A stretch of 64,000 bases of DNA from Nodosilinea nodulosa PCC 7104 (lineage in GTDB: Bacteria; Cyanobacteriota; Cyanobacteriia; Phormidesmidales; Phormidesmidaceae), in the NCBI RefSeq assembly GCF_000309385.1, contig NZ_JH976538.1, forward strand, positions 481,849 to 545,848. Reading direction: 5' to 3'. Made by a program: the position numbers and the translations under genes. The notes under the pieces were generated by a model. That model saw only the letters and a list, made by a program, of their open reading frames with translations. It ran no database searches and was not told where the DNA came from. Below are positions 1 to 64,000 of this stretch, in pieces (within the stretch, counting starts at the first letter, position 1; every line of letters starts with the position of its first letter).

Positions 1-386
1 GTCTCGGATTTGCACCTGTTGAACCGCAGAGAGGTCCGAATCGGGCTCTAGGCCCCCTTTTTGCCCCAGCGGCATGCTGGTGGGCACGGATGACACTGCC
101 ATCGACAAAATGAATATCCCAATTGAGCTTGCCCTCGGCATCGGCCTTCGCTTGGAGGCCTGTGAGCACCTGTTGCCATAGGCCAATCTTGCGCCAGTGA
201 TAAAACCGCCCGGCAACGGTTGACCAAGCCCCATAGCACTCCGGCAAGTCTCGCCATGGCGCACCCGTGCGCAAAAATCCACAGGATGCCATTGATGATC
301 AGGCGATGGTCTTTGGCTGGGCAGCCCGTGGGAGGTTTTTGCGGTGGCAGCAGGGGTTCAATCTGGTTCCATTGGTTTTCGCTCAT
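1..386 (-). pseudogene. IS5-type transposase relic, cut by the window edge
   Basis: The minus strand reads like the N-terminal half of a cyanobacterial IS5-family transposase: MSENQWNQIEPLLPPQKP, then PAKDHRLIINGILWI. After that the frame is lost at a T5 run. The expected continuation (RTGAPWRDLPE, then HFVDGSVIRAHQHAAGAK) is found in another frame, and a second shift follows near position 55. IS5 elements of the IS427 type can use one programmed shift, but two breaks suggest decay. The upstream terminus probably lies near 465-490, where the sequence gives way to a membrane-protein gene. The other end of the element is outside the window. Confidence 0.75.
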
Positions 387-493
387 TTCACCCCGACGAG
401 GGGCGGGTTGAGGTGGAAGAATCATCGCAGTTCAAGAGTTTATTCGTACTACTTCCATTCTGCCAAAGAGTTTTAAAACACGCCCTAGTGGTA

Positions 494-1708
494 TTTTCTG
501 GGGTAGGCGAAAACCCCGAAGCACCTCGGTTAGAAAAGGGAGTCCATTACCTCTACGACCACCTGAATCAGGTCTACAACGTGCAGGGTCTGCGGGCCTA
601 CAAGGATAAGTTTCACCCCCGTTGGGAACCGCGCTACTTGGTCTATTCACGCCTAGCGGATTTGCCGGATGTGGTGGTGGCTCTGGTGCGGGCCGATTCG
701 GGCGATCGCCTGCAAGACTACTTTGGCGCTCAGTTTCTCAGCACGGCGCTGACAGGTGCCCTTAAACGCCTTTCCCAGGTCGTGCCGATTCTATTGAGCA
801 TCGGCTTGTTTGCCATCTCCATCTGGGCGATTACCAGCGAAATTCGCAAGTATCCACCCCAAAGCATTCTCAACAGCATTGTGGCCATTCCCCCTTGGGC
901 CTTGGTGCTATCGATCATCCTGATGATGATCAATTACGGCTTTCTGACTGGCTACGAGGCTCTGGCGGCAAGGTTTATCCGCCATCCCCTGCCTTACAAC
1001 AAGACTGCCTTGGTAGCGGTGATTAGCTATGCCATTAGCAACAGCGTCGGGTTTGCCCTGCTTAGCGGCAGCGCCATCCGTTATCGCTTCTATGCTGTCT
1101 GGGGAGTCACCCCCGGTAAAATTGCCCAAATCATCGCTTTTTGCAATCTCAGTTTTTGGATTGGCCTATTTGCTGTTGGGGGGCTGGTGTTTACGGTAGA
1201 ACCTCTGGCGGTGCCACGCATCCTTCGCTTACCCTTTCACACGATGCATCCCCTAGGCCTGCTGTTTCTAGCACTCATTGCAGCCTATCTTTTTCTCAGC
1301 AGCATCAGTCGGCGATCGCTCAAAATCAGAGGCTGGGCACTGCCCCACATGCAGCTCAAGCTTTCCCTGGCACAGATTTTTGTCACCTCCTGCGATTGGG
1401 CATTGGCGGCAGCAGTGCTCTATGTCTTGCTGCCCGCGCACCCCGAATTAACCTTTTTCATCTTCTTTGGCAGTTACCTGCTGGCCCAAATTGCAGGCAT
1501 TCTCAGCAACGTTCCTGGAGGCTTGGGCGTGTTTGAAACGGTTCTGATTTTGCTGATTTCACCACCCATTGCCTCTGATCGGCTATTGGGGGCTTTGCTG
1601 ATTTATCGAGTGGTCTATTATTTTTTGCCACTGCTGGTGGGGGTGGGACTACTGGCGCTCTATGAACTGAAACAACGCCGTCACAAGGCCGTGCAAGTTG
1701 ATGCCTAG
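494..1708 (+). pseudogene. MprF-related protein: DUF2156 C-terminus fused to flippase-like membrane domain, 5'-truncated
   Basis: The open frame runs from 344, but its first ~50 codons are insertion-sequence DNA. Recognisable protein begins near 494 (SGVGENPEAPRLEKG). About 70 residues resemble the end of the DUF2156 aminoacyl-phosphatidylglycerol transferase domain (GLRAYKDKFHPRWEPRYLVY). The rest is the hydrophobic UPF0104 / LPG-synthase membrane domain, with several TM segments and the motif NVPGGLGVFE. In MprF the membrane domain comes first and the catalytic domain last; here the order is reversed. The IS5-type relic removed the start, so the product is probably not made. Downstream convergent genes on the minus strand begin 44 bp away. 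Confidence 0.7.
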
Positions 1709-1751
1709 CCGTGCTGTATTCTAAAAATATTTTGCTAATAAGAGCGTTTGG

Positions 1752-2027
1752 TTAAAACAGCTCTAGCTGTGGAGTTTTGGCAACTTGCTTAGGCAAGTTT
1801 TGGATAAACCCTCCAAAGCGATTGAAATCTATTTGGCTTAGCTGACAAGACTGGATACTGCCTTCTTCCAGTGTAAGAATTAGCCCTCGCCGATGCGCAG
1901 AAACTTGTAAGTTTTCTTCAAAGTCTTGTTCAATTCGGTAGGTTTGTCCGGAAAAGGCTACTCCAGTTGCATTTTTCTGGCCAAGCTCCTTCAGGATTCG
2001 TCCAGCCTGTTGAATCACGGTATCCAC
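1752..2027 (-). CDS. Detached C-terminal tail module of the prim-pol protein
   Basis: This 91-residue frame starts with GTG directly after the TAG stop of the prim-pol gene and in the same frame, so one amber codon separates them. It contains the motif FSGQTYRI followed by an RRGLILTLEEG segment. The same pattern ends the protein at 3455-4564 (FSGKTYQI, GRGDLLNLEQG) and the one at 20782-21798 (FEGQHYRL, GRGEVLAVDG). It is most likely the last part of the prim-pol protein rather than an independent gene. No ribosome-binding site of its own is evident; translation would need coupling or readthrough. Function unknown. Confidence 0.6.
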   Translation of the reverse strand: MDTVIQQAGRILKELGQKNATGVAFSGQTYRIEQDFEENLQVSAHRRGLILTLEEGSIQSCQLSQIDFNRFGGFIQNLPKQVAKTPQLELF

Positions 2028-3437
2028 CTACTGCCAGTAGCGTTGAACCTGCTGCTGCATTAACTCTTGGTGCTTGCGAAGCATCGGTTTGCCCTCAGCC
2101 ACTCGCTGGCCAATGGTCTTGATCGCCTCCAAGGTGCTCTCAGGGGCCTCCATGGCTCTGGCAATTCGGTACCAGTCCCGGAGGTGGATGAGCGTCGGAT
2201 TCTGCGAGTCGGAAGGATTTGAACTTGGGGCGGACAATTGCCGATAAGCCTCGATCTGTTTGGCAATCTCTGCCTGAGTGCTCATTGGGCAACGAGCCTC
2301 AAAAATGCCCCGATCTAACCGTCGTACCCGCTTCCACAGAGCGGTATCATCGCCACGATAGACGCTAGCGGGCTGACAGGTTTCAGGATTAACCAACGCC
2401 AGGCAGCGGCGGAGCTTTTCGTCGTCATAGCCAAAGGCATCACCGACGCGGTGAATTAACGCTTCAGCGCGTTGGTCGGAGACCGGCCCGGTAGGGCCAT
2501 CGCCCCTCAACGGAACTCTGTTGGCAAAAGCCCAGTTCTCGCTGCCGTAAAGTTCTCGGGCCGCGACCACCAGCGACATCGACTCATCTTGGTACAGGTC
2601 TTGCCCATTCAGGATGTCGCGAACCCTGGAGGTTACCAGGTCAACAAGATGAATGGCTCCCTGCCCGGAAGTGGTCTGCAGAGGTGGCAGGGTAGGCTTA
2701 GGTTGGTAGCCGGTGGGTCGCTGTTCTGCCTGACGAGAGGACGAACTGAAGAGACCGATTTCAGACAGATTCCCAATTTCGACTGGCTCAACTCGCTGAA
2801 CGGATAGGTAAGGATTCCCGCCGGGGCCAACCGTGGGAGCCAGAACGGTGAAACGACCAGCTCCCAGCACCTCGCCAACGTGTTCTCCGCCCGGTGTTAA
2901 CGCAAAATTGGTAAAGCCTGGCGAGGTTTGCAGCTTGACGGCAAATCGCCAGCCGCCGCTGTGGGTGCGCTCGGTAAAGGTGTCTTTGAGGCGAGGATGC
3001 TGATTTAGCCACTGGGCGATCGCCTGATCACACGATTCGGGTGACTCAAAACCCTTGGTATCGAAATCAATCCAGGCCAGACCCTGGTGTCCTCCCAGAG
3101 AACCCACCCCGGTTTGAGGATGGGCAAACCACTGATGCAGTTCCTGCTGGGTCGGCAGCCGGTTCTGGTAGCGGTGGTGGTAAACCAGATGAGGAATGCC
3201 ATGCCCATCCAGGTAGGACGGGTTTTTGCCCGTGAACAGAGGTTTGGGTCGAAGCTGCCCGTCCTGCCAGTAGCACTCAACATGATCGTAGATACCCCGC
3301 TGCGGTTTTGCCGCCACGATGCGGGGATAGCGATAGGGGTCTTGAACTGGGGCAACAGGCAGTGCGGGGAGTTTTCGCGCCGCTAACCACTGCACCGTCG
3401 CCCAGACGTCCGCATTTTGGGGAAGGGCCATGGCCAT
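2028..3437 (-). CDS. Bifunctional DNA primase/polymerase (prim-pol)
   Basis: About 469 residues. The N-terminal half matches the Prim-Pol family seen in plasmid and phage replication: an acidic catalytic motif (WIDFDTKG, DFD at residues 124-126), then HSGGWRFAVK and GEVLGAGRFTVLAPT. The middle (SMSLVVAARELYG, then GDAFGYDDEKL) resembles helical regions downstream of such domains. The last ~60 residues (LRDWYRIARAMEAPESTLEAI) resemble a segment of the neighbouring protein at 3455-4564. I chose ATG at 3437 (a second ATG is at 3431) because the open frame further upstream overlaps the preceding gene in another frame and looks non-coding. The stop is a TAG after YWQ, and the frame continues as the tail at 1752-2027. 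It would synthesise primers for the element. Confidence 0.8.
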   Translation of the reverse strand: MAMALPQNADVWATVQWLAARKLPALPVAPVQDPYRYPRIVAAKPQRGIYDHVECYWQDGQLRPKPLFTGKNPSYLDGHGIPHLVYHHRYQNRLPTQQELHQWFAHPQTGVGSLGGHQGLAWIDFDTKGFESPESCDQAIAQWLNQHPRLKDTFTERTHSGGWRFAVKLQTSPGFTNFALTPGGEHVGEVLGAGRFTVLAPTVGPGGNPYLSVQRVEPVEIGNLSEIGLFSSSSRQAEQRPTGYQPKPTLPPLQTTSGQGAIHLVDLVTSRVRDILNGQDLYQDESMSLVVAARELYGSENWAFANRVPLRGDGPTGPVSDQRAEALIHRVGDAFGYDDEKLRRCLALVNPETCQPASVYRGDDTALWKRVRRLDRGIFEARCPMSTQAEIAKQIEAYRQLSAPSSNPSDSQNPTLIHLRDWYRIARAMEAPESTLEAIKTIGQRVAEGKPMLRKHQELMQQQVQRYWQ

Positions 3438-3454
3438 CACCGGATAGGGAAAGG

Positions 3455-4564
3455 TTAGGGTTCTAAACCAGCGGGTTGCCGTTGAGCGGTTTGAACAATC
3501 AACGCACGGCTTTGAATCAGTTCGGCAAAGGTCTGAAACCTTTGGGCATCGGCGTGGGTTATTTTGGCGAGGGTGATTTGTCCCTGCTCTAGGTTCAGAA
3601 GATCCCCTCGACCGGCAGCCGCGATGCTGAGGTGGTGGTCGCTGCCGTGGATCTGGTACGTTTTGCCGCTGAAGTGTTGGCCTTCGCTGTCCTGTGTACC
3701 GACGAGATTGAGAATGGAGCGGGCCTGCTCCGTGACGGTGGTGATCTGAGTCTGCCAGGCAGCTTGATCGTGGGTCATGGCCTGGAGGTCGCGATCGCCC
3801 AGCGCCTGTCCTGCCATTGCGCCCCGGCTGATTACCTCGATTTGCTTCAGATGCTTCTCCGACCGGCCAACATCGCGAGCATGGCGATACCACTGCCGCA
3901 GGTCGTCGATGGTGGGCTGGGCCGTGGTTGGTGGGGGTGATCGGGTTTCCTCGACGACTAAAGAAGGAGCCTCAACCGGCTTTTCGGTGGAGGGTAGAGG
4001 CTCGGCAGTCTGGTTCCAGGCCGGATCGCCCTGAACGAGATGGGTTGGAGGTTGGGCTGTCCCTTCAAAGGTTTCCAGAAAAAACAGACTCGGCTGTTCT
4101 TCTGCGGTCAGTGGTATTTCAGGGGCCAGGGCGAACGCTGGACTGATTGACTCGTCAGGAAACGCGGGTGCTTCACGGGCCTGACTAACCGGACCCGCCA
4201 CTGGATTCTCTGGATGTTCGCTCTGAGGATGCACCTCAATGGCCTCTGAGCCATCGACCATCACCACCGAGATGCTCTGCCGCAGCCATGCGAGATAGCG
4301 GTCTTTGGCATGAACCGGAAAGCCCGTCACAGGAACCCGGCCCAACTCCGGGCTGCCGGAATCCGTGCTGGTGAGAATGACCTCCGTTTTCTCCGCCAGT
4401 ACTCTGGCATCGGCCATAAACGCTTCGTAAAACCGGCCATCGGCGGTTCTAGTTAGAAGCAAACCCTCTGGATACTGCGCTTTCAGATCGAGGTAGGCTT
4501 TGATCTCTGGCTTCAGGGAGCTAGGCTCACTGGCAGCAGGTGCGGGTTGAACCGTAGAAGTCAC
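3455..4564 (-). CDS. MutS-I-like domain plus tail module; severed C-terminal part of the helicase gene
   Basis: 369 residues from a GTG. Residues ~22-118 resemble the mismatch-recognition domain I of MutS: YLDLKAQYPEGLLLTR, GRFYEAFMADARVLAE, VILTSTDSG, then FPVHAKDRYLAWL. An acidic proline-rich linker follows, then LRQWYRHARDV (shared with prim-pol) and a C-terminal FSGKTYQI module. An IS1634-type element sits 9 bp upstream. Removing it together with one copy of its TTCCTG target repeat joins this frame exactly to the helicase frame at 6367 (codons CAG-GAA then GAT-GTG-ACT). The present GTG was therefore an internal codon. AGGA upstream may by chance allow some translation. There is no MutS ATPase domain. 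Confidence 0.75.
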   Translation of the reverse strand: MTSTVQPAPAASEPSSLKPEIKAYLDLKAQYPEGLLLTRTADGRFYEAFMADARVLAEKTEVILTSTDSGSPELGRVPVTGFPVHAKDRYLAWLRQSISVVMVDGSEAIEVHPQSEHPENPVAGPVSQAREAPAFPDESISPAFALAPEIPLTAEEQPSLFFLETFEGTAQPPTHLVQGDPAWNQTAEPLPSTEKPVEAPSLVVEETRSPPPTTAQPTIDDLRQWYRHARDVGRSEKHLKQIEVISRGAMAGQALGDRDLQAMTHDQAAWQTQITTVTEQARSILNLVGTQDSEGQHFSGKTYQIHGSDHHLSIAAAGRGDLLNLEQGQITLAKITHADAQRFQTFAELIQSRALIVQTAQRQPAGLEP

Positions 4565-4627
4565 ATCTTCCTGCTCACGGTTCGCTCATTTTTAAATGAG
4601 GTCAGCCAATTGGGTTAGGTTTGGGCT

Positions 4628-5617
4628 ATGGATACCTCCCTAACCGTTATCACCGAACGGGTTGACGATATTCCCCTGTTGCTGGCCCAACTGCAGCGGA
4701 TGGACGTGCAACCCCTGCTCGACGACTACTTTCCGACCCATGGGAACTGGCAGGGGCTCAGCTTAGGCCATGTGGTGATAGTTTGGCTGAGCCACATTTT
4801 GTCCCAAGCGGATCACCGGTTAAACCCCGTGCAGGCCTGGGTAGAGCGACATCAGGAAACCTTGCAACAGGGCTTGCAGCAACCGGTTCGCGCCCTTGAC
4901 CTGAGTGACGACCGCCTAGAAAGCGTGTTGCGATATCTCAGTGATGATGCCCAATGGGCGTTGTTTGAACCGGCGTTGAATCAGCGTCAGATTCAGGTGT
5001 ATGACCTGCACCCCAAACGGCTGCGTCTGGATAGTACCAGCGTCAGCGGGGATTGGACGGTCAATGAGTCAGGGCTGTTCCAATATGGCCATAGCAAAGA
5101 CCATCGCCCCGACCTGCCCCAACTGAAGCTGATGCTGGCGACGCTAGATCCGCTGGGGCTACCGATAGCGACCGAGATTGTCTCCGGGCAGCGCGCCGAC
5201 GACCCGCTCTACATTCCGGCCATCGGGCAGGTGCGTCAGACCCTCAGTCAGTCTGGGTTGCTCTACGTGGGTGACAGCAAGATGGCCAGTCTAGCGACCC
5301 GTTGCTTTCTCCAGGCCACAGGCGATTACTATCTCTGTCCGCTCGGTGGGACTCAACTCAAGGCGGAGGCGATGCAGGCCTACCTAGACCCAGTGGAGCA
5401 AGGGGCCGTTGAGTTGCAGGAGATTCACTACGACTATGCCGACGGTCACACCGCGCTGATTGCCCGAGGCTATGAGCAGACCCAGACCCGCACAGGAGAA
5501 TGGGACGGACACACCTGGACGTGGTCAGAGCGGCAATTGGTCGTGTACTCCTTGGCTTATGCTCAATCCGCCCAGCAGGCCTTCCAAGCTCGACTTGAGC
5601 ACGCCCAGACGGCCTAG
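4628..5617 (+). CDS. IS1634-type transposase, N-terminal frame
   Basis: 329 residues starting MDTSLTVITERVDDIPLLL, as in cyanobacterial IS1634-family transposases. DDE-type segments are visible: LRLDSTSVSGDW, then LLYVGDSKMAS. It ends at TAG in the context ACG-GCC-TAG. In the -1 frame the protein goes on without a break as LAALNQSGRGQKAFPDE, so one base is missing relative to an intact gene, or a -1 shift is used. Copy 2 differs in the fourth residue (Pro for Ser) and carries the same break. Confidence 0.85.
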   Translation: MDTSLTVITERVDDIPLLLAQLQRMDVQPLLDDYFPTHGNWQGLSLGHVVIVWLSHILSQADHRLNPVQAWVERHQETLQQGLQQPVRALDLSDDRLESVLRYLSDDAQWALFEPALNQRQIQVYDLHPKRLRLDSTSVSGDWTVNESGLFQYGHSKDHRPDLPQLKLMLATLDPLGLPIATEIVSGQRADDPLYIPAIGQVRQTLSQSGLLYVGDSKMASLATRCFLQATGDYYLCPLGGTQLKAEAMQAYLDPVEQGAVELQEIHYDYADGHTALIARGYEQTQTRTGEWDGHTWTWSERQLVVYSLAYAQSAQQAFQARLEHAQTA

Positions 5618-5745
5618 CGGCGCTCAACCAATCGGGGCGCGGCCAGAAAGCCTTTCCCGATGAGGTCGCCTTAGCGCAAGCCGCCGAGGCGATTCTCACC
5701 CGCTACCGGGTCAAGGCCTACGTTCAACTCACCTACTCACAACAG

Positions 5746-6348
5746 GTGGAGCAACACGCTGTGCGTCGCTACCGGGACCGCCCGGCTCGGATGGTGGAGC
5801 ACCGTCGATTCCAGGTGAATGGCACCCTAGAAACTGAGGCCATCAACCAGCAGATGCAAACCTTGGGCTGGCGGGTCTATGTCACCAATCATCCCGCAGC
5901 GGCATTATCGTTGCCTCAAGCCGTGACGGTCTACCGCCAAGAATATCTGGTGGAGCACAGCTTTAGCCGACTCAAAGGGCATCCCCTCTCCCTCTCCCCG
6001 ATGTACTTACAGCGTGAAGACCATATCAAGGGATTAATTCGCTTACTCTCGATGGGGTTGCGGCTGTTAACGCTGGTGGAGTTTCAGATGCGTCAAGCCT
6101 TAGCTGGTCACCAAGAAACCCTCTCAGGGCTATATATCGGTAATCCCAAGCGGGCGACGGCACGTCCGACAGCCGAATTACTGTTGGCCAGTTTTCGCGA
6201 CATTACTCTAGTCATGGTGAATGCACGAGGGCAGACCTATGCCCATCTGACGGAGCTGACGCCTTTACAGCAGCAGATCTTAAAGGCTCTCAACTTCCCG
6301 GTAAGTATTTACACCCTGCTGGGGCCCGTATCTGACGAACCACCTTAG
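5746..6348 (+). CDS. IS1634-type transposase, C-terminal frame
   Basis: 200 residues from a GTG, but the open frame begins at about 5615 as the continuation of the first transposase frame. It holds the last acidic region of the DDE fold (VYRQEYLVEHSFSRLKGHPLSLSPMYL) and the helical C-terminus. On its own it lacks the first catalytic residues and would be inactive. It is identical in sequence to the copy at 50166-50768. Confidence 0.85.
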   Translation: MEQHAVRRYRDRPARMVEHRRFQVNGTLETEAINQQMQTLGWRVYVTNHPAAALSLPQAVTVYRQEYLVEHSFSRLKGHPLSLSPMYLQREDHIKGLIRLLSMGLRLLTLVEFQMRQALAGHQETLSGLYIGNPKRATARPTAELLLASFRDITLVMVNARGQTYAHLTELTPLQQQILKALNFPVSIYTLLGPVSDEPP

Positions 6349-9300
6349 AAATGAGCGAACCGGGAGTTCCTGAGATTGAACTAACTGAGCCTGAAGTTGC
6401 TGCTTTGCTGCCTCAGCAAAGCCCTGATGCTGGATATTGCGGGAGAAGGTTTGGGCAAAGAGCCGATCCGGGGCTCTCAGCTCTCCCCCTCGAATCGGGT
6501 CTTGGGTAGCGATTTCCTTGAACCGAAGTTGCCCGTTCCCTTGAATCTTAAACACCATTTCGGTGTCGATAAAAGTGTCGCCGTTTTGCTCCAGGTAGTG
6601 GGTCAGGTACAGCTCATCGAGCTGCCGCTCCACCACCAAAGGAATATAGGGCTCATTCTCGATTTTGAGGTGGTAGTCTTCGCCTACGGTGACCACTTCT
6701 CGAATCCCAGCTTTCTCCAGGAAGTTGGCGATCCGCTTTTCGATTTGGCCCTGCTGCTGTTTGGGTGGGAGAATTCCGCCAGCAGAAGGGGTGGGCTGGG
6801 TTGAGACTGGAGAAAGCGGCGGCAGCAGGGGCTGAGGTTCCCGAACAGGAGTAGGGGCAGGTGTCGCCGCGTCAATCACTTCCAGTTTGGGGAGCTGAAT
6901 GCCCAGATAATCACGGGCGATATCCTTGTGGTCGAAGGCGGCTAGGGTATACTGGCGCTGGTTCATCAGCACCGTGAGGGTTTGCTCCAGCCGTTCGGGA
7001 GGCACCACCACCTCCATGCGATCCGCCACGGAATGAAAATCGTTGCCCACCGAAGCAATTAGGGCTTCATCGAGGAAGTATTTCGCCCCCGATTCTTTGG
7101 CCTTGGGAGCCTGCAAGACAAAGCTGTCGCCATTGGCCTGGGCCTTGAGAATTAGCAGTTCGTCGAGGGTCTTCACTGCGCCCCGGCGACTGGTCAGATC
7201 GGTGAGAAACGCCTTGACCTGGTAGCCCTGCTTAAAGGCAACCGGCTCTTTATCCAGCTCCTCACGGATATCAAATTCTTTGGGCATCACCAGCCCCTGG
7301 CGCACCTGGCCCTGATGGTCGGTGAAGTTCACTAACTTGCCTTTGGGGTACTTCTCGAAGGCTTTGATAATGTTGCCGGTAAAAATCTGCCGCTCCACCC
7401 GACCGCTCTGCTGAAACTTATCGAAGAGGCTGTAAACGTCGTTGCCAAACCAGTCCTGGGCTTGAGGTGTGATATTCACCGCCCCTTCTCGCCAGCTATT
7501 GAGCTTTGAGAGGGGCACGGTGATCTGCCGGGCGGAGTCCGCGACCAGCAGGCGCATCTTCCAGTTGTTGGGCGCAGCAGGGCTGCCGGGGCGAACCTTC
7601 TGATCGATGTTGGACACTACGCCGTAGAAGACACTCTGGGTGGTGCCGGAAACAATGCGAACCGGGGTGCCACTGGGGAATTGCTCAAGGGTGGAGGAGA
7701 CCTGGTCAAATTGTTTGTCGAGGCGATCGCTGAACTTAGCCGCAGCCGACTCTTCCTTCTTGGTGGCCAGGACAGCCGTGCGATATTTTTCAGTGGCTTC
7801 GGTAAGGGTGGCGATCGCCTCATTGGCCCGCTGCTTTGACGGAGTCTCCAGCACTTCCGGGTCATGGTCATCCAATGATTTCACCGCCTCCAACCCCAGT
7901 CCCTCCCGCAGCACATTCACGGCCTGGAGCTGGGTCAGCGGTTTGCTGGCACTCTTGGCATCGACCATCTCCAGATATACTGGCCCGGTGAATTCCGTCT
8001 TCGCCGGGCTGTCGTCAGGAATCACCTCCATCCGCGCCGTGGTGCGGGCATCGAGGTCGAGTTGGTCTGCCTCCAGGATGCTCTCGCCCATGGCACGGGC
8101 CTGATCCACCAGTTCTTTGTACTCGGATTCAATCAGGTCATAGACCGCTTCCTGCTGCTCAATCGGTAGCAGTGGAATCGCTCCTGTCACCCGCTTAATC
8201 AGGGCGACTTCAGAGCCATCGTTTTGGGCTTTGAGGGTGGGGAAGTCCAGTTGAGCGTTGAGTTCCATGTCATCGCTCAGTAGCTCGCTCACCACCTGCT
8301 CCCCATAGGCATTCATGAAATCTACGACATTGCTGATGGAGATGTCGGTCTCTCTGGATGCGGTGGTGTTGGCATTGAGGCTGGCCATCTTGCGGCACAG
8401 AATGGCCCCCGGTCGTTTTTCGGCGGGCAAGTCACCCATCAGCAGGGTGTAGCTGGGCAGTTCCACCTGCCCGGTGCGGTGAATCCGGCCCAGCATCTGC
8501 ATGAAGACATTGATATCCCGCTCCGCCTGGGCGACAATCATGTGCCGGGGACGCTGGTCGGCAAACTTTTCGGAGGCGTGGAGGGAGATGCCGGTGGAGC
8601 CCGAGCAGTTCAGCAGAATGGCATCGGCATCGCCCGCGTTGAAGAGCGCGACCGCTTCAATTTTGGCTTTGGAGGAGGTTTCGGTCTCGGTGCGGACTTT
8701 GTAGGTGGTGGTGCCATCGGGGGCATAGTCCAGCCCTGCTTTGCGTCCGGTGACCTCGCTGATGCGGTAACCGGCCTGCTCCAGCCGCTGTTCGATATAG
8801 TCGATGGGGCTGATGGGAATGCGGCTGAAATCCCCTTCTCGGATACATTCCAGGGCATCTTCATAGGCGAAGAGTCCTTCATCGCCGAGTTCATTGTCGG
8901 TGAGGCGATGGCGATCGCTCTGGCCCTTGTAGTTCCGCAGCACCACATCTCGCGAGCGTTCCAGGTAGCGCTCTAGCAGGTTGGCGAAAGAAAGGTCGAG
9001 GCGATCGCCGTGCTTTAGATCATGGGCATCGGCGTAACCCTGAATGAAGCTGCCCATGGTGTTGGCGACGGCAATCACGGGCTTCTGACCGTTTTGCAGG
9101 GAATGAATCGCTTCCTGCACCGTGGCTTCAGACTTCTGCGCCAGCAGCCCTTGCTCGATACAGTTGTGCATCAAGGAGGTGAAATTGGTGCTCTTGGCTC
9201 CGACCTCACCGATGGCGTTGTCGTCTCCCAGGGCTTTGGCTTCTTTTTTGAGTTCCTTATCCAGCTCTTTGACAGCCTTCTGCTTGGCCCGGTCAAAGTC

Positions 9301-11847
9301 TTTGATCGCTCGCATGGCAGCGGAGAACTCATCGGCCACATCGCGCTCTACCGGCACGACTTTGGCCTGAAAGCTGACGCCGTCATAGGAGCGCTCGCGC
9401 CGGAGCATCTGGCCCGAGGCGACAAACTTACTGGCCACCATCTGCTGGAGAGGCACCCCGCCCCGTGTCAGGATATTTTCCAGGGCATCCATACTGCTGA
9501 CGGCCAGGCGCAGGTCGGTGCGGCGGGCGTAGAGATCCATCACGTCAGGACGTTTGGCGTAGGTAGCCGAGGAATAGAAGACGCCGGAGGAGAGGTCGAT
9601 CAGCTGGCGGACGAACTCGGCGCGGTTGGGAGCTTGCCGATTGGGTTTCCACTGATTTTTGGTGCCTCCCGCTTCGTGGGCCTCATCGAGGATCAGAATG
9701 GCATTGGGAGCAAAGGTTCTGAGGAAATCGCGGCGGAGCGGTTCTTTCTTGCCAACGGTTTGCAGCTGGTCGTAGGTCGTAAAAATAGCGTTATGCCCCT
9801 TCAGCGTCCGGGAGACCATCATTTCCTGCATGGCCTTCTTTTGCTGAGCCGATGAGCTAGTAGTCAAGACCTGACCATTCGATAGCGGGATATCAGCGCT
9901 GGAATCGGTGATGAAGGGATTGAAGCGATAGAGGCCAATATCGGAAACATCCCGCATCATGTCGGCATAGAGCTTTTTGCTTTCCGTGACAAAGATGACG
10001 TCTTTGCCCTGTTGATGGGCGTAGCGCATGAGGCTTGCGCAGATGCGGCCTTTGCCGATGCCCGTTTGGTCGCCAACGATGAAGCCTGCGCCTTTTTCGA
10101 TGTTGCTGATGGCAAGCGCCGAAGCATCCACCTGCTCCGCAGAGAGATACTGATGCATTTCCTCCGCGTTGGTGTAGCCCAATCGAGCGGTGAGGAAGTC
10201 ATCGATATCGCCGTGGCGCTGCTCAAACTGATCTAACGCGGCCTGCGCAGAGCTGACCATGTTGAAGGGAATTAAGACACCTGTGGAAGGGGCTTGGCTG
10301 CGCGGCAAGTAGGGCACCTGTTTGAGTTGAGCACCGTAGTCGGTCGCATCTTGTTCAGCAGCACTGTTGGTTGTCACGTCCATTAGGGATTCTCCAGGCA
10401 GTGATGGGGGTGTTAGGGCAGAAGGTTGATCAGCCAGCTCTCCAGAGAGGTCTCTTGATGGAGATCGAGGAGGTCTTGATAGTTGGGTTGATTGGGCAAT
10501 AGGGGTTGCACGGGAAAGGGCTGATTCCCCATGGCTTCCGGCAGCAAATGTTTGAACCGCCAGTTGTCGTGAATCAGGAGGGTGGCCCAGGCTTCTTGCC
10601 ACTGAACCAGGGCGTACTCCAGGTCGTTGTCTTGTTGAATAGGGGGAATCCGCTGGGTTGAGTCCAGTCGTTGCAGCATTTGGCTCAGAAAGGCTTGGAC
10701 GTCTTCCTGGTCGCTCTCCATCTCCTGCATCCACTGCTGAATCATCCAGATGCCCCGTTGCTGCATCAATTCGCGGTAGGTTGGCTCGTCGAGGGCTTGC
10801 AGGCTCTGGGGGACTCTCACCACGAACAGTGCCTGGGAGCGAGGCGGTGCCCAGATCTGGGGATAGGTGTCGTATTGGCCCATGGGGTAAGGTCTCCTTG
10901 AGTTCGGCGAAGGTGGTTTTGAGGTCGGGGACTTGGGCAGCGGGGAGAGAGCGGGTAGATGGCCCTCGACCCGCAATAACAATGACATCGATGGGGAATC
11001 CAGCGCCCTGCTTGCGGTAGAGGTCACCGGAAATCGAGAAGTGATCGGTGACGGCGTACTGGTTGTAGAGAACGTAGAAGAAGGCGCGACTTTCGCGGGT
11101 GTTGTAACGCTCGGACCTGAGCTCTGGATCAATGCCCTTTTTGCCTCCCAGAATCAGCACCGCTCGCCCGTTGTCTTTCATCGCCTCCAGGGCTTTGAGG
11201 GCGATCGCCTGGTCTATCTGAGTTGTCCAGGTGTCGGCGATGGGGAAGCGTTGGGTGCGGTGATTCGCGCCTTTGACCGAGCCAAAGGGCGGGTTGCAGA
11301 CCACCCGGTCTACTTTTCCCTGGGGTTGGTAGGTGGTGGCATCATTCTGGGTGAGCTGCCGGTAGCCTCGGCTCCGGAGTTCGGCGATGCGATCGCCGTT
11401 GATCTCATTGGCGATCACCCGCTCTGGATTTGCCCCAATCAGCAGCGCCCCGTTCCCGGCTGTGGGTTCATAAACTAATGTTTCAGGGGTGATATCAGCC
11501 AGAACCGAGGCCAGATAGGCGATGGGAACCGGTGTGCTGTACGCCTGCTGAAGAACGGAAGTCGAGGAACGAACAGTGAGATTGGGCTGTTGCTCCAGCA
11601 ATTCCACCAGGCGATCGTAGGCGTCGTGAGTCGTCTGGCATTGGGCGATGATTGGGCCGGAGGCGCGCACTACCGCCGCTTCCATGGCTTCATCGACCAC
11701 TTTGGTGAGCGGATCACCAGGGACAATCAGCTTTCCCAGAACATCTGTCGCTTCTCGTCTTGCTTCGGTAATGCGGGGATAACTGACACCTGTTAGGAGG
11801 CGATCGCGGAAGTACTGAATGAGCTGTTCTTTGGAGTCGGGGTGCAT
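6280..11847 (-). CDS. Adenine-methylase / Strawberry-notch-like helicase protein, interrupted by IS1634
   Basis: One open frame of 1,855 codons; the last ~29 codons (6280-6366) are insertion-sequence DNA. Residues ~1-300 form a Rossmann methyltransferase (EPTAGNG at ~127-133, catalytic NPPFG at ~185-189). Residues from ~489 form a superfamily 2 helicase of Strawberry-notch type: Walker A GDQTGIGKGR (~592-601), DEAH (~721-724), motif VI QMLGRIHRTGQ. Later come an SH3-like segment (GTPVRIVSG) and a domain after a proline-rich linker. Residues ~320-488 are low-complexity and lie over another gene (10413-10883) in a different frame, so the helicase may start separately at ATG 10383, which has GGAGA upstream. 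Before the insertion the frame ran on into 3455-4564, giving ~2,200 residues. Phage P1 DarB, an antirestriction protein, has a comparable methylase-helicase layout; that role here is inference. Confidence 0.75.
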   Translation of the reverse strand: MHPDSKEQLIQYFRDRLLTGVSYPRITEARREATDVLGKLIVPGDPLTKVVDEAMEAAVVRASGPIIAQCQTTHDAYDRLVELLEQQPNLTVRSSTSVLQQAYSTPVPIAYLASVLADITPETLVYEPTAGNGALLIGANPERVIANEINGDRIAELRSRGYRQLTQNDATTYQPQGKVDRVVCNPPFGSVKGANHRTQRFPIADTWTTQIDQAIALKALEAMKDNGRAVLILGGKKGIDPELRSERYNTRESRAFFYVLYNQYAVTDHFSISGDLYRKQGAGFPIDVIVIAGRGPSTRSLPAAQVPDLKTTFAELKETLPHGPIRHLSPDLGTASLPGTVRGESPPEPASPRRANLPRIDAATGHLDDSAVDAGDGERPGRRPSLSEPNAATTGLNPADSPYSTRQRPGVRPGSVARSLGHPPDSRQLAVQTFAAGSHGESALSRATPIAQSTQLSRPPRSPSRDLSGELADQPSALTPPSLPGESLMDVTTNSAAEQDATDYGAQLKQVPYLPRSQAPSTGVLIPFNMVSSAQAALDQFEQRHGDIDDFLTARLGYTNAEEMHQYLSAEQVDASALAISNIEKGAGFIVGDQTGIGKGRICASLMRYAHQQGKDVIFVTESKKLYADMMRDVSDIGLYRFNPFITDSSADIPLSNGQVLTTSSSAQQKKAMQEMMVSRTLKGHNAIFTTYDQLQTVGKKEPLRRDFLRTFAPNAILILDEAHEAGGTKNQWKPNRQAPNRAEFVRQLIDLSSGVFYSSATYAKRPDVMDLYARRTDLRLAVSSMDALENILTRGGVPLQQMVASKFVASGQMLRRERSYDGVSFQAKVVPVERDVADEFSAAMRAIKDFDRAKQKAVKELDKELKKEAKALGDDNAIGEVGAKSTNFTSLMHNCIEQGLLAQKSEATVQEAIHSLQNGQKPVIAVANTMGSFIQGYADAHDLKHGDRLDLSFANLLERYLERSRDVVLRNYKGQSDRHRLTDNELGDEGLFAYEDALECIREGDFSRIPISPIDYIEQRLEQAGYRISEVTGRKAGLDYAPDGTTTYKVRTETETSSKAKIEAVALFNAGDADAILLNCSGSTGISLHASEKFADQRPRHMIVAQAERDINVFMQMLGRIHRTGQVELPSYTLLMGDLPAEKRPGAILCRKMASLNANTTASRETDISISNVVDFMNAYGEQVVSELLSDDMELNAQLDFPTLKAQNDGSEVALIKRVTGAIPLLPIEQQEAVYDLIESEYKELVDQARAMGESILEADQLDLDARTTARMEVIPDDSPAKTEFTGPVYLEMVDAKSASKPLTQLQAVNVLREGLGLEAVKSLDDHDPEVLETPSKQRANEAIATLTEATEKYRTAVLATKKEESAAAKFSDRLDKQFDQVSSTLEQFPSGTPVRIVSGTTQSVFYGVVSNIDQKVRPGSPAAPNNWKMRLLVADSARQITVPLSKLNSWREGAVNITPQAQDWFGNDVYSLFDKFQQSGRVERQIFTGNIIKAFEKYPKGKLVNFTDHQGQVRQGLVMPKEFDIREELDKEPVAFKQGYQVKAFLTDLTSRRGAVKTLDELLILKAQANGDSFVLQAPKAKESGAKYFLDEALIASVGNDFHSVADRMEVVVPPERLEQTLTVLMNQRQYTLAAFDHKDIARDYLGIQLPKLEVIDAATPAPTPVREPQPLLPPLSPVSTQPTPSAGGILPPKQQQGQIEKRIANFLEKAGIREVVTVGEDYHLKIENEPYIPLVVERQLDELYLTHYLEQNGDTFIDTEMVFKIQGNGQLRFKEIATQDPIRGGELRAPDRLFAQTFSRNIQHQGFAEAAKQQLQAQLVQSQELPVRSFLRWFVRYGPQQGVNTYREVESL
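10413..10883 (-). CDS. Hypothetical protein nested between methylase and helicase regions
   Basis: 156 residues starting MGQYDTYPQIWAPP. The AAGGAGA ribosome-binding site lies 9 bp upstream of the ATG at 10883. The frame has normal codon use and a protein-like composition (YRELMQQRGIWMIQQWMQEME, LEYALVQWQEAWATLL), whereas the overlapping methylase/helicase frame reads as Pro/Ser/Arg-rich filler here. The stop at 10413 is followed by GGAGA and the helicase ATG at 10383. Likely an independent gene in an operon. Family not recognised; soluble, helical, rich in Gln and Trp. Confidence 0.7.
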   Translation of the reverse strand: MGQYDTYPQIWAPPRSQALFVVRVPQSLQALDEPTYRELMQQRGIWMIQQWMQEMESDQEDVQAFLSQMLQRLDSTQRIPPIQQDNDLEYALVQWQEAWATLLIHDNWRFKHLLPEAMGNQPFPVQPLLPNQPNYQDLLDLHQETSLESWLINLLP

Positions 11848-11853
11848 GAGGAC

Positions 11854-12105
11854 TCATGGCTCCCCCGTCGCTGAGGGCGCTTCCGGGTCGCCCCAGTAGT
11901 AGCCCCACCAGGAGACGCTGTCGTCCGATGGGCAATAGCGGTAGACTTCGGCCCCACCAAAGAAGACCGAGACATCTTCCGGGACGAAGGGGAGGTACTG
12001 CTGGAGAACGGCTTGCAGCGCCTGGGTCAGTTCGCTGATGCTCTCAGGTAAGGCAGCTTCACCGACTTCAGCCTCAATTGGGGCGGGTGCAATAACAGGG
12101 TTCAT
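11854..12105 (-). CDS. Small acidic hypothetical protein
   Basis: 83 residues starting MNPVIAPAPIEAEVGE, with AAAGGA upstream of the chosen ATG at 12105. Acidic overall, with an aromatic C-terminal part (VYRYCPSDDSVSWWGYYWGD). No signal peptide. It overlaps the end of the preceding lipoprotein gene by 4 bp (ATGA type) and ends 6 bp before the methylase ATG, so it belongs to the same operon. Function unknown. Confidence 0.65.
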   Translation of the reverse strand: MNPVIAPAPIEAEVGEAALPESISELTQALQAVLQQYLPFVPEDVSVFFGGAEVYRYCPSDDSVSWWGYYWGDPEAPSATGEP

Positions 12106-12776
12106 GGCGTTGTCCTTTCGTTTTGGATGACAGAGTTGGCAAAGGTGACGAGGGTAGCCTGGGAGCCGTAGCGGATACCGACGCCGTAGCGCACTCCGCT
12201 TTGCTCCCAAAAAATCTTGGACGTGTCGCAGTTAGCACCGCAGACAAAGGGAATGAAGGTGCCGGTGATGCCATCGGTGAGGGTGACAGTGCCCATGGCT
12301 TCAGGCGATCGCGCCACGGGCTGAAAATTGGGTTTGAGTTCGTAGGCATAGAGGGATGCCACCGTGGGGGTGTCTTGAAAGACCTGTTCGCCGGAGAGAA
12401 AACCGAAGGAGCAGCTGTCGTCGCCCTGGCAATCGGTCGTGGCATCGAGGGAGATTTCGTAGTGGGTAGGCGTGGCAACGGTGATGTGGGGAACCACTTG
12501 CTGGAAGTGGCCATCGGGGGTGATCGGCACGTTCAGGTAGGGCTTCGGATGATCGGCTGACGGCACCAGGGCATCGGTGGGAATGACGGTGGGTAGCACA
12601 ATCGCGAGTTGAGTCTGTTGCTGGAGCTTGGGCAGGAGGCTCTGAAATTCGGGCGAAACGGTTTGGGCACCGGGAATTCGAGGGATGTCCTGTCCGTTGG
12701 CGGCTGTGCAACTGGAAAGGAAGAAAATTCCACAGGCGAAGTAGAGGAGGAGGGTACGAAAGCAAAGGCAGATCAT
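12102..12776 (-). CDS. Predicted lipoprotein of the transfer block
   Basis: 224 residues with a hydrophobic N-terminus ending in a lipobox (IFFLSSC), so probably anchored to a membrane after export. The mature part has four further Cys residues in two close pairs (DCQGDDSC, CGANC), suggesting disulfides, and a beta-rich composition. It overlaps its neighbours by 4 bp on both sides, typical of one operon. No family recognised; the setting with a wall hydrolase and secretion genes suggests a role in the conjugation apparatus. Confidence 0.7.
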   Translation of the reverse strand: MICLCFRTLLLYFACGIFFLSSCTAANGQDIPRIPGAQTVSPEFQSLLPKLQQQTQLAIVLPTVIPTDALVPSADHPKPYLNVPITPDGHFQQVVPHITVATPTHYEISLDATTDCQGDDSCSFGFLSGEQVFQDTPTVASLYAYELKPNFQPVARSPEAMGTVTLTDGITGTFIPFVCGANCDTSKIFWEQSGVRYGVGIRYGSQATLVTFANSVIQNERTTP

Positions 12777-13429
12777 GGCTTAGCCTTAGGGAATGTGTCA
12801 TCGGTCAGGGTGCGGTAGGTATCGGGAAAGCTGATTTGGAGCTGCTTCAGGGCGTTTACCTGCTGGGCGGAGAGGAGATACAGACCGTGCTCGGCATTGA
12901 TGTGGTCGGTCAGGCTTTGTTGAAAGGCTTCGAGGCTGCCCAGTTGGGCGATCGCGTGTTTATACCGCTTCAGTTCCAGGCTCTCGGCGGCTTTGGTCGA
13001 GATGTAACTGTTGAGGGGACGGCGAGTAGAGGTGGAATCGACGAGGCGATCGCACCCCCGCTGCGGGTCAACGACGATTACTTCATCGCTGGCACCCAGG
13101 GGATTGGTGGTAACAAAATCGGAGTAGAGGCCGAGCAGGTAAGCGGTTTTGCCCTGGTCCTGCACGGTGCCAAAGACATCGAAACGTTCGCCGAAGGCCT
13201 CCAGGCAAATCCGTGCCGTATCAGGAAGTTCAATATCAGGCAGTGGACTGGGCAGATAGGATTGAGCCGCTACGGTAGGAGAAGGATGGGTCGGAACTGG
13301 GGCCAGCAGCGTCGAGGGTTGTGGATTTTGGCCCCAGCCCAGCAAGGGCAGCGTCACCAGCAAGAGTCCGACCGTGAAGCTCAGACAGAGCGTGACTACT
13401 GTGCGGTTAGAAAAGCAACGACGGGTCAT
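12773..13429 (-). CDS. Exported hypothetical protein
   Basis: 218 residues with a signal peptide or N-terminal anchor (VVTLCLSFTVGLLLVTLPLLGWGQ). A proline-rich linker follows, then a compact domain with two Cys (ICLEAFGERFDVFG, RGCDRLVD) and a helical end. It overlaps the downstream lipoprotein gene by 4 bp and starts 1 bp after the end of the upstream gene. Function unknown. Confidence 0.65.
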   Translation of the reverse strand: MTRRCFSNRTVVTLCLSFTVGLLLVTLPLLGWGQNPQPSTLLAPVPTHPSPTVAAQSYLPSPLPDIELPDTARICLEAFGERFDVFGTVQDQGKTAYLLGLYSDFVTTNPLGASDEVIVVDPQRGCDRLVDSTSTRRPLNSYISTKAAESLELKRYKHAIAQLGSLEAFQQSLTDHINAEHGLYLLSAQQVNALKQLQISFPDTYRTLTDDTFPKAKP

Positions 13430-13430
13430 G

Positions 13431-13805
13431 TCACTTCTCCTGACTCCACTGGGCCTGAAGCTGCTGCACCAGTTGCACCGCAGCGCCCTCAGGGATACCC
13501 AATGCGATTAAGTCCCGACTTTCGTAGGAACCGCCATCGCCATTGACCGGCTGCCAAGTCCCGTCTTTGAGCTGAAGCAGCAGTTCCCCTCCACCTTCCC
13601 CGCACTGCCATTCCACCAGGGCATAAGGGTCGATCTGGGCCGCGTGGAGGATTTTAGGTGAGCAAATGCTTGACGGAATATTCAGAGCAGTCGTGACCGC
13701 TGCCGCGAACGGAGAATCCATCGAGACATCGCCTAGAGCAGGTAACATGCTCCAAATCGTCAGTACGGCGGATAAAACCAAAACAGACAACATGCGGTAA
13801 ATCAT
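13431..13805 (-). CDS. Small exported hypothetical protein
   Basis: 124 residues with a cleavable signal peptide (MLSVLVLSAVLTIWSMLPALG). The mature part has two Cys and a C-terminal helix rich in Gln (AVQLVQQLQAQWSQEK). It lies between the wall hydrolase and another exported protein, tightly packed. No family recognised. Confidence 0.65.
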   Translation of the reverse strand: MIYRMLSVLVLSAVLTIWSMLPALGDVSMDSPFAAAVTTALNIPSSICSPKILHAAQIDPYALVEWQCGEGGGELLLQLKDGTWQPVNGDGGSYESRDLIALGIPEGAAVQLVQQLQAQWSQEK

Positions 13806-13832
13806 GGGGTTAACCCTCCTAAGGACGTGACG

Positions 13833-16214
13833 CTAGCCTTGAACGCGATAGATGTGGCCTTGGGTGTTGTAGTAGGTCTCGTAAGACCCGCGACTCCCCA
13901 CCCAGCGAAATTGAGATTGACTGGAAGAGTTGGAGAGCACCTGGCTACAGCCGTCATTGAGACAAAAGCCAATGTGGTCATCGGACGTGCCGCGAAACAC
14001 GATGACATCCCCGGCATGTGCCCACTGAGCGCCGATACGTTGACCGGAGCCAGATTGCAAGTCGGCTTCAACCGAGGACACCAGATTGGGATTGGAACCT
14101 ATTTTGTGGCCGATGGAATCTTGGAGCACCCGGTTTACCTCGTAGGCACAGGCAACGTTGCCACCCCCTGGCCCACCGGCTGAAGACTCGTTGTAGTGGG
14201 CGTTGATGGCGTTCACGATCTTCTGCTCGGTGGCGTTGCCGTTGGAGCGGGCAATCAGCTGACCGGGATGGTTGGCGCTGGTGAGGTTGGTGTCGTTAGT
14301 CGTGGCCACGGTGGCGCACTGGTTGAGCGCTCCCAGAAACTGATCGGCCTGCTGCGCTACCTGATCGCTCTTGTCGCTGTCGTTGACGATGTGGCGAGCC
14401 CCGACAAAGTCATGGTTCTGGCCGTTAATGTATTGCCCCAAGCGGTTGCCGGTGAAGGTGCCATCGCGCATGCCTTCCACGGCAATTGTGGCGGCTAGGT
14501 CTGGCTGGTTGGCCAGTTCGGGATGGTTGATCAAGTCTACGCCGAGGCGGTTTGACCAATACTGGTAGTTGCTCTGGCCCGTGAGCTGCACATCGCCGCG
14601 ACCGTAGTAGCAGCCGGGGCCATATTCACCGCAGTAGCCGCCGTCCTCATTGCGCGGGCGAAAGTTGGTTTCAGTTTCAGCGGTGGCCAGAATGTAGGCG
14701 AGCTGGGCGCGATCGGTGATGCCTGCCCGTTGCGCGGCTTCCAAGAGCTTGGGAACCGTCGTGGCCGCAGCGGAGGATTCCGAGGGTGGCACCTGGCTCA
14801 TCACTTTGGCCAGACAGGGGCCATCCACAGTCACGGCACTGAGAAAGTCGGGTTCGTTGGCCTGAATCAGGGCATCAATCTGCTGCTGCACTTCAGCAGG
14901 CAATGGTGGGATGTCGGGAATATCGCCTGGCGGGGTGCCGGGAGTCTCACCGACAAAGACAATGCCTTTTTCCTGGGCGCTGAACCAGGGGATGGGGCCA
15001 ATGAAGTAGGGGGTGCAGCCCAGGTCGATCAAGCCGTGGTGGCAGACGCGGAAGTAGATGCCGAAGGTGCCGGTGCCGGATGATTCATCGGTGTTGGTGA
15101 GCACCACTTTGAAGACTGGACCAAAGGGTAGGCGACCCGTTGGCTCCTGCCCACCGTTGATGACGCCGAGAATGCCGTGGCCCCCTGGCACCATCTGAGC
15201 CCCCTGTCCGGTGCCGCCTTTAATCCACTGTGCTCCGTGGAGTCCGGTTGGATCGCCAGCCACGCCCAGAGAAGCGGGCGAGTTGAGTTCCAGATAGGCA
15301 CAGCCTCGGGGTTGAGCGCACTGGTAGTTGAAGCCTACTTTATCGCTGCCGGTGATGGAACGCCGGGTAGGGGTGCTGCAGTGCTCCATCGGGCCATAGG
15401 TGACATCATCGATCGCGATGAAGCCGAAGTAACCTGCGGCAGGAGCATTGGGAAAAGCGGCAAAGGGCATCTGGGAGAGCCCTGGTACCTGACCGACAAA
15501 GGTTTGCTGCCAGCCCTGGAGGTTTTCTAAGGGGGTTTGGATGAGACCGGGGATGTCGTTGAAGCTGTACTGGCTGAGATTCAGATCGCCGAGGGAGAAC
15601 TGACCCAGCAGGTCGTTGTTGGCGAGTTCTGACAGGGGGCTACTGCCAAAGTCATCCAGGGTGAGGGATTGCAGGGCCAGGTTGCTGAGGGCGGCGGGGC
15701 CGAGGTTGTTGAGGTTGAGGCTGACCAAGTCTTTGAGGATAGGCACCTGATCGAGGGTGCGCTGGGCCAGTTGGGGAATAGCATCGACCAAGCTAGCGAG
15801 GGTTTGCTGGGCGATGAGAGGAAAGTTGGCCAGGCTGATGCCGTTGAGGTTGAGCCCGGTAAGTTGGGCGATGGTGGCGAGGTCGAAGGTTTGCAGGCCA
15901 AAGGCCTCTTGCAGGTCGCCGAGCATCAGCACCTGATCGATAGGGGTATTTTCTGACCAGATGCGGGAGGGGTTGTAGCCCAGTTGCGCGGCGAGGGAAT
16001 CGGGGATTTGCAGGGAGCCCGCTTCGCTGATGACGGGCAGGGTGGAGAAGGTGATGTTGCCCCAGTCGGGGACGATTGCCCCGTTATAAACCGTGGAGGG
16101 GATATGCTCGTCCCAGGCGTCGGCGTGGGCTGGGGGAAGCCTAAGGATGGGAGCCAGCAGCAGGAGAAGGGCGAGGAGGAGGGCGGTTAGGTTTTTGGGA
16201 AGGCGACTGGGCAT
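13833..16214 (-). CDS. Large exported peptidoglycan hydrolase (GH19-type plus CHAP-like domain)
   Basis: 793 residues. A signal peptide (LTALLLALLLLLAPILRLPPAHA) is followed by ~400 residues with repeated leucine-rich segments (LSNLALQSLTLDDFG, LSELANNDLLGQ) and a cysteine-containing domain. Around residues 470-630 lies a chitinase/lysozyme-19-like domain: LAYILATAETETNFRPR, CYYGRGDVQLTGQSNYQYWS. The last ~120 residues (ACAYEVNRVLQDSIG, AGDVIVFRGTSDDHIGFCL) have the Cys...His pattern of CHAP or NlpC/P60 peptidases. Known families with these domains cut glycan strands and peptides. In a conjugative element this would be the VirB1-like enzyme that opens the wall for the channel. Start chosen at ATG 16214. 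Confidence 0.75.
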   Translation of the reverse strand: MPSRLPKNLTALLLALLLLLAPILRLPPAHADAWDEHIPSTVYNGAIVPDWGNITFSTLPVISEAGSLQIPDSLAAQLGYNPSRIWSENTPIDQVLMLGDLQEAFGLQTFDLATIAQLTGLNLNGISLANFPLIAQQTLASLVDAIPQLAQRTLDQVPILKDLVSLNLNNLGPAALSNLALQSLTLDDFGSSPLSELANNDLLGQFSLGDLNLSQYSFNDIPGLIQTPLENLQGWQQTFVGQVPGLSQMPFAAFPNAPAAGYFGFIAIDDVTYGPMEHCSTPTRRSITGSDKVGFNYQCAQPRGCAYLELNSPASLGVAGDPTGLHGAQWIKGGTGQGAQMVPGGHGILGVINGGQEPTGRLPFGPVFKVVLTNTDESSGTGTFGIYFRVCHHGLIDLGCTPYFIGPIPWFSAQEKGIVFVGETPGTPPGDIPDIPPLPAEVQQQIDALIQANEPDFLSAVTVDGPCLAKVMSQVPPSESSAAATTVPKLLEAAQRAGITDRAQLAYILATAETETNFRPRNEDGGYCGEYGPGCYYGRGDVQLTGQSNYQYWSNRLGVDLINHPELANQPDLAATIAVEGMRDGTFTGNRLGQYINGQNHDFVGARHIVNDSDKSDQVAQQADQFLGALNQCATVATTNDTNLTSANHPGQLIARSNGNATEQKIVNAINAHYNESSAGGPGGGNVACAYEVNRVLQDSIGHKIGSNPNLVSSVEADLQSGSGQRIGAQWAHAGDVIVFRGTSDDHIGFCLNDGCSQVLSNSSSQSQFRWVGSRGSYETYYNTQGHIYRVQG

Positions 16215-16330
16215 GGCTCCCAGGGCGAGGGTGAGAGCATTGGGTTCCCTCAGAGGCCCTGTATGCCAAAGGTTAGGAGGCGGCTATGGCAGGTTTGTGG
16301 AAAATAGGAGCAAATGTTGAGGTATCGAAA

Positions 16331-16696
16331 ATGGCGATGGATTGGGACGTTCTCAAAGCGCAGTATCTTCGAGCTGATCAGGCGACTCAGTTAGGAAATT
16401 TGGCGCTAAATCTAACGCGAATTCAAATTTGTGCCCAGAGTGGAACGAATGGGCCAGTTGCTCAGCATTTAGTTCGAGAAACCCAGTTCTTCATCGAGTG
16501 GATCGTCCCGAGCATTGATTTGTGGACGAATGAAACCTTTGCGACGGAGTTGGTAGACATGCAGCGGTTACTCAGCCGATGGAAGCTGAATTGGTCGGAG
16601 TTGTGGACTGATGAGAGCAAGCGGCAGGAGATAGCGATGTTGGCTCAGCAGTGGTTTGATTACATTCGTGAACAATATGATTTGATAGTAGACTAA
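16331..16696 (+). CDS. Hypothetical protein
   Basis: 121 residues from ATG 16331, which has TTGAGGT upstream at a good distance. The product is helical and soluble, with no motif I recognise (MAMDWDVLKAQYLRADQATQ, then WFDYIREQYD). It points away from the transfer operon. The codon use is more AT-rich than that of the transfer genes. Confidence 0.55.
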   Translation: MAMDWDVLKAQYLRADQATQLGNLALNLTRIQICAQSGTNGPVAQHLVRETQFFIEWIVPSIDLWTNETFATELVDMQRLLSRWKLNWSELWTDESKRQEIAMLAQQWFDYIREQYDLIVD

Positions 16697-16707
16697 TGGT
16701 TCTCTCT

Positions 16708-16875
16708 CTCAGTGGTGCAGAAAACTCCTGAAACCCTTATAAATCAAGGATTCTCACCGAGACGGCGATCTTGAGGTTTATCGGGCAAAAGAACGAGGGC
16801 AATAGGTTTCAGGCGCTGTTTTGGCTGTTCAGGTCATCCATTATGAGACTCAAAAAAGTTTTCTGCACCACTAAG
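16708..16875. mobile_element. 168-bp MITE with 10-bp target duplication
   Basis: The terminal inverted repeats are CTCAGTGGTGCAGAAAACT on the left and, read inward, CTTAGTGGTGCAGAAAACT on the right (one mismatch). They are flanked by a perfect 10-bp direct repeat GGTTCTCTCT (16698-16707 and 16876-16885). There is no coding capacity. A 10-bp duplication fits mobilisation by an IS4-type transposase, but the parent was not found in the window. Confidence 0.85.
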
Positions 16876-17067
16876 GGTTCTCTCTAAAAGTCTCGCGCGA
16901 AGCTAGATCTAGCTGGCACACACTACTTCAGGAAAATGAGGCGCGAATGTGCGAATCTTATCTATCGAAAATGTGAATCAAGAAGATGCAAACCAAACTT
17001 TAATCAAAATATTTGCTAGACTTAGCGAGTTTTATCCAAAATAAGCAAATCAAGAAAATACTACAAC

Positions 17068-19995
17068 TTATGGAACTTCCCAAACTCGCAATAAACCATC
17101 ATAACCAGCGCTAGCAAGAGTTTTGCCACTGGAATCAAACGCTACAGACTGCACATAGCTTGAATGACCTAAAAGAGTAGCTATTTCTACACCATAATTC
17201 CAATCCCAAACTTTGACTTGCTTATCATCACTGCCAGTTGCCAAGAACCTTCCATCAGGGCTGAAAGCTACAGAAGTTACATACTTAGAATGACCACTTA
17301 AAGTACGCGTAGAGTAGCTATGGTTCAAATCCCAGATTATGACAGTCCTATCATCACTGCCACTGGCCAAAAATTTTCCATCAGGGCTAAATGAAATTGA
17401 GCGAACCCAAGACGTATGAGCATTTAGAGAATGCAAAAGCCTTCCGGATTCATAGTCCCAAAGTTTAATAGTTCTATCATTACCGGAACTAGCAAGGATC
17501 TTTCCATCAGGACTAAAGGCTACAGAACGAATCTGATTGCTGTGGCCCTTCAACACATGTTTAATTGTGAATGTATTCAAGTCCCATAACCTAAGCTCTT
17601 TGTCATCTCCTCCGCTAGCTAGGAGCTTCCCGTTGGGGCTAAAGGCAACAGTTCGAACCCAACTAGAATGGCCATACAAATTACGAACTAATCTGCCAGT
17701 TTTTGCATTCCATATTTTAATACTCCTGTCATTGCTGCCACTGGCTAAAAATTGACCATTTGGACTAAAAGAAATAGTCTGAACATTATCTGAATGCCCA
17801 TATAATGTCAAAGCCAAAGAGTCAGTCGCCAAATTCCAGATACGTACAGCCTTATCATTTCCAGCAGTTGCTACATACTGACCACTTGGATCAAATGAAA
17901 TGGCTCTAATTGGCGAATTGTCTTCTGAGTGTTTCTGAACGCCCGACGAGTAAAAGATCTCATGCTGAACGAAGTCTTGAATTTCACTTTGAAGAGCTGG
18001 ATTTAATGCTATCGCCTGTTCAAAGTCACTATGGCCTATTTTGTAGTCGTTTAGTTTGTAGTAAATCTTGCCACGCAAGACTAGAGCTTCAAGTTTTCCT
18101 TTGGCTGATGAACTAGCGATAAAATTCAGATCATTTATAGCTTCTCCATACGCCTTTCTAGTAGCTATGGAATAATAAGCTTTGCTCCGAAGTAAACGAA
18201 CTTCAGGTTCATCTATTTCCTGCGGGCTTTTAATAGCTGTATCAAAGTCTTTAACAGCGTCCGTAAAAGCTCCTAACTTTAATTTCACAGTACCTCTATC
18301 TGCATAAGCCCTTGAGTAATTTGGCTTCAGGCTAATGGATTTATCATAGTACATAATAGCCTTCTCATACATTCCAGACTTTAATTCCATAGAGCCTAGT
18401 ATGTGATATACGTAATAAGTTTCTGGAGATTTAGGTCGGAGCTTGATGAATTCAGTTAAATTGATTTTAGCACGTTCGTAGTATCCGAGACGATAGCCAC
18501 TAACACCGTTATAGTAATAAGCTTTTGTGTAATCAGAGCTATTTGGTCGATTCTGAATTGCATTTTCTAAATCTTGAAGAGAACTTAAGTAGTCCTCGAG
18601 CTTAAACTCTATTTCCCCTTTACAGAAGTAAGCTCTTGTCTTATCAAATTCGATCGTCCTGTCAGTAACAAGCCCAGCTGAGAAATAAGATATAGCCCGG
18701 TCAAAATCTAGCTTTGCTTCATCAAGTCTATTCAGCTCTCTGTATACCAATCCTCGAACATATAACGTTTCTCCGTAATGCAACTTAGAATTGTCAGAGA
18801 TAGAGTTTTCAAGATTTTTTAATTGAAGCACTTTATTCAAGTTGGCAACACTATCGGAATACTTTTTGAGTTTATAATTAGACTTTCCGAGGCCGAGAAA
18901 AGCCTCGGCAAAATCTGGTTTCAGTGATAATGATTTTCTGTAATTGTTTACAGCATCTGTATAATTTCCCTGTGCATAGCGAAGATCACCAAGATAGCTG
19001 TACAATTCCGGGTATTCAGTATTATCGAAAACTGTTTCATTGAAATCTCGTTCTGCTTGCTTGTCATCATATAGAAGGAAGTTTGTTCGCCCTCTCTGTA
19101 CATATGCTTGTACAAAAGTCGGATTGAGATTGATTACTTGATTGAAGTCAACTAAAGACAGGGAATATTCATGAGCCCTGAGGTGAGCTAAACCGCGATA
19201 ATAAATTGAATCAATTAGTTTGTAGTCGCCTTTCTTGATTGCATCTGAGAGATCTGATATTGCTTCGCTATATCGATTCAGAGAAAAATAGTCGAATCCT
19301 CGGTGATAGAGGGCTTCAGTAAAATAAGCAGAATTACCTTTAAGAGATTCATTATATGCATCTATGGCTTCGCTCCTCCTTCCCAACTTGTCGTACGCAG
19401 TGCCAATTTTGTAAAAAGCTTTACTACGTATATCAGAACATTTTTTATGGTCGCAAGCGATTTGTGAATCTATATCTAAAGATGAACTCTCTGATGTTCT
19501 GATCGACTCTAAAAAATCTTGAATTGCTGCATTACTCTTTTCCAGATTCAAGTATGTAATTCCATGCTCAAAAAAAGCCTGAGAAATATAAAAAGTTGCA
19601 TCTTTTTCATTGCTATTAATAACATTTTCTAAATCTTCGGCAGCCTTTGAGTATTGCCCAAGTTCATTTCTAATATGCCCACGAGATAGATAAGCAGCAG
19701 GATAATCAAGATTGAGGTCTAATGCTTTGTTTAGATCATTAATAGCCTTTTCGAATTCTCCCATCTCTTCATAGATACTAGCCCTACTAAGATAAGCATC
19801 ATAAAAATCAGGATTCCGCTCTAGCGCCTCACTGAAATCTTCAAGAGCTTTTTCAGAGTTACCCAACTTCATGTAAACAGCACCTCGACCTAGTAGAGGT
19901 TCGACATATCTTTTTGGATCAGGGGAAAATTTCGGCAGAACAGTCAAAGCTTTAGTGAAGTCTTCAATTGCTCTATACAAGTAGCGAGATTGCAA
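17068..19995 (-). CDS. TPR-repeat and seven-bladed WD40 protein (main frame)
   Basis: 975 residues as counted from a TTG; the open frame extends to about 20136, so this is not the real start. Residues 1 to ~680 are tandem tetratricopeptide repeats (for example AYLSRGHIRNELGQYSKAAE). The last ~280 residues are seven WD40 repeats (GH...SFSPNGQFLASGSNDRSIKIW), enough for one closed propeller. Both are protein-protein interaction folds. The signal peptide is encoded in the frame at 20111-20578, one base out of phase. The AT-rich codon use differs from the neighbouring transfer genes, suggesting separate acquisition. Confidence 0.85.
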   Translation of the reverse strand: MQSRYLYRAIEDFTKALTVLPKFSPDPKRYVEPLLGRGAVYMKLGNSEKALEDFSEALERNPDFYDAYLSRASIYEEMGEFEKAINDLNKALDLNLDYPAAYLSRGHIRNELGQYSKAAEDLENVINSNEKDATFYISQAFFEHGITYLNLEKSNAAIQDFLESIRTSESSSLDIDSQIACDHKKCSDIRSKAFYKIGTAYDKLGRRSEAIDAYNESLKGNSAYFTEALYHRGFDYFSLNRYSEAISDLSDAIKKGDYKLIDSIYYRGLAHLRAHEYSLSLVDFNQVINLNPTFVQAYVQRGRTNFLLYDDKQAERDFNETVFDNTEYPELYSYLGDLRYAQGNYTDAVNNYRKSLSLKPDFAEAFLGLGKSNYKLKKYSDSVANLNKVLQLKNLENSISDNSKLHYGETLYVRGLVYRELNRLDEAKLDFDRAISYFSAGLVTDRTIEFDKTRAYFCKGEIEFKLEDYLSSLQDLENAIQNRPNSSDYTKAYYYNGVSGYRLGYYERAKINLTEFIKLRPKSPETYYVYHILGSMELKSGMYEKAIMYYDKSISLKPNYSRAYADRGTVKLKLGAFTDAVKDFDTAIKSPQEIDEPEVRLLRSKAYYSIATRKAYGEAINDLNFIASSSAKGKLEALVLRGKIYYKLNDYKIGHSDFEQAIALNPALQSEIQDFVQHEIFYSSGVQKHSEDNSPIRAISFDPSGQYVATAGNDKAVRIWNLATDSLALTLYGHSDNVQTISFSPNGQFLASGSNDRSIKIWNAKTGRLVRNLYGHSSWVRTVAFSPNGKLLASGGDDKELRLWDLNTFTIKHVLKGHSNQIRSVAFSPDGKILASSGNDRTIKLWDYESGRLLHSLNAHTSWVRSISFSPDGKFLASGSDDRTVIIWDLNHSYSTRTLSGHSKYVTSVAFSPDGRFLATGSDDKQVKVWDWNYGVEIATLLGHSSYVQSVAFDSSGKTLASAGYDGLLRVWEVP

Positions 19996-20110
19996 ACCTA
20001 AAACTGACGCAATTTTTGAATAAGCTATCCCCCTGCCGACATAAGCTTCAGAAAAGTTTCCATCCTTTTTTAATGCGTCTGAAAAATTTCTAACTGACTC
20101 TTTAACGGCT

Positions 20111-20578
20111 TCAAAAAATATTGTCCTGCCTAACCTTTATAATACCTTCTCGATAATCTTGAAGTGCAGAGTAAATTTGATATTCTTCATTGTCGTAATT
20201 TGCTCTATCAAGTTCATTTTGGGCTTGCTCTTCCAAATAAAAATTGACTCTAATCAGAGTTAAATCACGGAGTATGTTGAACTCTGGAGATGCAACTTTG
20301 AACGTTATCGGAAACAAGCTTCTTTTAGGCTGCTTATCTTGATCAGTTTTTGTCTTCTTCGACTCTGATGGAAAGTTGCCTCCGCCAATTCTGCCGCCAG
20401 TGTTTTTATTTTCAGCAATCAAGTTGTCTTGGCTGATTATATTACTATAAGCAAACTGACTGATAGATTTTTCCTGAGAGTCAGTGTTTTGAGCCAAGGC
20501 CGTACCACAGGCTGCAAAACCAATCGAGAGCACTATAAGAATAAAGGTCGCTGCCTTGATTAGATGGCAAAGAAACAT
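20111..20578 (-). CDS. Signal-peptide-bearing N-terminal part of the TPR/WD40 protein
   Basis: 155 residues with a signal peptide (FILIVLSIGFAACGTALAQ) and a low-complexity region. The end reads YSALQDYREGIIKVRQDNIF, then TGA. Deleting one T from the T6 run (A6 at 20113-20118 on the plus strand) joins DNIF directly to EAVKESVRNFSDALKKDGNF, a good first TPR of the downstream frame. The two frames are therefore parts of one gene separated by a homopolymer shift: mutation, phase variation or a sequencing error. Confidence 0.7.
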   Translation of the reverse strand: MFLCHLIKAATFILIVLSIGFAACGTALAQNTDSQEKSISQFAYSNIISQDNLIAENKNTGGRIGGGNFPSESKKTKTDQDKQPKRSLFPITFKVASPEFNILRDLTLIRVNFYLEEQAQNELDRANYDNEEYQIYSALQDYREGIIKVRQDNIF

Positions 20579-20781
20579 TTTTGCTGATTGAAATTATTGG
20601 TTTAGTTGCTGTCTTTAAGTGTCTAAAGAAGACTTTTTAGGAGGCGGACAAATCTCCGAAAAAGTCTTCTTTAATTGACCGATTTCGTCATTTTCCATGA
20701 ATGTAAGAATTTGGCAGTTCTTTTGAGTTGGGATAATGGGCTTTAAGCATATTCTGGCTTTTTGAAAGTCAACTTGCTTTG

Positions 20782-21798
20782 TCAGGGTATCATTATAAGC
20801 TCAAAGTATGGAGTTTGCTCTTTGTATGAGCAATCAAAAAGCAAATCTCTAGCGACTTCAAACTGCTGAAAATCCTGAGGTTCCAGCCTCGAAACTACCT
20901 GCTCCCCATCCACCGCCAACACCTCCCCCCGCCCGTCCTTCGCTATTACTGAGAGGTGATTCCCCGCCATCCTCAGCCGATAGTGCTGGCCCTCAAACTC
21001 CTGCAATCCCGTCAGGGCAAAAAACTGTTGCACCGTTTCCACCGCCGATCGCGCCTCTGGCGATAACGCCGCTACCACCTCACCCGCTGACTCAGCCCGC
21101 TCCTCTCTGGCCTCGGCCACCAGCGCCAATTCTTCGATCTGCTCCCCCAATCGCGGGTCGTATTCCACCTGCCCATCGGGCAGCACCTCCACCACCAGCA
21201 CTGGAGGCTCCACCAATAGCTCAGGATGGGTAACTGACGATTCCCCCAATTCCTGGCCCACTAGCCGCTCCGCTTCACCATAGAGAATCCGCTCAAGATG
21301 GGGAGCAAGCTGCTTACCAGGCTCATGGTGAAAGCAGGGCACCCCGTCGATTTCAATATCGACAATCTCGCCGTCGATTACCTCCACCTCACCCGGTAAC
21401 TCGGGCAGCTCCACCACCTGCCGCAGATAGGCGGCCTGCTCTGGCGGCAGCTGCAACAATTGCTCCCCTAGATCACCCTTTAGCGCCTCCGCCACGATCG
21501 CATCGCCGATCTGAATCCGCACCGGGACGCTCTCTAGCTGGGGTGGCGGCCCAGGGTTGAGGAGTCGGGGGTCATGACCAGTTAGCCGCTTCTGCTCATC
21601 GTCAAGGTCTGTGATACTTACCCAAACCGGAGCTACCCCTGGGCGCTCTTCCAGTAGGGGGGGTGCCTGCTCTAGCTTTTCCTCCTCGGCCCGCTCCTGG
21701 AGCCGTACCTTGGCCAGCATCTGGGCGATCGCATCCAAGATCGAATTAATGTCGTGCTGCACTTTCTCAGCACTGTGGGGAGAGCCGCAGAAGGTCAT
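20782..21798 (-). CDS. Acidic protein with the shared C-terminal tail module
   Basis: 338 residues, strongly acidic (many Glu, Asp, Pro), without signal peptide or TM segment. A helical N-terminus is followed by a DUF-like acidic middle (GEVEVIDGEIVDIEIDGVPCFHH). The last ~90 residues (VQQFFALTGLQEFEGQHYRL, HLSVIAKDGRGEVLAVDG) match the tail of the prim-pol and MutS-I-like proteins. It lies directly downstream of the coupling-protein gene (17 bp), consistent with a role at the cytoplasmic face of the transfer channel. No known family recognised. Confidence 0.7.
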   Translation of the reverse strand: MTFCGSPHSAEKVQHDINSILDAIAQMLAKVRLQERAEEEKLEQAPPLLEERPGVAPVWVSITDLDDEQKRLTGHDPRLLNPGPPPQLESVPVRIQIGDAIVAEALKGDLGEQLLQLPPEQAAYLRQVVELPELPGEVEVIDGEIVDIEIDGVPCFHHEPGKQLAPHLERILYGEAERLVGQELGESSVTHPELLVEPPVLVVEVLPDGQVEYDPRLGEQIEELALVAEAREERAESAGEVVAALSPEARSAVETVQQFFALTGLQEFEGQHYRLRMAGNHLSVIAKDGRGEVLAVDGEQVVSRLEPQDFQQFEVARDLLFDCSYKEQTPYFELIMIP

Positions 21799-21815
21799 GG
21801 GTCACCTCGCAAGGG

Positions 21816-23606
21816 TCAAAATACATCCTGAAACTGCTTAAGAATCGTCGGGTCTTTGAGGTTGGGCACACTGGGTGTGGATTGCTTGGGTAGAGGGAAG
21901 ATCTTCTCTGCGATCGCCATCCGGGCTGCCAACTGTTCGCGGGTGTAGTCCTCCGAGTTGAAGTGCTGGCGGGATGCGGCGATCAATCGTTCCCTCACCT
22001 TGGGCCAGCGGGCTTTGCTCCAGGCTTCCTGGTCAATGTCGGCTTTGGGCACCTTCACCTTCAAAATCAGCGGGATCGAGCCTTCATCTTTGCGGCTGTA
22101 GGCGGGGTTAATCAGCACGCATTTGCCCGTGGTCAGCTTATTGAACTGGGCTGGTTCCACGATCGCCCGCTTCTGGGTATGGCCTGCCGTGCTGGTGCTG
22201 CCGCCGCCTTTGCCCGTGCTCTTGGTCTTGGATTTGATCTCCACCTCCTCTTCGCCCAGGTAGTCGCTGAAGAGGCGAGCGCTGTCAGGGTCTTGGGGAT
22301 TGAACAGGGCTTTGGTGGCACATCCCCCCAGAATCGAGCGACTGACTTCGCGGGAGTAGGCTTTCTCCAGCTGGGTCAGGTTCTGGAAACCCACAATTGT
22401 CACCAAACCATCAGAGCGGTTTTCGTTGAGCCACTGGGTCAGGTAGGGCAGATACAGCGTCGGCAGTTCATCGAGGGCCAGCACCAGAGGGTCGCTGCGC
22501 TTGCGGGTGACATTGCGGGTGACGATTAGGTGCAGCAGGGTGGCGACCAACGGCGCGACCGCTTCCCGGCGTTGGCGATCGAGCCCCAGAATCAGCAGCT
22601 TCTTGCCCTCCAAATCCAACGGCAGGGTGGTTTGGCCGCAAAAGGCGCTGACTAATTCCTGACTGAGAAAACGGCTGAAGACCTTACTGGCCATGCCGAT
22701 TACCCCGGCAACGGTCTTCTCAGAACCCGCCAGTTGCAAGAGCTGAGAGAAGGCCAGATAGACCCAGTTGCTCATAGGCCAGTCGCCCCCGGCGTCACCA
22801 CGCTCTTTAGCGGTACGAATGCGGGTGGGCAAATCCGACAGGCTCAAGATCGCCGAGGCCATCATCAAATCGGGTTCGGGCATCCCCTTGGCCAGCATCA
22901 GAATCGCCTGGGTGAGCTGGTCTCCGGCATCGGCAAAGAACTTGTCCTCAGACGCATTGGCCGAGAGGGCAAAGTTGCGGTTCATCACCGTGGCAATCTG
23001 CCGCGCCATCAGGGCATCGTCGGCATCCCGCAGGAAGTCCAACGGGTTGCAGACCTCGCTTTCAGGGTAGCCAGGGGCAAAGACGCTGACGGAGTAACCG
23101 CGTTTGGCGGCGTAGGCGGCCAGGACTTCGGTCTGGTCGGGGTATTTGAAGTCGTAGACGATCGCGGGCATTCCCTGATCTAGCGCCGAGCGGATGGTGG
23201 GGTTGATCAGGGAGAAGGTTTTGCCCGAACCGGGAGCGCCACAGACGGCGATACCTCGCTGGGCATCGGGTAGCCAGAGACTGCGGCTACCGTTGGGTTT
23301 GCCGCTGGAATTGCGAGGAGGACTGCCCACATAAAGCGTGACCGCATTGTGACGACGCTGCTGGAGCTGCTGCATGGCCTTTTTTCGGGCGGCGCGTTTC
23401 TCGCCACTTCCAGCCAGGTAGCCTCGGGCGAGTTGTCCTTTTTTCTGGCTGTTACCGACGACAGACATGATCAGCATGGCGGCGATCGCACTCACAAGCA
23501 CCAGCCCGTTCTGCCCTTGCAGAGAATGGAAGATGTTGTTGCCGGTGCTGGAAATGCCATCGGGGACTGGAGCCACACCGACGTAGGCGGTTTTTGAAAG
23601 AGTCAT
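21816..23606 (-). CDS. Type IV coupling protein (VirD4/TraD-like ATPase)
   Basis: 596 residues. One hydrophobic segment near the N-terminus (LVLVSAIAAMLIMSVVG) is followed by Walker A GAPGSGKT (residues 123-130), VYDFKYPDQTEVL, and Walker B LVLALDELPTLYL. This is the layout of TraD/TraG/VirD4 ATPases, which deliver DNA-protein substrates to the secretion channel at the inner membrane. A second TM segment is not evident. The start overlaps the preceding gene by 4 bp, so it belongs to the secretion operon. Confidence 0.85.
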   Translation of the reverse strand: MTLSKTAYVGVAPVPDGISSTGNNIFHSLQGQNGLVLVSAIAAMLIMSVVGNSQKKGQLARGYLAGSGEKRAARKKAMQQLQQRRHNAVTLYVGSPPRNSSGKPNGSRSLWLPDAQRGIAVCGAPGSGKTFSLINPTIRSALDQGMPAIVYDFKYPDQTEVLAAYAAKRGYSVSVFAPGYPESEVCNPLDFLRDADDALMARQIATVMNRNFALSANASEDKFFADAGDQLTQAILMLAKGMPEPDLMMASAILSLSDLPTRIRTAKERGDAGGDWPMSNWVYLAFSQLLQLAGSEKTVAGVIGMASKVFSRFLSQELVSAFCGQTTLPLDLEGKKLLILGLDRQRREAVAPLVATLLHLIVTRNVTRKRSDPLVLALDELPTLYLPYLTQWLNENRSDGLVTIVGFQNLTQLEKAYSREVSRSILGGCATKALFNPQDPDSARLFSDYLGEEEVEIKSKTKSTGKGGGSTSTAGHTQKRAIVEPAQFNKLTTGKCVLINPAYSRKDEGSIPLILKVKVPKADIDQEAWSKARWPKVRERLIAASRQHFNSEDYTREQLAARMAIAEKIFPLPKQSTPSVPNLKDPTILKQFQDVF

Positions 23607-24385
23607 GGAGTTGTTACCTCCAGGGACGCAGGTGGAGTAAGCGCGGGGTGAGCCATGGCAGGCAATCCCATTTCCGCTAATCGCGACACCACCGCGAGGG
23701 GCATGCCCGCTGCATCGGCAGCAGCCTGAGGTGCAGAACCGTTGCGGACGCGGGCCAGGAAGTCTTGAACTTTCGGAATAACGGGACTATCAGAGGGAAT
23801 GAGTTGGGATGCGATCGCGCTATTCAATCCCCGTTCTACATTGGCAAGGCTGACTGCTCGGCCACTGGTGGTGACGATGGTAGAAAATTGGGGCGTGATG
23901 TTTGGAGCAATCGCCACCGTCGCATACTGCGGATCACCCGACCCATAGTTCACCTGAAACTGGTAAACCTTGCGCCCTTCGGTTGAATCCGTCACCACCG
24001 TCAGCAGGGTAGAGGCCGTCTCAGGCAGGTTCTCAAAATGAATCCCCGTCACCCGCCGCAGGTGAATGACGCTAGCTCCAGCCCCATCACAATTCCCAGA
24101 GTCCCCTTGACCACAAAGATTGCCATCGAAATCAAGGGTGAGCCGACTGGGGTCATCCAGCCACACCCGCTGAATCACTTCCCCGGTGCGGGTAAAGTCC
24201 AGGTTGGTGCCGGAACCAGGCCACACGGAAATCTGAGCGCCGCCGCCCGTGAGTCCCTGAGCCTGAGCTTCAGAGAGTTGGCGCACGATGGGGGCTGAAA
24301 AGGTGGGTTTTGCGATCGCCAGCAGTGAGGCGATCGCCAGCAGTGAGGCGATCGCTAACGGCATTAATACAGAAACCCGTTTCAT
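23603..24385 (-). CDS. Exported transfer protein, possibly VirB9/TraK-like
   Basis: 260 residues. The signal peptide hydrophobic core is a repeated hexapeptide (LAIASLLAIASLLAIAK) encoded by HIP1-containing tandem repeats. The mature part is beta-rich (WPGSGTNLDFTRTGEVIQRVWLDDPSRL, LLTVVTDSTEGRKVYQFQVNYGSG), resembling the N-terminal domain of TraK/VirB9 outer-channel proteins. The C-terminal ~90 residues are helical and less conserved. It overlaps both neighbours by 4 bp. The VirB9 assignment rests on pattern and on the position next to a VirB10-like gene; family not certain. Confidence 0.55.
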   Translation of the reverse strand: MKRVSVLMPLAIASLLAIASLLAIAKPTFSAPIVRQLSEAQAQGLTGGGAQISVWPGSGTNLDFTRTGEVIQRVWLDDPSRLTLDFDGNLCGQGDSGNCDGAGASVIHLRRVTGIHFENLPETASTLLTVVTDSTEGRKVYQFQVNYGSGDPQYATVAIAPNITPQFSTIVTTSGRAVSLANVERGLNSAIASQLIPSDSPVIPKVQDFLARVRNGSAPQAAADAAGMPLAVVSRLAEMGLPAMAHPALTPPASLEVTTP

Positions 24386-25845
24386 AGCGCCACCTCAAAG
24401 GAGGTTCCGGTGAATACCTGCACAGGCTGACCAGCGGGGATGTACCAGACGTTGGGGCGACTGAGGATGTCTTTGATTTCCTGCTGCTGGCGATCGCTCA
24501 CCTGGTCGTGCAGGGCATCAAAGCCTCCTTCCAAAACCGCTCCCAGAATATTTGGGGCTGGGTTGGTGGTGGTTGAGGAGGAATAGAAGACAGATCCCGT
24601 GGAGGTTTGACTATTGGGACGGTTGAGGATTTCGCCCACTTTACCCAGGGCTCCCATCAGCGCTACCCCTGCATCCAGGCTTTGAATGTGTCCGGCATCA
24701 TGGTTGTATTCCGAGGCCATCAGGGGATTGCCCTGCTCACCTTGAGTGAGCACAGCACCTGGAGGTACTGGCACCACTTGGTTACCGCTTGCCGTGGGAA
24801 TCACCACCGCAATCACCGACAGCTCCACTAGGCCGCTCTCGGAAATGGTGTCTACCTGAGTCACCATCTGGGTGCCTGCGGGCAGGGCCACCGTACCATC
24901 TGCCGCCAGCATCGGTTCAGTGAGCTGAAGGCCAAACCGCTGGGGCTGTTGGGTACTGTCCAAATCCTGCGCCCAGACGACGGGGGTGCTGAGGGTTGCG
25001 GCGGCTTTGGCTCCGGCTAGAATACTGACCACATGGCTGGGGACTCCCGAGAGAATCGCGGCGGCATCGGCGGCATAGCGAGTCTGGTCGGGATCGTTGG
25101 CTTTGGGCGCAGCTTCCACGTCGGGAGAAGGAGCAGCCGATGCCACAGGTGGGGCCGTCGAGGGCTTCTCTGTGCTGTAACTGATCTGTCCGTAGCTGCC
25201 CAAGGCCACTGCCGTTTGCCACTGTTTTACTGGATCAGCCTGAACCGCAGGAGCGACTGAGGCGACAGGAGCCGATCGCATCGGAGCGGAGTAGGACGGC
25301 GGTGGGGCATAGGTCACCGGGGCAGGATGGCTGACGGGCGGGGTAGAGACCGCCGTCGCTGGAATCGGAGTTGTAGTCACCGTTGGGGATGGAGGCGTGG
25401 GCTGCGCCTTATCTTCCTTCAGCGCCTGGGTTTGGGTGCCCAGAGCTTCAACGGTCTTGAGCCTGCCGATTTCATTGGGGTCAGTCTCTGGCTGGGTTGC
25501 CGGACTGGCGGTTGTCGCTACGGCAGGGGCGGTATCGGCTGCGGTGGCAGAGGTCTTAGTCGGAGCGTGGACGCTGTGGAGAAAGATGGCCACCAGGCCG
25601 ATCGCGATCGCCAAGCCCGATCCCACAAACACCGCCTTGGCCCAGGGGTTACTCCACAGTTGCGGTTGAGTCGTCGGGTCGGGTTCTGTTTCAAAGTCTT
25701 CGGGGTCGAGTAGCGGGGACGGGGTGAGAGTTGTCGCTGTAACCGTCTCATCGCTGTAGCCCGTGAGGGCAGCCAGATGGCTGAGTTCATCAGTCTCCGT
25801 TGGGTGAGCTTCTGTATCGGGGGAGGGGGTGAATACCATGGTCAA
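24382..25845 (-). CDS. VirB10/TrbI-like channel protein
   Basis: 487 residues. A cytoplasmic N-terminus is followed by one TM segment (AVFVGSGLAIAIGLVAIFLHSV, ~70-92), a long Pro/Ala/Thr-rich periplasmic linker and a C-terminal domain ending with VWYIPAGQPVQVFTGTSFEVAL. This end pattern and the topology are those of VirB10/TrbI, which spans both membranes and gates the conjugation channel. Part of the operon with 4-bp and 9-bp junctions. Confidence 0.75.
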   Translation of the reverse strand: MTMVFTPSPDTEAHPTETDELSHLAALTGYSDETVTATTLTPSPLLDPEDFETEPDPTTQPQLWSNPWAKAVFVGSGLAIAIGLVAIFLHSVHAPTKTSATAADTAPAVATTASPATQPETDPNEIGRLKTVEALGTQTQALKEDKAQPTPPSPTVTTTPIPATAVSTPPVSHPAPVTYAPPPSYSAPMRSAPVASVAPAVQADPVKQWQTAVALGSYGQISYSTEKPSTAPPVASAAPSPDVEAAPKANDPDQTRYAADAAAILSGVPSHVVSILAGAKAAATLSTPVVWAQDLDSTQQPQRFGLQLTEPMLAADGTVALPAGTQMVTQVDTISESGLVELSVIAVVIPTASGNQVVPVPPGAVLTQGEQGNPLMASEYNHDAGHIQSLDAGVALMGALGKVGEILNRPNSQTSTGSVFYSSSTTTNPAPNILGAVLEGGFDALHDQVSDRQQQEIKDILSRPNVWYIPAGQPVQVFTGTSFEVAL

Positions 25846-25854
25846 CGTCCTTCC

Positions 25855-26607
25855 TTAGCTGGGATTGGGGGCGAGTTGTTGAATGTCCAGGTCGCGGATT
25901 TCGGTGATTTCTAGACCGTTTTCCCGCAGGCGATACACCGCTTTTTGCAGCGGCGTGGAGGTCTCAGGCAATGGGTCTTCAGCGGGTTCCACCGCCTGAA
26001 CGAAGAGGCTCTTGTTGAAGGGAATCGCCAGACCTTGAGGATGGGTGGGGTCGAAAATCAGCAGGTTGGCGACGATATCCACCTGCCAGTAGCCCGCTTG
26101 CAATTCCTTCGGCGTGGAAATCGTTTCGATAGTGAGCACGCTCTGGGCGCTGCCGCTGAAGATACCGGGGGGCGTGATCGCCGCCACCTGGTCGAGAAAG
26201 GCGGTGCGGAAGTCCTCTTTGAGCGCAAAGGAGGCTTGCCAACTCGCGGTGGTGATGCGGCCATGGTTCACAGGGACGCCCTGGGCAGCTGGGGCGCTGG
26301 CAGCGGTGGCCGTATCCGTGGTCTGTCCCTGGCTATTCCAGGTAAACATCAGCCCCATGGCGGTTTTGACGAACTGCTGAATCACCTCCGGGGTGCGCTG
26401 ATTCGGGTCAACGGCTTCGGTGCTGATGGAGTGGCCATCCACGAGCTGCACCAGGGAGGGCACGGGCCGATGGGCCAGATGGTTGATGCGGGCGGTATTC
26501 AGCAGGGTCATCACCAGCAGCAAGCCCTGGATGCCGAGGGTGCCCAGCACGAACAGTGGCAGAATGTCGGACGAGTGAAAGCGACGGGAACGGTTGAGGA
26601 GTTGCAT
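25855..26607 (-). CDS. VirB8/TraE-like inner-membrane protein
   Basis: 250 residues with one N-terminal TM segment (ILPLFVLGTLGIQGLLLVMTLL) and a single periplasmic domain (ALKEDFRTAFLDQVAAITPPGIF, GYWQVDIVANLLIF), the layout of VirB8/TraE scaffolding proteins. It lies between the VirB6-like and VirB10-like genes, 9 and 12 bp away. Sequence similarity to characterised VirB8 is weak by eye, so the call rests mostly on topology and context. Confidence 0.6.
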   Translation of the reverse strand: MQLLNRSRRFHSSDILPLFVLGTLGIQGLLLVMTLLNTARINHLAHRPVPSLVQLVDGHSISTEAVDPNQRTPEVIQQFVKTAMGLMFTWNSQGQTTDTATAASAPAAQGVPVNHGRITTASWQASFALKEDFRTAFLDQVAAITPPGIFSGSAQSVLTIETISTPKELQAGYWQVDIVANLLIFDPTHPQGLAIPFNKSLFVQAVEPAEDPLPETSTPLQKAVYRLRENGLEITEIRDLDIQQLAPNPS

Positions 26608-26619
26608 CGAAGGTCTCCC

Positions 26620-27720
26620 TTAGCGAAATGAGTGAAAGTAGTTTGGTGACACGGCGTAGGAGCCCAGCATGGTGACCATGCGGGCCGAACCGCTGGTGAT
26701 GATGTTGAAGACCGCTAAACCACCGCCAGCGGCGATCGCCAGGGCCAGGGCGGGAGCCAGCAGGCCAATAATCACCAGAAAGCCAAGGGTGTCGGTGACA
26801 TCGGCATTGACCACGACCACCCCTGCCAGTCCGACGATGATGTTGTAAGACACCTGGGCCATGCCCAGGCTGAAGAAGCCCGTCAACCAGGCGAACAGGG
26901 GTTTGGCTTCAAAGGGCAGCAGACTGCCAGCCACGGCAAATGGCCCCATTAGCCCGGTGAGCAGCAGGGAGATTTCCAGGATGTTGGTGAAGGCCCACTG
27001 AAAGGCCAGCAGCACGTATTGAATGATTTCCTGGTTGACGGAGCCGAGGAATCCGGCGAAGAACCCGGCGGTGCCAAAGACCGCTCCCGATATCGGGTTG
27101 TCTTCGGACTGAGCGGTCTGCACGGCCCCATCAATGCCTCGGGCAATGTTGCGGAGGGCATCGGGCAGGGGCAAAAAGCCCTGGTAGTCGTTAATGGTGG
27201 CCTGCACCTGGGCATTGGCGGCTTTGAGACAGTCGATTTGCTTTTGCCCCACCATGCCTTCGCACTGGCTGAGCTGGGCGCTGATTTCGCCCGCAACGGC
27301 GCTGCGGGAGGTGGCGGCCTGGACGGCATCGCGCAGTTTGACATCCAGCAGGGTGACTTCGAGCACCTGGTTGGAGAGGGTATGGATGACGCCGCGCAGG
27401 CTGACGGTGGAGACAGCCAGCAGGTGGGCGTTGTTGGCTAGCAGGCAGACGACGATGATAGGCCAGATCAGATTTTGCAGCGGGCGGGTGAGGTCGCCTT
27501 CAACGATGAGCTGTCGCCCGAACTGGACGATGAAGAAGATCAGGGCACCGGCTGCGAAGATGGCGGCGGTCTGGTTGATGGCGACGTACAGGGTGCTGTC
27601 GAAGATGGTCAGCCACTGCTGGTCCCAGGCTTGGGCGATGCTTTGGGAGGTGTCGAGCCCTTGCTGGAGGATCTGGGTTGCGCCTGTAACGGCAAGCCAG
27701 GGGAGTAGGGGAGAAGTCAT
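26620..27720 (-). CDS. VirB6/TrbL-like polytopic membrane protein
   Basis: 366 residues with about six TM segments: AAIFAAGALIFFIVQFG, LIWPIIVVCLLANNAHLLAV, and several after residue 200 (WAFTNILEISLLLTGLMGPFAVAGSLLP, LGFLVIIGLLAPALALAIAAGGG). A soluble loop with Cys lies in the middle. VirB6/TrbL proteins have this form and line the inner-membrane part of the channel. It is now the first gene of the interrupted secretion operon: upstream lie 423 bp of non-coding sequence and then the cargo island. Confidence 0.7.
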   Translation of the reverse strand: MTSPLLPWLAVTGATQILQQGLDTSQSIAQAWDQQWLTIFDSTLYVAINQTAAIFAAGALIFFIVQFGRQLIVEGDLTRPLQNLIWPIIVVCLLANNAHLLAVSTVSLRGVIHTLSNQVLEVTLLDVKLRDAVQAATSRSAVAGEISAQLSQCEGMVGQKQIDCLKAANAQVQATINDYQGFLPLPDALRNIARGIDGAVQTAQSEDNPISGAVFGTAGFFAGFLGSVNQEIIQYVLLAFQWAFTNILEISLLLTGLMGPFAVAGSLLPFEAKPLFAWLTGFFSLGMAQVSYNIIVGLAGVVVVNADVTDTLGFLVIIGLLAPALALAIAAGGGLAVFNIITSGSARMVTMLGSYAVSPNYFHSFR

Positions 27721-28143
27721 GGGAATGCTTGCGAAGCGAGGGTGATGAATATCACCTCAGGCTAGGGAGCAAATATGACTGGGATGTGGAAGATTGCGGC
27801 GAGTTATGTGATCTGGACATCGCTGCGATCACTTCCAGCAGGATAAAAGTTTGCTTTAGCAACTGTTTGCGATACGCCCAAAGCAAGCGCAGCAGCGGCA
27901 TAGGCATGATGTCAGAGCAAGCCGAATCAGGTATAGGGAAGATACTTCGCTCGGCTTATTGGTTTCACTCGCGTTTCATATTTTGAGTGCATATTCAGAT
28001 TCAACGGTCATTCGAGCAGGGCAGCGCTTCAATGCTTCACGAGATGAGCAACCGCCTAATTTTCTTCAAAAAAGGGGCGTTGATGATTCCAAGTATGAAC
28101 CAATAAGGCTGATTCAATATTTCGCAAATTCATACAGCTATTC
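27721..28143. other. Non-coding stretch between VirB6-like gene and island boundary
   Basis: No convincing gene; the only open frames are short and lack ribosome-binding sites. The region becomes AT-richer towards the MITE at 28144. It probably held the promoter, or the spacer to the gene now at 48398-49132. Confidence 0.5.
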
Positions 28144-28269
28144 ACAATAGTCCGGACACTTTTCTAGGCAAACGCTGAAACTCTTGATATCTCGTTGGCC
28201 AGGCTGATGATGAAGAGGGCTGAAACCCTCATTCTATCGTTGCCCGCTAAAAACTGTCCGGAGTGTTGT
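28144..28269. mobile_element. 126-bp MITE, left boundary of the cargo island
   Basis: Ends with the inverted repeat ACAATAGTCCGGACACTTTT / ACAACACTCCGGACAGTTTT (inward reading). It is non-coding. The copy at 48255-48380 has the same length and orientation and differs by a single base near the centre. A shortened relative lies at 48166-48246 and a half-copy near 40449-40503. Confidence 0.85.
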
Positions 28270-28824
28270 ATTCAGCAACGCCGGATATTCATCTCCATAC
28301 TTAATCGATGGTTATACGCCAGGTCGCCCTCCCAGTCTCAGCCATGAACGTATTAATACTGTCCTAAGCGACCTGGCCAGCGCTATATTTCCCAACAATT
28401 CTAATTCACTAGGTCTTGTTTTGACCTCTAAAATAAACTAATGCACAGCCCCTTGAACAACTGAATTGGCCAAATAAAACCCCTATTAAATGACATCAGC
28501 AGAAAACCTGATAGGGATGGTTTCAGCCCAGAAGATTAAGCGTTACCGTGCCGTCTACAACAAGGTTCATAATTGTGAGAGCATTCACAACTCTTGTTGG
28601 GTAAAGGCTTAAAGGCTTTTGGGAAACTTCATATTTATGAAAACCGATATAAAACTGCTAAAAATTTATCAAGCAAAATCTTGTGGGGGAATTTGTCTTA
28701 CTTACGATTTGTATCGTAAGTAATCAAGTCACACTACAAATCAACCAGCTTTTATGCACGTTGAGAGTTGTTATTGCTTTTGTGCTCAAGATCAAGGCAT
28801 TAGACATGAAGTACAATCCGTAAT
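28270..28824. other. Non-coding island edge with one strong palindrome
   Basis: No gene seen. The only clear structure is the inverted repeat at 28698-28723, listed separately. Confidence 0.5.
28698..28723. promoter_or_regulatory. Perfect 11-bp inverted repeat, possible operator
   Basis: TTACTTACGAT, spacer TTGT, then its exact complement. The size and symmetry fit a dimeric regulator of TetR or GntR type. It lies about 100 bp upstream of the tandem box of the ABC exporter operon. It could also be a simple hairpin; no T-run follows. Confidence 0.45.
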
Positions 28825-28857
28825 CTTTTCGATTTCTTGACATTTGATTTCTAAAGT
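28825..28857 (+). promoter_or_regulatory. Tandem CTTGAC box and -10, ABC exporter operon
   Basis: CTTTTC-GATTT-CTTGAC at 28825-28841, 10 bp, then TAAAGT at 28852-28857. It lies 65 bp upstream of the lipoprotein start. The first half-site is the most degenerate of the set; the second half and spacing fit exactly. Confidence 0.6.
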
Positions 28858-28921
28858 CAAGCTAATTACAGGAACCTGTTTTGAGACGCCTCAATTCTTT
28901 TACTCCATTTCTGAGGACATT

Positions 28922-29569
28922 ATGAAACCCACACAACGTTTGACATTATTGATTTTGGGAGCCGGAGCCGCCCTACTGGCTGGATGTAGTAGCCAGGGTT
29001 CCACGGCAAAGTCAGACTCTATGACCGCTTCCCCCACTCCAACTACGGTTAATGCTAAGCCGCAAGCGATGACAAAAGAACAGCCCGTCGCTCCAGAAGT
29101 CAATCCGCCAGGCGACATTCCCGACTCCCAGGCCTTCGTTGCCTACACCTCTGCCATTGGGCACTACCGTTTGGACGTACCCGAAGGCTGGGCGCGGCAG
29201 GAAACTGGAACCGATGTCAGTTTCATCGACAAATTAGACGGCGTCAGCGTGACGGTCACGGATACCACAACGCCGTTAACGGCTGATGCCGTCCGCACTC
29301 ATGAAGCAGCACAGGTGGAGCAGTCTGGACGGGCGGTGCAAATTGTCGATGTTAAAGACGTGCAGATGCCCAATGGCAATGGGGTGTTGATTCAATACAC
29401 CTCAAATTCTGAGCCAGACCCCACCACCGGGAAACAGGTCAGGCTAGAGAACAGTGCTTATTTGTTCGTCCACAGCGGCAAGCTGGCAACCGTGAGGCTG
29501 TGGGCACCTCAAGGAGCCGACAATGTGGATCAGTGGCAGCGGATGTCTCAAAGCTTCGGGTGGTCTTGA
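28922..29569 (+). CDS. Lipoprotein associated with the ABC exporter
   Basis: 215 residues. I chose ATG 28922 because TGAGGA precedes it and the protein then begins with a lipoprotein signal (LILGAGAALLAGC, lipobox LAGC). After a Ser/Thr/Pro-rich linker comes a compact domain (FVAYTSAIGHYRLDVPEGWARQ, VSFIDKLDGVSVTVTD), reminiscent of PsbP-like folds. It ends 1 bp before the first ATPase gene, so it is the first gene of an exporter operon and may act as its periplasmic substrate-binding or adaptor partner. Confidence 0.75.
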   Translation: MKPTQRLTLLILGAGAALLAGCSSQGSTAKSDSMTASPTPTTVNAKPQAMTKEQPVAPEVNPPGDIPDSQAFVAYTSAIGHYRLDVPEGWARQETGTDVSFIDKLDGVSVTVTDTTTPLTADAVRTHEAAQVEQSGRAVQIVDVKDVQMPNGNGVLIQYTSNSEPDPTTGKQVRLENSAYLFVHSGKLATVRLWAPQGADNVDQWQRMSQSFGWS

Positions 29570-29570
29570 T

Positions 29571-30233
29571 ATGCCAATGCTAGAAGCCGTTGATTTATAC
29601 CGGTTTTACCACGCCAGGGAAGCCGAGACCCTGGCCCTACGCGGCGTGAGCCTGACCGTGGCGGCAGGCGAAATAGTGGCGGTGATGGGGGCCTCGGGCA
29701 GTGGTAAATCGACGCTGCTCAGCTGCCTAGCAGGGATGGACGAACCTGATGGTGGGTTTGTCAGTCTGATGGGAGAACGGTTTACTCGCCGCCCCGAGCC
29801 CCAGCGAGATGCGATGCGGGCCGCGCACATTGGCATTTTGTTGCAGTCTGGAAATTTATTGGAATATCTGACGGTAGAGCAAAATATTTTGCTGCCCATG
29901 GCGATCGCTGGCCGGATAAACCCATCATGGGTCAACAAACTCCTAGATTGGGTGAACTTGCGCGATCGTCGTCATGCTCGACCGTCTCAACTCTCCGGTG
30001 GTGAAACGGCTCGCAGTGGTTTAGCCGTAGCGTTAGCGACCAATCCTAAAGTACTACTGGCAGACGAGCCCACGGGAGAGGTCGATGCGGATACAGAACA
30101 ACAGATCTTAGCCCTGCTCATATCCCGCCGATCGCAGGGGAGTGCCATTTTGCTGGCTACCCATAGCGAAACCCTAGCGGCTCAAGCGGATCGCATCATT
30201 CGGTTGCAAGACGGGAGAATTGTCGATGACTAA
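29571..30233 (+). CDS. ABC transporter ATP-binding protein (LolD/MacB type)
   Basis: 220 residues from ATG 29571, 1 bp after the lipoprotein stop. Walker A GASGSGKS, signature LSGGE, Walker B VLLADEPTGEVD and switch His (LATHSE) are all present. The signature continues as TARSG rather than the usual QQQR. Family members power FtsX-type permeases that handle lipoproteins or antibiotics. A second ATPase gene follows with an 8-bp overlap. Confidence 0.85.
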   Translation: MPMLEAVDLYRFYHAREAETLALRGVSLTVAAGEIVAVMGASGSGKSTLLSCLAGMDEPDGGFVSLMGERFTRRPEPQRDAMRAAHIGILLQSGNLLEYLTVEQNILLPMAIAGRINPSWVNKLLDWVNLRDRRHARPSQLSGGETARSGLAVALATNPKVLLADEPTGEVDADTEQQILALLISRRSQGSAILLATHSETLAAQADRIIRLQDGRIVDD

Positions 30234-30987
30234 ATTATCTCCAAACCTCTTAATCGAGGCCCAAAACCTGAGGCGTACTTATCACCAGGGCGGTAGCCTG
30301 TTTACTGCCCTTGACTCCGCCAGTTTTCAAGTGTGGGCGGGCGATCGCATTGCCCTAATTGGCCGCTCTGGCAGCGGTAAATCAACGTTGCTGAACCTGA
30401 TGGGCGGACTCGATACCCCCACGGATGGAACCATTGCCTGGGTGGGGCTGGGACCACGGGAAACCCTACGTCCAGCCAAGGTGGCATTTGTGTTTCAGAT
30501 GCCGAGTTTGCTGGCTCCACTAACGGTCATCGAAAATGTGGAGATGCCGCTGCTGCTAGGCGATACCCCGATCGAGATCGCGCGTACCGCCGCGATGGAA
30601 GCTCTAGAGCGACTTCAGCTAACGGCCCTTGCCCAGAAGCTGCCGGAAGAACTCTCTGGTGGACAAATCCAACGAATTGCGGTTGCCCGCACCCTTGCGT
30701 ACCACCCCAAGCTGATATTGGCAGACGAGCCTACGGGGCAACTTGATCATCCGACGGCCACATTGCTACTAGATACGCTCTTTAACACCCTAAAAGATAC
30801 GGATACAGCCCTGGTGATTGCGACCCATGATCCCCTAGTTGCAGATCGGATGCACAAACGATGGACGATACAGCACGGCATTTTGCAGACTGACTCATCC
30901 CACAACGGTTTGCAAACTGTGAACGCAACACCTCAACCCAAATTGTCGATTACACGACCAATGCCGAAAAATTCGGCACCTTTCTAA
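30226..30987 (+). CDS. Second ABC transporter ATP-binding protein
   Basis: 253 residues from ATG 30226 (a TTG lies two codons upstream), overlapping the previous gene by 8 bp. Walker A GRSGSGKS, signature LSGGQIQR, Walker B LILADEPTGQLD and H-loop IATHD are intact. The C-terminus has a ~35-residue extension after the fold. Together with the preceding gene it could form a heterodimeric ATPase for the permease downstream. Confidence 0.85.
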   Translation: MTKLSPNLLIEAQNLRRTYHQGGSLFTALDSASFQVWAGDRIALIGRSGSGKSTLLNLMGGLDTPTDGTIAWVGLGPRETLRPAKVAFVFQMPSLLAPLTVIENVEMPLLLGDTPIEIARTAAMEALERLQLTALAQKLPEELSGGQIQRIAVARTLAYHPKLILADEPTGQLDHPTATLLLDTLFNTLKDTDTALVIATHDPLVADRMHKRWTIQHGILQTDSSHNGLQTVNATPQPKLSITRPMPKNSAPF

Positions 30988-31016
30988 ATCTTGATGGACT
31001 CTAAACCCATTTCACC

Positions 31017-33683
31017 ATGCTTATTTTGCTTTGGCTTAAAGGCTTACTGTCGCGCCGACCCGGTCGGCTGCTGGGGGCGATCGCTGGAGTGGCGCTGACC
31101 GTAGCTCTGCTGGCTGCCATTGGCGTATTTATTGTGGCCAGTGGGGCAACCATGACCCAACGAGCGATCGCCAGTGTTCCCGTCGATTGGCAAATTCAAC
31201 TGGCTCCCGGCACCGATGCAAAAGCGGTCACCGATGCCCTCGGGCAATCGGCGGCCTATTCTGCCCTACAAACCGTTTGTTATGCCGATAGCGATGGATT
31301 CACGGCTAAGACGAAGGGTACTGTGCAAACCACTGGAGCCGGGAAAGTACTGGGCATAGGCCCCAACTATCGAAAGGATTTTGCCCCAGAACTGCGTCCG
31401 CTAATTGGTTCCCTTGACGGTGTATTAGTCGCACAGCAAACCGCTGCCAATCTGCAAGTTGCCCCAGGAGATACCATCACTATTCAGCGTCCTGGGTTGC
31501 CCGCTGCCGAGGTCAAGGTGGATGGTGTGATTGATTTGCCCTTTGCCGATTCTCTCTTTCAAGCCATCGGCACGCCAGCCGGGATGGCACCGCAGGCTCC
31601 CCCCGATAACGTGCTGATTTTACCCTTACAGCAGTGGCATTCCCTGTTTGACCCGCAGGCTCAAGGGCATCCCGATTCAGTACATTTACAGCTACACGTT
31701 CGCCTCATCCACAACCTACCTCCCACTCCCATCAAGGCCTATACTCAGGTCGAACAGCAGGCCCGCAATTTAGAAGCCCGGATTGCCGGGAGCGGCATCG
31801 TAGGCGATAACCTGGGGGCAAAGCTAGATGGCACCCGGAAAGATTCCCTCTATTCTCAAGTGCTGTTTTTGTTTTTAGGGTTGCCAGGGGTAATCCTATC
31901 GGTATTGCTGACGCTAGCGGTCACCGCTGCTGGAAGCGATCGCCGCCGTCAAGAACAATCCCTTTTACGAACTCGTGGTGCAACAATCGGGCAGATTCTG
32001 CAGCTTGCCGGGGTTGAAAGCGCTGTCGTGGGCACAGGGGGAGCTGTCCTCGGGTTGGGATTAGCCGTAATCGCTATGGGTCTACTGACACCAGGCACCT
32101 TACTACTCACCGTCAACAGCGTCGTTTGGATGGCCATCGCCGCTGTGGTCGGTGTGGGGTTAGCGGTCGCCGCCATCCTCTACCCGGCCTGGAAAACGGC
32201 TCGCAGCAGCACAGTTGTCTCGGCCAAAGCCATCATTGGCAACTCTCGTAAACCCCTATGGCGGCAAATATGGCTCGATGGGTTTCTACTCACCCTTGCT
32301 TTTGTGGTGTTTTGGCGAACGGCCAGTACCGGCTATCAGGTGGTGCTGGCACCCGAAGGTGTACCTCAAGCGTCTGTATCCTATGACTCCTTTATTGCGC
32401 CCGTCTGCCTATGGTTGGGGACGGCTCTACTCACCCTGCGTCTGGGTGATGTGGCCTTGGGCCGAGGGCGTTCAACCCTGACTCAGCTCCTGCGGGTCCC
32501 TTTAGGTTCCCTAGCTGGGGTCGTGATTGCCTCCCTCAGCCGTCAGCGCCGGGTGGTAACTAGCTCCATAGCATTGGTGGCGATCGCGGTATCCTTTGCC
32601 GTCTCAACGGCGGTGTTCAACACCACCTACAACGCCCAGGCTAGAGTCGATGCGGAATTAACCAATGGAGCCGATGTGCAGGTGGTGGTGCCGCCCAACT
32701 CAACAGGCATACCGCTGACCATGCAAACCCAGCTGAAAGGATTAGCCAACGTGGCGGCCCTACAGCCAATGCAGCACCGCTTTGCCTACGTAGGCCGCGA
32801 TCTGCAAGATATCTACGGCATTGACCCAGTTAACCTGCCCACCGTCACCCATATTGCCGATGCCTACTTTGCCAATCACGATGCCCAGTCATCCTTAGCG
32901 GCGTTGGCGTCTCGTGCTGATGGCATCTTGGTTTCTGCAGAAACCGTGCGAGACTTTCAGCTTAAATCTGGGGACCTGCTCAACCTACGGCTCCAGAATG
33001 CTCAAGATGGTCAGTATCACATCGTGCCATTCCATTTTGTGGGTGTCGTGAAAGAGTTTCCGACGGCACCAACCGACTCATTTCTGTTGGCTAACGCCGA
33101 CTATATCGCCAAGCAAACGGGTAACTCGGCCACAGAAACGGTGTTGATTCGCACCAAAAACCGCGATCGCGCCTCCCTCCTTGCTCAAATTAAGCCCATT
33201 GTCAGCCCGCTGGCGGGGGTTAAAGTTACCGATATTGATGCAGCCCAACGCACCATCAGCTCCGGATTAACGGCGGTTGATCTGCGCGGACTCACCCGGA
33301 TTGAACTTAGCTTTGCCATTTTGCTACTGGTGGGGGCCACGGGGCTGATGCTGGCCCTAGGCATGGCCGAGCGCCGCCGCACCTTTGCCATCCTGGACGC
33401 CTTGGGAGCCAAGCCCCGACAGCTCGGCAGCTTTTTGTGGACTGAAGGGCTCTTGGTTTTACTCGCAGGCGGCACAGTTGGCGTCCTGCTAGGGTTTGGG
33501 GTTGCCGCCATGCTGGTGAAAGTGTTGACTGGGGTGTTTGACCCACCCCCCGATGTGCTGGCGATTCCGTGGCTTTATTTATTGATGGCGGCGATCGCAT
33601 CGGTGCTGTCTACGGTCATCGCAATTCTGGGCACCCAGAGCCTGTCCTCCAAAGCCAGCCTAGAAGCCCTGCGGGATACCTGA
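31017..33683 (+). CDS. FtsX/MacB-type ABC permease, duplicated
   Basis: 888 residues with two FtsX-like units: an N-terminal TM helix (LLGAIAGVALTVALLAAIGVFIVASGA) and a large periplasmic domain, then three TM helices (~280-400). The arrangement is repeated (VTSSIALVAIAVSFAVSTAVF, periplasmic domain, last TM group ~770-880). This matches large permeases that export lipids, lipoproteins or peptides rather than importing solutes. It lies 29 bp after the second ATPase gene. Substrate unknown. Confidence 0.8.
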   Translation: MLILLWLKGLLSRRPGRLLGAIAGVALTVALLAAIGVFIVASGATMTQRAIASVPVDWQIQLAPGTDAKAVTDALGQSAAYSALQTVCYADSDGFTAKTKGTVQTTGAGKVLGIGPNYRKDFAPELRPLIGSLDGVLVAQQTAANLQVAPGDTITIQRPGLPAAEVKVDGVIDLPFADSLFQAIGTPAGMAPQAPPDNVLILPLQQWHSLFDPQAQGHPDSVHLQLHVRLIHNLPPTPIKAYTQVEQQARNLEARIAGSGIVGDNLGAKLDGTRKDSLYSQVLFLFLGLPGVILSVLLTLAVTAAGSDRRRQEQSLLRTRGATIGQILQLAGVESAVVGTGGAVLGLGLAVIAMGLLTPGTLLLTVNSVVWMAIAAVVGVGLAVAAILYPAWKTARSSTVVSAKAIIGNSRKPLWRQIWLDGFLLTLAFVVFWRTASTGYQVVLAPEGVPQASVSYDSFIAPVCLWLGTALLTLRLGDVALGRGRSTLTQLLRVPLGSLAGVVIASLSRQRRVVTSSIALVAIAVSFAVSTAVFNTTYNAQARVDAELTNGADVQVVVPPNSTGIPLTMQTQLKGLANVAALQPMQHRFAYVGRDLQDIYGIDPVNLPTVTHIADAYFANHDAQSSLAALASRADGILVSAETVRDFQLKSGDLLNLRLQNAQDGQYHIVPFHFVGVVKEFPTAPTDSFLLANADYIAKQTGNSATETVLIRTKNRDRASLLAQIKPIVSPLAGVKVTDIDAAQRTISSGLTAVDLRGLTRIELSFAILLLVGATGLMLALGMAERRRTFAILDALGAKPRQLGSFLWTEGLLVLLAGGTVGVLLGFGVAAMLVKVLTGVFDPPPDVLAIPWLYLLMAAIASVLSTVIAILGTQSLSSKASLEALRDT

Positions 33684-33855
33684 GGTCACTATGCAGCCAC
33701 AACCTGTAAGTTGATTGAGCAACAGCACATTCAGCCCGCCCTCATAATCGGTATGCCGATCGGTTTTAGTCATGCTCTGGCGGCAAAGCGCCGGCTAATG
33801 GCTACACAAATCCCCTATATAGCCATTCAGAGCGGCTTTGGCTGTGGGCTATTAG

Positions 33856-34824
33856 CTACAGTAACCATAAACTAATCACAAAGAGTGGATAAGCGGCCAT
33901 TAAAACACCGCCAGCGACCCTGTCCAGATCACCATTCACTGAGGCCAACATCATCACCAGCGCTAGCGACGCCAGCATCACCAGAATAGGAGCATGGAGT
34001 AGGGTCGCATCTACGATCGTTAGCGGGTTAACCACTGCGGCCGCCCCCAAAGTCATGGTGACGTTGTAGGTAAATGAGCCTACTACAGCAGCTACGGTGG
34101 CTTCGGTTGCCCCTCGCCGTGCCGTTGACCAGGCTAAAACAACTAGCTCAACAGACGTGGCAAACCCCACCAGAGTCAGAGCCAGCTTGGTTTGGGTCGC
34201 CTCTACTTGGCTGATCTGCCGGACGGCTTCCACCAACACAATTGAGCCGATAATAATCGCTCCCAACCCAGCCGCCATCAAGAGTAGGTCTTGGCCTACC
34301 CAAGAATACAGACCGCTAGCCTGTTCATTCTGGAATGCCTCAGCTGCTTCTTCAAGTTCTCCAGTTTCTCCCAGGGATGGAGGCCGGCGCTCTGCCCACC
34401 AGATGCCGCCCACATAAAGGGCGTAGCAGCCAACCAGCACGATTCCTTCCACTCGGCTCACCTGTCCATTCCAAACAAACCCGCTGGCGAGGATACCAAT
34501 GGGTAAACCAAACAGAGCGTAGCGCATCACCCGCCGACCAAACGGCAGCGGTGCCACCCAAGCTCCCACACCCAAAGCTACCAGGCAAATAGCAATGTTG
34601 GCACCAATCACGTCGCCTACGGCGATCGCGGGAACCCCCCGCAGAGAAGCTGTTACCCCAGTAGCCAACTCTTCGGGCTCGGCCCCCGCCAACAGCAGGG
34701 CGAGAGCAAAAGCGCTCACCCGTAGGCGCACCGCTGCCGCCCCAAGGTGTTCGGCGAAAGTCTCGGCTCCCCAAATAATTAACGCTATACCAGCGACAAT
34801 TAATAGCCCCCAGAGAATGGTCAT
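33856..34824 (-). CDS. Sodium/calcium exchanger family membrane protein
   Basis: 322 residues, ~10 TM helices in two halves. The alpha-repeat motifs of the CaCA family are visible: GAEPEELATGVTASLRGVPAIAVGDVIGANI in the first half and GFATSVELVVLAWSTARRGATEATVAAVVGSFTYN in the second. The family exchanges Ca2+ or related cations for Na+ or H+ across the inner membrane. An acidic cytoplasmic loop separates the halves. No tandem box lies upstream. Convergent with the exporter operon. Confidence 0.8.
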   Translation of the reverse strand: MTILWGLLIVAGIALIIWGAETFAEHLGAAAVRLRVSAFALALLLAGAEPEELATGVTASLRGVPAIAVGDVIGANIAICLVALGVGAWVAPLPFGRRVMRYALFGLPIGILASGFVWNGQVSRVEGIVLVGCYALYVGGIWWAERRPPSLGETGELEEAAEAFQNEQASGLYSWVGQDLLLMAAGLGAIIIGSIVLVEAVRQISQVEATQTKLALTLVGFATSVELVVLAWSTARRGATEATVAAVVGSFTYNVTMTLGAAAVVNPLTIVDATLLHAPILVMLASLALVMMLASVNGDLDRVAGGVLMAAYPLFVISLWLL

Positions 34825-34964
34825 AGGTGAATTCTGAATATTTTGGGTGGGATTATGACAAGAAACTAGAGTCTGTTTTAAAATCTCCTAGAACTCTGGT
34901 TCTCTCATACGAGAGAATGAGGCTTTGACTGGCCTTTAAAATCCGCCCTAGGTAGCGCTCATGT

Positions 34965-35900
34965 CTACATAATATGAGCTGCAATCGCCGCCAGAATTAC
35001 CACTCCAAACCCTAGCCGATACCAGACAAAAATCCAAGTACTTTTGTTTTGCAAATAGCGCAATAGCCAGGCAATAGAAACATATGAGAACACAAAGGCT
35101 GAAGCAATTCCTACCAGCAGAAGAATCAAGTCATCAACATTTTCAAATGCCTTGCTTGACTGATAAAGTGTGGCTAATGTCAGAGTAGGAATCCCTAACA
35201 AGAAAGAGAATCTTGCTGCTGTTTCTCGCTCTAGTCCCAAAAACAATGCTGTTGTCAAAGTCGACCCAGACCGGGAGGCACCTGGAAACAAAGCAATTGT
35301 TTGTCCTAATCCTACTAAAATACCATCCTTGATTTTGAGACTGTCGAATTTGCGTTTACGACTACCAAGCTTCTCCGCCAGCCCTAGCAGAATAGACATT
35401 ACAATCGACATAACCGCAATTATGAATGCACTATCTGGCAAAATATCTTTGAGCAAAAAGCCAACAATCAGTGCTGGCAAAGTCCCAACAGCGATACCAA
35501 CCAGAATCTTCCACTCCTCTTGTTCCCAGTCTCGCCTCTGAAAAGCCGACCAACACCCCGCTAGAATTTTGCTAATATCAGGCCAAAAGTACATAACTAC
35601 GGCAATAACACTGCCAAACTGAATGGCATCGATAAAATACTTTTGTCCTAGCGTTGTCCACCCAAAAACTTCGGTAAACACAAGCAAGTGGGCTGTGCTA
35701 CTAATCGGCAGAAACTCTGTGATGCCTTGTATAATGCCCAGCACAATTGCTTCAAAGAACCCCGTCAGTAAGTTAAGTTTTTCAGGAGCAGCAGATTGAG
35801 CCGCAACTGCAATTATTTGTTGTCCTAAATCCAATTCGCCACTCAAACTCGAATACACTGTAACTTGGAACAAGATTAAGCCAGAATAGAGAAACGTCAT
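34965..35900 (-). CDS. uppP: Undecaprenyl-diphosphatase (BacA family)
   Basis: 311 residues, polytopic. Both BacA signatures are present: IVLGIIQGITEFLPISSTAHL and FPGASRSGSTLTTALFLGLER. The enzyme dephosphorylates undecaprenyl diphosphate at the membrane and so recycles the carrier for peptidoglycan synthesis. The N-terminus is ~45 residues longer than usual and a later start is possible. The upstream region (35901-36057) is very AT-rich and lacks the tandem box. Confidence 0.88.
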   Translation of the reverse strand: MTFLYSGLILFQVTVYSSLSGELDLGQQIIAVAAQSAAPEKLNLLTGFFEAIVLGIIQGITEFLPISSTAHLLVFTEVFGWTTLGQKYFIDAIQFGSVIAVVMYFWPDISKILAGCWSAFQRRDWEQEEWKILVGIAVGTLPALIVGFLLKDILPDSAFIIAVMSIVMSILLGLAEKLGSRKRKFDSLKIKDGILVGLGQTIALFPGASRSGSTLTTALFLGLERETAARFSFLLGIPTLTLATLYQSSKAFENVDDLILLLVGIASAFVFSYVSIAWLLRYLQNKSTWIFVWYRLGFGVVILAAIAAHIM

Positions 35901-36057
35901 TCCTAAGCTCCAGTAGCTCTTAAGGATATCTCGCCTAGATAAGCAGAAGTTTGAAATAGCCAGATTTTACTTTTACTCAATAGTACAGATAAAAAAGAAT
36001 TTTTAAAGACACTAATAAATACTTAAAACAGCACCTCAAGAAAAATTTATTTCTCCT

Positions 36058-36582
36058 CTATCTCTCCTTAGTTATAGGATCAGAGCAATCCAAATAGGGA
36101 TTCCAAGTGATTGCTAGCAGGGTCACCTGGTTGGCTCCAAGCTGAGTCATCTGCTGATTCTTAGCCGCTACAGACTGATTGATTCGATCCAGGCTACTTG
36201 TTAGCTGGACGATGCCTGAGCCATTGCTGGAAACTTGCTGGCTGAGCTGTTGGGCAGACTGCTGAAGCGTTGCTAAATCAGCCTGGGCATTAGCCCAATC
36301 GGCGACTTTGGCCATGTCATAGACCCGCTCACCATATTCGCTTACATCTTTAAGGGCTTGTGGCACTTGGTCATCCTGAACTTCAGTATCCGTGTCATTA
36401 AGGGGATCGTTCGCCGTAGCATTCGACTCTTGAATCTGATCTGGGAAAGCAACTGCCGTTGCTGAATGCTGAGGCATCGTTGCGACAGGCCGTTGGGGTT
36501 GATTGCCAGTAAAACTGCGGGCCGCTCCAGAAATTCCGAGGGTACCCAGCAGCGCTGTAGCAATCAGAAAACTCTTTTTCAT
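36058..36582 (-). CDS. Exported coiled-coil-like hypothetical protein
   Basis: 174 residues from ATG 36582, preceded by AAGAAAGG. Signal peptide SFLIATALLGTLGISGAARS. The mature part is helical and rich in Gln and Ser (LATLQQSAQQLSQQVSSNG), suggesting a coiled coil. A tandem box and -10 lie 31-63 bp upstream, so it belongs to the island regulon. Family not recognised. Confidence 0.7.
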   Translation of the reverse strand: MKKSFLIATALLGTLGISGAARSFTGNQPQRPVATMPQHSATAVAFPDQIQESNATANDPLNDTDTEVQDDQVPQALKDVSEYGERVYDMAKVADWANAQADLATLQQSAQQLSQQVSSNGSGIVQLTSSLDRINQSVAAKNQQMTQLGANQVTLLAITWNPYLDCSDPITKER

Positions 36583-36612
36583 GGTGAAATACCTTTCTTT
36601 TGCAATAACTCC

Positions 36613-36645
36613 ATAGTAAGAATCAAAGGTCAAGAACTTGTCAAT
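36613..36645 (-). promoter_or_regulatory. Tandem box and -10 for the 36058-36582 gene
   Basis: On the minus strand: ATTGAC-AAGTT-CTTGAC (36645-36629), 10 bp, then TACTAT (36618-36613). Confidence 0.75.
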
Positions 36646-36869
36646 TTTGAAATCTACCCAATCTTCTTTCAGAACATTGTGCTTTAGCCCTGCGCATCAA
36701 TACAGGTAAGGCTTTTGGTCTGACTTCAAACGTAGCTGGAGTTGTCATTATGATTTTGCCGTCCGAATACCCTCGGCAGGGCACGGTGATTTCAATCAAG
36801 AACTGTCGGGCATTTAGATATTGCACGTTGGGCAACTCCCAATAGAGGCACCAGCGGGAGCTATACCCT

Positions 36870-36902
36870 CTTGACGAGTTCTTGACAATCCCTTCTTACC
36901 TT
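36870..36902 (+). promoter_or_regulatory. Tandem box and -10 for the PepSY gene
   Basis: CTTGAC-GAGTT-CTTGAC (36870-36886), a perfect pair of half-sites, 10 bp, then TACCTT (36897-36902). Start codon 50 bp downstream. Confidence 0.8.
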
Positions 36903-36952
36903 GGGAAATACCTCCCAAAGGGGAGCGAATGACCGAAAACAATGGATAAACC

Positions 36953-37444
36953 ATGAAAACCTCAATTAAGACTGCCCTAACGCTCGGTTTAATCACTGCC
37001 GTTGGTGCGAGTGGTGCTGCCATGGTTGCGAATGCCAAAGGTAGTTCACCTACCACTACAGATGCTCAGATAGCTCAAGCCGCTGATGGTGAAATGAACG
37101 ATGCCTCTGAAAACGAGGCCAACGAGATGGGTGAGGGATCTGAAGACACTCAGGAAATGTCCCAATACCAGGCTTTAGCAAAGATTACACCGCAGCAGGC
37201 TCAGCAAACGGCTGAAGCTGCCCAAGGCGGCACAGCTAGCAGAGTTGAGCTTGATGTGGATGATGGCAGCCTGGTATACGCCGTTGAGTTTGCCGATGCT
37301 GAAGTCACGGTCGATGCTGGCAATGGTCAAATTCTCAAAACTGAACCCAACGGTCAGGAGGAAAATGACGCGGCTGAAGCATCTATTCAAGGCAGCATTC
37401 AGGTACCAGATAATGACCAAGAGCAAGGAGAAACACAGCAATAG
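36953..37444 (+). CDS. Exported PepSY-domain protein
   Basis: 163 residues. Signal peptide (TALTLGLITAVGASGAAMVANA), an acidic linker, then a PepSY-like domain: ITPQQAQQTAEAAQGGTASRVELDVDDGSLVYAVEFADAEVTVDAGNGQIL. An acidic Gln/Glu-rich end follows. PepSY domains often occur beside two-component systems and proteases in the envelope; some inhibit peptidases. It has its own tandem box and a terminator-like hairpin downstream. Confidence 0.8.
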   Translation: MKTSIKTALTLGLITAVGASGAAMVANAKGSSPTTTDAQIAQAADGEMNDASENEANEMGEGSEDTQEMSQYQALAKITPQQAQQTAEAAQGGTASRVELDVDDGSLVYAVEFADAEVTVDAGNGQILKTEPNGQEENDAAEASIQGSIQVPDNDQEQGETQQ

Positions 37445-37473
37445 AAAACAGTCAGAGTAATTAGTCTCTCGCT

Positions 37474-37615
37474 AGTAGAGTTGTTGTGAATTAAACTCAA
37501 AAATCCTCGAAATGCTTTCCAGGCAAGGCTTTAAGTCATTCTTGTTCAAAATCTCTGAAATGGTTTTTAGCAAGGCTTTCAGCGATTTTGAACGGTATTT
37601 CACAACAGCTCTAGT
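37474..37615. repeat. ~140-bp inverted-repeat element with internal duplication
   Basis: The outer ends CTAGTAGAGTTGTTGTGAA and CTAGAGCTGTTGTGAA (inward reading) are imperfect inverted repeats. Inside are two direct repeats of ~58 bp sharing AAAATC..GAAATG.TTT and CAAGGCTTT. Non-coding, MITE-like. Confidence 0.5.
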
Positions 37616-37623
37616 GTAGAGTG

Positions 37624-37658
37624 CGGCAGGCAGGTATTTTATCTGCCTGCTGTCTTTA
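37624..37658 (+). terminator. Terminator-like hairpin
   Basis: GCAGGCAG, a 9-nt loop, then CTGCCTGC, followed by TGTCTTTAT. Could end transcription from the PepSY gene before the next box at 37693. Confidence 0.55.
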
Positions 37659-37692
37659 TATGCTGGAAGAATAGTTCAATTTCTCTTCAGAT

Positions 37693-37725
37693 CTTGCCTG
37701 GTTCTTGACTTATTCTCAGTAATCT
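37693..37725 (+). promoter_or_regulatory. Tandem box and -10 for the small membrane peptide
   Basis: CTTGCC-TGGTT-CTTGAC (37693-37709), 10 bp, then TAATCT (37720-37725). Confidence 0.7.
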
Positions 37726-37791
37726 TTAAGAAGTTCAAGTTTGACAAAAGTTTTCCAATCAAAAGCTTGCGCTTTACAGGATTTAGATCCA

Positions 37792-37893
37792 ATGAAGAAA
37801 TTTTACTGGTTAATCAAAACCCTTTCACTAGAAGTCATCATGCTATCCATTAGCCTAATCGTTGTAGTAGAAATAATCAAGTTTGCCTCATAG
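37792..37893 (+). CDS. 33-residue single-pass membrane peptide
   Basis: ATG 37792 to TAG 37893. MKKFYWLIKTLSL, then a TM helix (VIMLSISLIVVVEII) and KFAS. AGGA lies ~12 bp upstream. It is the only plausible gene behind the tandem box at 37693, which raises the odds that it is real. Small peptides of this kind often modulate kinases or transporters, but nothing in the sequence says which. No family recognised. Confidence 0.5.
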   Translation: MKKFYWLIKTLSLEVIMLSISLIVVVEIIKFAS

Positions 37894-38056
37894 CATTTTC
37901 AGTCAGTATCAATAGGTTATAAAATAGCCTGAAACCTAAACGGTAGCGGGCTACTTTTGATTTTTCATCCATTTATAGGTGGGTTATTTTCTGCCTGTAG
38001 ACATCATAAAAATCTCGCAAACAAACATTCTAGATTTTCTAAAAACAGATTCTGCA
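37894..38056. other. AT-rich spacer
   Basis: No gene or clear structure seen before the next tandem box. Confidence 0.4.
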
Positions 38057-38089
38057 TCTTGTCTAGTTCTTGACGATTAATTTCTATAT
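38057..38089 (+). promoter_or_regulatory. Tandem box and -10 for exported repeat protein 1
   Basis: CTTGTC-TAGTT-CTTGAC (38057-38073), 10 bp, TATATT (38084-38089). The following bases AAGAGACATAGGGAAAGG also occur behind the box at 39779, so the two promoters are duplicates. The leader is ~135 nt. Confidence 0.8.
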
Positions 38090-38230
38090 TAAGAGACATA
38101 GGGAAAGGCGATATGAAATCTCCACCGCTTTGGAAGCATAGCTCCTTCAATAGGTGAAGAAACCTTCAAGTATATTTCCTATCTCTTTAGTTCAATCACT
38201 ACCTACTCACTTCAAAAAAGGTTCAACACC

Positions 38231-38605
38231 ATGAAACGTATCATTCTTTCCATTCTGTCTGCTGCTGCTGTCGTGGGTGCCGTTGCCCCAATGGCCAATG
38301 CTATGCCTAATCGACTTGACAATCTGCATCAGGCCAACCTCAACGGTGTTTATCTTAACCCTAGATCAGCCGATGCTACCCATCAAACACCAGGGCAAAC
38401 TCAGTCCGTACAGCAGGCTAGCCCTAGTCGTCTTGACCAACTGCGTCAGGCAGGTTTAGACGGGGTCTATCTTAACCCCAGACAAGTTGATGTAGCCAAT
38501 CAAGGTAGCCAGGATACACATAACGTGCTAGTCCAAACTCAGCAAAACCAACAGCCTATTTCAAAATTGATGGCCTTACATTCTACCAATGTAGCCAATC
38601 GCTAG
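38231..38605 (+). CDS. Small exported protein with internal repeat, paralogue 1
   Basis: 124 residues with a signal peptide (IILSILSAAAVVGAVAPMANA). The mature part contains the motif R-L-D-x-L-x-Q-A-x-L-x-G-V-Y-L-N-P-R twice, separated by Gln/Thr-rich linkers. The paralogue at 39950-40315 has the same plan. No Cys, no TM segment; probably periplasmic or outer-surface. No known family recognised. Expression likely controlled by the box upstream. Confidence 0.75.
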   Translation: MKRIILSILSAAAVVGAVAPMANAMPNRLDNLHQANLNGVYLNPRSADATHQTPGQTQSVQQASPSRLDQLRQAGLDGVYLNPRQVDVANQGSQDTHNVLVQTQQNQQPISKLMALHSTNVANR

Positions 38606-38793
38606 GCTGAATTGAGGTGATACTAAGGCTCATTCTTTAATCTTTAGTAATGGCTGGCATATTTCTGCCAGCCAATTTACTTAACTTTCTGGCTCTTGAT
38701 CACGTCAGACTAAAGCCCATGTTGAAGTGGCAGCCTCATACTGCTGCAAGGTATTTCAGGGTTCAAATCAACTAACTCCTTTGGGAAAATAAG

Positions 38794-39558
38794 ATGAACA
38801 AGGTTGCAGAAGTCACTATTTATTTCTGGATCATGAAGATCCTGGCAACGACCCTTGGCGAGACAGCAGGCGATTTCATTTCGATGTCGCTGGGCCTGGG
38901 ATATTACGTTGGCTTCGCGATCACATTTTCGATTCTGACAGTTATTCTGTTTACTCAGATTAAAGCCGATCGATATCGTCCGATTCTCTACTGGACGGCC
39001 ATCATTGCTACAACCACAGCCGGAACCGAAGTTTCTGACCTGATGGATCGCTCTCTAGGGCTTGGCTACGCCGTAGGTTCATTAATCTTAGTCGCAGGTT
39101 TACTCGCTGCACTAACAATTTGGTACTACAGAGATCGAGATTTGAGCGTTTATCCCATTTTCAAAAAGGATGGGGAGACAATGTATTGGCTAGCGATCGT
39201 ATTCTCCAATAGCTTAGGGACAGCCTTTGGCGATTTTCTGACGAGCAACCTTGGGCTGAGCTATATACATGGTGCATTTGTAACGGCCAGCGTTATTGGT
39301 ATAGTCATTGCTCTACATTATTGGACGCAATTAAACGATATCCTACTGTTTTGGGTGGCGTTTATATTCACACGCCCTTTCGGGGCCACGTTTGGGGATT
39401 TTCTCACCAAACCTATCAACACTGGGGGGCTTAATTTGCCCAGGAGTTATGCTTCGGTAGTTACCTTGCTTTTACTCGCAACCATTCTATTCTTTTCAAT
39501 GCAGAGTGAGAAACGAAAGCTTAGCCCCGTGCGTAAACCCCACAAAATTCGCTATTAA
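38794..39558 (+). CDS. DUF347 (COG4705-type) membrane protein 1
   Basis: 254 residues built of four repeats of ~55 residues, each with a pair of TM helices and a signature such as TTLGETAGDFISMSLGLGYYVG or NSLGTAFGDFLTSNLGLSYIHG (G-T/E-x-x-G-D-x-L). This is the DUF347 pattern; function unknown. It lies 188 bp after the exported repeat protein. Only a poor match to the box (CTTGAT at 38695) is upstream, so it may be read from the promoter at 38057. The second island copy is at 43675-44466. Confidence 0.8.
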   Translation: MNKVAEVTIYFWIMKILATTLGETAGDFISMSLGLGYYVGFAITFSILTVILFTQIKADRYRPILYWTAIIATTTAGTEVSDLMDRSLGLGYAVGSLILVAGLLAALTIWYYRDRDLSVYPIFKKDGETMYWLAIVFSNSLGTAFGDFLTSNLGLSYIHGAFVTASVIGIVIALHYWTQLNDILLFWVAFIFTRPFGATFGDFLTKPINTGGLNLPRSYASVVTLLLLATILFFSMQSEKRKLSPVRKPHKIRY

Positions 39559-39590
39559 ATCGAAGATACATTAAGTCTTTAAGAGACTGT

Positions 39591-39636
39591 AGGATGCTCC
39601 AAAGCTTTTGTAGCGGTTGGAGCATCCTGTCTTTTT
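39591..39636 (+). terminator. Rho-independent terminator
   Basis: AGGATGCTCCAA, loop, TTGGAGCATCCT, then GTCTTTTT. A 12-bp perfect stem directly after the DUF347 gene. Confidence 0.85.
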
Positions 39637-39778
39637 GTATATATCTATTTTTCAGAAAACACTATTCCATGCCAAATTTTCTTCAAAAGTATCTTTACCT
39701 CAGAGTAAATTCTGGCTATTTATTGACATATACAATGCATCTAGTTTCTGAGCCATACTTTTTGAGAAGGCCCTATAT

Positions 39779-39811
39779 CTTGCATAGTTCTTGACAATTC
39801 GCTTCTATATT
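39779..39811 (+). promoter_or_regulatory. Tandem box and -10 for exported repeat protein 2
   Basis: CTTGCA-TAGTT-CTTGAC (39779-39795), 10 bp, TATATT (39806-39811), then the same AAGAGACATAGGGAAAGG as at 38090. Confidence 0.8.
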
Positions 39812-39949
39812 AAGAGACATAGGGAAAGGTTAGATACTAACTCCACTCTCTTCAAATCCTAGCTAACTCAATGAGTGGAAAAAACTTTAAGCACATACGC
39901 TTAACTCCTTTGCCCAAATGCTGTTCACTTTTAAAGAAGGTATAACACT

Positions 39950-40315
39950 ATGAAACGCTTCATCTTTTCCGTTTTGTCTGCTGCTGCTGTCGTTGGTGCC
40001 GTTGCCCCAATAGCCAATGCAATGCCCACCCGTCTCGAGAATCTGCGTCAAGCCAATCTCAATGACGTCTATCTGAGCCCAAGACAAGCTGATGCGCCCC
40101 ATCCAGCGTTAAGCCAGGGTCAGCCCACCCAACAGGCCAATTCAAGCCGCCCTGAGCAGATACGCCAAGCTCACTTTAATGATGTTCATCTAAACTCAAT
40201 GCCAGACCGTCAAGTTAGACAGGGTGCTCAAGGAACATCGGCCCAAACTCAGAGAGACCAACAGCCTAGTTCAAGGATGCAAAGGATGCACCTCGAAGAC
40301 ATAGGTAAGCGCTAG
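39950..40315 (+). CDS. Small exported protein with internal repeat, paralogue 2
   Basis: 121 residues, starting with a signal peptide almost identical to that of 38231-38605 (SVLSAAAVVGAVAPIANA). The repeat motif appears as RLENLRQANLNDVYLSPR and, degenerate, RPEQIRQAHFNDVHLN. The Met-rich end differs from paralogue 1. The divergence of the mature part compared with the conserved promoter and signal peptide suggests an older tandem duplication under relaxed constraint. Confidence 0.72.
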   Translation: MKRFIFSVLSAAAVVGAVAPIANAMPTRLENLRQANLNDVYLSPRQADAPHPALSQGQPTQQANSSRPEQIRQAHFNDVHLNSMPDRQVRQGAQGTSAQTQRDQQPSSRMQRMHLEDIGKR

Positions 40316-40355
40316 ATTAGACTCAACAAACGTTCTCACACTTCAACACACAAAT

Positions 40356-40386
40356 AAATGCCCCAGAGAATCTCTAGGGCATTTTC
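40356..40386 (+). terminator. Rho-independent terminator
   Basis: AAATGCCC, an imperfect inner stem (CAGAGAATCTCTA), then GGGCATTTTCTTATT. Lies ~40 bp after exported repeat protein 2. Confidence 0.7.
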
Positions 40387-40448
40387 TTATTAAAGTAACC
40401 TTCCTACAATCTGAAAGGCAGTTTTGATTTAAAGCGACCATCGATGGA

Positions 40449-40503
40449 ATGATTGTCCTGTAAGCCTTATAGGCTCGTTGCTAAAACTATCCGGAGTATT
40501 GTT
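40449..40503. repeat. Half-copy of the 126-bp MITE family
   Basis: GCTAAAACTATCCGGAGTATTGT matches the right end of the boundary MITEs with a few changes. The left end is missing. Confidence 0.5.
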
Positions 40504-40541
40504 ACTGAGTCAACGTTTAAGATGTATGCTCTCAAACTGCT

Positions 40542-41246
40542 TTAGGTAGGTGGCATGCCCTTCAAGTACTGTAAGCGCAACAAGGCGACGCAAGCCATTA
40601 CCCATAAAAAGCCCACACTGTACCCAGCGATAACATCGGTGGGCCAATGCACGCCTAGATAAAGCCGACTAAAGCCGATCGCCGCAATTAGGAAACAGGC
40701 TAGTCCATAAACCAGACGCTTATATTTTGGGAACTGCGTCGCCAGTAGGTAGGCAGAAAACCCATACAGCACCATTGATCCTAGGGCATGGCCGCTGGGG
40801 TAGCTAAACGTTTTTTCTGAAATCAGCAGCGGCCAGAGTTGGGGACGGGGTTTGCCAAAGGCAAGCTTTAGGCCAGTACTTAGAATAGTGCCTCCTAAAC
40901 AGGCTAGGGTAAACACCTTAGCCTCTTGGCGAAGGCGTCGCCACCACAGCAGTATTAATACAGCAAGTGCTAGAGGAATAACAAAGCTAGGATTGCCAAG
41001 GCGAGTAATCCCTAGCATTAGCTGATCTAGCCTTGGATTCGCAAACTGATGAATCCAGAGCAGAATAGTTGTATCAAACGCAAAAGCCTCTTGCTCCCAG
41101 ACCTCTTCAGAGAGCTTAGCCAATAAAAAGATGATTAGTAGACAGAGCCCTAACCCTGCTGTGCTGATGAGAGCAAGTAGTGGGGCTATTCGAGGATAAA
41201 ATCGTGCTAACCAGAAGTTAGCTAGTCGATGTAGAAAAGAATGCAT
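40542..41246 (-). CDS. PAP2-family membrane phosphatase
   Basis: 234 residues, five to six TM helices. The three PAP2 signatures are intact: KLAFGKPRPQ, YPSGHALGS and SRLYLGVHWPTD. Family members (PgpB, YbjG type) dephosphorylate undecaprenyl diphosphate or phosphatidylglycerol phosphate on the outer side of the inner membrane. The island also holds a BacA-type phosphatase, so two unrelated enzymes may serve the same lipid carrier. Upstream (41322-41338) is only a weak box match. Confidence 0.85.
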   Translation of the reverse strand: MHSFLHRLANFWLARFYPRIAPLLALISTAGLGLCLLIIFLLAKLSEEVWEQEAFAFDTTILLWIHQFANPRLDQLMLGITRLGNPSFVIPLALAVLILLWWRRLRQEAKVFTLACLGGTILSTGLKLAFGKPRPQLWPLLISEKTFSYPSGHALGSMVLYGFSAYLLATQFPKYKRLVYGLACFLIAAIGFSRLYLGVHWPTDVIAGYSVGFLWVMACVALLRLQYLKGMPPT

Positions 41247-42041
41247 CGTCAGTATTGGAAATTAAAGTGCAAGTGATAGCCAATATTTACAGCGGTAAGA
41301 GTGACCTCCTTGATGGTTAGGCTCAAGAACTAAGAAACTTACTGCTCAAGTGCTTGATAATTTTTGACCGTCAGTGGGAATTGAATTTAGCACGTATGCG
41401 GCAGTAGTTGAGCAAGATGCGTCGGTAGCAGTCAGACTCTAAAGAGTTTGTCGCGATCGCAGCTTCTTTAATCGGTGTCGACGCAGAGCTGAGGGTTTTT
41501 ATCCTGGAGCACTGGGTAAGTTGGATGGGCTCAAGCTGCTTGTATCTCGCCACTCCATTTGCGAATAGTCACCATGACGCTGGCAGGCGGTATTGCCGCT
41601 TTAGGGTCGCGCCCTCGGGCAAGGAGCCCGGTGGGCGCATCCCAGTCTTGTAAGTCTAGGGATGAGACGTTTTTCAAAGCCCTTGATTTTCGTAGATCTG
41701 ACGACTACGCATTTGTACTTATTGCAAAACTGGGATGCACCCAGCCCGGTACAGCCACCGCTGCCCTGTCCACCCAGCTCAGTGGCTGACTATCAAGTAC
41801 TATCATCTACGCCCTAGTTGAGATGGGGGCTTTTTTTAGTAAAGCTATTCACGCACCTGTATTAAGAGAAAGACAGTGCTTTGCCTGCAATACTTGCGTG
41901 ACAAAAAGCTTGTACGCCCTATTCATAGGGAAACCTCCATACGTAGGACATCTCAAAGTAAATGCGGGGTAGAGGCTTGCCCTATCCCGCATTTGCTGAT
42001 TTTTACCTACAGGGTCTTACCAATTTAAAGACCTGATGCCA
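41247..42041. other. Long non-coding stretch with a MITE-like element
   Basis: No convincing gene: the open frames here lack ribosome-binding sites and contain repeat sequence. A hairpin-like repeat (GCGGGGTAGAGGCTTGCCCTA, then TCCCGC) lies near 41965-41993. The inverted-repeat element at 41633-41743 is listed separately. Confidence 0.45.
41633..41743. repeat. 111-bp inverted-repeat element (MITE-like)
   Basis: GGGCGCATCCCAGTCTTG and, read inward from the right, GGGTGCATCCCAGTTTTG. Non-coding inside. Confidence 0.55.
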
Positions 42042-42338
42042 TCAATTGACGTTGCTCGGTTTGTTAGGATTCAAAACGGGGTTAATTGCTCGCTCGGTCA
42101 GACTAGGATTTTGAGGATTAGAATGACTTTTTGTGGTAATGGGAAACATCCCAGGGGCAGGGGCATGAGGCTTTTCGCCAAGCATTTGTGCCTCTCTTGA
42201 CGGTAGTTCTCCTCGTACACCGTGGCTACCCATAGAGGCCTGAGCTGTACCTGTAAAACTAGCCATAGGTACAAGTAATGCTGCTGCTGTCATACCACTT
42301 AAAACGTATCGTTTAGCCGAGAATTTCTGGGTTTTCAT
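42042..42338 (-). CDS. Small exported hypothetical protein
   Basis: 98 residues from ATG 42338 (AAAAGGA upstream). Signal peptide (YVLSGMTAAALLVPMASFTGTAQA). The mature part is Pro/Asn-rich without Cys (GMFPITTKSHSNPQNPSLTERAINPVLNPNKP). No good tandem box upstream. No family recognised. Confidence 0.65.
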   Translation of the reverse strand: MKTQKFSAKRYVLSGMTAAALLVPMASFTGTAQASMGSHGVRGELPSREAQMLGEKPHAPAPGMFPITTKSHSNPQNPSLTERAINPVLNPNKPSNVN

Positions 42339-42458
42339 TAAGGAGATGTCCTTTTCTTTCAACAGTACTATTATGAAATACTGATATAGCAATCTTGCTT
42401 CATTCCTGTGTCGATCTAGTGTATCAACCACTATCAAAACTCGTCGCTTAATTAGCAT

Positions 42459-42852
42459 TATCCTGGCAGCAAAAAACCCTAAGTAGTCAGAATTTATGTC
42501 ATCATCTGACTACCACCAGGAAATTTATACGGCACTTTCCACTCTAGTGAGGTGCAAATTAAGATTTGGAATTGTCGTACAGCAAGGGCTTAGGTCTTTT
42601 GCTTTACCTCACTAGGCTGAAAAGGGCTGTGACGACATTTAGAGTCTCCTAATAGTCAACTTCTCGATGATAAATTTTCGATTTTTCTCAGGTAAGAAAT
42701 TTTTAGTAGATCACATTAGTAGCGAATTAAGCTGTCAGGCTAGATTTTTCCCATAGGCTCATTCTGGCGTTGTATACATCTATTTTAGACTTATGTAGAA
42801 TGATCTTTTTCACTTCTTGATAAACTTATAAAGCATCCTCTTAAGTTCTTGC
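42459..42852. other. AT-rich non-coding stretch
   Basis: Nothing recognisable apart from short palindromic segments; no frame with a ribosome-binding site. Confidence 0.4.
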
Positions 42853-43041
42853 TTAGCGTCTTAAGTTGTAGATTACTTTTTCCAGATACCACTGGTCTGT
42901 ATGGCCAGGGTGGTTTCTCTTTTCATATGCAATTAGGCGATCGGCCGTATCCTGATTGCTGTGAACTATGGTCAGTAGCTCCCGCCGCAATCGCTCATTA
43001 GTCGAACCTTGAAGAAATCTATTAATAAGATTAGTAGCCAT
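42853..43041 (-). CDS. Small soluble hypothetical protein
   Basis: 62 residues, basic, helical (MATNLINRFLQGSTNERLRREL, then DQWYLEKVIYNLRR). AAGGAG lies upstream of the ATG and a perfect tandem box with TATAGT -10 lies 35-67 bp upstream, which makes it a convincing gene. No signal peptide or TM segment. Function unknown. Confidence 0.72.
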   Translation of the reverse strand: MATNLINRFLQGSTNERLRRELLTIVHSNQDTADRLIAYEKRNHPGHTDQWYLEKVIYNLRR

Positions 43042-43075
43042 TTAGCTGAACTCCTTGATCTGAAGCGTTATCTTG

Positions 43076-43108
43076 ACTATAGATAACGACCGTCAAGAAT
43101 TGGTCAAG
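43076..43108 (-). promoter_or_regulatory. Tandem box and -10 for the 62-residue protein
   Basis: On the minus strand CTTGAC-CAATT-CTTGAC (43108-43092), 10 bp, TATAGT (43081-43076). Confidence 0.82.
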
Positions 43109-43414
43109 ATAGTGAGTTAGTGAATTTTTGGCAAGCCTGCTCACCTGCTTATCATTGCTGCTGGCTGACTCAAAATAATATCAACATGGCCACAGCTTGA
43201 ATAGTTATGGCAAATCCGATCAGTCCAATCATGGTGCGGTCATACAACATTCCTATAAAGGCGCTACCGACAAACCAGGTCAAGCCATAGTCCACATATA
43301 ACAATCTGAACTGATTCATGTATGTAGGACGGGCATCTAAACCATGCAGGCAAGACGCTTGCCCTACGGCTTTTCACCATTCACGCAGGATTGCTATAGA
43401 AAATACCAAATGCA
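43109..43414. other. Non-coding stretch
   Basis: No gene seen. Near 43345-43375 is a repeat (GCAGGCAAGACGCTTGCCCTAC) of a kind common in cyanobacterial intergenic DNA. Confidence 0.4.
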
Positions 43415-43678
43415 TCATCCGGCGTCAGTTGGCACTAAGGCTACAATCAGCGCTTTCATAATTGATTCTTGGATACCTATACCAATGCGCCAAAGCATCA
43501 TTTCTAATAGAGCCATGGATACATTGCTAAGAAAGCTAGTGGCACAGCCTGCCTGCTCCGCCACTAACAGCACGGCTGCGGCTTCCCAGCGTCCGGTTAA
43601 AGCCAGCAGCATAATTGCTCCCGTATTGATGGTGTAGCCCAAAATCATGAAATCAAGCTGAATTGCGCTGTTAATCAA
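43415..43678 (-). CDS. Small membrane protein coupled to DUF347 gene
   Basis: 87 residues from a TTG that overlaps the stop of the DUF347 gene (TTGA), suggesting coupled translation. Two to three hydrophobic segments (GYTINTGAIMLLALTG, AAAVLLVAEQAG, SIMKALIVALVP). Could be a separate small membrane protein or the remnant of a longer one. No family recognised. Confidence 0.5.
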   Translation of the reverse strand: MINSAIQLDFMILGYTINTGAIMLLALTGRWEAAAVLLVAEQAGCATSFLSNVSMALLEMMLWRIGIGIQESIMKALIVALVPTDAG

Positions 43679-44466
43679 TTATCAACTAGCTCTTCTCCGA
43701 CTCTAATCTGATCTTTTCGAGTGACGGATAAGTAAACAATCAGAATTAAAATTGTAGTGAGAAAGATCATGCTGGTTCCTACGGTACCAAAGCCAAGACC
43801 ACCATTGGTAACCGGCTGCGAGAGTAAATCACCTGTAGAGGCTCCCAGAGGTCGAGTCAGGATGTAAGCTAGCCAAAACGCCAAGATTTCGTTCATATGA
43901 AGGAAGTAGTCGGCGGCGGCAACAAGCGCGATCGCCGCACCAAAGACCAAGGCTGACTGGAAATAGCCCAGTCCAGAGGCCTCGGCCAGCAGATCTCCAG
44001 CTGCCGTCCCTAAAGCGAAGGTAAAGAAAATAGTAGCCCAGTAAAATAGCTCTCTTTTAGCGGTACGGATAGAGTGCATTGCCAGTGTTTTTTCGCTTAA
44101 GTACCAGGCAGCAAAAACTACAGCTAGGGCAAGGCTGAAACCTATGGTAGCTGCTAGCTTAGTAACCCCAAGGTTATCCACCAATAAATCTGTAATCAAC
44201 GTCCCAACAATGCTAACCAAAACAACTACTAGCCAATAATTTGCTGGGATATATCGCTTCAACCTAAACTGGTTTAAAAGTACCCCTATCAACAATCCGC
44301 TCATGATGTACGAGGTGATAACCAAGCCCAGATTGAGCGTTGCTGATAAAAAATCTGCGGCGGTTTCGCCGACTGTTGTAGCCATAATTTTAATAATCCA
44401 GAAGTAAAGCGTCACTTCTGGGACTCTGACGAGTTGCTTTGGAACGGTGTCTAGAGTGCTCTCCAC
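43675..44466 (-). CDS. DUF347 (COG4705-type) membrane protein 2
   Basis: 263 residues. Four repeats with signatures TTVGETAADFLSATLNLGLVI, SIVGTLITDLLVDNLGVTKLA, FALGTAAGDLLAEASGLGYFQ and RPLGASTGDLLSQPVTNGGLGFG. The last is very close to the end of DUF347 protein 1 (TNGGLGFG versus NTGGLNLP). Eight TM helices predicted by eye. Function unknown. A tandem box lies ~140-175 bp upstream. Confidence 0.82.
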   Translation of the reverse strand: MESTLDTVPKQLVRVPEVTLYFWIIKIMATTVGETAADFLSATLNLGLVITSYIMSGLLIGVLLNQFRLKRYIPANYWLVVVLVSIVGTLITDLLVDNLGVTKLAATIGFSLALAVVFAAWYLSEKTLAMHSIRTAKRELFYWATIFFTFALGTAAGDLLAEASGLGYFQSALVFGAAIALVAAADYFLHMNEILAFWLAYILTRPLGASTGDLLSQPVTNGGLGFGTVGTSMIFLTTILILIVYLSVTRKDQIRVGEELVDN

Positions 44467-44607
44467 GATATTTTCTCCTGTTTGGGTTGCTTATGTTTTG
44501 ATTAAAGGTCTTCAGATCACCGCCAAGGAAGATAATCCCTGTCAAGATCTCAGATCTGATGGTAGCCTTGGCGGTCAACCCGTTTGAATCCCTCTGAGTT
44601 CAGTCTG

Positions 44608-44640
44608 ACCATAGCAAGCAATCGTCAGGAACTCGTCAAG
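44608..44640 (-). promoter_or_regulatory. Tandem box and -10 for DUF347 protein 2
   Basis: On the minus strand CTTGAC-GAGTT-CCTGAC (44640-44624), 10 bp, TATGGT (44613-44608). Confidence 0.78.
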
Positions 44641-44754
44641 ATAGGTTTCCTGAGCCGAAAAATCTAGTTTTCAGTGTTCTAGCGCCGTTAAACACTCAGC
44701 CAAGAGTCTGTTTTGCCCGATCTAGCCCAGCTATTTCCGGGCTGCTCTCTTAGC

Positions 44755-44895
44755 CCATTATGCGAACCCTGCCGTACCTCCGGATGGCTAATGGGATGTC
44801 GACGCTTGGTGCGAGACTACGAAAAGTTGCCGAAAACATCGGAAACCCTCATCTACTTGGCCATGATTCGTATCATGGTCAGGCGATTGGCATAA
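44755..44895 (+). pseudogene. IS5-type transposase C-terminal relic
   Basis: RRLVRDYEKLPKTSETLIYLAMIRIMVRRLA is the typical end of cyanobacterial IS5-family transposases. The upstream part is in disarray and no complete element is present. Confidence 0.7.
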
Positions 44896-44969
44896 TTTTT
44901 GACCCCGTCAGACTTTTCAAACGTCCTCTTACATGTAGCGCTATCAACGCTTTGATTCTGCAAGTTTAA

Positions 44970-45215
44970 CTAAAGATAGCTGATGCTACCAATCTCCTCT
45001 GTAGTGTCCTGATTTATAATCGGCAAATATTTCAGATCACCCTGTTTAAGTACAGTAGACAATATGCCAGTTTGTGAGTTCATTACATTAACTCTTGAGT
45101 AAGTTTCACTGATGAATCGTGACCAGATAAAAATTGCCACAGGATTCTTTGCTAGGGAGTGAATCAAAGACAGTGTCTCAAATATATCCACAGAAGATAG
45201 TGAGGTGACATGCAT
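44970..45215 (-). CDS. Small hypothetical protein behind a tandem box
   Basis: 81 residues from ATG 45215; the open frame extends to 45272, but that part overlaps the promoter. MHVTSLSSVDIFETLSLIHS, then IFIWSRFISETYSRVNV. No signal peptide. A tandem box and -10 at 45253-45284 support transcription. The ribosome-binding site is poor, so the start is uncertain. Family not recognised. Confidence 0.5.
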   Translation of the reverse strand: MHVTSLSSVDIFETLSLIHSLAKNPVAIFIWSRFISETYSRVNVMNSQTGILSTVLKQGDLKYLPIINQDTTEEIGSISYL

Positions 45216-45252
45216 GTCTCTGAAGGCAATCCAACCTTCTCTTGATACTTTT

Positions 45253-45284
45253 AATCTAAAACGGACGGTCAAGAACCCGACAAG
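45253..45284 (-). promoter_or_regulatory. Tandem box and -10 for the 81-residue protein
   Basis: On the minus strand CTTGTC-GGGTT-CTTGAC (45284-45268), 9 bp, TAGATT (45258-45253). The only member with a 9-bp gap. Confidence 0.65.
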
Positions 45285-45354
45285 TTATAAGTATTCATGG
45301 TGGGCAGTTTAGTGCCCTTGTCTCTGACGGTGATCGCCGCACGCTAATCTCACT

Positions 45355-46596
45355 TCAAGCCTTAGCATTTATAGGTAAATGCACGATAAAGCAACTGCCA
45401 GCGCCTAAGGTACTTTTGACTTCAATGCTGCCCCCATGGCTTTGAATGATGACTTGAGTAATTGATAGCCCTAGACCAGAACCGCCGTCATCATAGCTGC
45501 GGGCCTGATCAGCTCGCCAAAAGCGCTCAAAGATTTGCTCAAGGTTTTCTGGTGCAATGCCAACACCAGTGTCATATATGCTCACCCGGAGTTGTTGCCC
45601 TAAACGTCTAGCTTCAACCTTGACTTTGCCGCCTGCTGGGGTATATCGAATGGCGTTTTGCAGTAGGTTGGTAAAAGCTCTCATTAAACTAGCAAAGTCG
45701 CCTTGCAGGAATAGCGTTGCCTCCAAGTTGGCCGTCAGCTCAATTTGCTTATTTTCAGACTGGGGATGATAGAGTTGCACCAAATCATATAGAAGATCCG
45801 AGAGATTGACAGGGGCTAGTGTCATTGTTGAAGCTCTGTCTGTTCTGGCTAGCAGTAGTAAATCTTCTGTGAGCCGTGTCATTTGCTCGGTGGCACTGAT
45901 CACTGCACTCATCACCTCATGATCTTCTTCACGCATCCCGTCTGGGTATTTGAGAGCAACTTCCACATTGCTAGAAATAGCCATCAGCGGACTACGCAAC
46001 TCATGTGAAGCATCTGCCGTAAACTGCTTGAGGCGATGAAAGCTAGCTTCAATCGGCTGCATCGCTTGGCGGTTTAGCCAAATGCTACCGGCACTACTAA
46101 GAATGACGGCAACAATTACCCCGACGCCTAAACCGATATCTAGCTGAAACACGGTTTCATCAAACTCATCCAGCAATTGGCTTACTCTGACGTAACCAAT
46201 GAGTTTCCCGGATTCAGTGCTCAGGATAGGCAGAGTAATAGACTGAATTGAAGGCTTTCCGGTTTGAATCTCTACGACTGCCTGCGGATCAAGCGGAGCA
46301 TTAGGGGTATAATCGCCTTGCTGCTTAACTAATTTTTTTTCTGTGTTAAACCACTCCAATGCTTGATACTTATCGATGATTTTTTGAGCCAGAAATTCGT
46401 TTTCAACTTGGAGTTGACCATTGTCAATTTCAGCATTGCCTACTGCACCTTGACCTAGCGTGATCAACCGCTCGGTCAGTTGTTGCTTAAGGTTACGGAC
46501 AAATACAAGTCGAACTGCTAGAGCAAACCCTGTTAGAACAAGGGCAATGACTAAGAGGTTGGCGATCAGTAAACGATAACGAATTTTTTCGAACAT
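45355..46596 (-). CDS. Sensor histidine kinase of the island
   Basis: 413 residues. Two TM helices (LLIANLLVIALVLTGFALAVRLV and LGVGVIVAVILSSAGSIWL) enclose a ~125-residue periplasmic sensor region. The kinase core is complete: H-box FTADASHELRSPL, N-box NLLQNAIRYTPAGG, G1 DTGVGI, F ERFWRADQ, G2 GGSGLGLS. It would autophosphorylate on the H-box His and pass phosphate to the regulator encoded 20 bp upstream. The architecture resembles cyanobacterial RppB/NrsS-type sensors, but the signal cannot be read from the sequence. Confidence 0.9.
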   Translation of the reverse strand: MFEKIRYRLLIANLLVIALVLTGFALAVRLVFVRNLKQQLTERLITLGQGAVGNAEIDNGQLQVENEFLAQKIIDKYQALEWFNTEKKLVKQQGDYTPNAPLDPQAVVEIQTGKPSIQSITLPILSTESGKLIGYVRVSQLLDEFDETVFQLDIGLGVGVIVAVILSSAGSIWLNRQAMQPIEASFHRLKQFTADASHELRSPLMAISSNVEVALKYPDGMREEDHEVMSAVISATEQMTRLTEDLLLLARTDRASTMTLAPVNLSDLLYDLVQLYHPQSENKQIELTANLEATLFLQGDFASLMRAFTNLLQNAIRYTPAGGKVKVEARRLGQQLRVSIYDTGVGIAPENLEQIFERFWRADQARSYDDGGSGLGLSITQVIIQSHGGSIEVKSTLGAGSCFIVHLPINAKA

Positions 46597-46616
46597 CCTG
46601 ATGCTATTATTAAGAA

Positions 46617-47297
46617 CTAGAAATCTAAAGGAATTAGTCTATATCCCATGCCATAGACAGTTTCGATCATGTCGTTCAGGCTGCCTGCTGCTTTGAGCTT
46701 ACTACGTAGATTTGTTAGATGGGTTTTAATCGTGCCTTCACCAGAGAATTGATCAAATTCCCAGAGTTTATCGAGTAATGCCGAACGACTGATAACCTGA
46801 CCAGGATGGCGAAGAAAATATTCTAAAATCAAATATTCTTTGGGAGTAAGTGATAGAGCAATTTTGTCATAGGTGACGACTTGAGTGGCTGGATCTAGCT
46901 TTAAGGGGCCGTAGTGCAACGTAGGCGGAGTTAACTCTCGACTGCGGCGCTGGAGCGCTCGAATACGCGCGGCTAGCTCCTCAAGCTTAAACGGTTTAAT
47001 TAAATAATCATCGGCTCCAGCGTCTAGGCCCATGACTTTATCGCTAGTCGTGTCTTTGGCAGTAAGCATCAAAATTAGAGCCTGACATTGAGCCGCTCGC
47101 AGCCGCCTGCACAAGTTGATCCCATCTAATCGGGGCAGCATCACATCTAGCAGGATTAAGTCGTAGTCGGTGGCCTGGGCATAATCCCACCCTTCTAGAC
47201 CATCCGGAGCGATATCGACACTGTAGTTTTGGTGTCGCAAATCTTTAGCTAGAGGATTTGCAATGCGGGTATCATCTTCAATAATGAGAATTTTCAT
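46617..47297 (-). CDS. OmpR/PhoB-family response regulator of the island
   Basis: 226 residues from ATG 47297. The receiver domain has the acidic pair (IIEDD), the phosphoacceptor Asp in LILLDVMLPRLDG, Thr (MLTAKD) and Lys (LIKPFK). The C-terminal winged helix (LSLTPKEYLILEYFLRHPGQVISRSALLDKLW, TIKTHLTNLRSKL) is of OmpR type, which binds direct repeats with ~11-bp period. It is the only such regulator in the window, and ten matching tandem boxes surround it. It follows the dead signal peptidase gene by 30 bp and is probably transcribed from the box at 47982. Confidence 0.92.
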   Translation of the reverse strand: MKILIIEDDTRIANPLAKDLRHQNYSVDIAPDGLEGWDYAQATDYDLILLDVMLPRLDGINLCRRLRAAQCQALILMLTAKDTTSDKVMGLDAGADDYLIKPFKLEELAARIRALQRRSRELTPPTLHYGPLKLDPATQVVTYDKIALSLTPKEYLILEYFLRHPGQVISRSALLDKLWEFDQFSGEGTIKTHLTNLRSKLKAAGSLNDMIETVYGMGYRLIPLDF

Positions 47298-47327
47298 GGC
47301 ATTTAGCAATTTTATGAACTGAGCAGT

Positions 47328-47900
47328 TTACTGAGTGCTAGATCGCTGGTGGGTGATAATGTAGCTGGGGTGATCAATCTCGTTAATGCGGTTCAGGGGC
47401 GAGTAACATAAGGCGGCATTGCCAATAATACGATCTCGCAGCACAAAGCCCTATCCAGAGGTATCAAAGGTATTGTCGCCTAACACTAGATAATTGTCGG
47501 ATGGGACAATAGCGGAGCCGCAATAGTAGATAGGCAGTGTAGCCACATATTTCTCCCTCAAGGGTTGACTATTGACATAAACTCGATCACTGGAGACTTC
47601 CACTTTTTTACTGGGCTGCCCAATCACTTGTTTAATGAGCGTCTCATGGTCGTTTTGCTGCTCTAAAGCTTGGGAAGGATTCAACACAATGACATCCCCT
47701 CGATTAGGTAAGCTAAAATCACAACTTAGTTTATCGATCATTAGGCGATCGTTGACCTGTAATGTTAGTTCCATTTAACCGGAAGAGATATAGCATACCT
47801 CGGACATCAAGGTATAGATACCAAAGGCCAACATCAGACTCAGTTCCAGAATCTTTAAATTTCGATAACTGCTGGACTGAGAGTTGAAGGATAAACTGCT
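47328..47900 (-). pseudogene. lepB: Signal peptidase I gene, inactivated by two nonsense codons
   Basis: The minus strand reads ILELSLMLAFGIYTLMSEVCYISSG, stop (TAA), MELTLQVNDRLMIDKLSCDF, then NRGDVIVLNPS, VIGQPSKKVEV (with the Lys region), YLVLGDNTFDTSG, stop (TAG), GFVLRDRIIGNAALCYSPLNRI. In signal peptidase I the first stop takes the place of the catalytic Ser (SGSM) and the second that of a conserved Trp (WGFV). The stretch before ILEL is out of frame with a plausible start (MPHKAVYPS). Known family members cleave signal peptides at the periplasmic side. The gene heads the operon of the two-component system. Confidence 0.75.
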
Positions 47901-47965
47901 TTATGAGGCATAAGTCCATTGGGAGATATGGAATATTGACCTCAGATTCTGAGATCTTGATTGCT

Positions 47966-47998
47966 AGCCTAGCCAATAAGGGTCAAGAATTCGTCAAG
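47966..47998 (-). promoter_or_regulatory. Tandem box and -10 for the lepB-regulator-kinase operon
   Basis: On the minus strand CTTGAC-GAATT-CTTGAC (47998-47982), 10 bp, TAGGCT (47971-47966). Implies autoregulation of the two-component genes. Confidence 0.8.
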
Positions 47999-48015
47999 CC
48001 AGCAGCATGAATGGA

Positions 48016-48120
48016 TATAGCGGTTCTCACTCGGATAAAGTACAGGTTAAATGCTCAAGTCTATTAATCTCAACAGTTTCCCAAGTCGAGGTGCAACTCG
48101 TACGTTCAGGAACCGCTATA
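48016..48120. mobile_element. ~105-bp MITE with TA ends
   Basis: TATAGCGGTTCTCAC at the left and, read inward, TATAGCGGTTCCTGA at the right. TA at both ends suggests Tc1/IS630-type mobilisation. Non-coding. Confidence 0.65.
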
Positions 48121-48165
48121 GAAGCGACTCAATTTTTGGGAATGACCGGTTTAAGTCAATTCAAA

Positions 48166-48246
48166 CCAATAGTCCGGACACTTTTCTAAGCAAGCGCTGA
48201 ACCGCCCATTCTCTCGTTAGCCGTCAAAAACTGACTGGAGTGTTGT
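48166..48246. repeat. Shortened copy of the boundary MITE
   Basis: Starts CCAATAGTCCGGACACTTTT and ends GGAGTGTTGT like the 126-bp copies, but the middle is 45 bp shorter and diverged. Confidence 0.75.
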
Positions 48247-48254
48247 CAATCAAA

Positions 48255-48380
48255 ACAATAGTCCGGACACTTTTCTAGGCAAACGCTGAAACTCTTGATA
48301 TCTCGTTGGCCAGGCTGATGATGAAGGGGGCTGAAACCCTCATTCTATCGTTGCCCGCTAAAAACTGTCCGGAGTGTTGT
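48255..48380. mobile_element. 126-bp MITE, right boundary of the cargo island
   Basis: Same length and orientation as 28144-28269, with one base difference. It ends 17 bp from the stop of the gene at 48398-49132. Confidence 0.85.
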
Positions 48381-48397
48381 CAAAAGTATTGCCAAAC

Positions 48398-49132
48398 TTA
48401 TTGCTGCGACCCCGGCAAATACACATCTGCCGCTGCTTGCACCACCTGCTGCGCCCCCGCCATCGCCTCGGCATGCCTAGTTCGATTCCCCTCATCGAGC
48501 GCCTCCGAGATATTCGCCCCAATCAAATTCGCCGTCGCCGACTGCTGCCGTAGCTGCATCAACTGCTCATAGCTGCCCGACTCCAGCTGACTCTGATGGC
48601 CCACCATATCCGTCAAATTCTTCATCACGTCCTGGGTCACATCCAGTGACTGAGCTGCCTGCGACTTATCGGAAATGGCCCCCAACGCCTGCTGCGCCGC
48701 ATCCATCTCCTGCTTCATCGCCGCCTGCCCGTCGGTTCCCAACACCGAAGTCGCCATACTGCGGGCACTTTCCCGGTCGGTCGCATTCGCCAACGACTGC
48801 TGCAACACCACCGGGTTGGCGTTGAAATTATCCAACCGCTGCGACGCTCCCGATGCCTGTCCAGCCAAATCCCCGGTGCCATCGCTGCCAATCACCTGGC
48901 CCACCGCCTGCCAGTCTCCCGGCGGGTCAGGGATACCCAACTCTCCGGTGTTGCCACCCAATACATCGCCCAGCACACCGCCCAAAACATCATTCACCGT
49001 GTGGGTGTAGTAGCCCTCAAAAATCTGGACATACTGATTCACAATACTTTTGAAGGGCTGCAAGATATCAAACGCCTGGGCCGGAGCTATCAGGATTCCG
49101 GCACTGCCCAGGGATAAGGCTAGGAGCAGCAC
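48398..49132 (-). CDS. Exported helical protein, probably the severed VirB5-like gene; 5' end damaged
   Basis: 244 residues from a GTG. A signal peptide (LLLALSLGSAGILIAPAQA) lacks the usual basic start; in the same frame upstream lie TLKRSV and then a TAA with no ATG. The original start was probably removed by the IS4-type element next to it. The mature part is helical with Gln/Ala-rich coiled segments (ATSVLGTDGQAAMKQEMDAAQQAL, SYEQLMQLRQQSATANL), similar in style to VirB5/TrbJ pilus-tip proteins. GC-rich codon use matches the secretion genes at 20.8-27.7 kb, not the island. Family assignment is inference. Confidence 0.6.
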   Translation of the reverse strand: MLLLALSLGSAGILIAPAQAFDILQPFKSIVNQYVQIFEGYYTHTVNDVLGGVLGDVLGGNTGELGIPDPPGDWQAVGQVIGSDGTGDLAGQASGASQRLDNFNANPVVLQQSLANATDRESARSMATSVLGTDGQAAMKQEMDAAQQALGAISDKSQAAQSLDVTQDVMKNLTDMVGHQSQLESGSYEQLMQLRQQSATANLIGANISEALDEGNRTRHAEAMAGAQQVVQAAADVYLPGSQQ

Positions 49133-49149
49133 GGAACGTTTCAGGGTAG

Positions 49150-50147
49150 GTCGAGCCGCTTAACGGGTGACAACATACCTAAAGCGCTTGCTGCATCAGG
49201 GATAGAGCATAGAAACCTCGCTGAAAATAGCGGTGTTTGTGGGGTTTGAGTGCTATCAGGTGGCGCGCCCAGTCGGCCCATAATTCCATGGCATAGATCC
49301 AGCGATGGCCATAGAGGCCGAGACTAAAATCACTCTGGCGAGGCGTCTTGTCGTGGTGCTCTTGGATACGCCCAGCATACTGCTCTACCCCGAGGTGTTT
49401 CATCTGCTGCCCATACATCGTGGCCCAACTGTAGGCCAAGGCGATCAGCAACACTAAGGCTAAAAACCGAGAGTCATTTACCTTGGCATTTTCCAGGTGA
49501 TAGCCGCCCGTCTTGCAATCTTTGAAGAACTGTTCAATGCCCCAGCGACACCGATAGACCGCTAAGGTTCGTGCCAAGGTAGGCAAATTAGACAAGATAT
49601 ACCAGGGCTCTTTAGGCCCCTTTTGGCGGTACTTTCGCTTCCAATAGACGGCTAAGTTAAAGGGGCCAAGGCCATCGCCTTTATTGCACAAAATGCCCTG
49701 ATAAAACCGAGACTGTCCTGGCTGGAAGCCCAGGTCTCTGAGCACACGGTAGTCGCCTTCAGAATCGGTTTGGAAATGAAGCGCTTTTTTCTGCCGGAGC
49801 GCAAAGAACACCCCTCGCTTATCCAACCAGGCCGCCAGTTTAGGGCTATGGAACTCCCGGTCACCCAGCACGAGCACCGGATAAGACTTGAACAAGGATA
49901 GGGCCGTTTTGAGGAGTCGCTGTTGCGTTGTTAGGTCACTACTACCCGCCTGCCCTAACAACTCCCAATAGACGGGTAAGGCGTGAGTCCCCCATACCAC
50001 GCTGACCATAAAGATATTCCGTCCTCTCCATTCCGTGCGGTCGATAGCCAGAATCCAATAGCCATATTGATGATGTTTGAGCGTTCTTAGACGGCGGCGT
50101 TGGTCGCGGTTCAACCCCCGTCCCGTTTGCACTTGCCGAATCCAATA
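49150..50147 (-). mobile_element. IS4-type insertion sequence, truncated by IS1634 copy 2
   Basis: The right side is cut sharply at 50148 where IS1634 copy 2 begins. The left end is approximate, placed between the damaged exported gene and the transposase stop. The missing 5' part is not found on the far side of copy 2. Confidence 0.65.
49179..50132 (-). CDS. IS4-type transposase, N-terminally truncated
   Basis: 317 residues from a GTG; the frame is open up to the IS1634 end. DDE features: WILAIDRTEWRG (first Asp), VLGDREFHS (second Asp) and YRCRWGIEQFFKDCKTGGYHLE (Glu, the Y-(2)-R-(3)-E-(6)-K signature of IS4). The catalytic triad is present, but ~100 N-terminal residues of the usual length are missing, so activity is doubtful. 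Confidence 0.8.
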   Translation of the reverse strand: MQTGRGLNRDQRRRLRTLKHHQYGYWILAIDRTEWRGRNIFMVSVVWGTHALPVYWELLGQAGSSDLTTQQRLLKTALSLFKSYPVLVLGDREFHSPKLAAWLDKRGVFFALRQKKALHFQTDSEGDYRVLRDLGFQPGQSRFYQGILCNKGDGLGPFNLAVYWKRKYRQKGPKEPWYILSNLPTLARTLAVYRCRWGIEQFFKDCKTGGYHLENAKVNDSRFLALVLLIALAYSWATMYGQQMKHLGVEQYAGRIQEHHDKTPRQSDFSLGLYGHRWIYAMELWADWARHLIALKPHKHRYFQRGFYALSLMQQAL

Positions 50148-50165
50148 CTCCCGGTTCGCTCATTT

Positions 50166-50768
50166 CTAAGGTGGTTCGTCAGATACGGGCCCCAGCAGGG
50201 TGTAAATACTTACCGGGAAGTTGAGAGCCTTTAAGATCTGCTGCTGTAAAGGCGTCAGCTCCGTCAGATGGGCATAGGTCTGCCCTCGTGCATTCACCAT
50301 GACTAGAGTAATGTCGCGAAAACTGGCCAACAGTAATTCGGCTGTCGGACGTGCCGTCGCCCGCTTGGGATTACCGATATATAGCCCTGAGAGGGTTTCT
50401 TGGTGACCAGCTAAGGCTTGACGCATCTGAAACTCCACCAGCGTTAACAGCCGCAACCCCATCGAGAGTAAGCGAATTAATCCCTTGATATGGTCTTCAC
50501 GCTGTAAGTACATCGGGGAGAGGGAGAGGGGATGCCCTTTGAGTCGGCTAAAGCTGTGCTCCACCAGATATTCTTGGCGGTAGACCGTCACGGCTTGAGG
50601 CAACGATAATGCCGCTGCGGGATGATTGGTGACATAGACCCGCCAGCCCAAGGTTTGCATCTGCTGGTTGATGGCCTCAGTTTCTAGGGTGCCATTCACC
50701 TGGAATCGACGGTGCTCCACCATCCGAGCCGGGCGGTCCCGGTAGCGACGCACAGCGTGTTGCTCCAC
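50166..50768 (-). CDS. IS1634-type transposase, C-terminal frame (copy 2)
   Basis: 200 residues identical to those at 5746-6348, with the YLVEHSFSRLKGHPLSL region. Continues the frame of 50897-51886 after a -1 step. Confidence 0.85.
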   Translation of the reverse strand: MEQHAVRRYRDRPARMVEHRRFQVNGTLETEAINQQMQTLGWRVYVTNHPAAALSLPQAVTVYRQEYLVEHSFSRLKGHPLSLSPMYLQREDHIKGLIRLLSMGLRLLTLVEFQMRQALAGHQETLSGLYIGNPKRATARPTAELLLASFRDITLVMVNARGQTYAHLTELTPLQQQILKALNFPVSIYTLLGPVSDEPP

Positions 50769-50896
50769 CTGTTGTGAGTAGGTGAGTTGAACGTAGGCCT
50801 TGACCCGGTAGCGGGTGAGAATCGCCTCGGCGGCTTGCGCTAAGGCGACCTCATCGGGAAAGGCTTTCTGGCCGCGCCCCGATTGGTTGAGCGCCG

Positions 50897-51886
50897 CTAG
50901 GCCGTCTGGGCGTGCTCAAGTCGAGCTTGGAAGGCCTGCTGGGCGGATTGAGCATAAGCCAAGGAGTACACGACCAATTGCCGCTCTGACCACGTCCAGG
51001 TGTGTCCGTCCCATTCTCCTGTGCGGGTCTGGGTCTGCTCATAGCCTCGGGCAATCAGCGCGGTGTGACCGTCGGCATAGTCGTAGTGAATCTCCTGCAA
51101 CTCAACGGCCCCTTGCTCCACTGGGTCTAGGTAGGCCTGCATCGCCTCCGCCTTGAGTTGAGTCCCACCGAGCGGACAGAGATAGTAATCGCCTGTGGCC
51201 TGGAGAAAGCAACGGGTCGCTAGACTGGCCATCTTGCTGTCACCCACGTAGAGCAACCCAGACTGACTGAGGGTCTGACGCACCTGCCCAATGGCCGGAA
51301 TGTAGAGCGGGTCGTCGGCGCGCTGCCCGGAGACAATCTCGGTCGCTATCGGTAGCCCCAGCGGATCTAGCGTCGCCAGCATCAGCTTCAGTTGGGGCAG
51401 GTCGGGGCGATGGTCTTTGCTATGGCCATATTGGAACAGCCCTGACTCATTGACCGTCCAATCCCCGCTGACGCTGGTACTATCCAGACGCAGCCGTTTG
51501 GGGTGCAGGTCATACACCTGAATCTGACGCTGATTCAACGCCGGTTCAAACAACGCCCATTGGGCATCATCACTGAGATATCGCAACACGCTTTCTAGGC
51601 GGTCGTCACTCAGGTCAAGGGCGCGAACCGGTTGCTGCAAGCCCTGTTGCAAGGTTTCCTGATGTCGCTCTACCCAGGCCTGCACGGGGTTTAACCGGTG
51701 ATCCGCTTGGGACAAAATGTGGCTCAGCCAAACTATCACCACATGGCCTAAGCTGAGCCCCTGCCAGTTCCCATGGGTCGGAAAGTAGTCGTCGAGCAGG
51801 GGTTGCACGTCCATCCGCTGCAGTTGGGCCAGCAACAGGGGAATATCGTCAACCCGTTCGGTGATAACGGTTAGGGGGGTATCCAT
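50897..51886 (-). CDS. IS1634-type transposase, N-terminal frame (copy 2)
   Basis: 329 residues, differing from copy 1 by Pro at residue 4 (MDTPLTV). It ends at the same TAG in ACG-GCC-TAG, showing that the frameshift predates the duplication or is functional. Confidence 0.85.
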   Translation of the reverse strand: MDTPLTVITERVDDIPLLLAQLQRMDVQPLLDDYFPTHGNWQGLSLGHVVIVWLSHILSQADHRLNPVQAWVERHQETLQQGLQQPVRALDLSDDRLESVLRYLSDDAQWALFEPALNQRQIQVYDLHPKRLRLDSTSVSGDWTVNESGLFQYGHSKDHRPDLPQLKLMLATLDPLGLPIATEIVSGQRADDPLYIPAIGQVRQTLSQSGLLYVGDSKMASLATRCFLQATGDYYLCPLGGTQLKAEAMQAYLDPVEQGAVELQEIHYDYADGHTALIARGYEQTQTRTGEWDGHTWTWSERQLVVYSLAYAQSAQQAFQARLEHAQTA

Positions 51887-52061
51887 AGCCCTAACCTATC
51901 CCAATTGGCTGACCTCATTTAAAAATGAGCGAACCGTGAGTGAAAAGCTCGAGAAGCTACGTTTTTGAACGGAGTATCAAGATGTCCAATAGAATGATCT
52001 ATAGCAATCCGGAATGATTCGTGAAATATATCAGTATAATTACTGAGGATCCAGAATTCTG

Positions 52062-52604
52062 ATGCGAGGTGTGATGGTCATGCCCACCCCCCAGACTAAG
52101 CTCAGCAAAACCATTGCCATTGAAGAACTCAAGGCCTTTATCAGTGCTGAACGTGATGGTCGCCAAGTGAAGAAAGCATTGGCCGTCAAACTGATCTATC
52201 AGGACTATGGCTATGAGGCCATCACCGCGATTCTCGATGTATCGCTGGGAGCCCTGAGCAAATGGAAACAAGCCTATGAGCGGGACGGCTTAGCCGGGTT
52301 CCGCCCTCAGCATAAAGGTCGCAGGAGTTATTTGACCCCGCTAGAGCGAGAGGCCGTATTGCAGTGGTTACAGGCTAAAGCGATCTGGGAACTGAGTGAG
52401 CTGGAGTATCATCTGGCCGAGACCTACGACGTGGTGTACGAGTCTAAGCAAAGCTACTACGACTTGTTTGAAGCGGCGGGTTTGAGTTGGAAAAAGACCA
52501 GTAAAGTGAATCCAAAGGCGGACGCTAAGGCGGTGGCCGCAAAAAAGCCGAGATCCAGCGGCTATTGGCACGTTACCGAGACGAGATCGAAGCCGGGCAG
52601 TTGA
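52062..52604 (+). CDS. IS630-type transposase, first frame
   Basis: 180 residues; the likely start is MPTPQTKLSKTIAIEELKAF at 52080. It contains the helix-turn-helix DNA-binding part (EAITAILDVSLGALSKWKQAYERDGL). The real protein leaves this frame at the A-AAA-AAG heptamer near 52539-52545 by a -1 step, giving KKAEIQRLLARYRDEIEAG. The last ~25 residues of this frame are then unused. Confidence 0.8.
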   Translation: MRGVMVMPTPQTKLSKTIAIEELKAFISAERDGRQVKKALAVKLIYQDYGYEAITAILDVSLGALSKWKQAYERDGLAGFRPQHKGRRSYLTPLEREAVLQWLQAKAIWELSELEYHLAETYDVVYESKQSYYDLFEAAGLSWKKTSKVNPKADAKAVAAKKPRSSGYWHVTETRSKPGS

Positions 52605-53137
52605 GAGTGCTCTTTGTCGATGAATGTCATCTCATGAGTGGTGACCTTCAAGGCTACGTGTGGGGACGAACGGGGGAACGGGTTGAGGTGCCTATTGTGA
52701 ACGAACGAGAGCGTCAAACGTATTATGGAGCCTTAGATTTGCTCAGCAAGCGCCTGATTGTTCAAGGGCACGAGAAAGGGAATACGACCAACACCATGGC
52801 GTATCTCAAATTTTTGCAAACGCAATGGCCAGAGCAACGGTTACTCTTGCTCTGGGATGGGGCAAGTTACCATCGCTCCCAAGAACTCCAAGACTTTCTA
52901 GGCCAAATCAATGCTGGATTAGAGCCCAAAGCCTGGAAAATCCATTGTGTTCGATTCGCACCCAACGACCCGAGTCAAAATCCCATCGAAGATGCTTGGC
53001 TACAGGCTAAAACGTGGCTAAGACGGATGTCAGGGCTGCGTCCCTGCTTCTCGGCGCTCAAAGCCCTCTTCGAGCAGTTTTTTAGGCTAGAGGTGTTTAA
53101 TTTCCCAAAAATGCATCGATACGGATCCTTTTCATGA
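52565..53137 (+). CDS. IS630-type transposase, catalytic frame
   Basis: 190 residues with the DDE domain: RVLFVDECHLMSGD (first Asp), LLLLWDGASYHRS (second Asp) and PNDPSQNPIEDAWLQAKTWLR (last acidic residue, DPSxNPIED motif). Expressed as a fusion with the first frame through -1 frameshifting. Appears intact. Confidence 0.85.
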   Translation: MARYRDEIEAGQLRVLFVDECHLMSGDLQGYVWGRTGERVEVPIVNERERQTYYGALDLLSKRLIVQGHEKGNTTNTMAYLKFLQTQWPEQRLLLLWDGASYHRSQELQDFLGQINAGLEPKAWKIHCVRFAPNDPSQNPIEDAWLQAKTWLRRMSGLRPCFSALKALFEQFFRLEVFNFPKMHRYGSFS

Positions 53138-53155
53138 ACCAAATAGGACTGCTAT

Positions 53156-53537
53156 ATATCTATAAGACGCATTGAGCGGAGTCGTTTTGCTCCGCAACGC
53201 TATCGCCAACGCGAAGCGTCTGCCGCAGGGAGAAAACCCGGAAATTCCAAGTAAGGCTTAATTTGGTCCTCCTGCTTAGTAGATTAATTACCTCTATTGA
53301 AATGCTCTATGCAATAAACTCAGCTTATTTTTTCTATCGAGAATTGCAGTCGGATTTCGCTGTTTTCGGGGTTCCACAGCCGCAGAAAACAATATAGACT
53401 TAATGCCATGAAGAGAAGACATAGGATTTACTTTTATAAATCCTATGCCGCCAACCGGGGTCACCCCCCAGAGCTATTCCACCACTTACCCATGTCGTTT
53501 ACGGCGCTCTTGAGCTAGGGCGTTGCAAGGAGATTTT
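53156..53537. other. Upstream region of nrtA
   Basis: Holds a repeat of a kind common in cyanobacteria (CAACGCTATCGCCAACGCGA, 53194-53213), an AT-rich core and a strong inverted repeat at 53420-53447. An imperfect NtcA-like site (GTA-N7-TAC, one base short of the consensus spacing) lies near 53280-53292. No gene seen. Confidence 0.5.
53420..53447. promoter_or_regulatory. Inverted repeat in the nrtA leader
   Basis: CATAGGATTTA, spacer CTTTTA, TAAATCCTATG: a perfect 11-bp stem 90 bp upstream of nrtA, without a T-run. May be an operator or an mRNA hairpin. Confidence 0.45.
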
Positions 53538-54899
53538 ATGTCTGATTTTTCGAGAGTCACCCGTCGTAAGTTTCTGGCCACTGCTGGGGTGTCGGCAGCG
53601 GGGGCAGTCTTCCTAAAAAGCTGTGCCGGCAACCCCCCTTCCGCCAACGCCCCGACAGAAACAACAGCTTCAACCGCCGCCCCCGGTCCCATCGCCGCCA
53701 ACGACACCCCCGAGACCACCACCATCAAGCTGGGCTACATTCCCATCGTGGAATCGGCGGCGATGATCATCGCCCAGGAAAAGGGTTTCTTTGCCAAGTA
53801 CGGCATGACCGGAGTCGAGGTCTCAAAGCAGGCCAACTGGGCCTCCGCCCGCGACAACGTCACCATTGGCTCAGCCGGGGGCGGCATCGACGGCGGTCAG
53901 TGGCAAATGCCCATGCCCCATCTGATCAGCGAAGGTATCATCACCAATGGCCAGAAGGTGCCCATGTACGTGCTGGCCCAGCTCGAAACCCAGGGCAACG
54001 GCATTGCCGTCTCCGGCATTCACACCGGCAAAGGGCTGGGGCTAGATATTTCGGGGGCCGCCGACTACATCAAGGGCTTTCCCTCGACCCAGGGCCGCAA
54101 GTTTAAAGCCGCCCACACCTTCCCCAACGTCAACCAGGACTTTTGGATTCGCTACTGGTTTGCGGCGGGCGGCGTAGACCCCGACCAGGACATCGACCTG
54201 CTGGCGGTGCCTCCGGCAGAAACGGTGCAGGGCATGCGCAACGGCACTATGGATGCCTTTAGCACTGGCGACCCCTGGCCCTACCGCATCGTTGCCGACG
54301 ACATTGGCTTTATGTCGGCCCTGACCCACGAGCTGTGGGCCTTTCACCCCGAAGAGTACCTGGCTATCCGGGCCGACTGGGTAGACGCCAACCCCAAAGC
54401 CACCAAGGCTCTGCTGAAAGGGTTAATGGAAGGCCAGCAGTGGATGGATGACCCGGCTAACCGGCCTGAGGCAGTGAAAATTTTGGCGGGACGCAACTAC
54501 TTTAATGTGCCCGAAGAGATTTTGACCCCGCCCTACAAAGGTGAGTACGCCATGGGCGACGGCAAGGCCGACTTTAAGGACATCAGCGTCGGCCCGCTGT
54601 ACTGGAAAGACCCGATTGGCAGTGTGTCCTATCCCTACAAGAGCCACGATCTGTGGTTCCTCACCGAAAGCATGCGCTGGGGCTTCCACAAAAACCAGCT
54701 CACCGACTTTGACACCGTTCAGCGCATTATCGATCAGGTCAACCGCGAAGACCTCTGGCGCGAAGCCGCCACCGAAGCAGGCTTCTCCGATATTCCCGCC
54801 AATACCTCGCGCGGTATTGAAACCTTCTTCGACGGCATCAAGTTTGATCCCGCCAACCCCGAGGCCTACCTCAGCAGCCTCAAGATTAAGCGGGTCTAG
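53538..54899 (+). CDS. nrtA: Nitrate ABC transporter substrate-binding lipoprotein
   Basis: 453 residues from ATG 53538 (AAGGAGA upstream). The N-terminus has a twin-arginine motif (SRVTRRKFL) and ends in a lipobox-like LKSC, so it is probably exported folded and lipid-anchored. The mature part follows NrtA closely: [78 protein letters not shown]. This closeness points to nitrate/nitrite rather than bicarbonate (CmpA). It captures substrate in the periplasm and hands it to NrtB. Confidence 0.9.
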
Positions 54900-55150
54900 G
54901 GAGAAGGGTGGATGAGTAGATGGGTAAAAGGGTATGGCGAGCGACAGCCTACTTTACCCATCTACCTGCCCACCCATCCATTCATCTCCCGCCAGTCCTG
55001 GTTCGGAGAGAGATGACCAGAGGCAAGAGAATGCGGTCCCCATCGCCAACAGCAGCCCCATTCACCCTTGCCTCGGTCTCTGAACCAGCCTGCCCCGGCC
55101 AGTCTCCCTCACAAAAGGTCGGGGTGGGTTTCCTCTTCAAAACCGTGCCA

Positions 55151-55225
55151 ACTTCAGTCCATTCAACTTCAGTCCATTCAACTTCAGTCCATTCAACTTC
55201 AGTCCATTCAACTTCAGTCCACTTA
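55151..55225 (+). repeat. 15-bp tandem repeat, five units
   Basis: Unit ACTTCAGTCCATTCA; units 1-4 are identical, the fifth ends ACTTA. Ends 17 bp before the nrtB start. Confidence 0.9.
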
Positions 55226-55242
55226 ACACAGAGATAAAACCA

Positions 55243-56094
55243 ATGGTTACCCAAGCACCTTCGAGAATGCAGCCGCGCTCCCATCCAGTTTTGGCCTCCA
55301 TTCAGCAGTTTTGGCAGAAACGCGGCCCCGACCTGATTCCTCCCCTCATTGGCATTGCGGTATTTTTGACGGTGTGGCAGCTGGTGTCGTGGTCGGGCAT
55401 GACCCGCCTGCCGGGGCCGCTGAGTTTGTGGACCGATACCCGCACCCGCGAGCTGTTGCTGTACCCGTTCTACGATCTGGGCGGGCTGGATAAGGGGCTG
55501 TTTTGGCAAACCCTGGCCAGTCTGGGCCGGGTGGCCCAGGGCTATACGGCAGCAGCGGTGGTGGGTATTGCGGTCGGGGTTTTGGTGGGCACTAGCCCCT
55601 GGCTCAACAAGGCCACTTACCCAATTTTTCAGTTTTTGCGGATGGTGGCCCCGCTGGCCTGGGTGCCGATCGCCCTGGTGGCGCTACAGCAAAACCAGCC
55701 CGCCGCCATCTTCGTTATTTTCATTACCGCCGTGTGGCCGATTTTGATCAACACCATTGAGGGCGTGCGGCAAATTCCAGAGGACTACGACAACGTGGCC
55801 AAGGTGCTGCAACTGTCGCGCAAGGACTACTACTTCAACATTTTGTTTCCCTCGGCGCTGCCCTACATTTTTACCGGACTGCGGATTGCGATCGGTCTGG
55901 CCTGGCTGGCGATTATTGCGGCAGAAATTGTGATGTCAGGGATTGTGGGAATTGGCTTCTTTATCTGGGATGCCTACCAGCAAAACTACATCAGCGAGAT
56001 TATTTTGGCGGTGTTTTACATCGGCTTTGTGGGGCTGTTGCTCGATCGCCTGATTGCGTTCTTGCAGATGAAGATCGCTCCGCTGCGCAAGTAG
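55243..56094 (+). CDS. nrtB: Nitrate ABC transporter permease
   Basis: 283 residues with ~6 TM helices (LIPPLIGIAVFLTVWQLVSW, YTAAAVVGIAVGVLVGTSP, and others). The EAA-like cytoplasmic loop is DYDNVAKVLQLSRKDYYFNILFPSALPYIFTGLRIAIG. It forms the membrane channel with NrtC and NrtD as ATPases. Separated from nrtA by 343 bp containing a tandem repeat, which is unusually far for this operon. Confidence 0.9.
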   Translation: MVTQAPSRMQPRSHPVLASIQQFWQKRGPDLIPPLIGIAVFLTVWQLVSWSGMTRLPGPLSLWTDTRTRELLLYPFYDLGGLDKGLFWQTLASLGRVAQGYTAAAVVGIAVGVLVGTSPWLNKATYPIFQFLRMVAPLAWVPIALVALQQNQPAAIFVIFITAVWPILINTIEGVRQIPEDYDNVAKVLQLSRKDYYFNILFPSALPYIFTGLRIAIGLAWLAIIAAEIVMSGIVGIGFFIWDAYQQNYISEIILAVFYIGFVGLLLDRLIAFLQMKIAPLRK

Positions 56095-56097
56095 CTG

Positions 56098-56216
56098 ACT
56101 CCCCTCCTCGGAGGGGTGCCCGCAGGGCGGGGTGGGTTCCATGGACTGGGCTAACCCATCCCTACCCCTCCAAGGAGGGGATTGATGGCATTCAACACAA
56201 CGATCGCGAGGATAAA
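56098..56216. repeat. GC-rich inverted repeat between nrtB and nrtC
   Basis: ACTCCCCTCCTCGGAGGGG and TACCCCTCCAAGGAGGGG are two adjacent palindromic units, like a repetitive extragenic element. Confidence 0.5.
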
Positions 56217-56219
56217 ACT

Positions 56220-58226
56220 ATGAGTTTATTGGTGGCAGTAGACCAGGTGGATAAGGTGTTTTCCCTGGCCGATGGCGGTGAATATATTGCCCTTAAAGGC
56301 ATTGATTTAACCATCAAAACAGGTGAATTTGTCTCCTTTATTGGCCACTCCGGCTGCGGCAAATCAACTCTTTTAAATATGATTGCTGGCCTGTCGTTGC
56401 CCAGCTCTGGGGTGCTGACCCTGGAGGGCAAAAAAATTACCGAACCCGGCCCCGATCGCATGGTGGTGTTTCAAAACTATTCGCTGCTGCCCTGGCGATC
56501 GGTGCGCGAAAACATTGCCCTGGCGGTTAAGTCTGTCTTTGGCGATCGCCCCAGGGGTGAACAGCGCGCCATTGTACAAGAGCACATCAACCTGGTGGGG
56601 TTGCAGCACGCCGCCGACAAAATGCCCGACCAGCTCTCGGGGGGCATGAAGCAGCGGGTGGCGATCGCCCGCGCCCTGGCCATTCGGCCCAAATTGCTGC
56701 TGCTGGATGAACCCTTTGGGGCGCTGGACGCGCTGACTCGCGGCAATCTGCAAACCCAGCTGATGCGGATCTGCGATGAGAACAACGTCACCGCCGTGAT
56801 GGTCACCCACGATGTGGATGAGGCGGTGCTGCTCAGCGATCGCATCGTTATGCTCACCAACGGCCCCGGCGCTGAGATCGGCAACATTCTCGACGTCGAT
56901 ATTCCCCGCCCCCGCCAGCGTATGGAGGTGGTCGAGCACCCCAGCTACTACAGCCTGCGCAGCGAGATCATCTACTTCCTCAACCAGCAAAAGCGGATCA
57001 AAAAGCGCCGCGCCCTCAAAACGGCCGTGGTCGCCCGCCACGGGCTGGAGAAGGTCAACCTGGACATTGGCTTTGTGCCCCTGACTGCCTGCGCCCCGGT
57101 GGCGATCGCTAAAGAGAAAGGCTTCTTTGCCAAGCACGGCCTCGATGAAGTCAACCTGATGCGCGAAACCAGCTGGCGCGGCATCGTCGACGGCATCGCC
57201 GGAGGCTACCTCGACGCCGCCCAGATGCCCTCGGGCATGCCCCTGTGGTTTTCCCTCGGCGGCCACAAAAACATTCCGCTGCCCGTGGTTTCGGCCCTGA
57301 CCATGACCCGCAACGGCAACGCCATCACCCTGGCCCGCCGCTTCTACGACCAGGGCGTCCACAGCCTGGATGCTTTTCGGGAGATGCTGCGGCGCACCCC
57401 CGAAACCCAGCACCGCATGGGCATGGTGCACCCGTCGTCGATGCACAATCTGCTGCTGCGCTACTGGCTGGCGGCGGGCGGCATCGACCCCGACCACGAC
57501 CTGGCCCTGCAAACCATCCCCCCCGCGCAAATGGTAGTGGACCTGAAAGGTAACTCAATTGATGGCTTCTGCGTCGGCGAACCCTGGAACCTGCGCGCCG
57601 CCATGGATGAGGTGGGCTTTACCATCGCCACCGATCGCGAAATCTACGACGGCCACCCCGGCAAAGTGCTCGGCGTGCGCGAAGACTGGGCCACCGCCTA
57701 CCCCAACACCCACATCGCCCTCACCAAAGCGCTGCTCGACGCCTGCCGCTACTGCGCCGACCCCGAAAACGAGCTGGAGATTCGCCAGATTCTCTCCCGC
57801 CGCACCTACCTGGGCACCGCGATCGAGTACATTCACCTGGGCAACCCCACCACCAAAGTCTGCACCCTCGACAAACCCATGCGCGAGTACGCCCACCACC
57901 TGTTCTTCGGCAACGGCGCCAACCGGCCCAGCCGCACCGAACACCTCTGGCACATGGCCCAGCTGGCCCGCTGGGGCGATGTCCCCTTCCCCCGCAACTG
58001 GCTGGAGATCCTCGAACGCATCGTGCGCGTTGATGTCTACAGCACCGCCGCCCGCGAACTGGGCCTGCTCGACGCCAAATTTACCCGCGGCAGCATTCAC
58101 CTGTTCGACGGCACCGACTTCGACGCCGAAGACCCGATCGGCTACCTCAACAGCCTCACCATCAAGCGCGACATCACCATCGCCGAGGTGCTGCTAGACG
58201 CGCCGGTTGCGGCGATGGCCGCGTAG
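56220..58226 (+). CDS. nrtC: Nitrate transporter ATPase fused to NrtA-like regulatory domain
   Basis: 668 residues, the usual length of NrtC. Residues 1 to ~260 are an ABC ATPase: Walker A GHSGCGKST, signature LSGGMKQR, Walker B LLLLDEPFGALD. After a linker (KRIKKRRALKTAVVARHG), residues ~280-660 repeat the NrtA fold (LDIGFVPLTACAPVAIAKEKGFFAKHGL, LLRYWLAAGGIDPDHD). In characterised NrtC this domain mediates inhibition of uptake by ammonium or nitrate. Specific to cyanobacterial nitrate/bicarbonate transporters. Confidence 0.92.
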   Translation: MSLLVAVDQVDKVFSLADGGEYIALKGIDLTIKTGEFVSFIGHSGCGKSTLLNMIAGLSLPSSGVLTLEGKKITEPGPDRMVVFQNYSLLPWRSVRENIALAVKSVFGDRPRGEQRAIVQEHINLVGLQHAADKMPDQLSGGMKQRVAIARALAIRPKLLLLDEPFGALDALTRGNLQTQLMRICDENNVTAVMVTHDVDEAVLLSDRIVMLTNGPGAEIGNILDVDIPRPRQRMEVVEHPSYYSLRSEIIYFLNQQKRIKKRRALKTAVVARHGLEKVNLDIGFVPLTACAPVAIAKEKGFFAKHGLDEVNLMRETSWRGIVDGIAGGYLDAAQMPSGMPLWFSLGGHKNIPLPVVSALTMTRNGNAITLARRFYDQGVHSLDAFREMLRRTPETQHRMGMVHPSSMHNLLLRYWLAAGGIDPDHDLALQTIPPAQMVVDLKGNSIDGFCVGEPWNLRAAMDEVGFTIATDREIYDGHPGKVLGVREDWATAYPNTHIALTKALLDACRYCADPENELEIRQILSRRTYLGTAIEYIHLGNPTTKVCTLDKPMREYAHHLFFGNGANRPSRTEHLWHMAQLARWGDVPFPRNWLEILERIVRVDVYSTAARELGLLDAKFTRGSIHLFDGTDFDAEDPIGYLNSLTIKRDITIAEVLLDAPVAAMAA

Positions 58227-58703
58227 GGTGTGGAGGGGTAGGCGGGTGGATGGGTAGATGGGTGGCCGCGATGCATTGGATAGCCTATTCCCAGATCTCT
58301 GATGGTGCATTGCTGGCGCGAATGCACCCTACGGAACGGGGTTGGGGACCTCAGGGTTTAAATCCTCCACCCCCCTCATCGGCAGGACAGAGGTTTAAAC
58401 CGATGATCAACCTATCCTTTCCGTTGGGTCCAGGGCGGCGGAAAGGCCCTGGTCGAAGGGGGTCTGGGGCCAGCGAAATGGCCCCAGCAGTACCTCTGGC
58501 CTCACACCCCCACTTTCGTCAGCCCCAGCAACCCATGCCCCAATCCAACTCATGCCGAATCTGGTTGAGTTGCTCCCCCATCGAGCAGGGGAGATGCCAT
58601 TTGCCCCGACAGCATTGACTGTCTTTAAACGGCTTACTGAACTCAGACCTCGTACAACCCCAACCCGTAAACCATTTCAATCCAAGCGTTAAGGAGTCAT
58701 CCC
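58227..58703. other. Non-coding spacer between nrtC and nrtD
   Basis: 477 bp with several short inverted repeats (GTTTAAATCCTCC and GAGGTTTAAACC near 58355-58400; GGGGCCAGCGAAATGGCCCC at 58466-58485). A cyanobacterial-type repeat (GGTGCATTGCTGGCGCGAAT) at 58303-58322. No gene seen. An internal promoter is possible. Confidence 0.5.
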
Positions 58704-59549
58704 ATGCAACCCACCCAGCTTAAGTCCCGTCGGGCTGTTCATCCTGAATGGCTGAACTACCCCGACCAAGGCTTCCTCACCTTTGATCAGGTCTCCAAGA
58801 GCTTCCCCACCCCCAAAGGCCCCTACCCCGTACTCGAAAACGTCAACCTCACCATTCAAGAAGGCGAATTTGTCTGCTTCATCGGCCACTCCGGCTGCGG
58901 CAAATCCACCCTGCTCAGCCTCGTTTCCGGCTTTCAGCAGGCTACCGGCGGCCATGTCACCCTCAAAGGCCAGCCCATTCTCAAACCCGGCCCCGATCGC
59001 ATGGTCGTCTTCCAAAACTACGCCCTGCTGCCCTGGCGCACCGTGTTTGAAAACGTCTACCTGGCCGTAAAATCAGTCTGGCCCAATAAACCCGAAGCCC
59101 AAAAGCGGGCGATCGTCCGCGACCACCTGGCCATGGTCGGCCTCACCGAAGCGGCGGATAAAAAACCCGACCAGATCTCCGGCGGCATGCGCCAGCGAGT
59201 TTCCATCGCCCGCGCCCTGGCCATTCGCCCCGAAGTGCTGATTCTCGACGAACCCTTCGGGGCGCTGGACGCGATCACCAAAGAAGAACTTCAAGAAGAA
59301 CTGCTGAAGATCTGGAACGAGCACCGCTGCACCGTGCTGATGATCACCCACGACATCGACGAAGCCCTGTTTTTGGCCGATCGCCTGGTGATGATGACCA
59401 ACGGCCCCGCCGCCACCATCGGCGAGGTGATGGACATTCCCTTTGAGCGGCCCCGCGATCGCGACCAGATCATGGAAGACCCCCAGTACTACCAGCTGCG
59501 CAACCACGCCCTCGACTTTCTCTATAATCGCTTTGCCCACGATGAGTGA
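58704..59549 (+). CDS. nrtD: Nitrate transporter ATPase
   Basis: 281 residues: Walker A GHSGCGKST, signature ISGGMRQR, Walker B LILDEPFGALD, H-loop ITHDIDEAL. It pairs with NrtC as the second ATPase. An N-terminal extension of ~25 residues (KSRRAVHPEWLNYPDQG) is seen in NrtD/CmpD. AAGGAG lies 8 bp upstream. The next gene overlaps its last codons. Confidence 0.92.
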   Translation: MQPTQLKSRRAVHPEWLNYPDQGFLTFDQVSKSFPTPKGPYPVLENVNLTIQEGEFVCFIGHSGCGKSTLLSLVSGFQQATGGHVTLKGQPILKPGPDRMVVFQNYALLPWRTVFENVYLAVKSVWPNKPEAQKRAIVRDHLAMVGLTEAADKKPDQISGGMRQRVSIARALAIRPEVLILDEPFGALDAITKEELQEELLKIWNEHRCTVLMITHDIDEALFLADRLVMMTNGPAATIGEVMDIPFERPRDRDQIMEDPQYYQLRNHALDFLYNRFAHDE

Positions 59550-60414
59550 GTTTAGGATGGCTGAGTCAACGGACTTTTTTGCTGGCCGGGTGGCGGTGCT
59601 GGCGACCATGCATCGCAAAGAGGCGGCGATCGCCCCTCAGCTTGAAGCCCAGCTGGGAGTCAGGGTCACCGTGCCGCCGGCCTTTGACACCGATGTGTTT
59701 GGCACCTTTACCGGCGACATTAAACGCCCGGCAGACCAACTCACCACCGCCCGGCTCAAGGCCGCCGCCGCCCTCCGGCAAACGGGGGAAACCCTGGCTG
59801 TTGCCAGCGAAGGCAGCTTTGGGCCGCATCCGCAGATTCCGTTTGTGGCCTGCGATCGCGAGCTAGTGGTGCTGATCGATCGCCAGCATCAGCTCGAAAT
59901 CGTGGGCGAGTGCCTGTCCACCGACACCAACTACCGCAGTCAGGCCATCCACAGCCCAGAGGAGGCCCTGGCCTTTGCCGAGGCGGTGGGGTTTCCCCAG
60001 CACGGGCTGGTGGTCAAAGACAGCGAGGCCGACAGCATCTTGGGCAAGGGCATCACCGCAGTCGAGACGCTGCTGCCCCTGGTAAAACAGGCCCTTGACC
60101 AGTCGCCCGAGCCTAAAATCTACCTTGAAACCGACATGCGAGCGCTCTACAACCCCACCCGCATGGGGGTGATTGCCCAGGCCGCTGAGGACCTGGTGCG
60201 GGCGATCGCCCAGGGCTGTCCGGCCTGTAGCTGTCCTGGCTTTAGCGTGGTCAAACAGTTTCCGGGGCTACCCTGTAGCCTCTGTGGTACCCCAACGTTG
60301 CTGACCCTGGCACGGCTCCATCGCTGCCAGCGCTGCCAGTTTGAGCAGCGCCTCCCCGGCGACCACGGTTTTTCGGCGGCAGATCCCAGCTATTGCCCCT
60401 ACTGCAACCCTTAG
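59542..60414 (+). CDS. DUF6671-family protein with zinc ribbons
   Basis: 290 residues from ATG 59542, overlapping nrtD by 8 bp (alternative ATG 59557). Characteristic motifs: VAVLATMHRKEAAIAPQLE, TDVFGTFTGDIKRP, LAVASEGSFGPHPQIPF. The C-terminus has three Cys pairs (CPACSCPGF, CSLCGTP, CQRCQFE, CPYCNP), suggesting zinc binding. Function of the family is unknown to me. The overlap suggests co-transcription with the nitrate transporter. Confidence 0.75.
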   Translation: MSEFRMAESTDFFAGRVAVLATMHRKEAAIAPQLEAQLGVRVTVPPAFDTDVFGTFTGDIKRPADQLTTARLKAAAALRQTGETLAVASEGSFGPHPQIPFVACDRELVVLIDRQHQLEIVGECLSTDTNYRSQAIHSPEEALAFAEAVGFPQHGLVVKDSEADSILGKGITAVETLLPLVKQALDQSPEPKIYLETDMRALYNPTRMGVIAQAAEDLVRAIAQGCPACSCPGFSVVKQFPGLPCSLCGTPTLLTLARLHRCQRCQFEQRLPGDHGFSAADPSYCPYCNP

Positions 60415-60698
60415 CCCCACAGGCGTTAGAGAGAGACCATCGATCGGCGTTGAAGGGCATTCGTGTGGGTGAATAGAGTAGGGAGGCCTGACTGAGGACT
60501 GTGTTAAAAGGCGAAATTAAAGGGCAAACGGCGGCAGTACCATCGCGATCGCCCGCGCTGCTCGGCTAGACCGCTAGCCAGCATACCGACTTTATCCCGA
60601 GCGAAACCCCAATCTGGGGATTGCCCGCCGTTTTTGCTTAACCTCTAGACTGGAAATTGCTGAGCGTGCATTATTCTTTCATCCCCACGAGGTAAACC

Positions 60699-61175
60699 AT
60701 GAGCAACTACACCCCCGCCGAGCTGCAAACCCTGGTCAAAGCCCCCATGATGACCGGCCTATCGGTAGCCATGGTTGATCTGGGTATCGTGTCGACGGCC
60801 ATCGAAGCCGCCGCCATGTCAAAGCAAATTGCTGGGGCTGCCGAGAAATACCCCGCCAACTCCATCATTCAGGCCACCTTCTCAGAGGCGGCGATGAAAA
60901 GCGGCGATGTCAAGCTAGACAAGCCCGACATCAAGCCCGAAGACGTCAAATCTGGGGCCATGATCGACCATGCGATCGCAGATATCACAGCCGCCCTGGC
61001 CGTCGTCGCAGGCAAAGCCTCAGACACAGAAATAGCCGAGTACAAGCAGTTCATCTACAACTGCGGCACAGCGGTGGCCGAAGCCGCGGGCAGCGGACTA
61101 TTTGGCTCGGGCAGCAAAGTTAGCGCTGCCGAAGCCGCCGCCCTCGATCGCTTTAAGACCGCCCTGGGCCTCTAG
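60699..61175 (+). CDS. Conserved-looking hypothetical protein
   Basis: 158 residues, Ala-rich and helical (IEAAAMSKQIAGAAEKYPAN, GKASDTEIAEYKQFIYNCGTAVAEAAG), no signal peptide. GAGG lies upstream of the ATG. The internal pattern SAAEAAALDRFKTALGL is amphipathic. Family not recognised; two further hypotheticals of the same GC-rich style follow. Confidence 0.7.
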   Translation: MSNYTPAELQTLVKAPMMTGLSVAMVDLGIVSTAIEAAAMSKQIAGAAEKYPANSIIQATFSEAAMKSGDVKLDKPDIKPEDVKSGAMIDHAIADITAALAVVAGKASDTEIAEYKQFIYNCGTAVAEAAGSGLFGSGSKVSAAEAAALDRFKTALGL

Positions 61176-61401
61176 GCGGTAAAGCTGTAGCTAAAACTGA
61201 CCCCAGGGCAGACAGCCAAGACCGCTCCGTGGGCGACCATTGAGAATTAGCCCAGCATTATTTTTTTGTAAAAGATAATGTTGACTTACAGCAGCTTTAT
61301 GTTTCTGTGCCACGGTCGAGGATAATCCCCATAGATGGCCCTGGAACGATCCTGGTCCATGCCATCGTTTGCCTGTGAAATTGCCTGTGAAGGAGAGTGT
61401 T

Positions 61402-62064
61402 ATGAGTATTACCCGCTGGTTGCGGCGATTGGCCCCCCTGATGGTGTGCCTGGTGCTGCTGGTTACGGCCTGTTCCTCGGCTCCATCGAAATACGATCAG
61501 GTGCAAAAAGACACCACTGGTTTTGGTTCCCCAGCGGCGGTGAATAAAAAAGCCGAAAAAGGCGGTACCTTCAACGCCTTTTTCCCCGGCGATCAGGGCA
61601 ACTACAGCGTCATTCCCTACCAAGAGAAGAAGGGCTTTGCGGAGTACAAACTCGAGCAGGACGGCAAAACCCTCGCCATGCTGACCATCAGCGACACCAC
61701 CAGCGTGCCAGCGGCGGCAGAAAAGTACAAGGGGGCCACCGAATCCATCAGCGGGTTCCCATCCGTCGAGCAGGGCAGTACCGCCACCGGAGTGCTGGTC
61801 AACGATCGCTACCAGGTCAAGGTCCTCTCCCGCGACCCCTCCTTTACCAAAGCAGATCGGGTGAGCTGGCTACAAAAGTTTGACCTCCAGGGGCTGGCCC
61901 AGCTAAAAGGAGCGCTGAAGCCCGTCGCCAAACCCACCGCCGCCCTGCCTGAGACCCCCACCGCCGCCACCCCACCCACCGCTCCCGCCGAACCCAAGAC
62001 CGGCCTTAAGCTACCCAAGGTGCAGCTGCCCGGCCTGTCTCCTAGCCTTCAACCTGCCTCCTAG
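61402..62064 (+). CDS. Predicted lipoprotein
   Basis: 220 residues from ATG 61402 (GAAGGAGA upstream). Lipobox LLVTACSS. The core (GTFNAFFPGDQGNYSVIPYQEKKGFAEYKLEQDGKTLAML) looks like a small alpha-beta domain; the C-terminal ~60 residues are Pro/Ala/Thr-rich. Anchored in a membrane after export. Function unknown. Confidence 0.72.
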   Translation: MSITRWLRRLAPLMVCLVLLVTACSSAPSKYDQVQKDTTGFGSPAAVNKKAEKGGTFNAFFPGDQGNYSVIPYQEKKGFAEYKLEQDGKTLAMLTISDTTSVPAAAEKYKGATESISGFPSVEQGSTATGVLVNDRYQVKVLSRDPSFTKADRVSWLQKFDLQGLAQLKGALKPVAKPTAALPETPTAATPPTAPAEPKTGLKLPKVQLPGLSPSLQPAS

Positions 62065-62130
62065 GGAGTCAGCTTTTCCCACCGCGATGACCTCAACAGC
62101 AGAAATCAAGGCAGCCATAAGGAGTAAGTT

Positions 62131-63015
62131 GTGAGCAAAAAAATCTACGAAATTGTCGACAAGCTCCCCACCGGGGGGCTAACCGTGCGGGCACTCAAAA
62201 CCCTCGACACCTTTGTGCCCGGCCAGTGGAACAACCTGGTGGGTTTCGACAACACCATCAAAACCGTGACCGGCGAAACCGACGAAGCCATGGTGCAGGC
62301 CATTGGCGAACGCGCGATCGCCCTTTTCAACGACAAAAAGCAGGGCTACCAGAGCGCCCTCTGGCTCTACGAAACCGTGGACTCGGCCTCCGGCCTGCTG
62401 GGGGCGGCGGCCCTGGCCAACCGCATCGGCCAGGACACCTTTTTGGGCTTTCTCAAAAACCTTTCCCCCAAGCCCGAAAAAGCCCAAACCATCGACCTGG
62501 TGGTGAAGCTGGTGGCCGAAGTGGTGGCCTTCTGCAAAATTAGCGGCATCCCCGGCGACAGCCTGGGCGATTTTCTCGCCGCCCTAGGCGACTACAGCAG
62601 CGAGTCCCTGGTTCGCATGGCGGCCCTGGTCAGCTTCGACGGCATCATTCCCCTGGGGGCCGACTTTTCCACCAAGGCGCTCAGCGCCATCAAGGGCATG
62701 GGGGCCAGCGATCTCGACAACAACCAAACCTTCAAAGGCATCAAAGACGAAATCCCTGGCCACGATTCCAAGTCCAAGCTTTCCTTTATGACCGAGAGCT
62801 TCGAGTCTACCAAGGGCTGGATGGACAAGTTTGTGGGCGACCACAACATCACCCAGAGCAAACTGGTGGACAACCTGGGCGGCTTCATCGAAGGCTCTAA
62901 GGGTAAGCTTGACTACCTGGGCGCGTTCCTCGACATGTCGGTGAAGTACTACGAGCACACCGGCACCCAAACCCTGGCCCGCCGATTGATCGAGCGCGCC
63001 GTCGCCGAGATTTAG
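62131..63015 (+). CDS. Hypothetical helical protein
   Basis: 294 residues from a GTG preceded by GGAG. Starts MSKKIYEIVDKLPTGGLTVRALKTLDTF. Mostly helical, with two hydrophobic stretches that are too polar for clear TM helices. A rho-independent terminator follows at 63058. Likely in a unit with the lipoprotein gene. No family recognised. Confidence 0.7.
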   Translation: MSKKIYEIVDKLPTGGLTVRALKTLDTFVPGQWNNLVGFDNTIKTVTGETDEAMVQAIGERAIALFNDKKQGYQSALWLYETVDSASGLLGAAALANRIGQDTFLGFLKNLSPKPEKAQTIDLVVKLVAEVVAFCKISGIPGDSLGDFLAALGDYSSESLVRMAALVSFDGIIPLGADFSTKALSAIKGMGASDLDNNQTFKGIKDEIPGHDSKSKLSFMTESFESTKGWMDKFVGDHNITQSKLVDNLGGFIEGSKGKLDYLGAFLDMSVKYYEHTGTQTLARRLIERAVAEI

Positions 63016-63057
63016 CCTGTAGGTCCTAGCAGCAGAATTGAATTGATACGTTTGAAA

Positions 63058-63087
63058 CCCGGCTGAGATTCAGTCGGGCTTTTTTTG
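63058..63087 (+). terminator. Rho-independent terminator
   Basis: CCCGGCTGA, GAT, TCAGTCGGG, then CTTTTTTT. Confidence 0.85.
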
Positions 63088-63179
63088 CCTGGTTTATAGA
63101 TTTTCGCGCAATACGGAGAACAAATGAACCTATTGATGAGTAGAATCACCGAATGATAAAGTAATACACATGAACTACT

Positions 63180-63818
63180 TTGACTGCAATTATGGGTCTC
63201 CGCTGCTCAGAACGCCTTATTTACGACTGCTTACGGCGATTATTTGCTCTCAATGGTTATGCTCCTACCATTCGGGAAATTGAGGAAGACTTGAAAATTT
63301 CCTCTCGATCCTTTGTTCAAAATCTGCTGGTCAGACTGGAGCAAAAGGGGTACATCGAAAAGCAGCGCGGCAAATCGCGCACGATTCGCCTTGCATGTAG
63401 CGAACTGCCCTTAATGGGATTCATTCAGGCAGGTTTTCTTACCGAGCATCCCGAAAGATACTCTGAGCAAGTGTGCCTAGACGGCCAACGCTACCAAGAC
63501 GGCGACTATGCTCTCACAGTCAGCGGCGACAGCATGATAGATGCCCAAATTTTTGATGGCGATATTGTGGTCATTCGCCCCATAAAAGATCTCTGGGCCA
63601 TTCACCACGGCCAAATTGCGGTGGTTTGGATCGACGGCGAGGGCACGACGCTCAAACGTGTTTACTACGACGAAGGTGACAATCAGATCACCCTCAAACC
63701 CGCTAACCCAGCCCATCCGTCCCGTACCCTAGAACGTTCCCAAGTTGGAGTTCAGGGAATCATGGTGGGCCAACACCGCCATGACGATGGTTTGTGGGTA
63801 GCGGTAGAGCACGATTAG
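63180..63818 (+). CDS. lexA: LexA-family repressor/protease
   Basis: 212 residues from TTG 63180; ATG 63192 is an equally possible start. The winged-helix N-terminus (APTIREIEEDLKISSRSFVQNLLVRLEQKGYIEK) is of LexA type. The peptidase half has an Ala-Gly cleavage site (FIQAGFL), the nucleophile Ser (SGDSMIDA) and Lys (TTLKRVYY), so self-cleavage is possible. It is divergent from the housekeeping cyanobacterial LexA in the DNA-binding part and could regulate local genes. Spacing from the preceding terminator implies its own promoter. Confidence 0.8.
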   Translation: MTAIMGLRCSERLIYDCLRRLFALNGYAPTIREIEEDLKISSRSFVQNLLVRLEQKGYIEKQRGKSRTIRLACSELPLMGFIQAGFLTEHPERYSEQVCLDGQRYQDGDYALTVSGDSMIDAQIFDGDIVVIRPIKDLWAIHHGQIAVVWIDGEGTTLKRVYYDEGDNQITLKPANPAHPSRTLERSQVGVQGIMVGQHRHDDGLWVAVEHD

Positions 63819-63891
63819 GCTCCAGGCTCTGCCCAGGGAAGAATCGACAGCGATCGCATTCCCCCCTCCCCCCGCTGGACCATCCATGCGT

Positions 63892-64000
63892 CTACTCAGT
63901 CCGCCAGTCGGCATCCAGCGATCGCTGCCGCCGCAGAACCACCATATTTGGCCCCACCACCGGGTTGCGAGCCACCACCACACCATCCGGGTCGCGCAGT
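63892..64000 (-). CDS. C-terminal end of an unidentified protein, cut by the window
   Basis: Minus strand: LRDPDGVVVARNPVVGPNMV, then VLRRQRSLDADWRTE and TAG at 63894-63892. Good codon use for this GC-rich region. Too short to assign. Confidence 0.5.
   Translation of the reverse strand, partial: LRDPDGVVVARNPVVGPNMVVLRRQRSLDADWRTE

Follow-up and report, generated by a model that had tools for sequence, protein, structure and literature searches.

Ten promoters in an AT-richer island of Nodosilinea nodulosa PCC 7104 share a tandem CTTGAC box followed by a TANNNT −10 element, and these boxes are very probably, judging from sequence, binding sites of the island's OmpR/PhoB-family regulator, which would control an autoregulated class II regulon; the module is often plasmid-borne. 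The stretch analysed as a whole (the window) comprises 64,000 nucleotides. The sequence-only reading had described a self-contained two-component regulon: the regulon itself, the tandem-site class II geometry and the island OmpR-type regulator as likeliest controller all stand, whereas "self-contained" has to be given up. The features of the island are as follows.

28825–28857, + strand: box with TANNNT at +10 (40.8 bits), preceding a lipoprotein gene (ATG 28922) and the ABC exporter genes 29523–33683
28922–29569, + strand: putative lipoprotein (weak PsbP-like match, under cut-off)
29523–33683, + strand: exporter, two ABC ATPases and an FtsX/MacB-like permease
33856–34824, − strand: Na/Ca-exchanger family protein, possibly in an operon behind the 36629 box
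34965–35900, − strand: UppP/BacA undecaprenyl-diphosphatase, possibly in the same operon
36058–36582, − strand: exported protein; boxed orthologues in G212 and G218, 64–65% identical
36613–36645, − strand: box with TANNNT at +10 (36629 site; 28.0 bits)
36870–36902, + strand: box with TANNNT at +10 (36.6 bits)
36953–37444, + strand: acidic exported PepSY protein
37693–37725, + strand: box with TANNNT at +10 (25.5 bits); 33-codon ORF downstream
38058–38090, + strand: box with TANNNT at +10 (33.9 bits)
38231–38605, + strand: exported repeat protein 1
38794–39558, + strand: DUF347 membrane protein a
39779–39811, + strand: box with TANNNT at +10 (27.5 bits)
39950–40315, + strand: exported repeat protein 2, paralogue of the 38231 gene
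40542–41246, − strand: PAP2 phosphatase, with a box in other genomes and none immediately upstream here
42853–43041, − strand: 62-aa protein, kept with its box in G212 and G218
43076–43108, − strand: box with TANNNT at +10 (43092 site; 30.2 bits)
43675–44466, − strand: DUF347 membrane protein b
44608–44640, − strand: box with TANNNT at +10 (44624 site; 32.6 bits)
45253–45284, − strand: box with TANNNT at +9 (45268 site); downstream ORF without relatives in the searched loci
45355–46596, − strand: sensor histidine kinase (HisKA, HATPase_c, ArlS_N-like sensor)
46617–47297, − strand: OmpR/PhoB-family response regulator, the proposed controller
47451–47774, − strand: signal peptidase I remnant (N-terminal part of the profile absent; stop codon before its ATG)
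47966–47998, − strand: box with TANNNT at +10 (47982 site; 32.4 bits), regulator–kinase pair about 650 bp downstream

All ten CTTGAC-N5-CTTGAC boxes of the earlier reading were located by a sequence check, with the small correction that the fifth starts at 38058 rather than 38057, and its fixed −10 was borne out, TANNNT starting 10 bp after the box at nine sites, the exception being the 45268 site with 9 bp. Matching with up to three mismatches is uninformative in the window, since it gives 54 matches against 52.8 expected; at most one mismatch gives eight matches, all of them previously noted sites inside the island, and two mismatches add the remaining two noted sites and five others, of which three lie in the island and two beyond it. 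With a matrix derived from 60 sites in other genomes, nine of the ten boxes are recovered at 25.5–40.8 bits, and the 45268 box is missed because of its 9-bp spacing; beyond these nine, the window contains no match of at least 10 bits, and the reversed window used as a control yields none. That no clear box lies outside the island is true of the window and untrue of the genome, where three exact chromosomal matches to the generalised pattern (two 11-bp units, CTTnnCnAnTT followed by CTTGACnnT) are present. That each box points into the nearest gene holds only weakly for the 37693, 45268 and 47982 sites: the first two precede just a 33-codon ORF and an ORF of about 81 codons, both with zero relatives in the searched loci of other genomes, and the third precedes the signal peptidase remnant, with the regulator start some 650 bp beyond. 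The lipoprotein and ABC exporter genes, by their spacing, probably form one operon.

The same boxes, sought in other cyanobacteria, occur beside orthologues of the island regulator. Outside the own genome, a one-mismatch pattern search of 57 genomes (the own and its relatives) stayed near background (matches in five genomes, control matches in five), and the informative search was an exact one with the pattern relaxed at two positions in 388 genomes. Of 42 genomes encoding the regulator (E ≤ 1e-90), 28 had exact boxes, as did 15 of the 345 that lack it at that threshold, own genome excluded (Fisher p = 1.3e-21, a value inflated because the genomes are related); the pattern reached 32 of 159 sampled genera. 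Almost half of the non-own sites (34/71) share a contig with a regulator gene (E ≤ 1e-78) no more than 20 kb away, at a median of 2.5 kb. The matrix comprises 60 of these 71 sites, leaving out seven near-duplicates (the second sites of G218 and G293, G228:C96, two in G214, G258 and G345) and four unrelated-looking sites (G369, G242, G211 and G230); as it was built from the 388-genome sites, loci L100–L119 overlap its training. Among in-clade loci, 24 of 30 have a match of at least 25 bits (50 matches in 564 kb), as opposed to none in the reversed in-clade sequence and, at the same threshold, none in 86 loci (1.55 Mb) that hold other OmpR-type regulators, a weaker control because most of these loci are not cyanobacterial. 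Six in-clade loci have no match of at least 25 bits, L105 and L107 showing degenerate boxes at the expected place before DUF347, and the orthologue nearest in sequence (G071, 83% identical, with one internal stop) lies on a boxless 13.6-kb contig in a genome with zero exact pattern matches.

Regulator and boxes occur together in all nine examined in-clade plasmid loci of other strains, which are outside the matrix training, although the sampled genomes may include close relatives of them; each has a match of at least 25 bits, L252 and L254 barely (25.3–26.1). Six of the nine examined plasmids of named strains are typed as conjugative. The spacing is strict: TANNNT lies at exactly +10 in 33 of 34 core boxes of the window, L062 and 25 regulator-homology loci, no other offset being seen more than three times, and in 7 of 8 boxes of five further plasmid loci.

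Both Response_reg and Trans_reg_C score above the Pfam gathering thresholds in the island regulator, placing it in the OmpR/PhoB family. What we take, from PhoB, to be the recognition-helix stretch reads [KR]TH[ILM]xN[LI]R in all 36 clade members (KTH[IL]TN[LI]R in 26) and in 0 of 7 outgroup regulators. A scan of named genomes returned one close regulator (L146, 67%), L147 at 52% and the rest at 37–48%. RppA and RppB are the best-scoring curated families for the pair, with 237.9 bits against a cut-off of 250 (NF041734) and 260.8 against 400 (NF041735), respectively. An RppA identity was rejected on this score and on the absence from the boxes of the RppA motif, AAMAWCTCYYWCCCC as given in the excerpted text of PMC13421787, which with up to three mismatches has 36 matches in the window (chance expectation 27.5) and zero over the ten boxes. 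The scores for PhoB (TIGR02154, 188.4 against a cut-off of 296.2) and PmrA (NF007928, 189 against 330) also fall short.

Across the whole genome (6.9 Mb), 12 sites fit the generalised pattern when up to one mismatch is allowed: nine in the island and three, all exact matches, on the chromosome. No crowd of unrelated boxes emerged from this search, every site either belonging to the island or being linked to related genes or remnants. Of the chromosomal boxes, one stands before a PepSY homologue, one before a DUF347 gene interrupted by an in-frame stop and one before a 5′ remnant of DUF347. The chromosome also encodes a paralogous two-component pair; on account of these boxes and this pair, "self-contained" is wrong. 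The chromosomal regulator (C1:522457) is 72% identical to the island one, shares its clade and helix signature, lies 3.3 kb from the perfect box ahead of the PepSY homologue and could bind the same boxes. The regulon might then mainly be that of this paralogue, with the island as a set of portable targets, or be shared by both regulators. We consider this unlikely: the chromosomal copy looks decaying, given the midway frame shift of its kinase and the DUF347 in-frame stop, and, in other strains, all nine plasmid loci contain the regulator as well as boxes.

Nor do the boxes look like ordinary promoter or repeat sequences. CTTGAC resembles the sigma-70 −35 hexamer, but the distances from the two TTGAC motifs to TANNNT are 10 and 21 bp, both outside the usual 16–18 bp, and a plain −35/−10 promoter leaves unexplained both the 11-bp direct repeat and the link to one regulator clade; a plain sigma-70 promoter was rejected on these grounds, and an alternative-sigma or ordinary promoter in place of an activator site is highly improbable. 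Still harder to credit are boxes that are mere copies left by transposition or duplication, with no function needed: segments 38056–38175 and 39777–39896 are indeed duplicates (73%) and the C1:587 box lies inside a 227-bp duplicate of the C1:465104 region, yet most sites have only box and −10 in common and differ in their flanks, target families recur, and the pattern is found in as many as 32 sampled genera.

For control by the island regulator, we infer that the neighbouring kinase phosphorylates the regulator, two monomers of which would bind head to tail on the two 11-bp units, covering the −35 region 10 bp before TANNNT and activating transcription in class II fashion, as PhoB and PmrA do. 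A box before the regulator, as in two genomes (L086 and L088), or before the gene just ahead of it, as in pANACY.02, where a box precedes DUF347–regulator–kinase, would provide positive autoregulation; against this reading, the window regulator's box is some 650 bp upstream, beyond a pseudogene-like remnant. The outputs would be exported acidic PepSY proteins, DUF347 membrane proteins, phosphatases and small cell-envelope proteins, and the regulon may extend to the few decaying chromosomal copies.

Recurring boxed targets across genomes are PepSY and other exported proteins, DUF347, PAP2 and the regulator itself; the underlying 80-site list includes nine window sites and loci fetched for holding a box, so the sizes of its clusters serve as description and not as a test. 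Together with the UppP phosphatase, the ABC exporter and, among targets in two other genomes, proteins judged by eye to be HtrA-like, they make the proposed envelope theme plausible. The window PepSY protein has 29 D+E against 4 K+R past residue 25, and a PDB sequence search gave it a marginal match (E = 0.02); for DUF347, such a search returned nothing meaningful and structure prediction from two sequences reached a mean pLDDT of just 42.

As to the signal, we favour, at slightly under even odds, envelope stress arising from metal ions or lost envelope integrity, in which PepSY proteins would bind metals or partner the kinase; metal stress is an equally good candidate. In the latter case, which concerns the signal alone, an excess of metal ions (Pb, Fe, lanthanide, uranyl or similar) may be sensed, and acidic PepSY proteins, phosphatases and DUF347 exporters would bind and precipitate metals at the cell surface, a reading we hold tentatively. 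It is consistent with DUF347–UppP operons being among the lead-upregulated genes of Frankia and DUF347 being cited as metal-induced in a diatom (PMC4531530, in excerpt), and with the binding of uranium/iron and lanthanides by the PepSY proteins UipA and LanP, according to excerpts of PMC8963506 and PMC11845868. Annotated metal efflux, transport or metalloregulator genes lie nearby in 5 of 9 in-clade plasmid loci, but this association is not specific, as the other four have none in the fetched stretch and 3 of 7 out-of-clade plasmid loci have them too. Further, the kinase sensor lacks standout metal ligands, no evident motif such as ExxE being seen by eye in an alignment of 29 sensor domains, and the HtrA-like targets fit general envelope stress equally well. 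We doubt, while entertaining it, a wider scheme of a mobile, previously unnamed stress regulon on conjugative plasmids that joins plasmid and chromosomal genes in one circuit, where PepSY proteins would both bind metals as outputs and act as the kinase's sensory partners, with DUF347 as its cation exporter.

These results give, from sequence alone, a likely binding site and the membership of a regulon in many cyanobacterial genera, and suggest a stress circuit that travels on plasmids with its promoters intact. The promoter rule (33/34) is strict enough for target prediction in any genome, and DUF347, cyanobacterial PepSY proteins and a family of 62–67-aa proteins become tied to one regulator, so that their function is testable via induction. 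No description of this box was found in the open-licence PMC literature searched, within which "undescribed" is apt.

The regulatory principle is classical. The pho box of PhoB and the PmrA box likewise consist of half-sites repeated head to tail every 11 bp and lie over the −35 region, some 10 bp before the −10, while the island boxes differ in half-site sequence and targets and their regulator falls far under the curated cut-offs. Tandem head-to-tail binding is described in excerpts of PMC4415409. RppA/RppB of Synechocystis is a cyanobacterial, metal-linked and autoregulating system (PMC13421787, excerpted); RppA/NrsR and RppB give the best curated scores here, yet both remain under their cut-offs, the reported targets differ, and the protein named RppA on pCHRO.01 is just 44% identical to the island regulator. 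A small secreted PepSY gene beside a regulator and kinase is a widespread arrangement of the DbfQRS/BqsRS type, according to the excerpted PMC12714742, and in annotated loci on plasmids, pANACY.02 and pCHRO.01 among them, a PepSY gene lies within four genes of kinase or regulator; the island differs in being cyanobacterial, in its DUF347, PAP2 and defined promoter box, and in a PepSY gene about 8–10 kb away. UipA is a PepSY protein with a two-component system upstream, and LanP (lanpepsy) is a lanthanide binder (excerpts of PMC8963506 and PMC11845868); compared with UipRS–UipA and lanpepsy, the window PepSY protein is known by its acidic composition and the marginal PDB match.

All ten tandem CTTGAC-type boxes described in the sequence-only reading are present on re-reading the window, with a TANNNT starting 10 bp past the box in nine of them and 9 bp past it at the 45268 site. 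Loose matching of the box in the window gives no signal (54 matches versus 52.8 expected); matches with at most one mismatch number eight in the 64 kb, all inside the island. The spacing is shared by boxes elsewhere: among 34 core boxes (from the window, the chromosomal locus L062 of the same genome, which carries a paralogous regulator, and 25 loci selected through homology of their regulators), picked without any -10 condition, TANNNT lies at +10 in 33, the 45268 site being the lone exception, and at any other offset from 0 to 35 in three at most. It also lies at +10 in 7/8 boxes of five further plasmid loci, and in 9/28 TTCTTGAC sites outside the core, so that some degenerate boxes are left uncounted.

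The 6.9-Mb genome consists of two contigs, the chromosome (C1) and a 793-kb replicon (C2) containing the window. The whole-genome scan proposed by the sequence-only reading used the generalised pattern CTTNNCNNNTTCTTGAC-N10-TANNNT alongside a reversed-sequence control. This yielded 12 sites, 9 exact and 3 with one mismatch; allowing two mismatches added 2, the reversed control giving six in all. Nine of the 12 fall in the island and three are chromosomal, lying ahead of a gene whose PepSY product shares 42% identity with that of the island, ahead of a DUF347 gene with an in-frame stop (L063:5237-6040), and within a 227-bp, 93%-identical copy of the DUF347-box region covering only about the first 45 bp of DUF347. 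The same scan found no box at the DUF347 gene at C1:4504433. The set is therefore not self-contained, contrary to what had been proposed, yet each of the 12 sites is tied to the island, to a relative of an island gene or to a remnant of one.

The island regulator (Response_reg and Trans_reg_C domains) has 21 further matches in its own genome at E<=1e-30. The nearest (C1:522457) is 72% identical, with the chromosomal PepSY box at a distance of 3.3 kb; the following ones are 55-57% identical. This chromosomal system looks decayed, judging from the DUF347 in-frame stop and a kinase whose frame changes midway (L062:8135-9416). Next to its PepSY box (L062:12776-14905) are genes that by eye resemble those for a phage tail sheath and tail tube, possibly part of a contractile injection system. 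A putative recognition-helix stretch fits [KR]TH[ILM]xN[LI]R in 36/36 clade members versus 0/7 outgroup regulators, and the stricter KTH[IL]TN[LI]R in 26/36.

Island borders and remnants in the window are as follows.
28144-28269 and 48255-48380: 126-bp direct repeat, 99%, bounding the 20-kb island
4574-6367 and 50147-51940: perfect 1794-nt inverted repeat, probably a mobile element
44713-44895: relic of a transposase C-terminus, resembling by eye the intact copy at L062:6500-7291
47451-47774: signal peptidase I remnant, with the 47982 box on one side and the regulator on the other

The bracketing direct repeat and a GC content 7-10 points below the flanks (0.477 versus 0.549 and 0.572) suggest that the island was acquired by recombination. 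A stretch identical to part of the 1.8-kb element sits at the chromosome contig start, adjoining the DUF347 box remnant. Signal peptidase matches also share a stretch with a box or regulator at three other loci (L134, L226, L238).

Among 388 sampled genomes of the class, 65 have regulator matches at E<=1e-78 and 44, from 32/159 genera, carry the exact box pattern. The same boxes do accompany regulator orthologues in other cyanobacteria, a comparison proposed by the sequence-only reading: they occur in 28/42 regulator-positive (E<=1e-90) versus 15/345 negative genomes (p=1.3e-21, own genome left out, a value inflated by relatedness). Two genomes counted as negative (G382, G245) hold regulator pieces beside a box, so the negative class is swollen by broken genes and by misses of the first look. 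Outside the own genome, 34/71 box sites have a regulator gene no more than 20 kb away, at a median distance of 2.5 kb. With a matrix built on 60 sites of other genomes, thirty loci of same-clade regulators hold 50 matches of at least 25 bits, 24 having at least one; none was found in 86 loci of other OmpR-type regulators (15 cyanobacterial by record title, seven plasmid and eight named-genome loci, the remainder being a weaker control), nor in reversed in-clade sequence. Some in-clade loci count against this specificity: L108, L110 and L112 have no match at 25 bits (L108 has one of 23.1), and L105 and L107 carry decayed boxes ahead of DUF347 at the expected place. So does the closest orthologue (G071), whose gene has an internal stop and whose contig lacks a box.

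Of the 20 plasmid records matching the regulator at E<=1e-60, conjugative typing applies to 11. The identity is 60-80% in eleven of the 20, and the nine of these examined (six typed conjugative, one mobilizable, two non-mobilizable) all carry the box.

Predicted targets were taken from 80 non-redundant sites of at least 22 bits, nine from the window; a fixed rule assigned a downstream ORF to 71. Exported/PepSY proteins form the largest cluster (29 sites, partly joined through signal-peptide similarity), followed by DUF347 (11), three families of three sites (a 62-67-aa family, PAP2 and a nameless one), six pairs, two of which are the regulator and the HtrA-like proteins (identified by eye), and ten unclustered ORFs, among them the kinase. 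The 62-67-aa family is kept with its box at 42853-43041 of the window, L113:6841-7035 and L119:6776-6970. Genes that recur as neighbours in other genomes are those for PAP2, PepSY, DUF347 (often in two copies) and the regulator-kinase pair. At L130 and L131 (around 1501), from two other genomes, the box stands ahead of what appear by eye to be RTX-like glycine/aspartate-repeat proteins, a possible calcium link. At the sequence level, the box, its spacing, its linkage to the clade, the recurring targets and, in some genomes, a box preceding the regulator are shown.

Both a metal and an envelope signal fit these targets. According to PMC4531530, DUF347-UppP operons are among lead-upregulated genes in Frankia, UipA and LanP are described as metal-binding PepSY proteins, and the four G-x4-D repeats of DUF347b (residues 33-38, 88-93, 153-158 and 208-213) would suit cation transport. 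Metal-related genes are annotated nearby in 5/9 in-clade plasmid loci and absent from the annotation near the other four, while control loci (seven of nine records below 60% identity) have them in 3/7; the kinase sensor, by eye, lacks evident metal ligands. An envelope signal is consistent with PAP2, UppP, HtrA-like and exported proteins, and with Vibrio DbfQRS, which includes a PepSY protein and responds to membrane integrity according to PMC12714742.

The regulator is not RppA: it scores below the curated cut-off, is only 44% identical to a named RppA, and the published RppA motif matches over none of the ten boxes. No description of the box or regulon was found in the searches made of open-licence PMC papers. 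Once phosphorylated, the regulator would bind the boxes and activate their promoters, probably including its own. By score it belongs to neither PhoB nor PmrA, but it probably works in the same way. The island boxes have the geometry of tandem-site class II activation, of which PhoB at the pho box is an example. PhoB itself binds direct repeats head-to-tail (PMC4415409).
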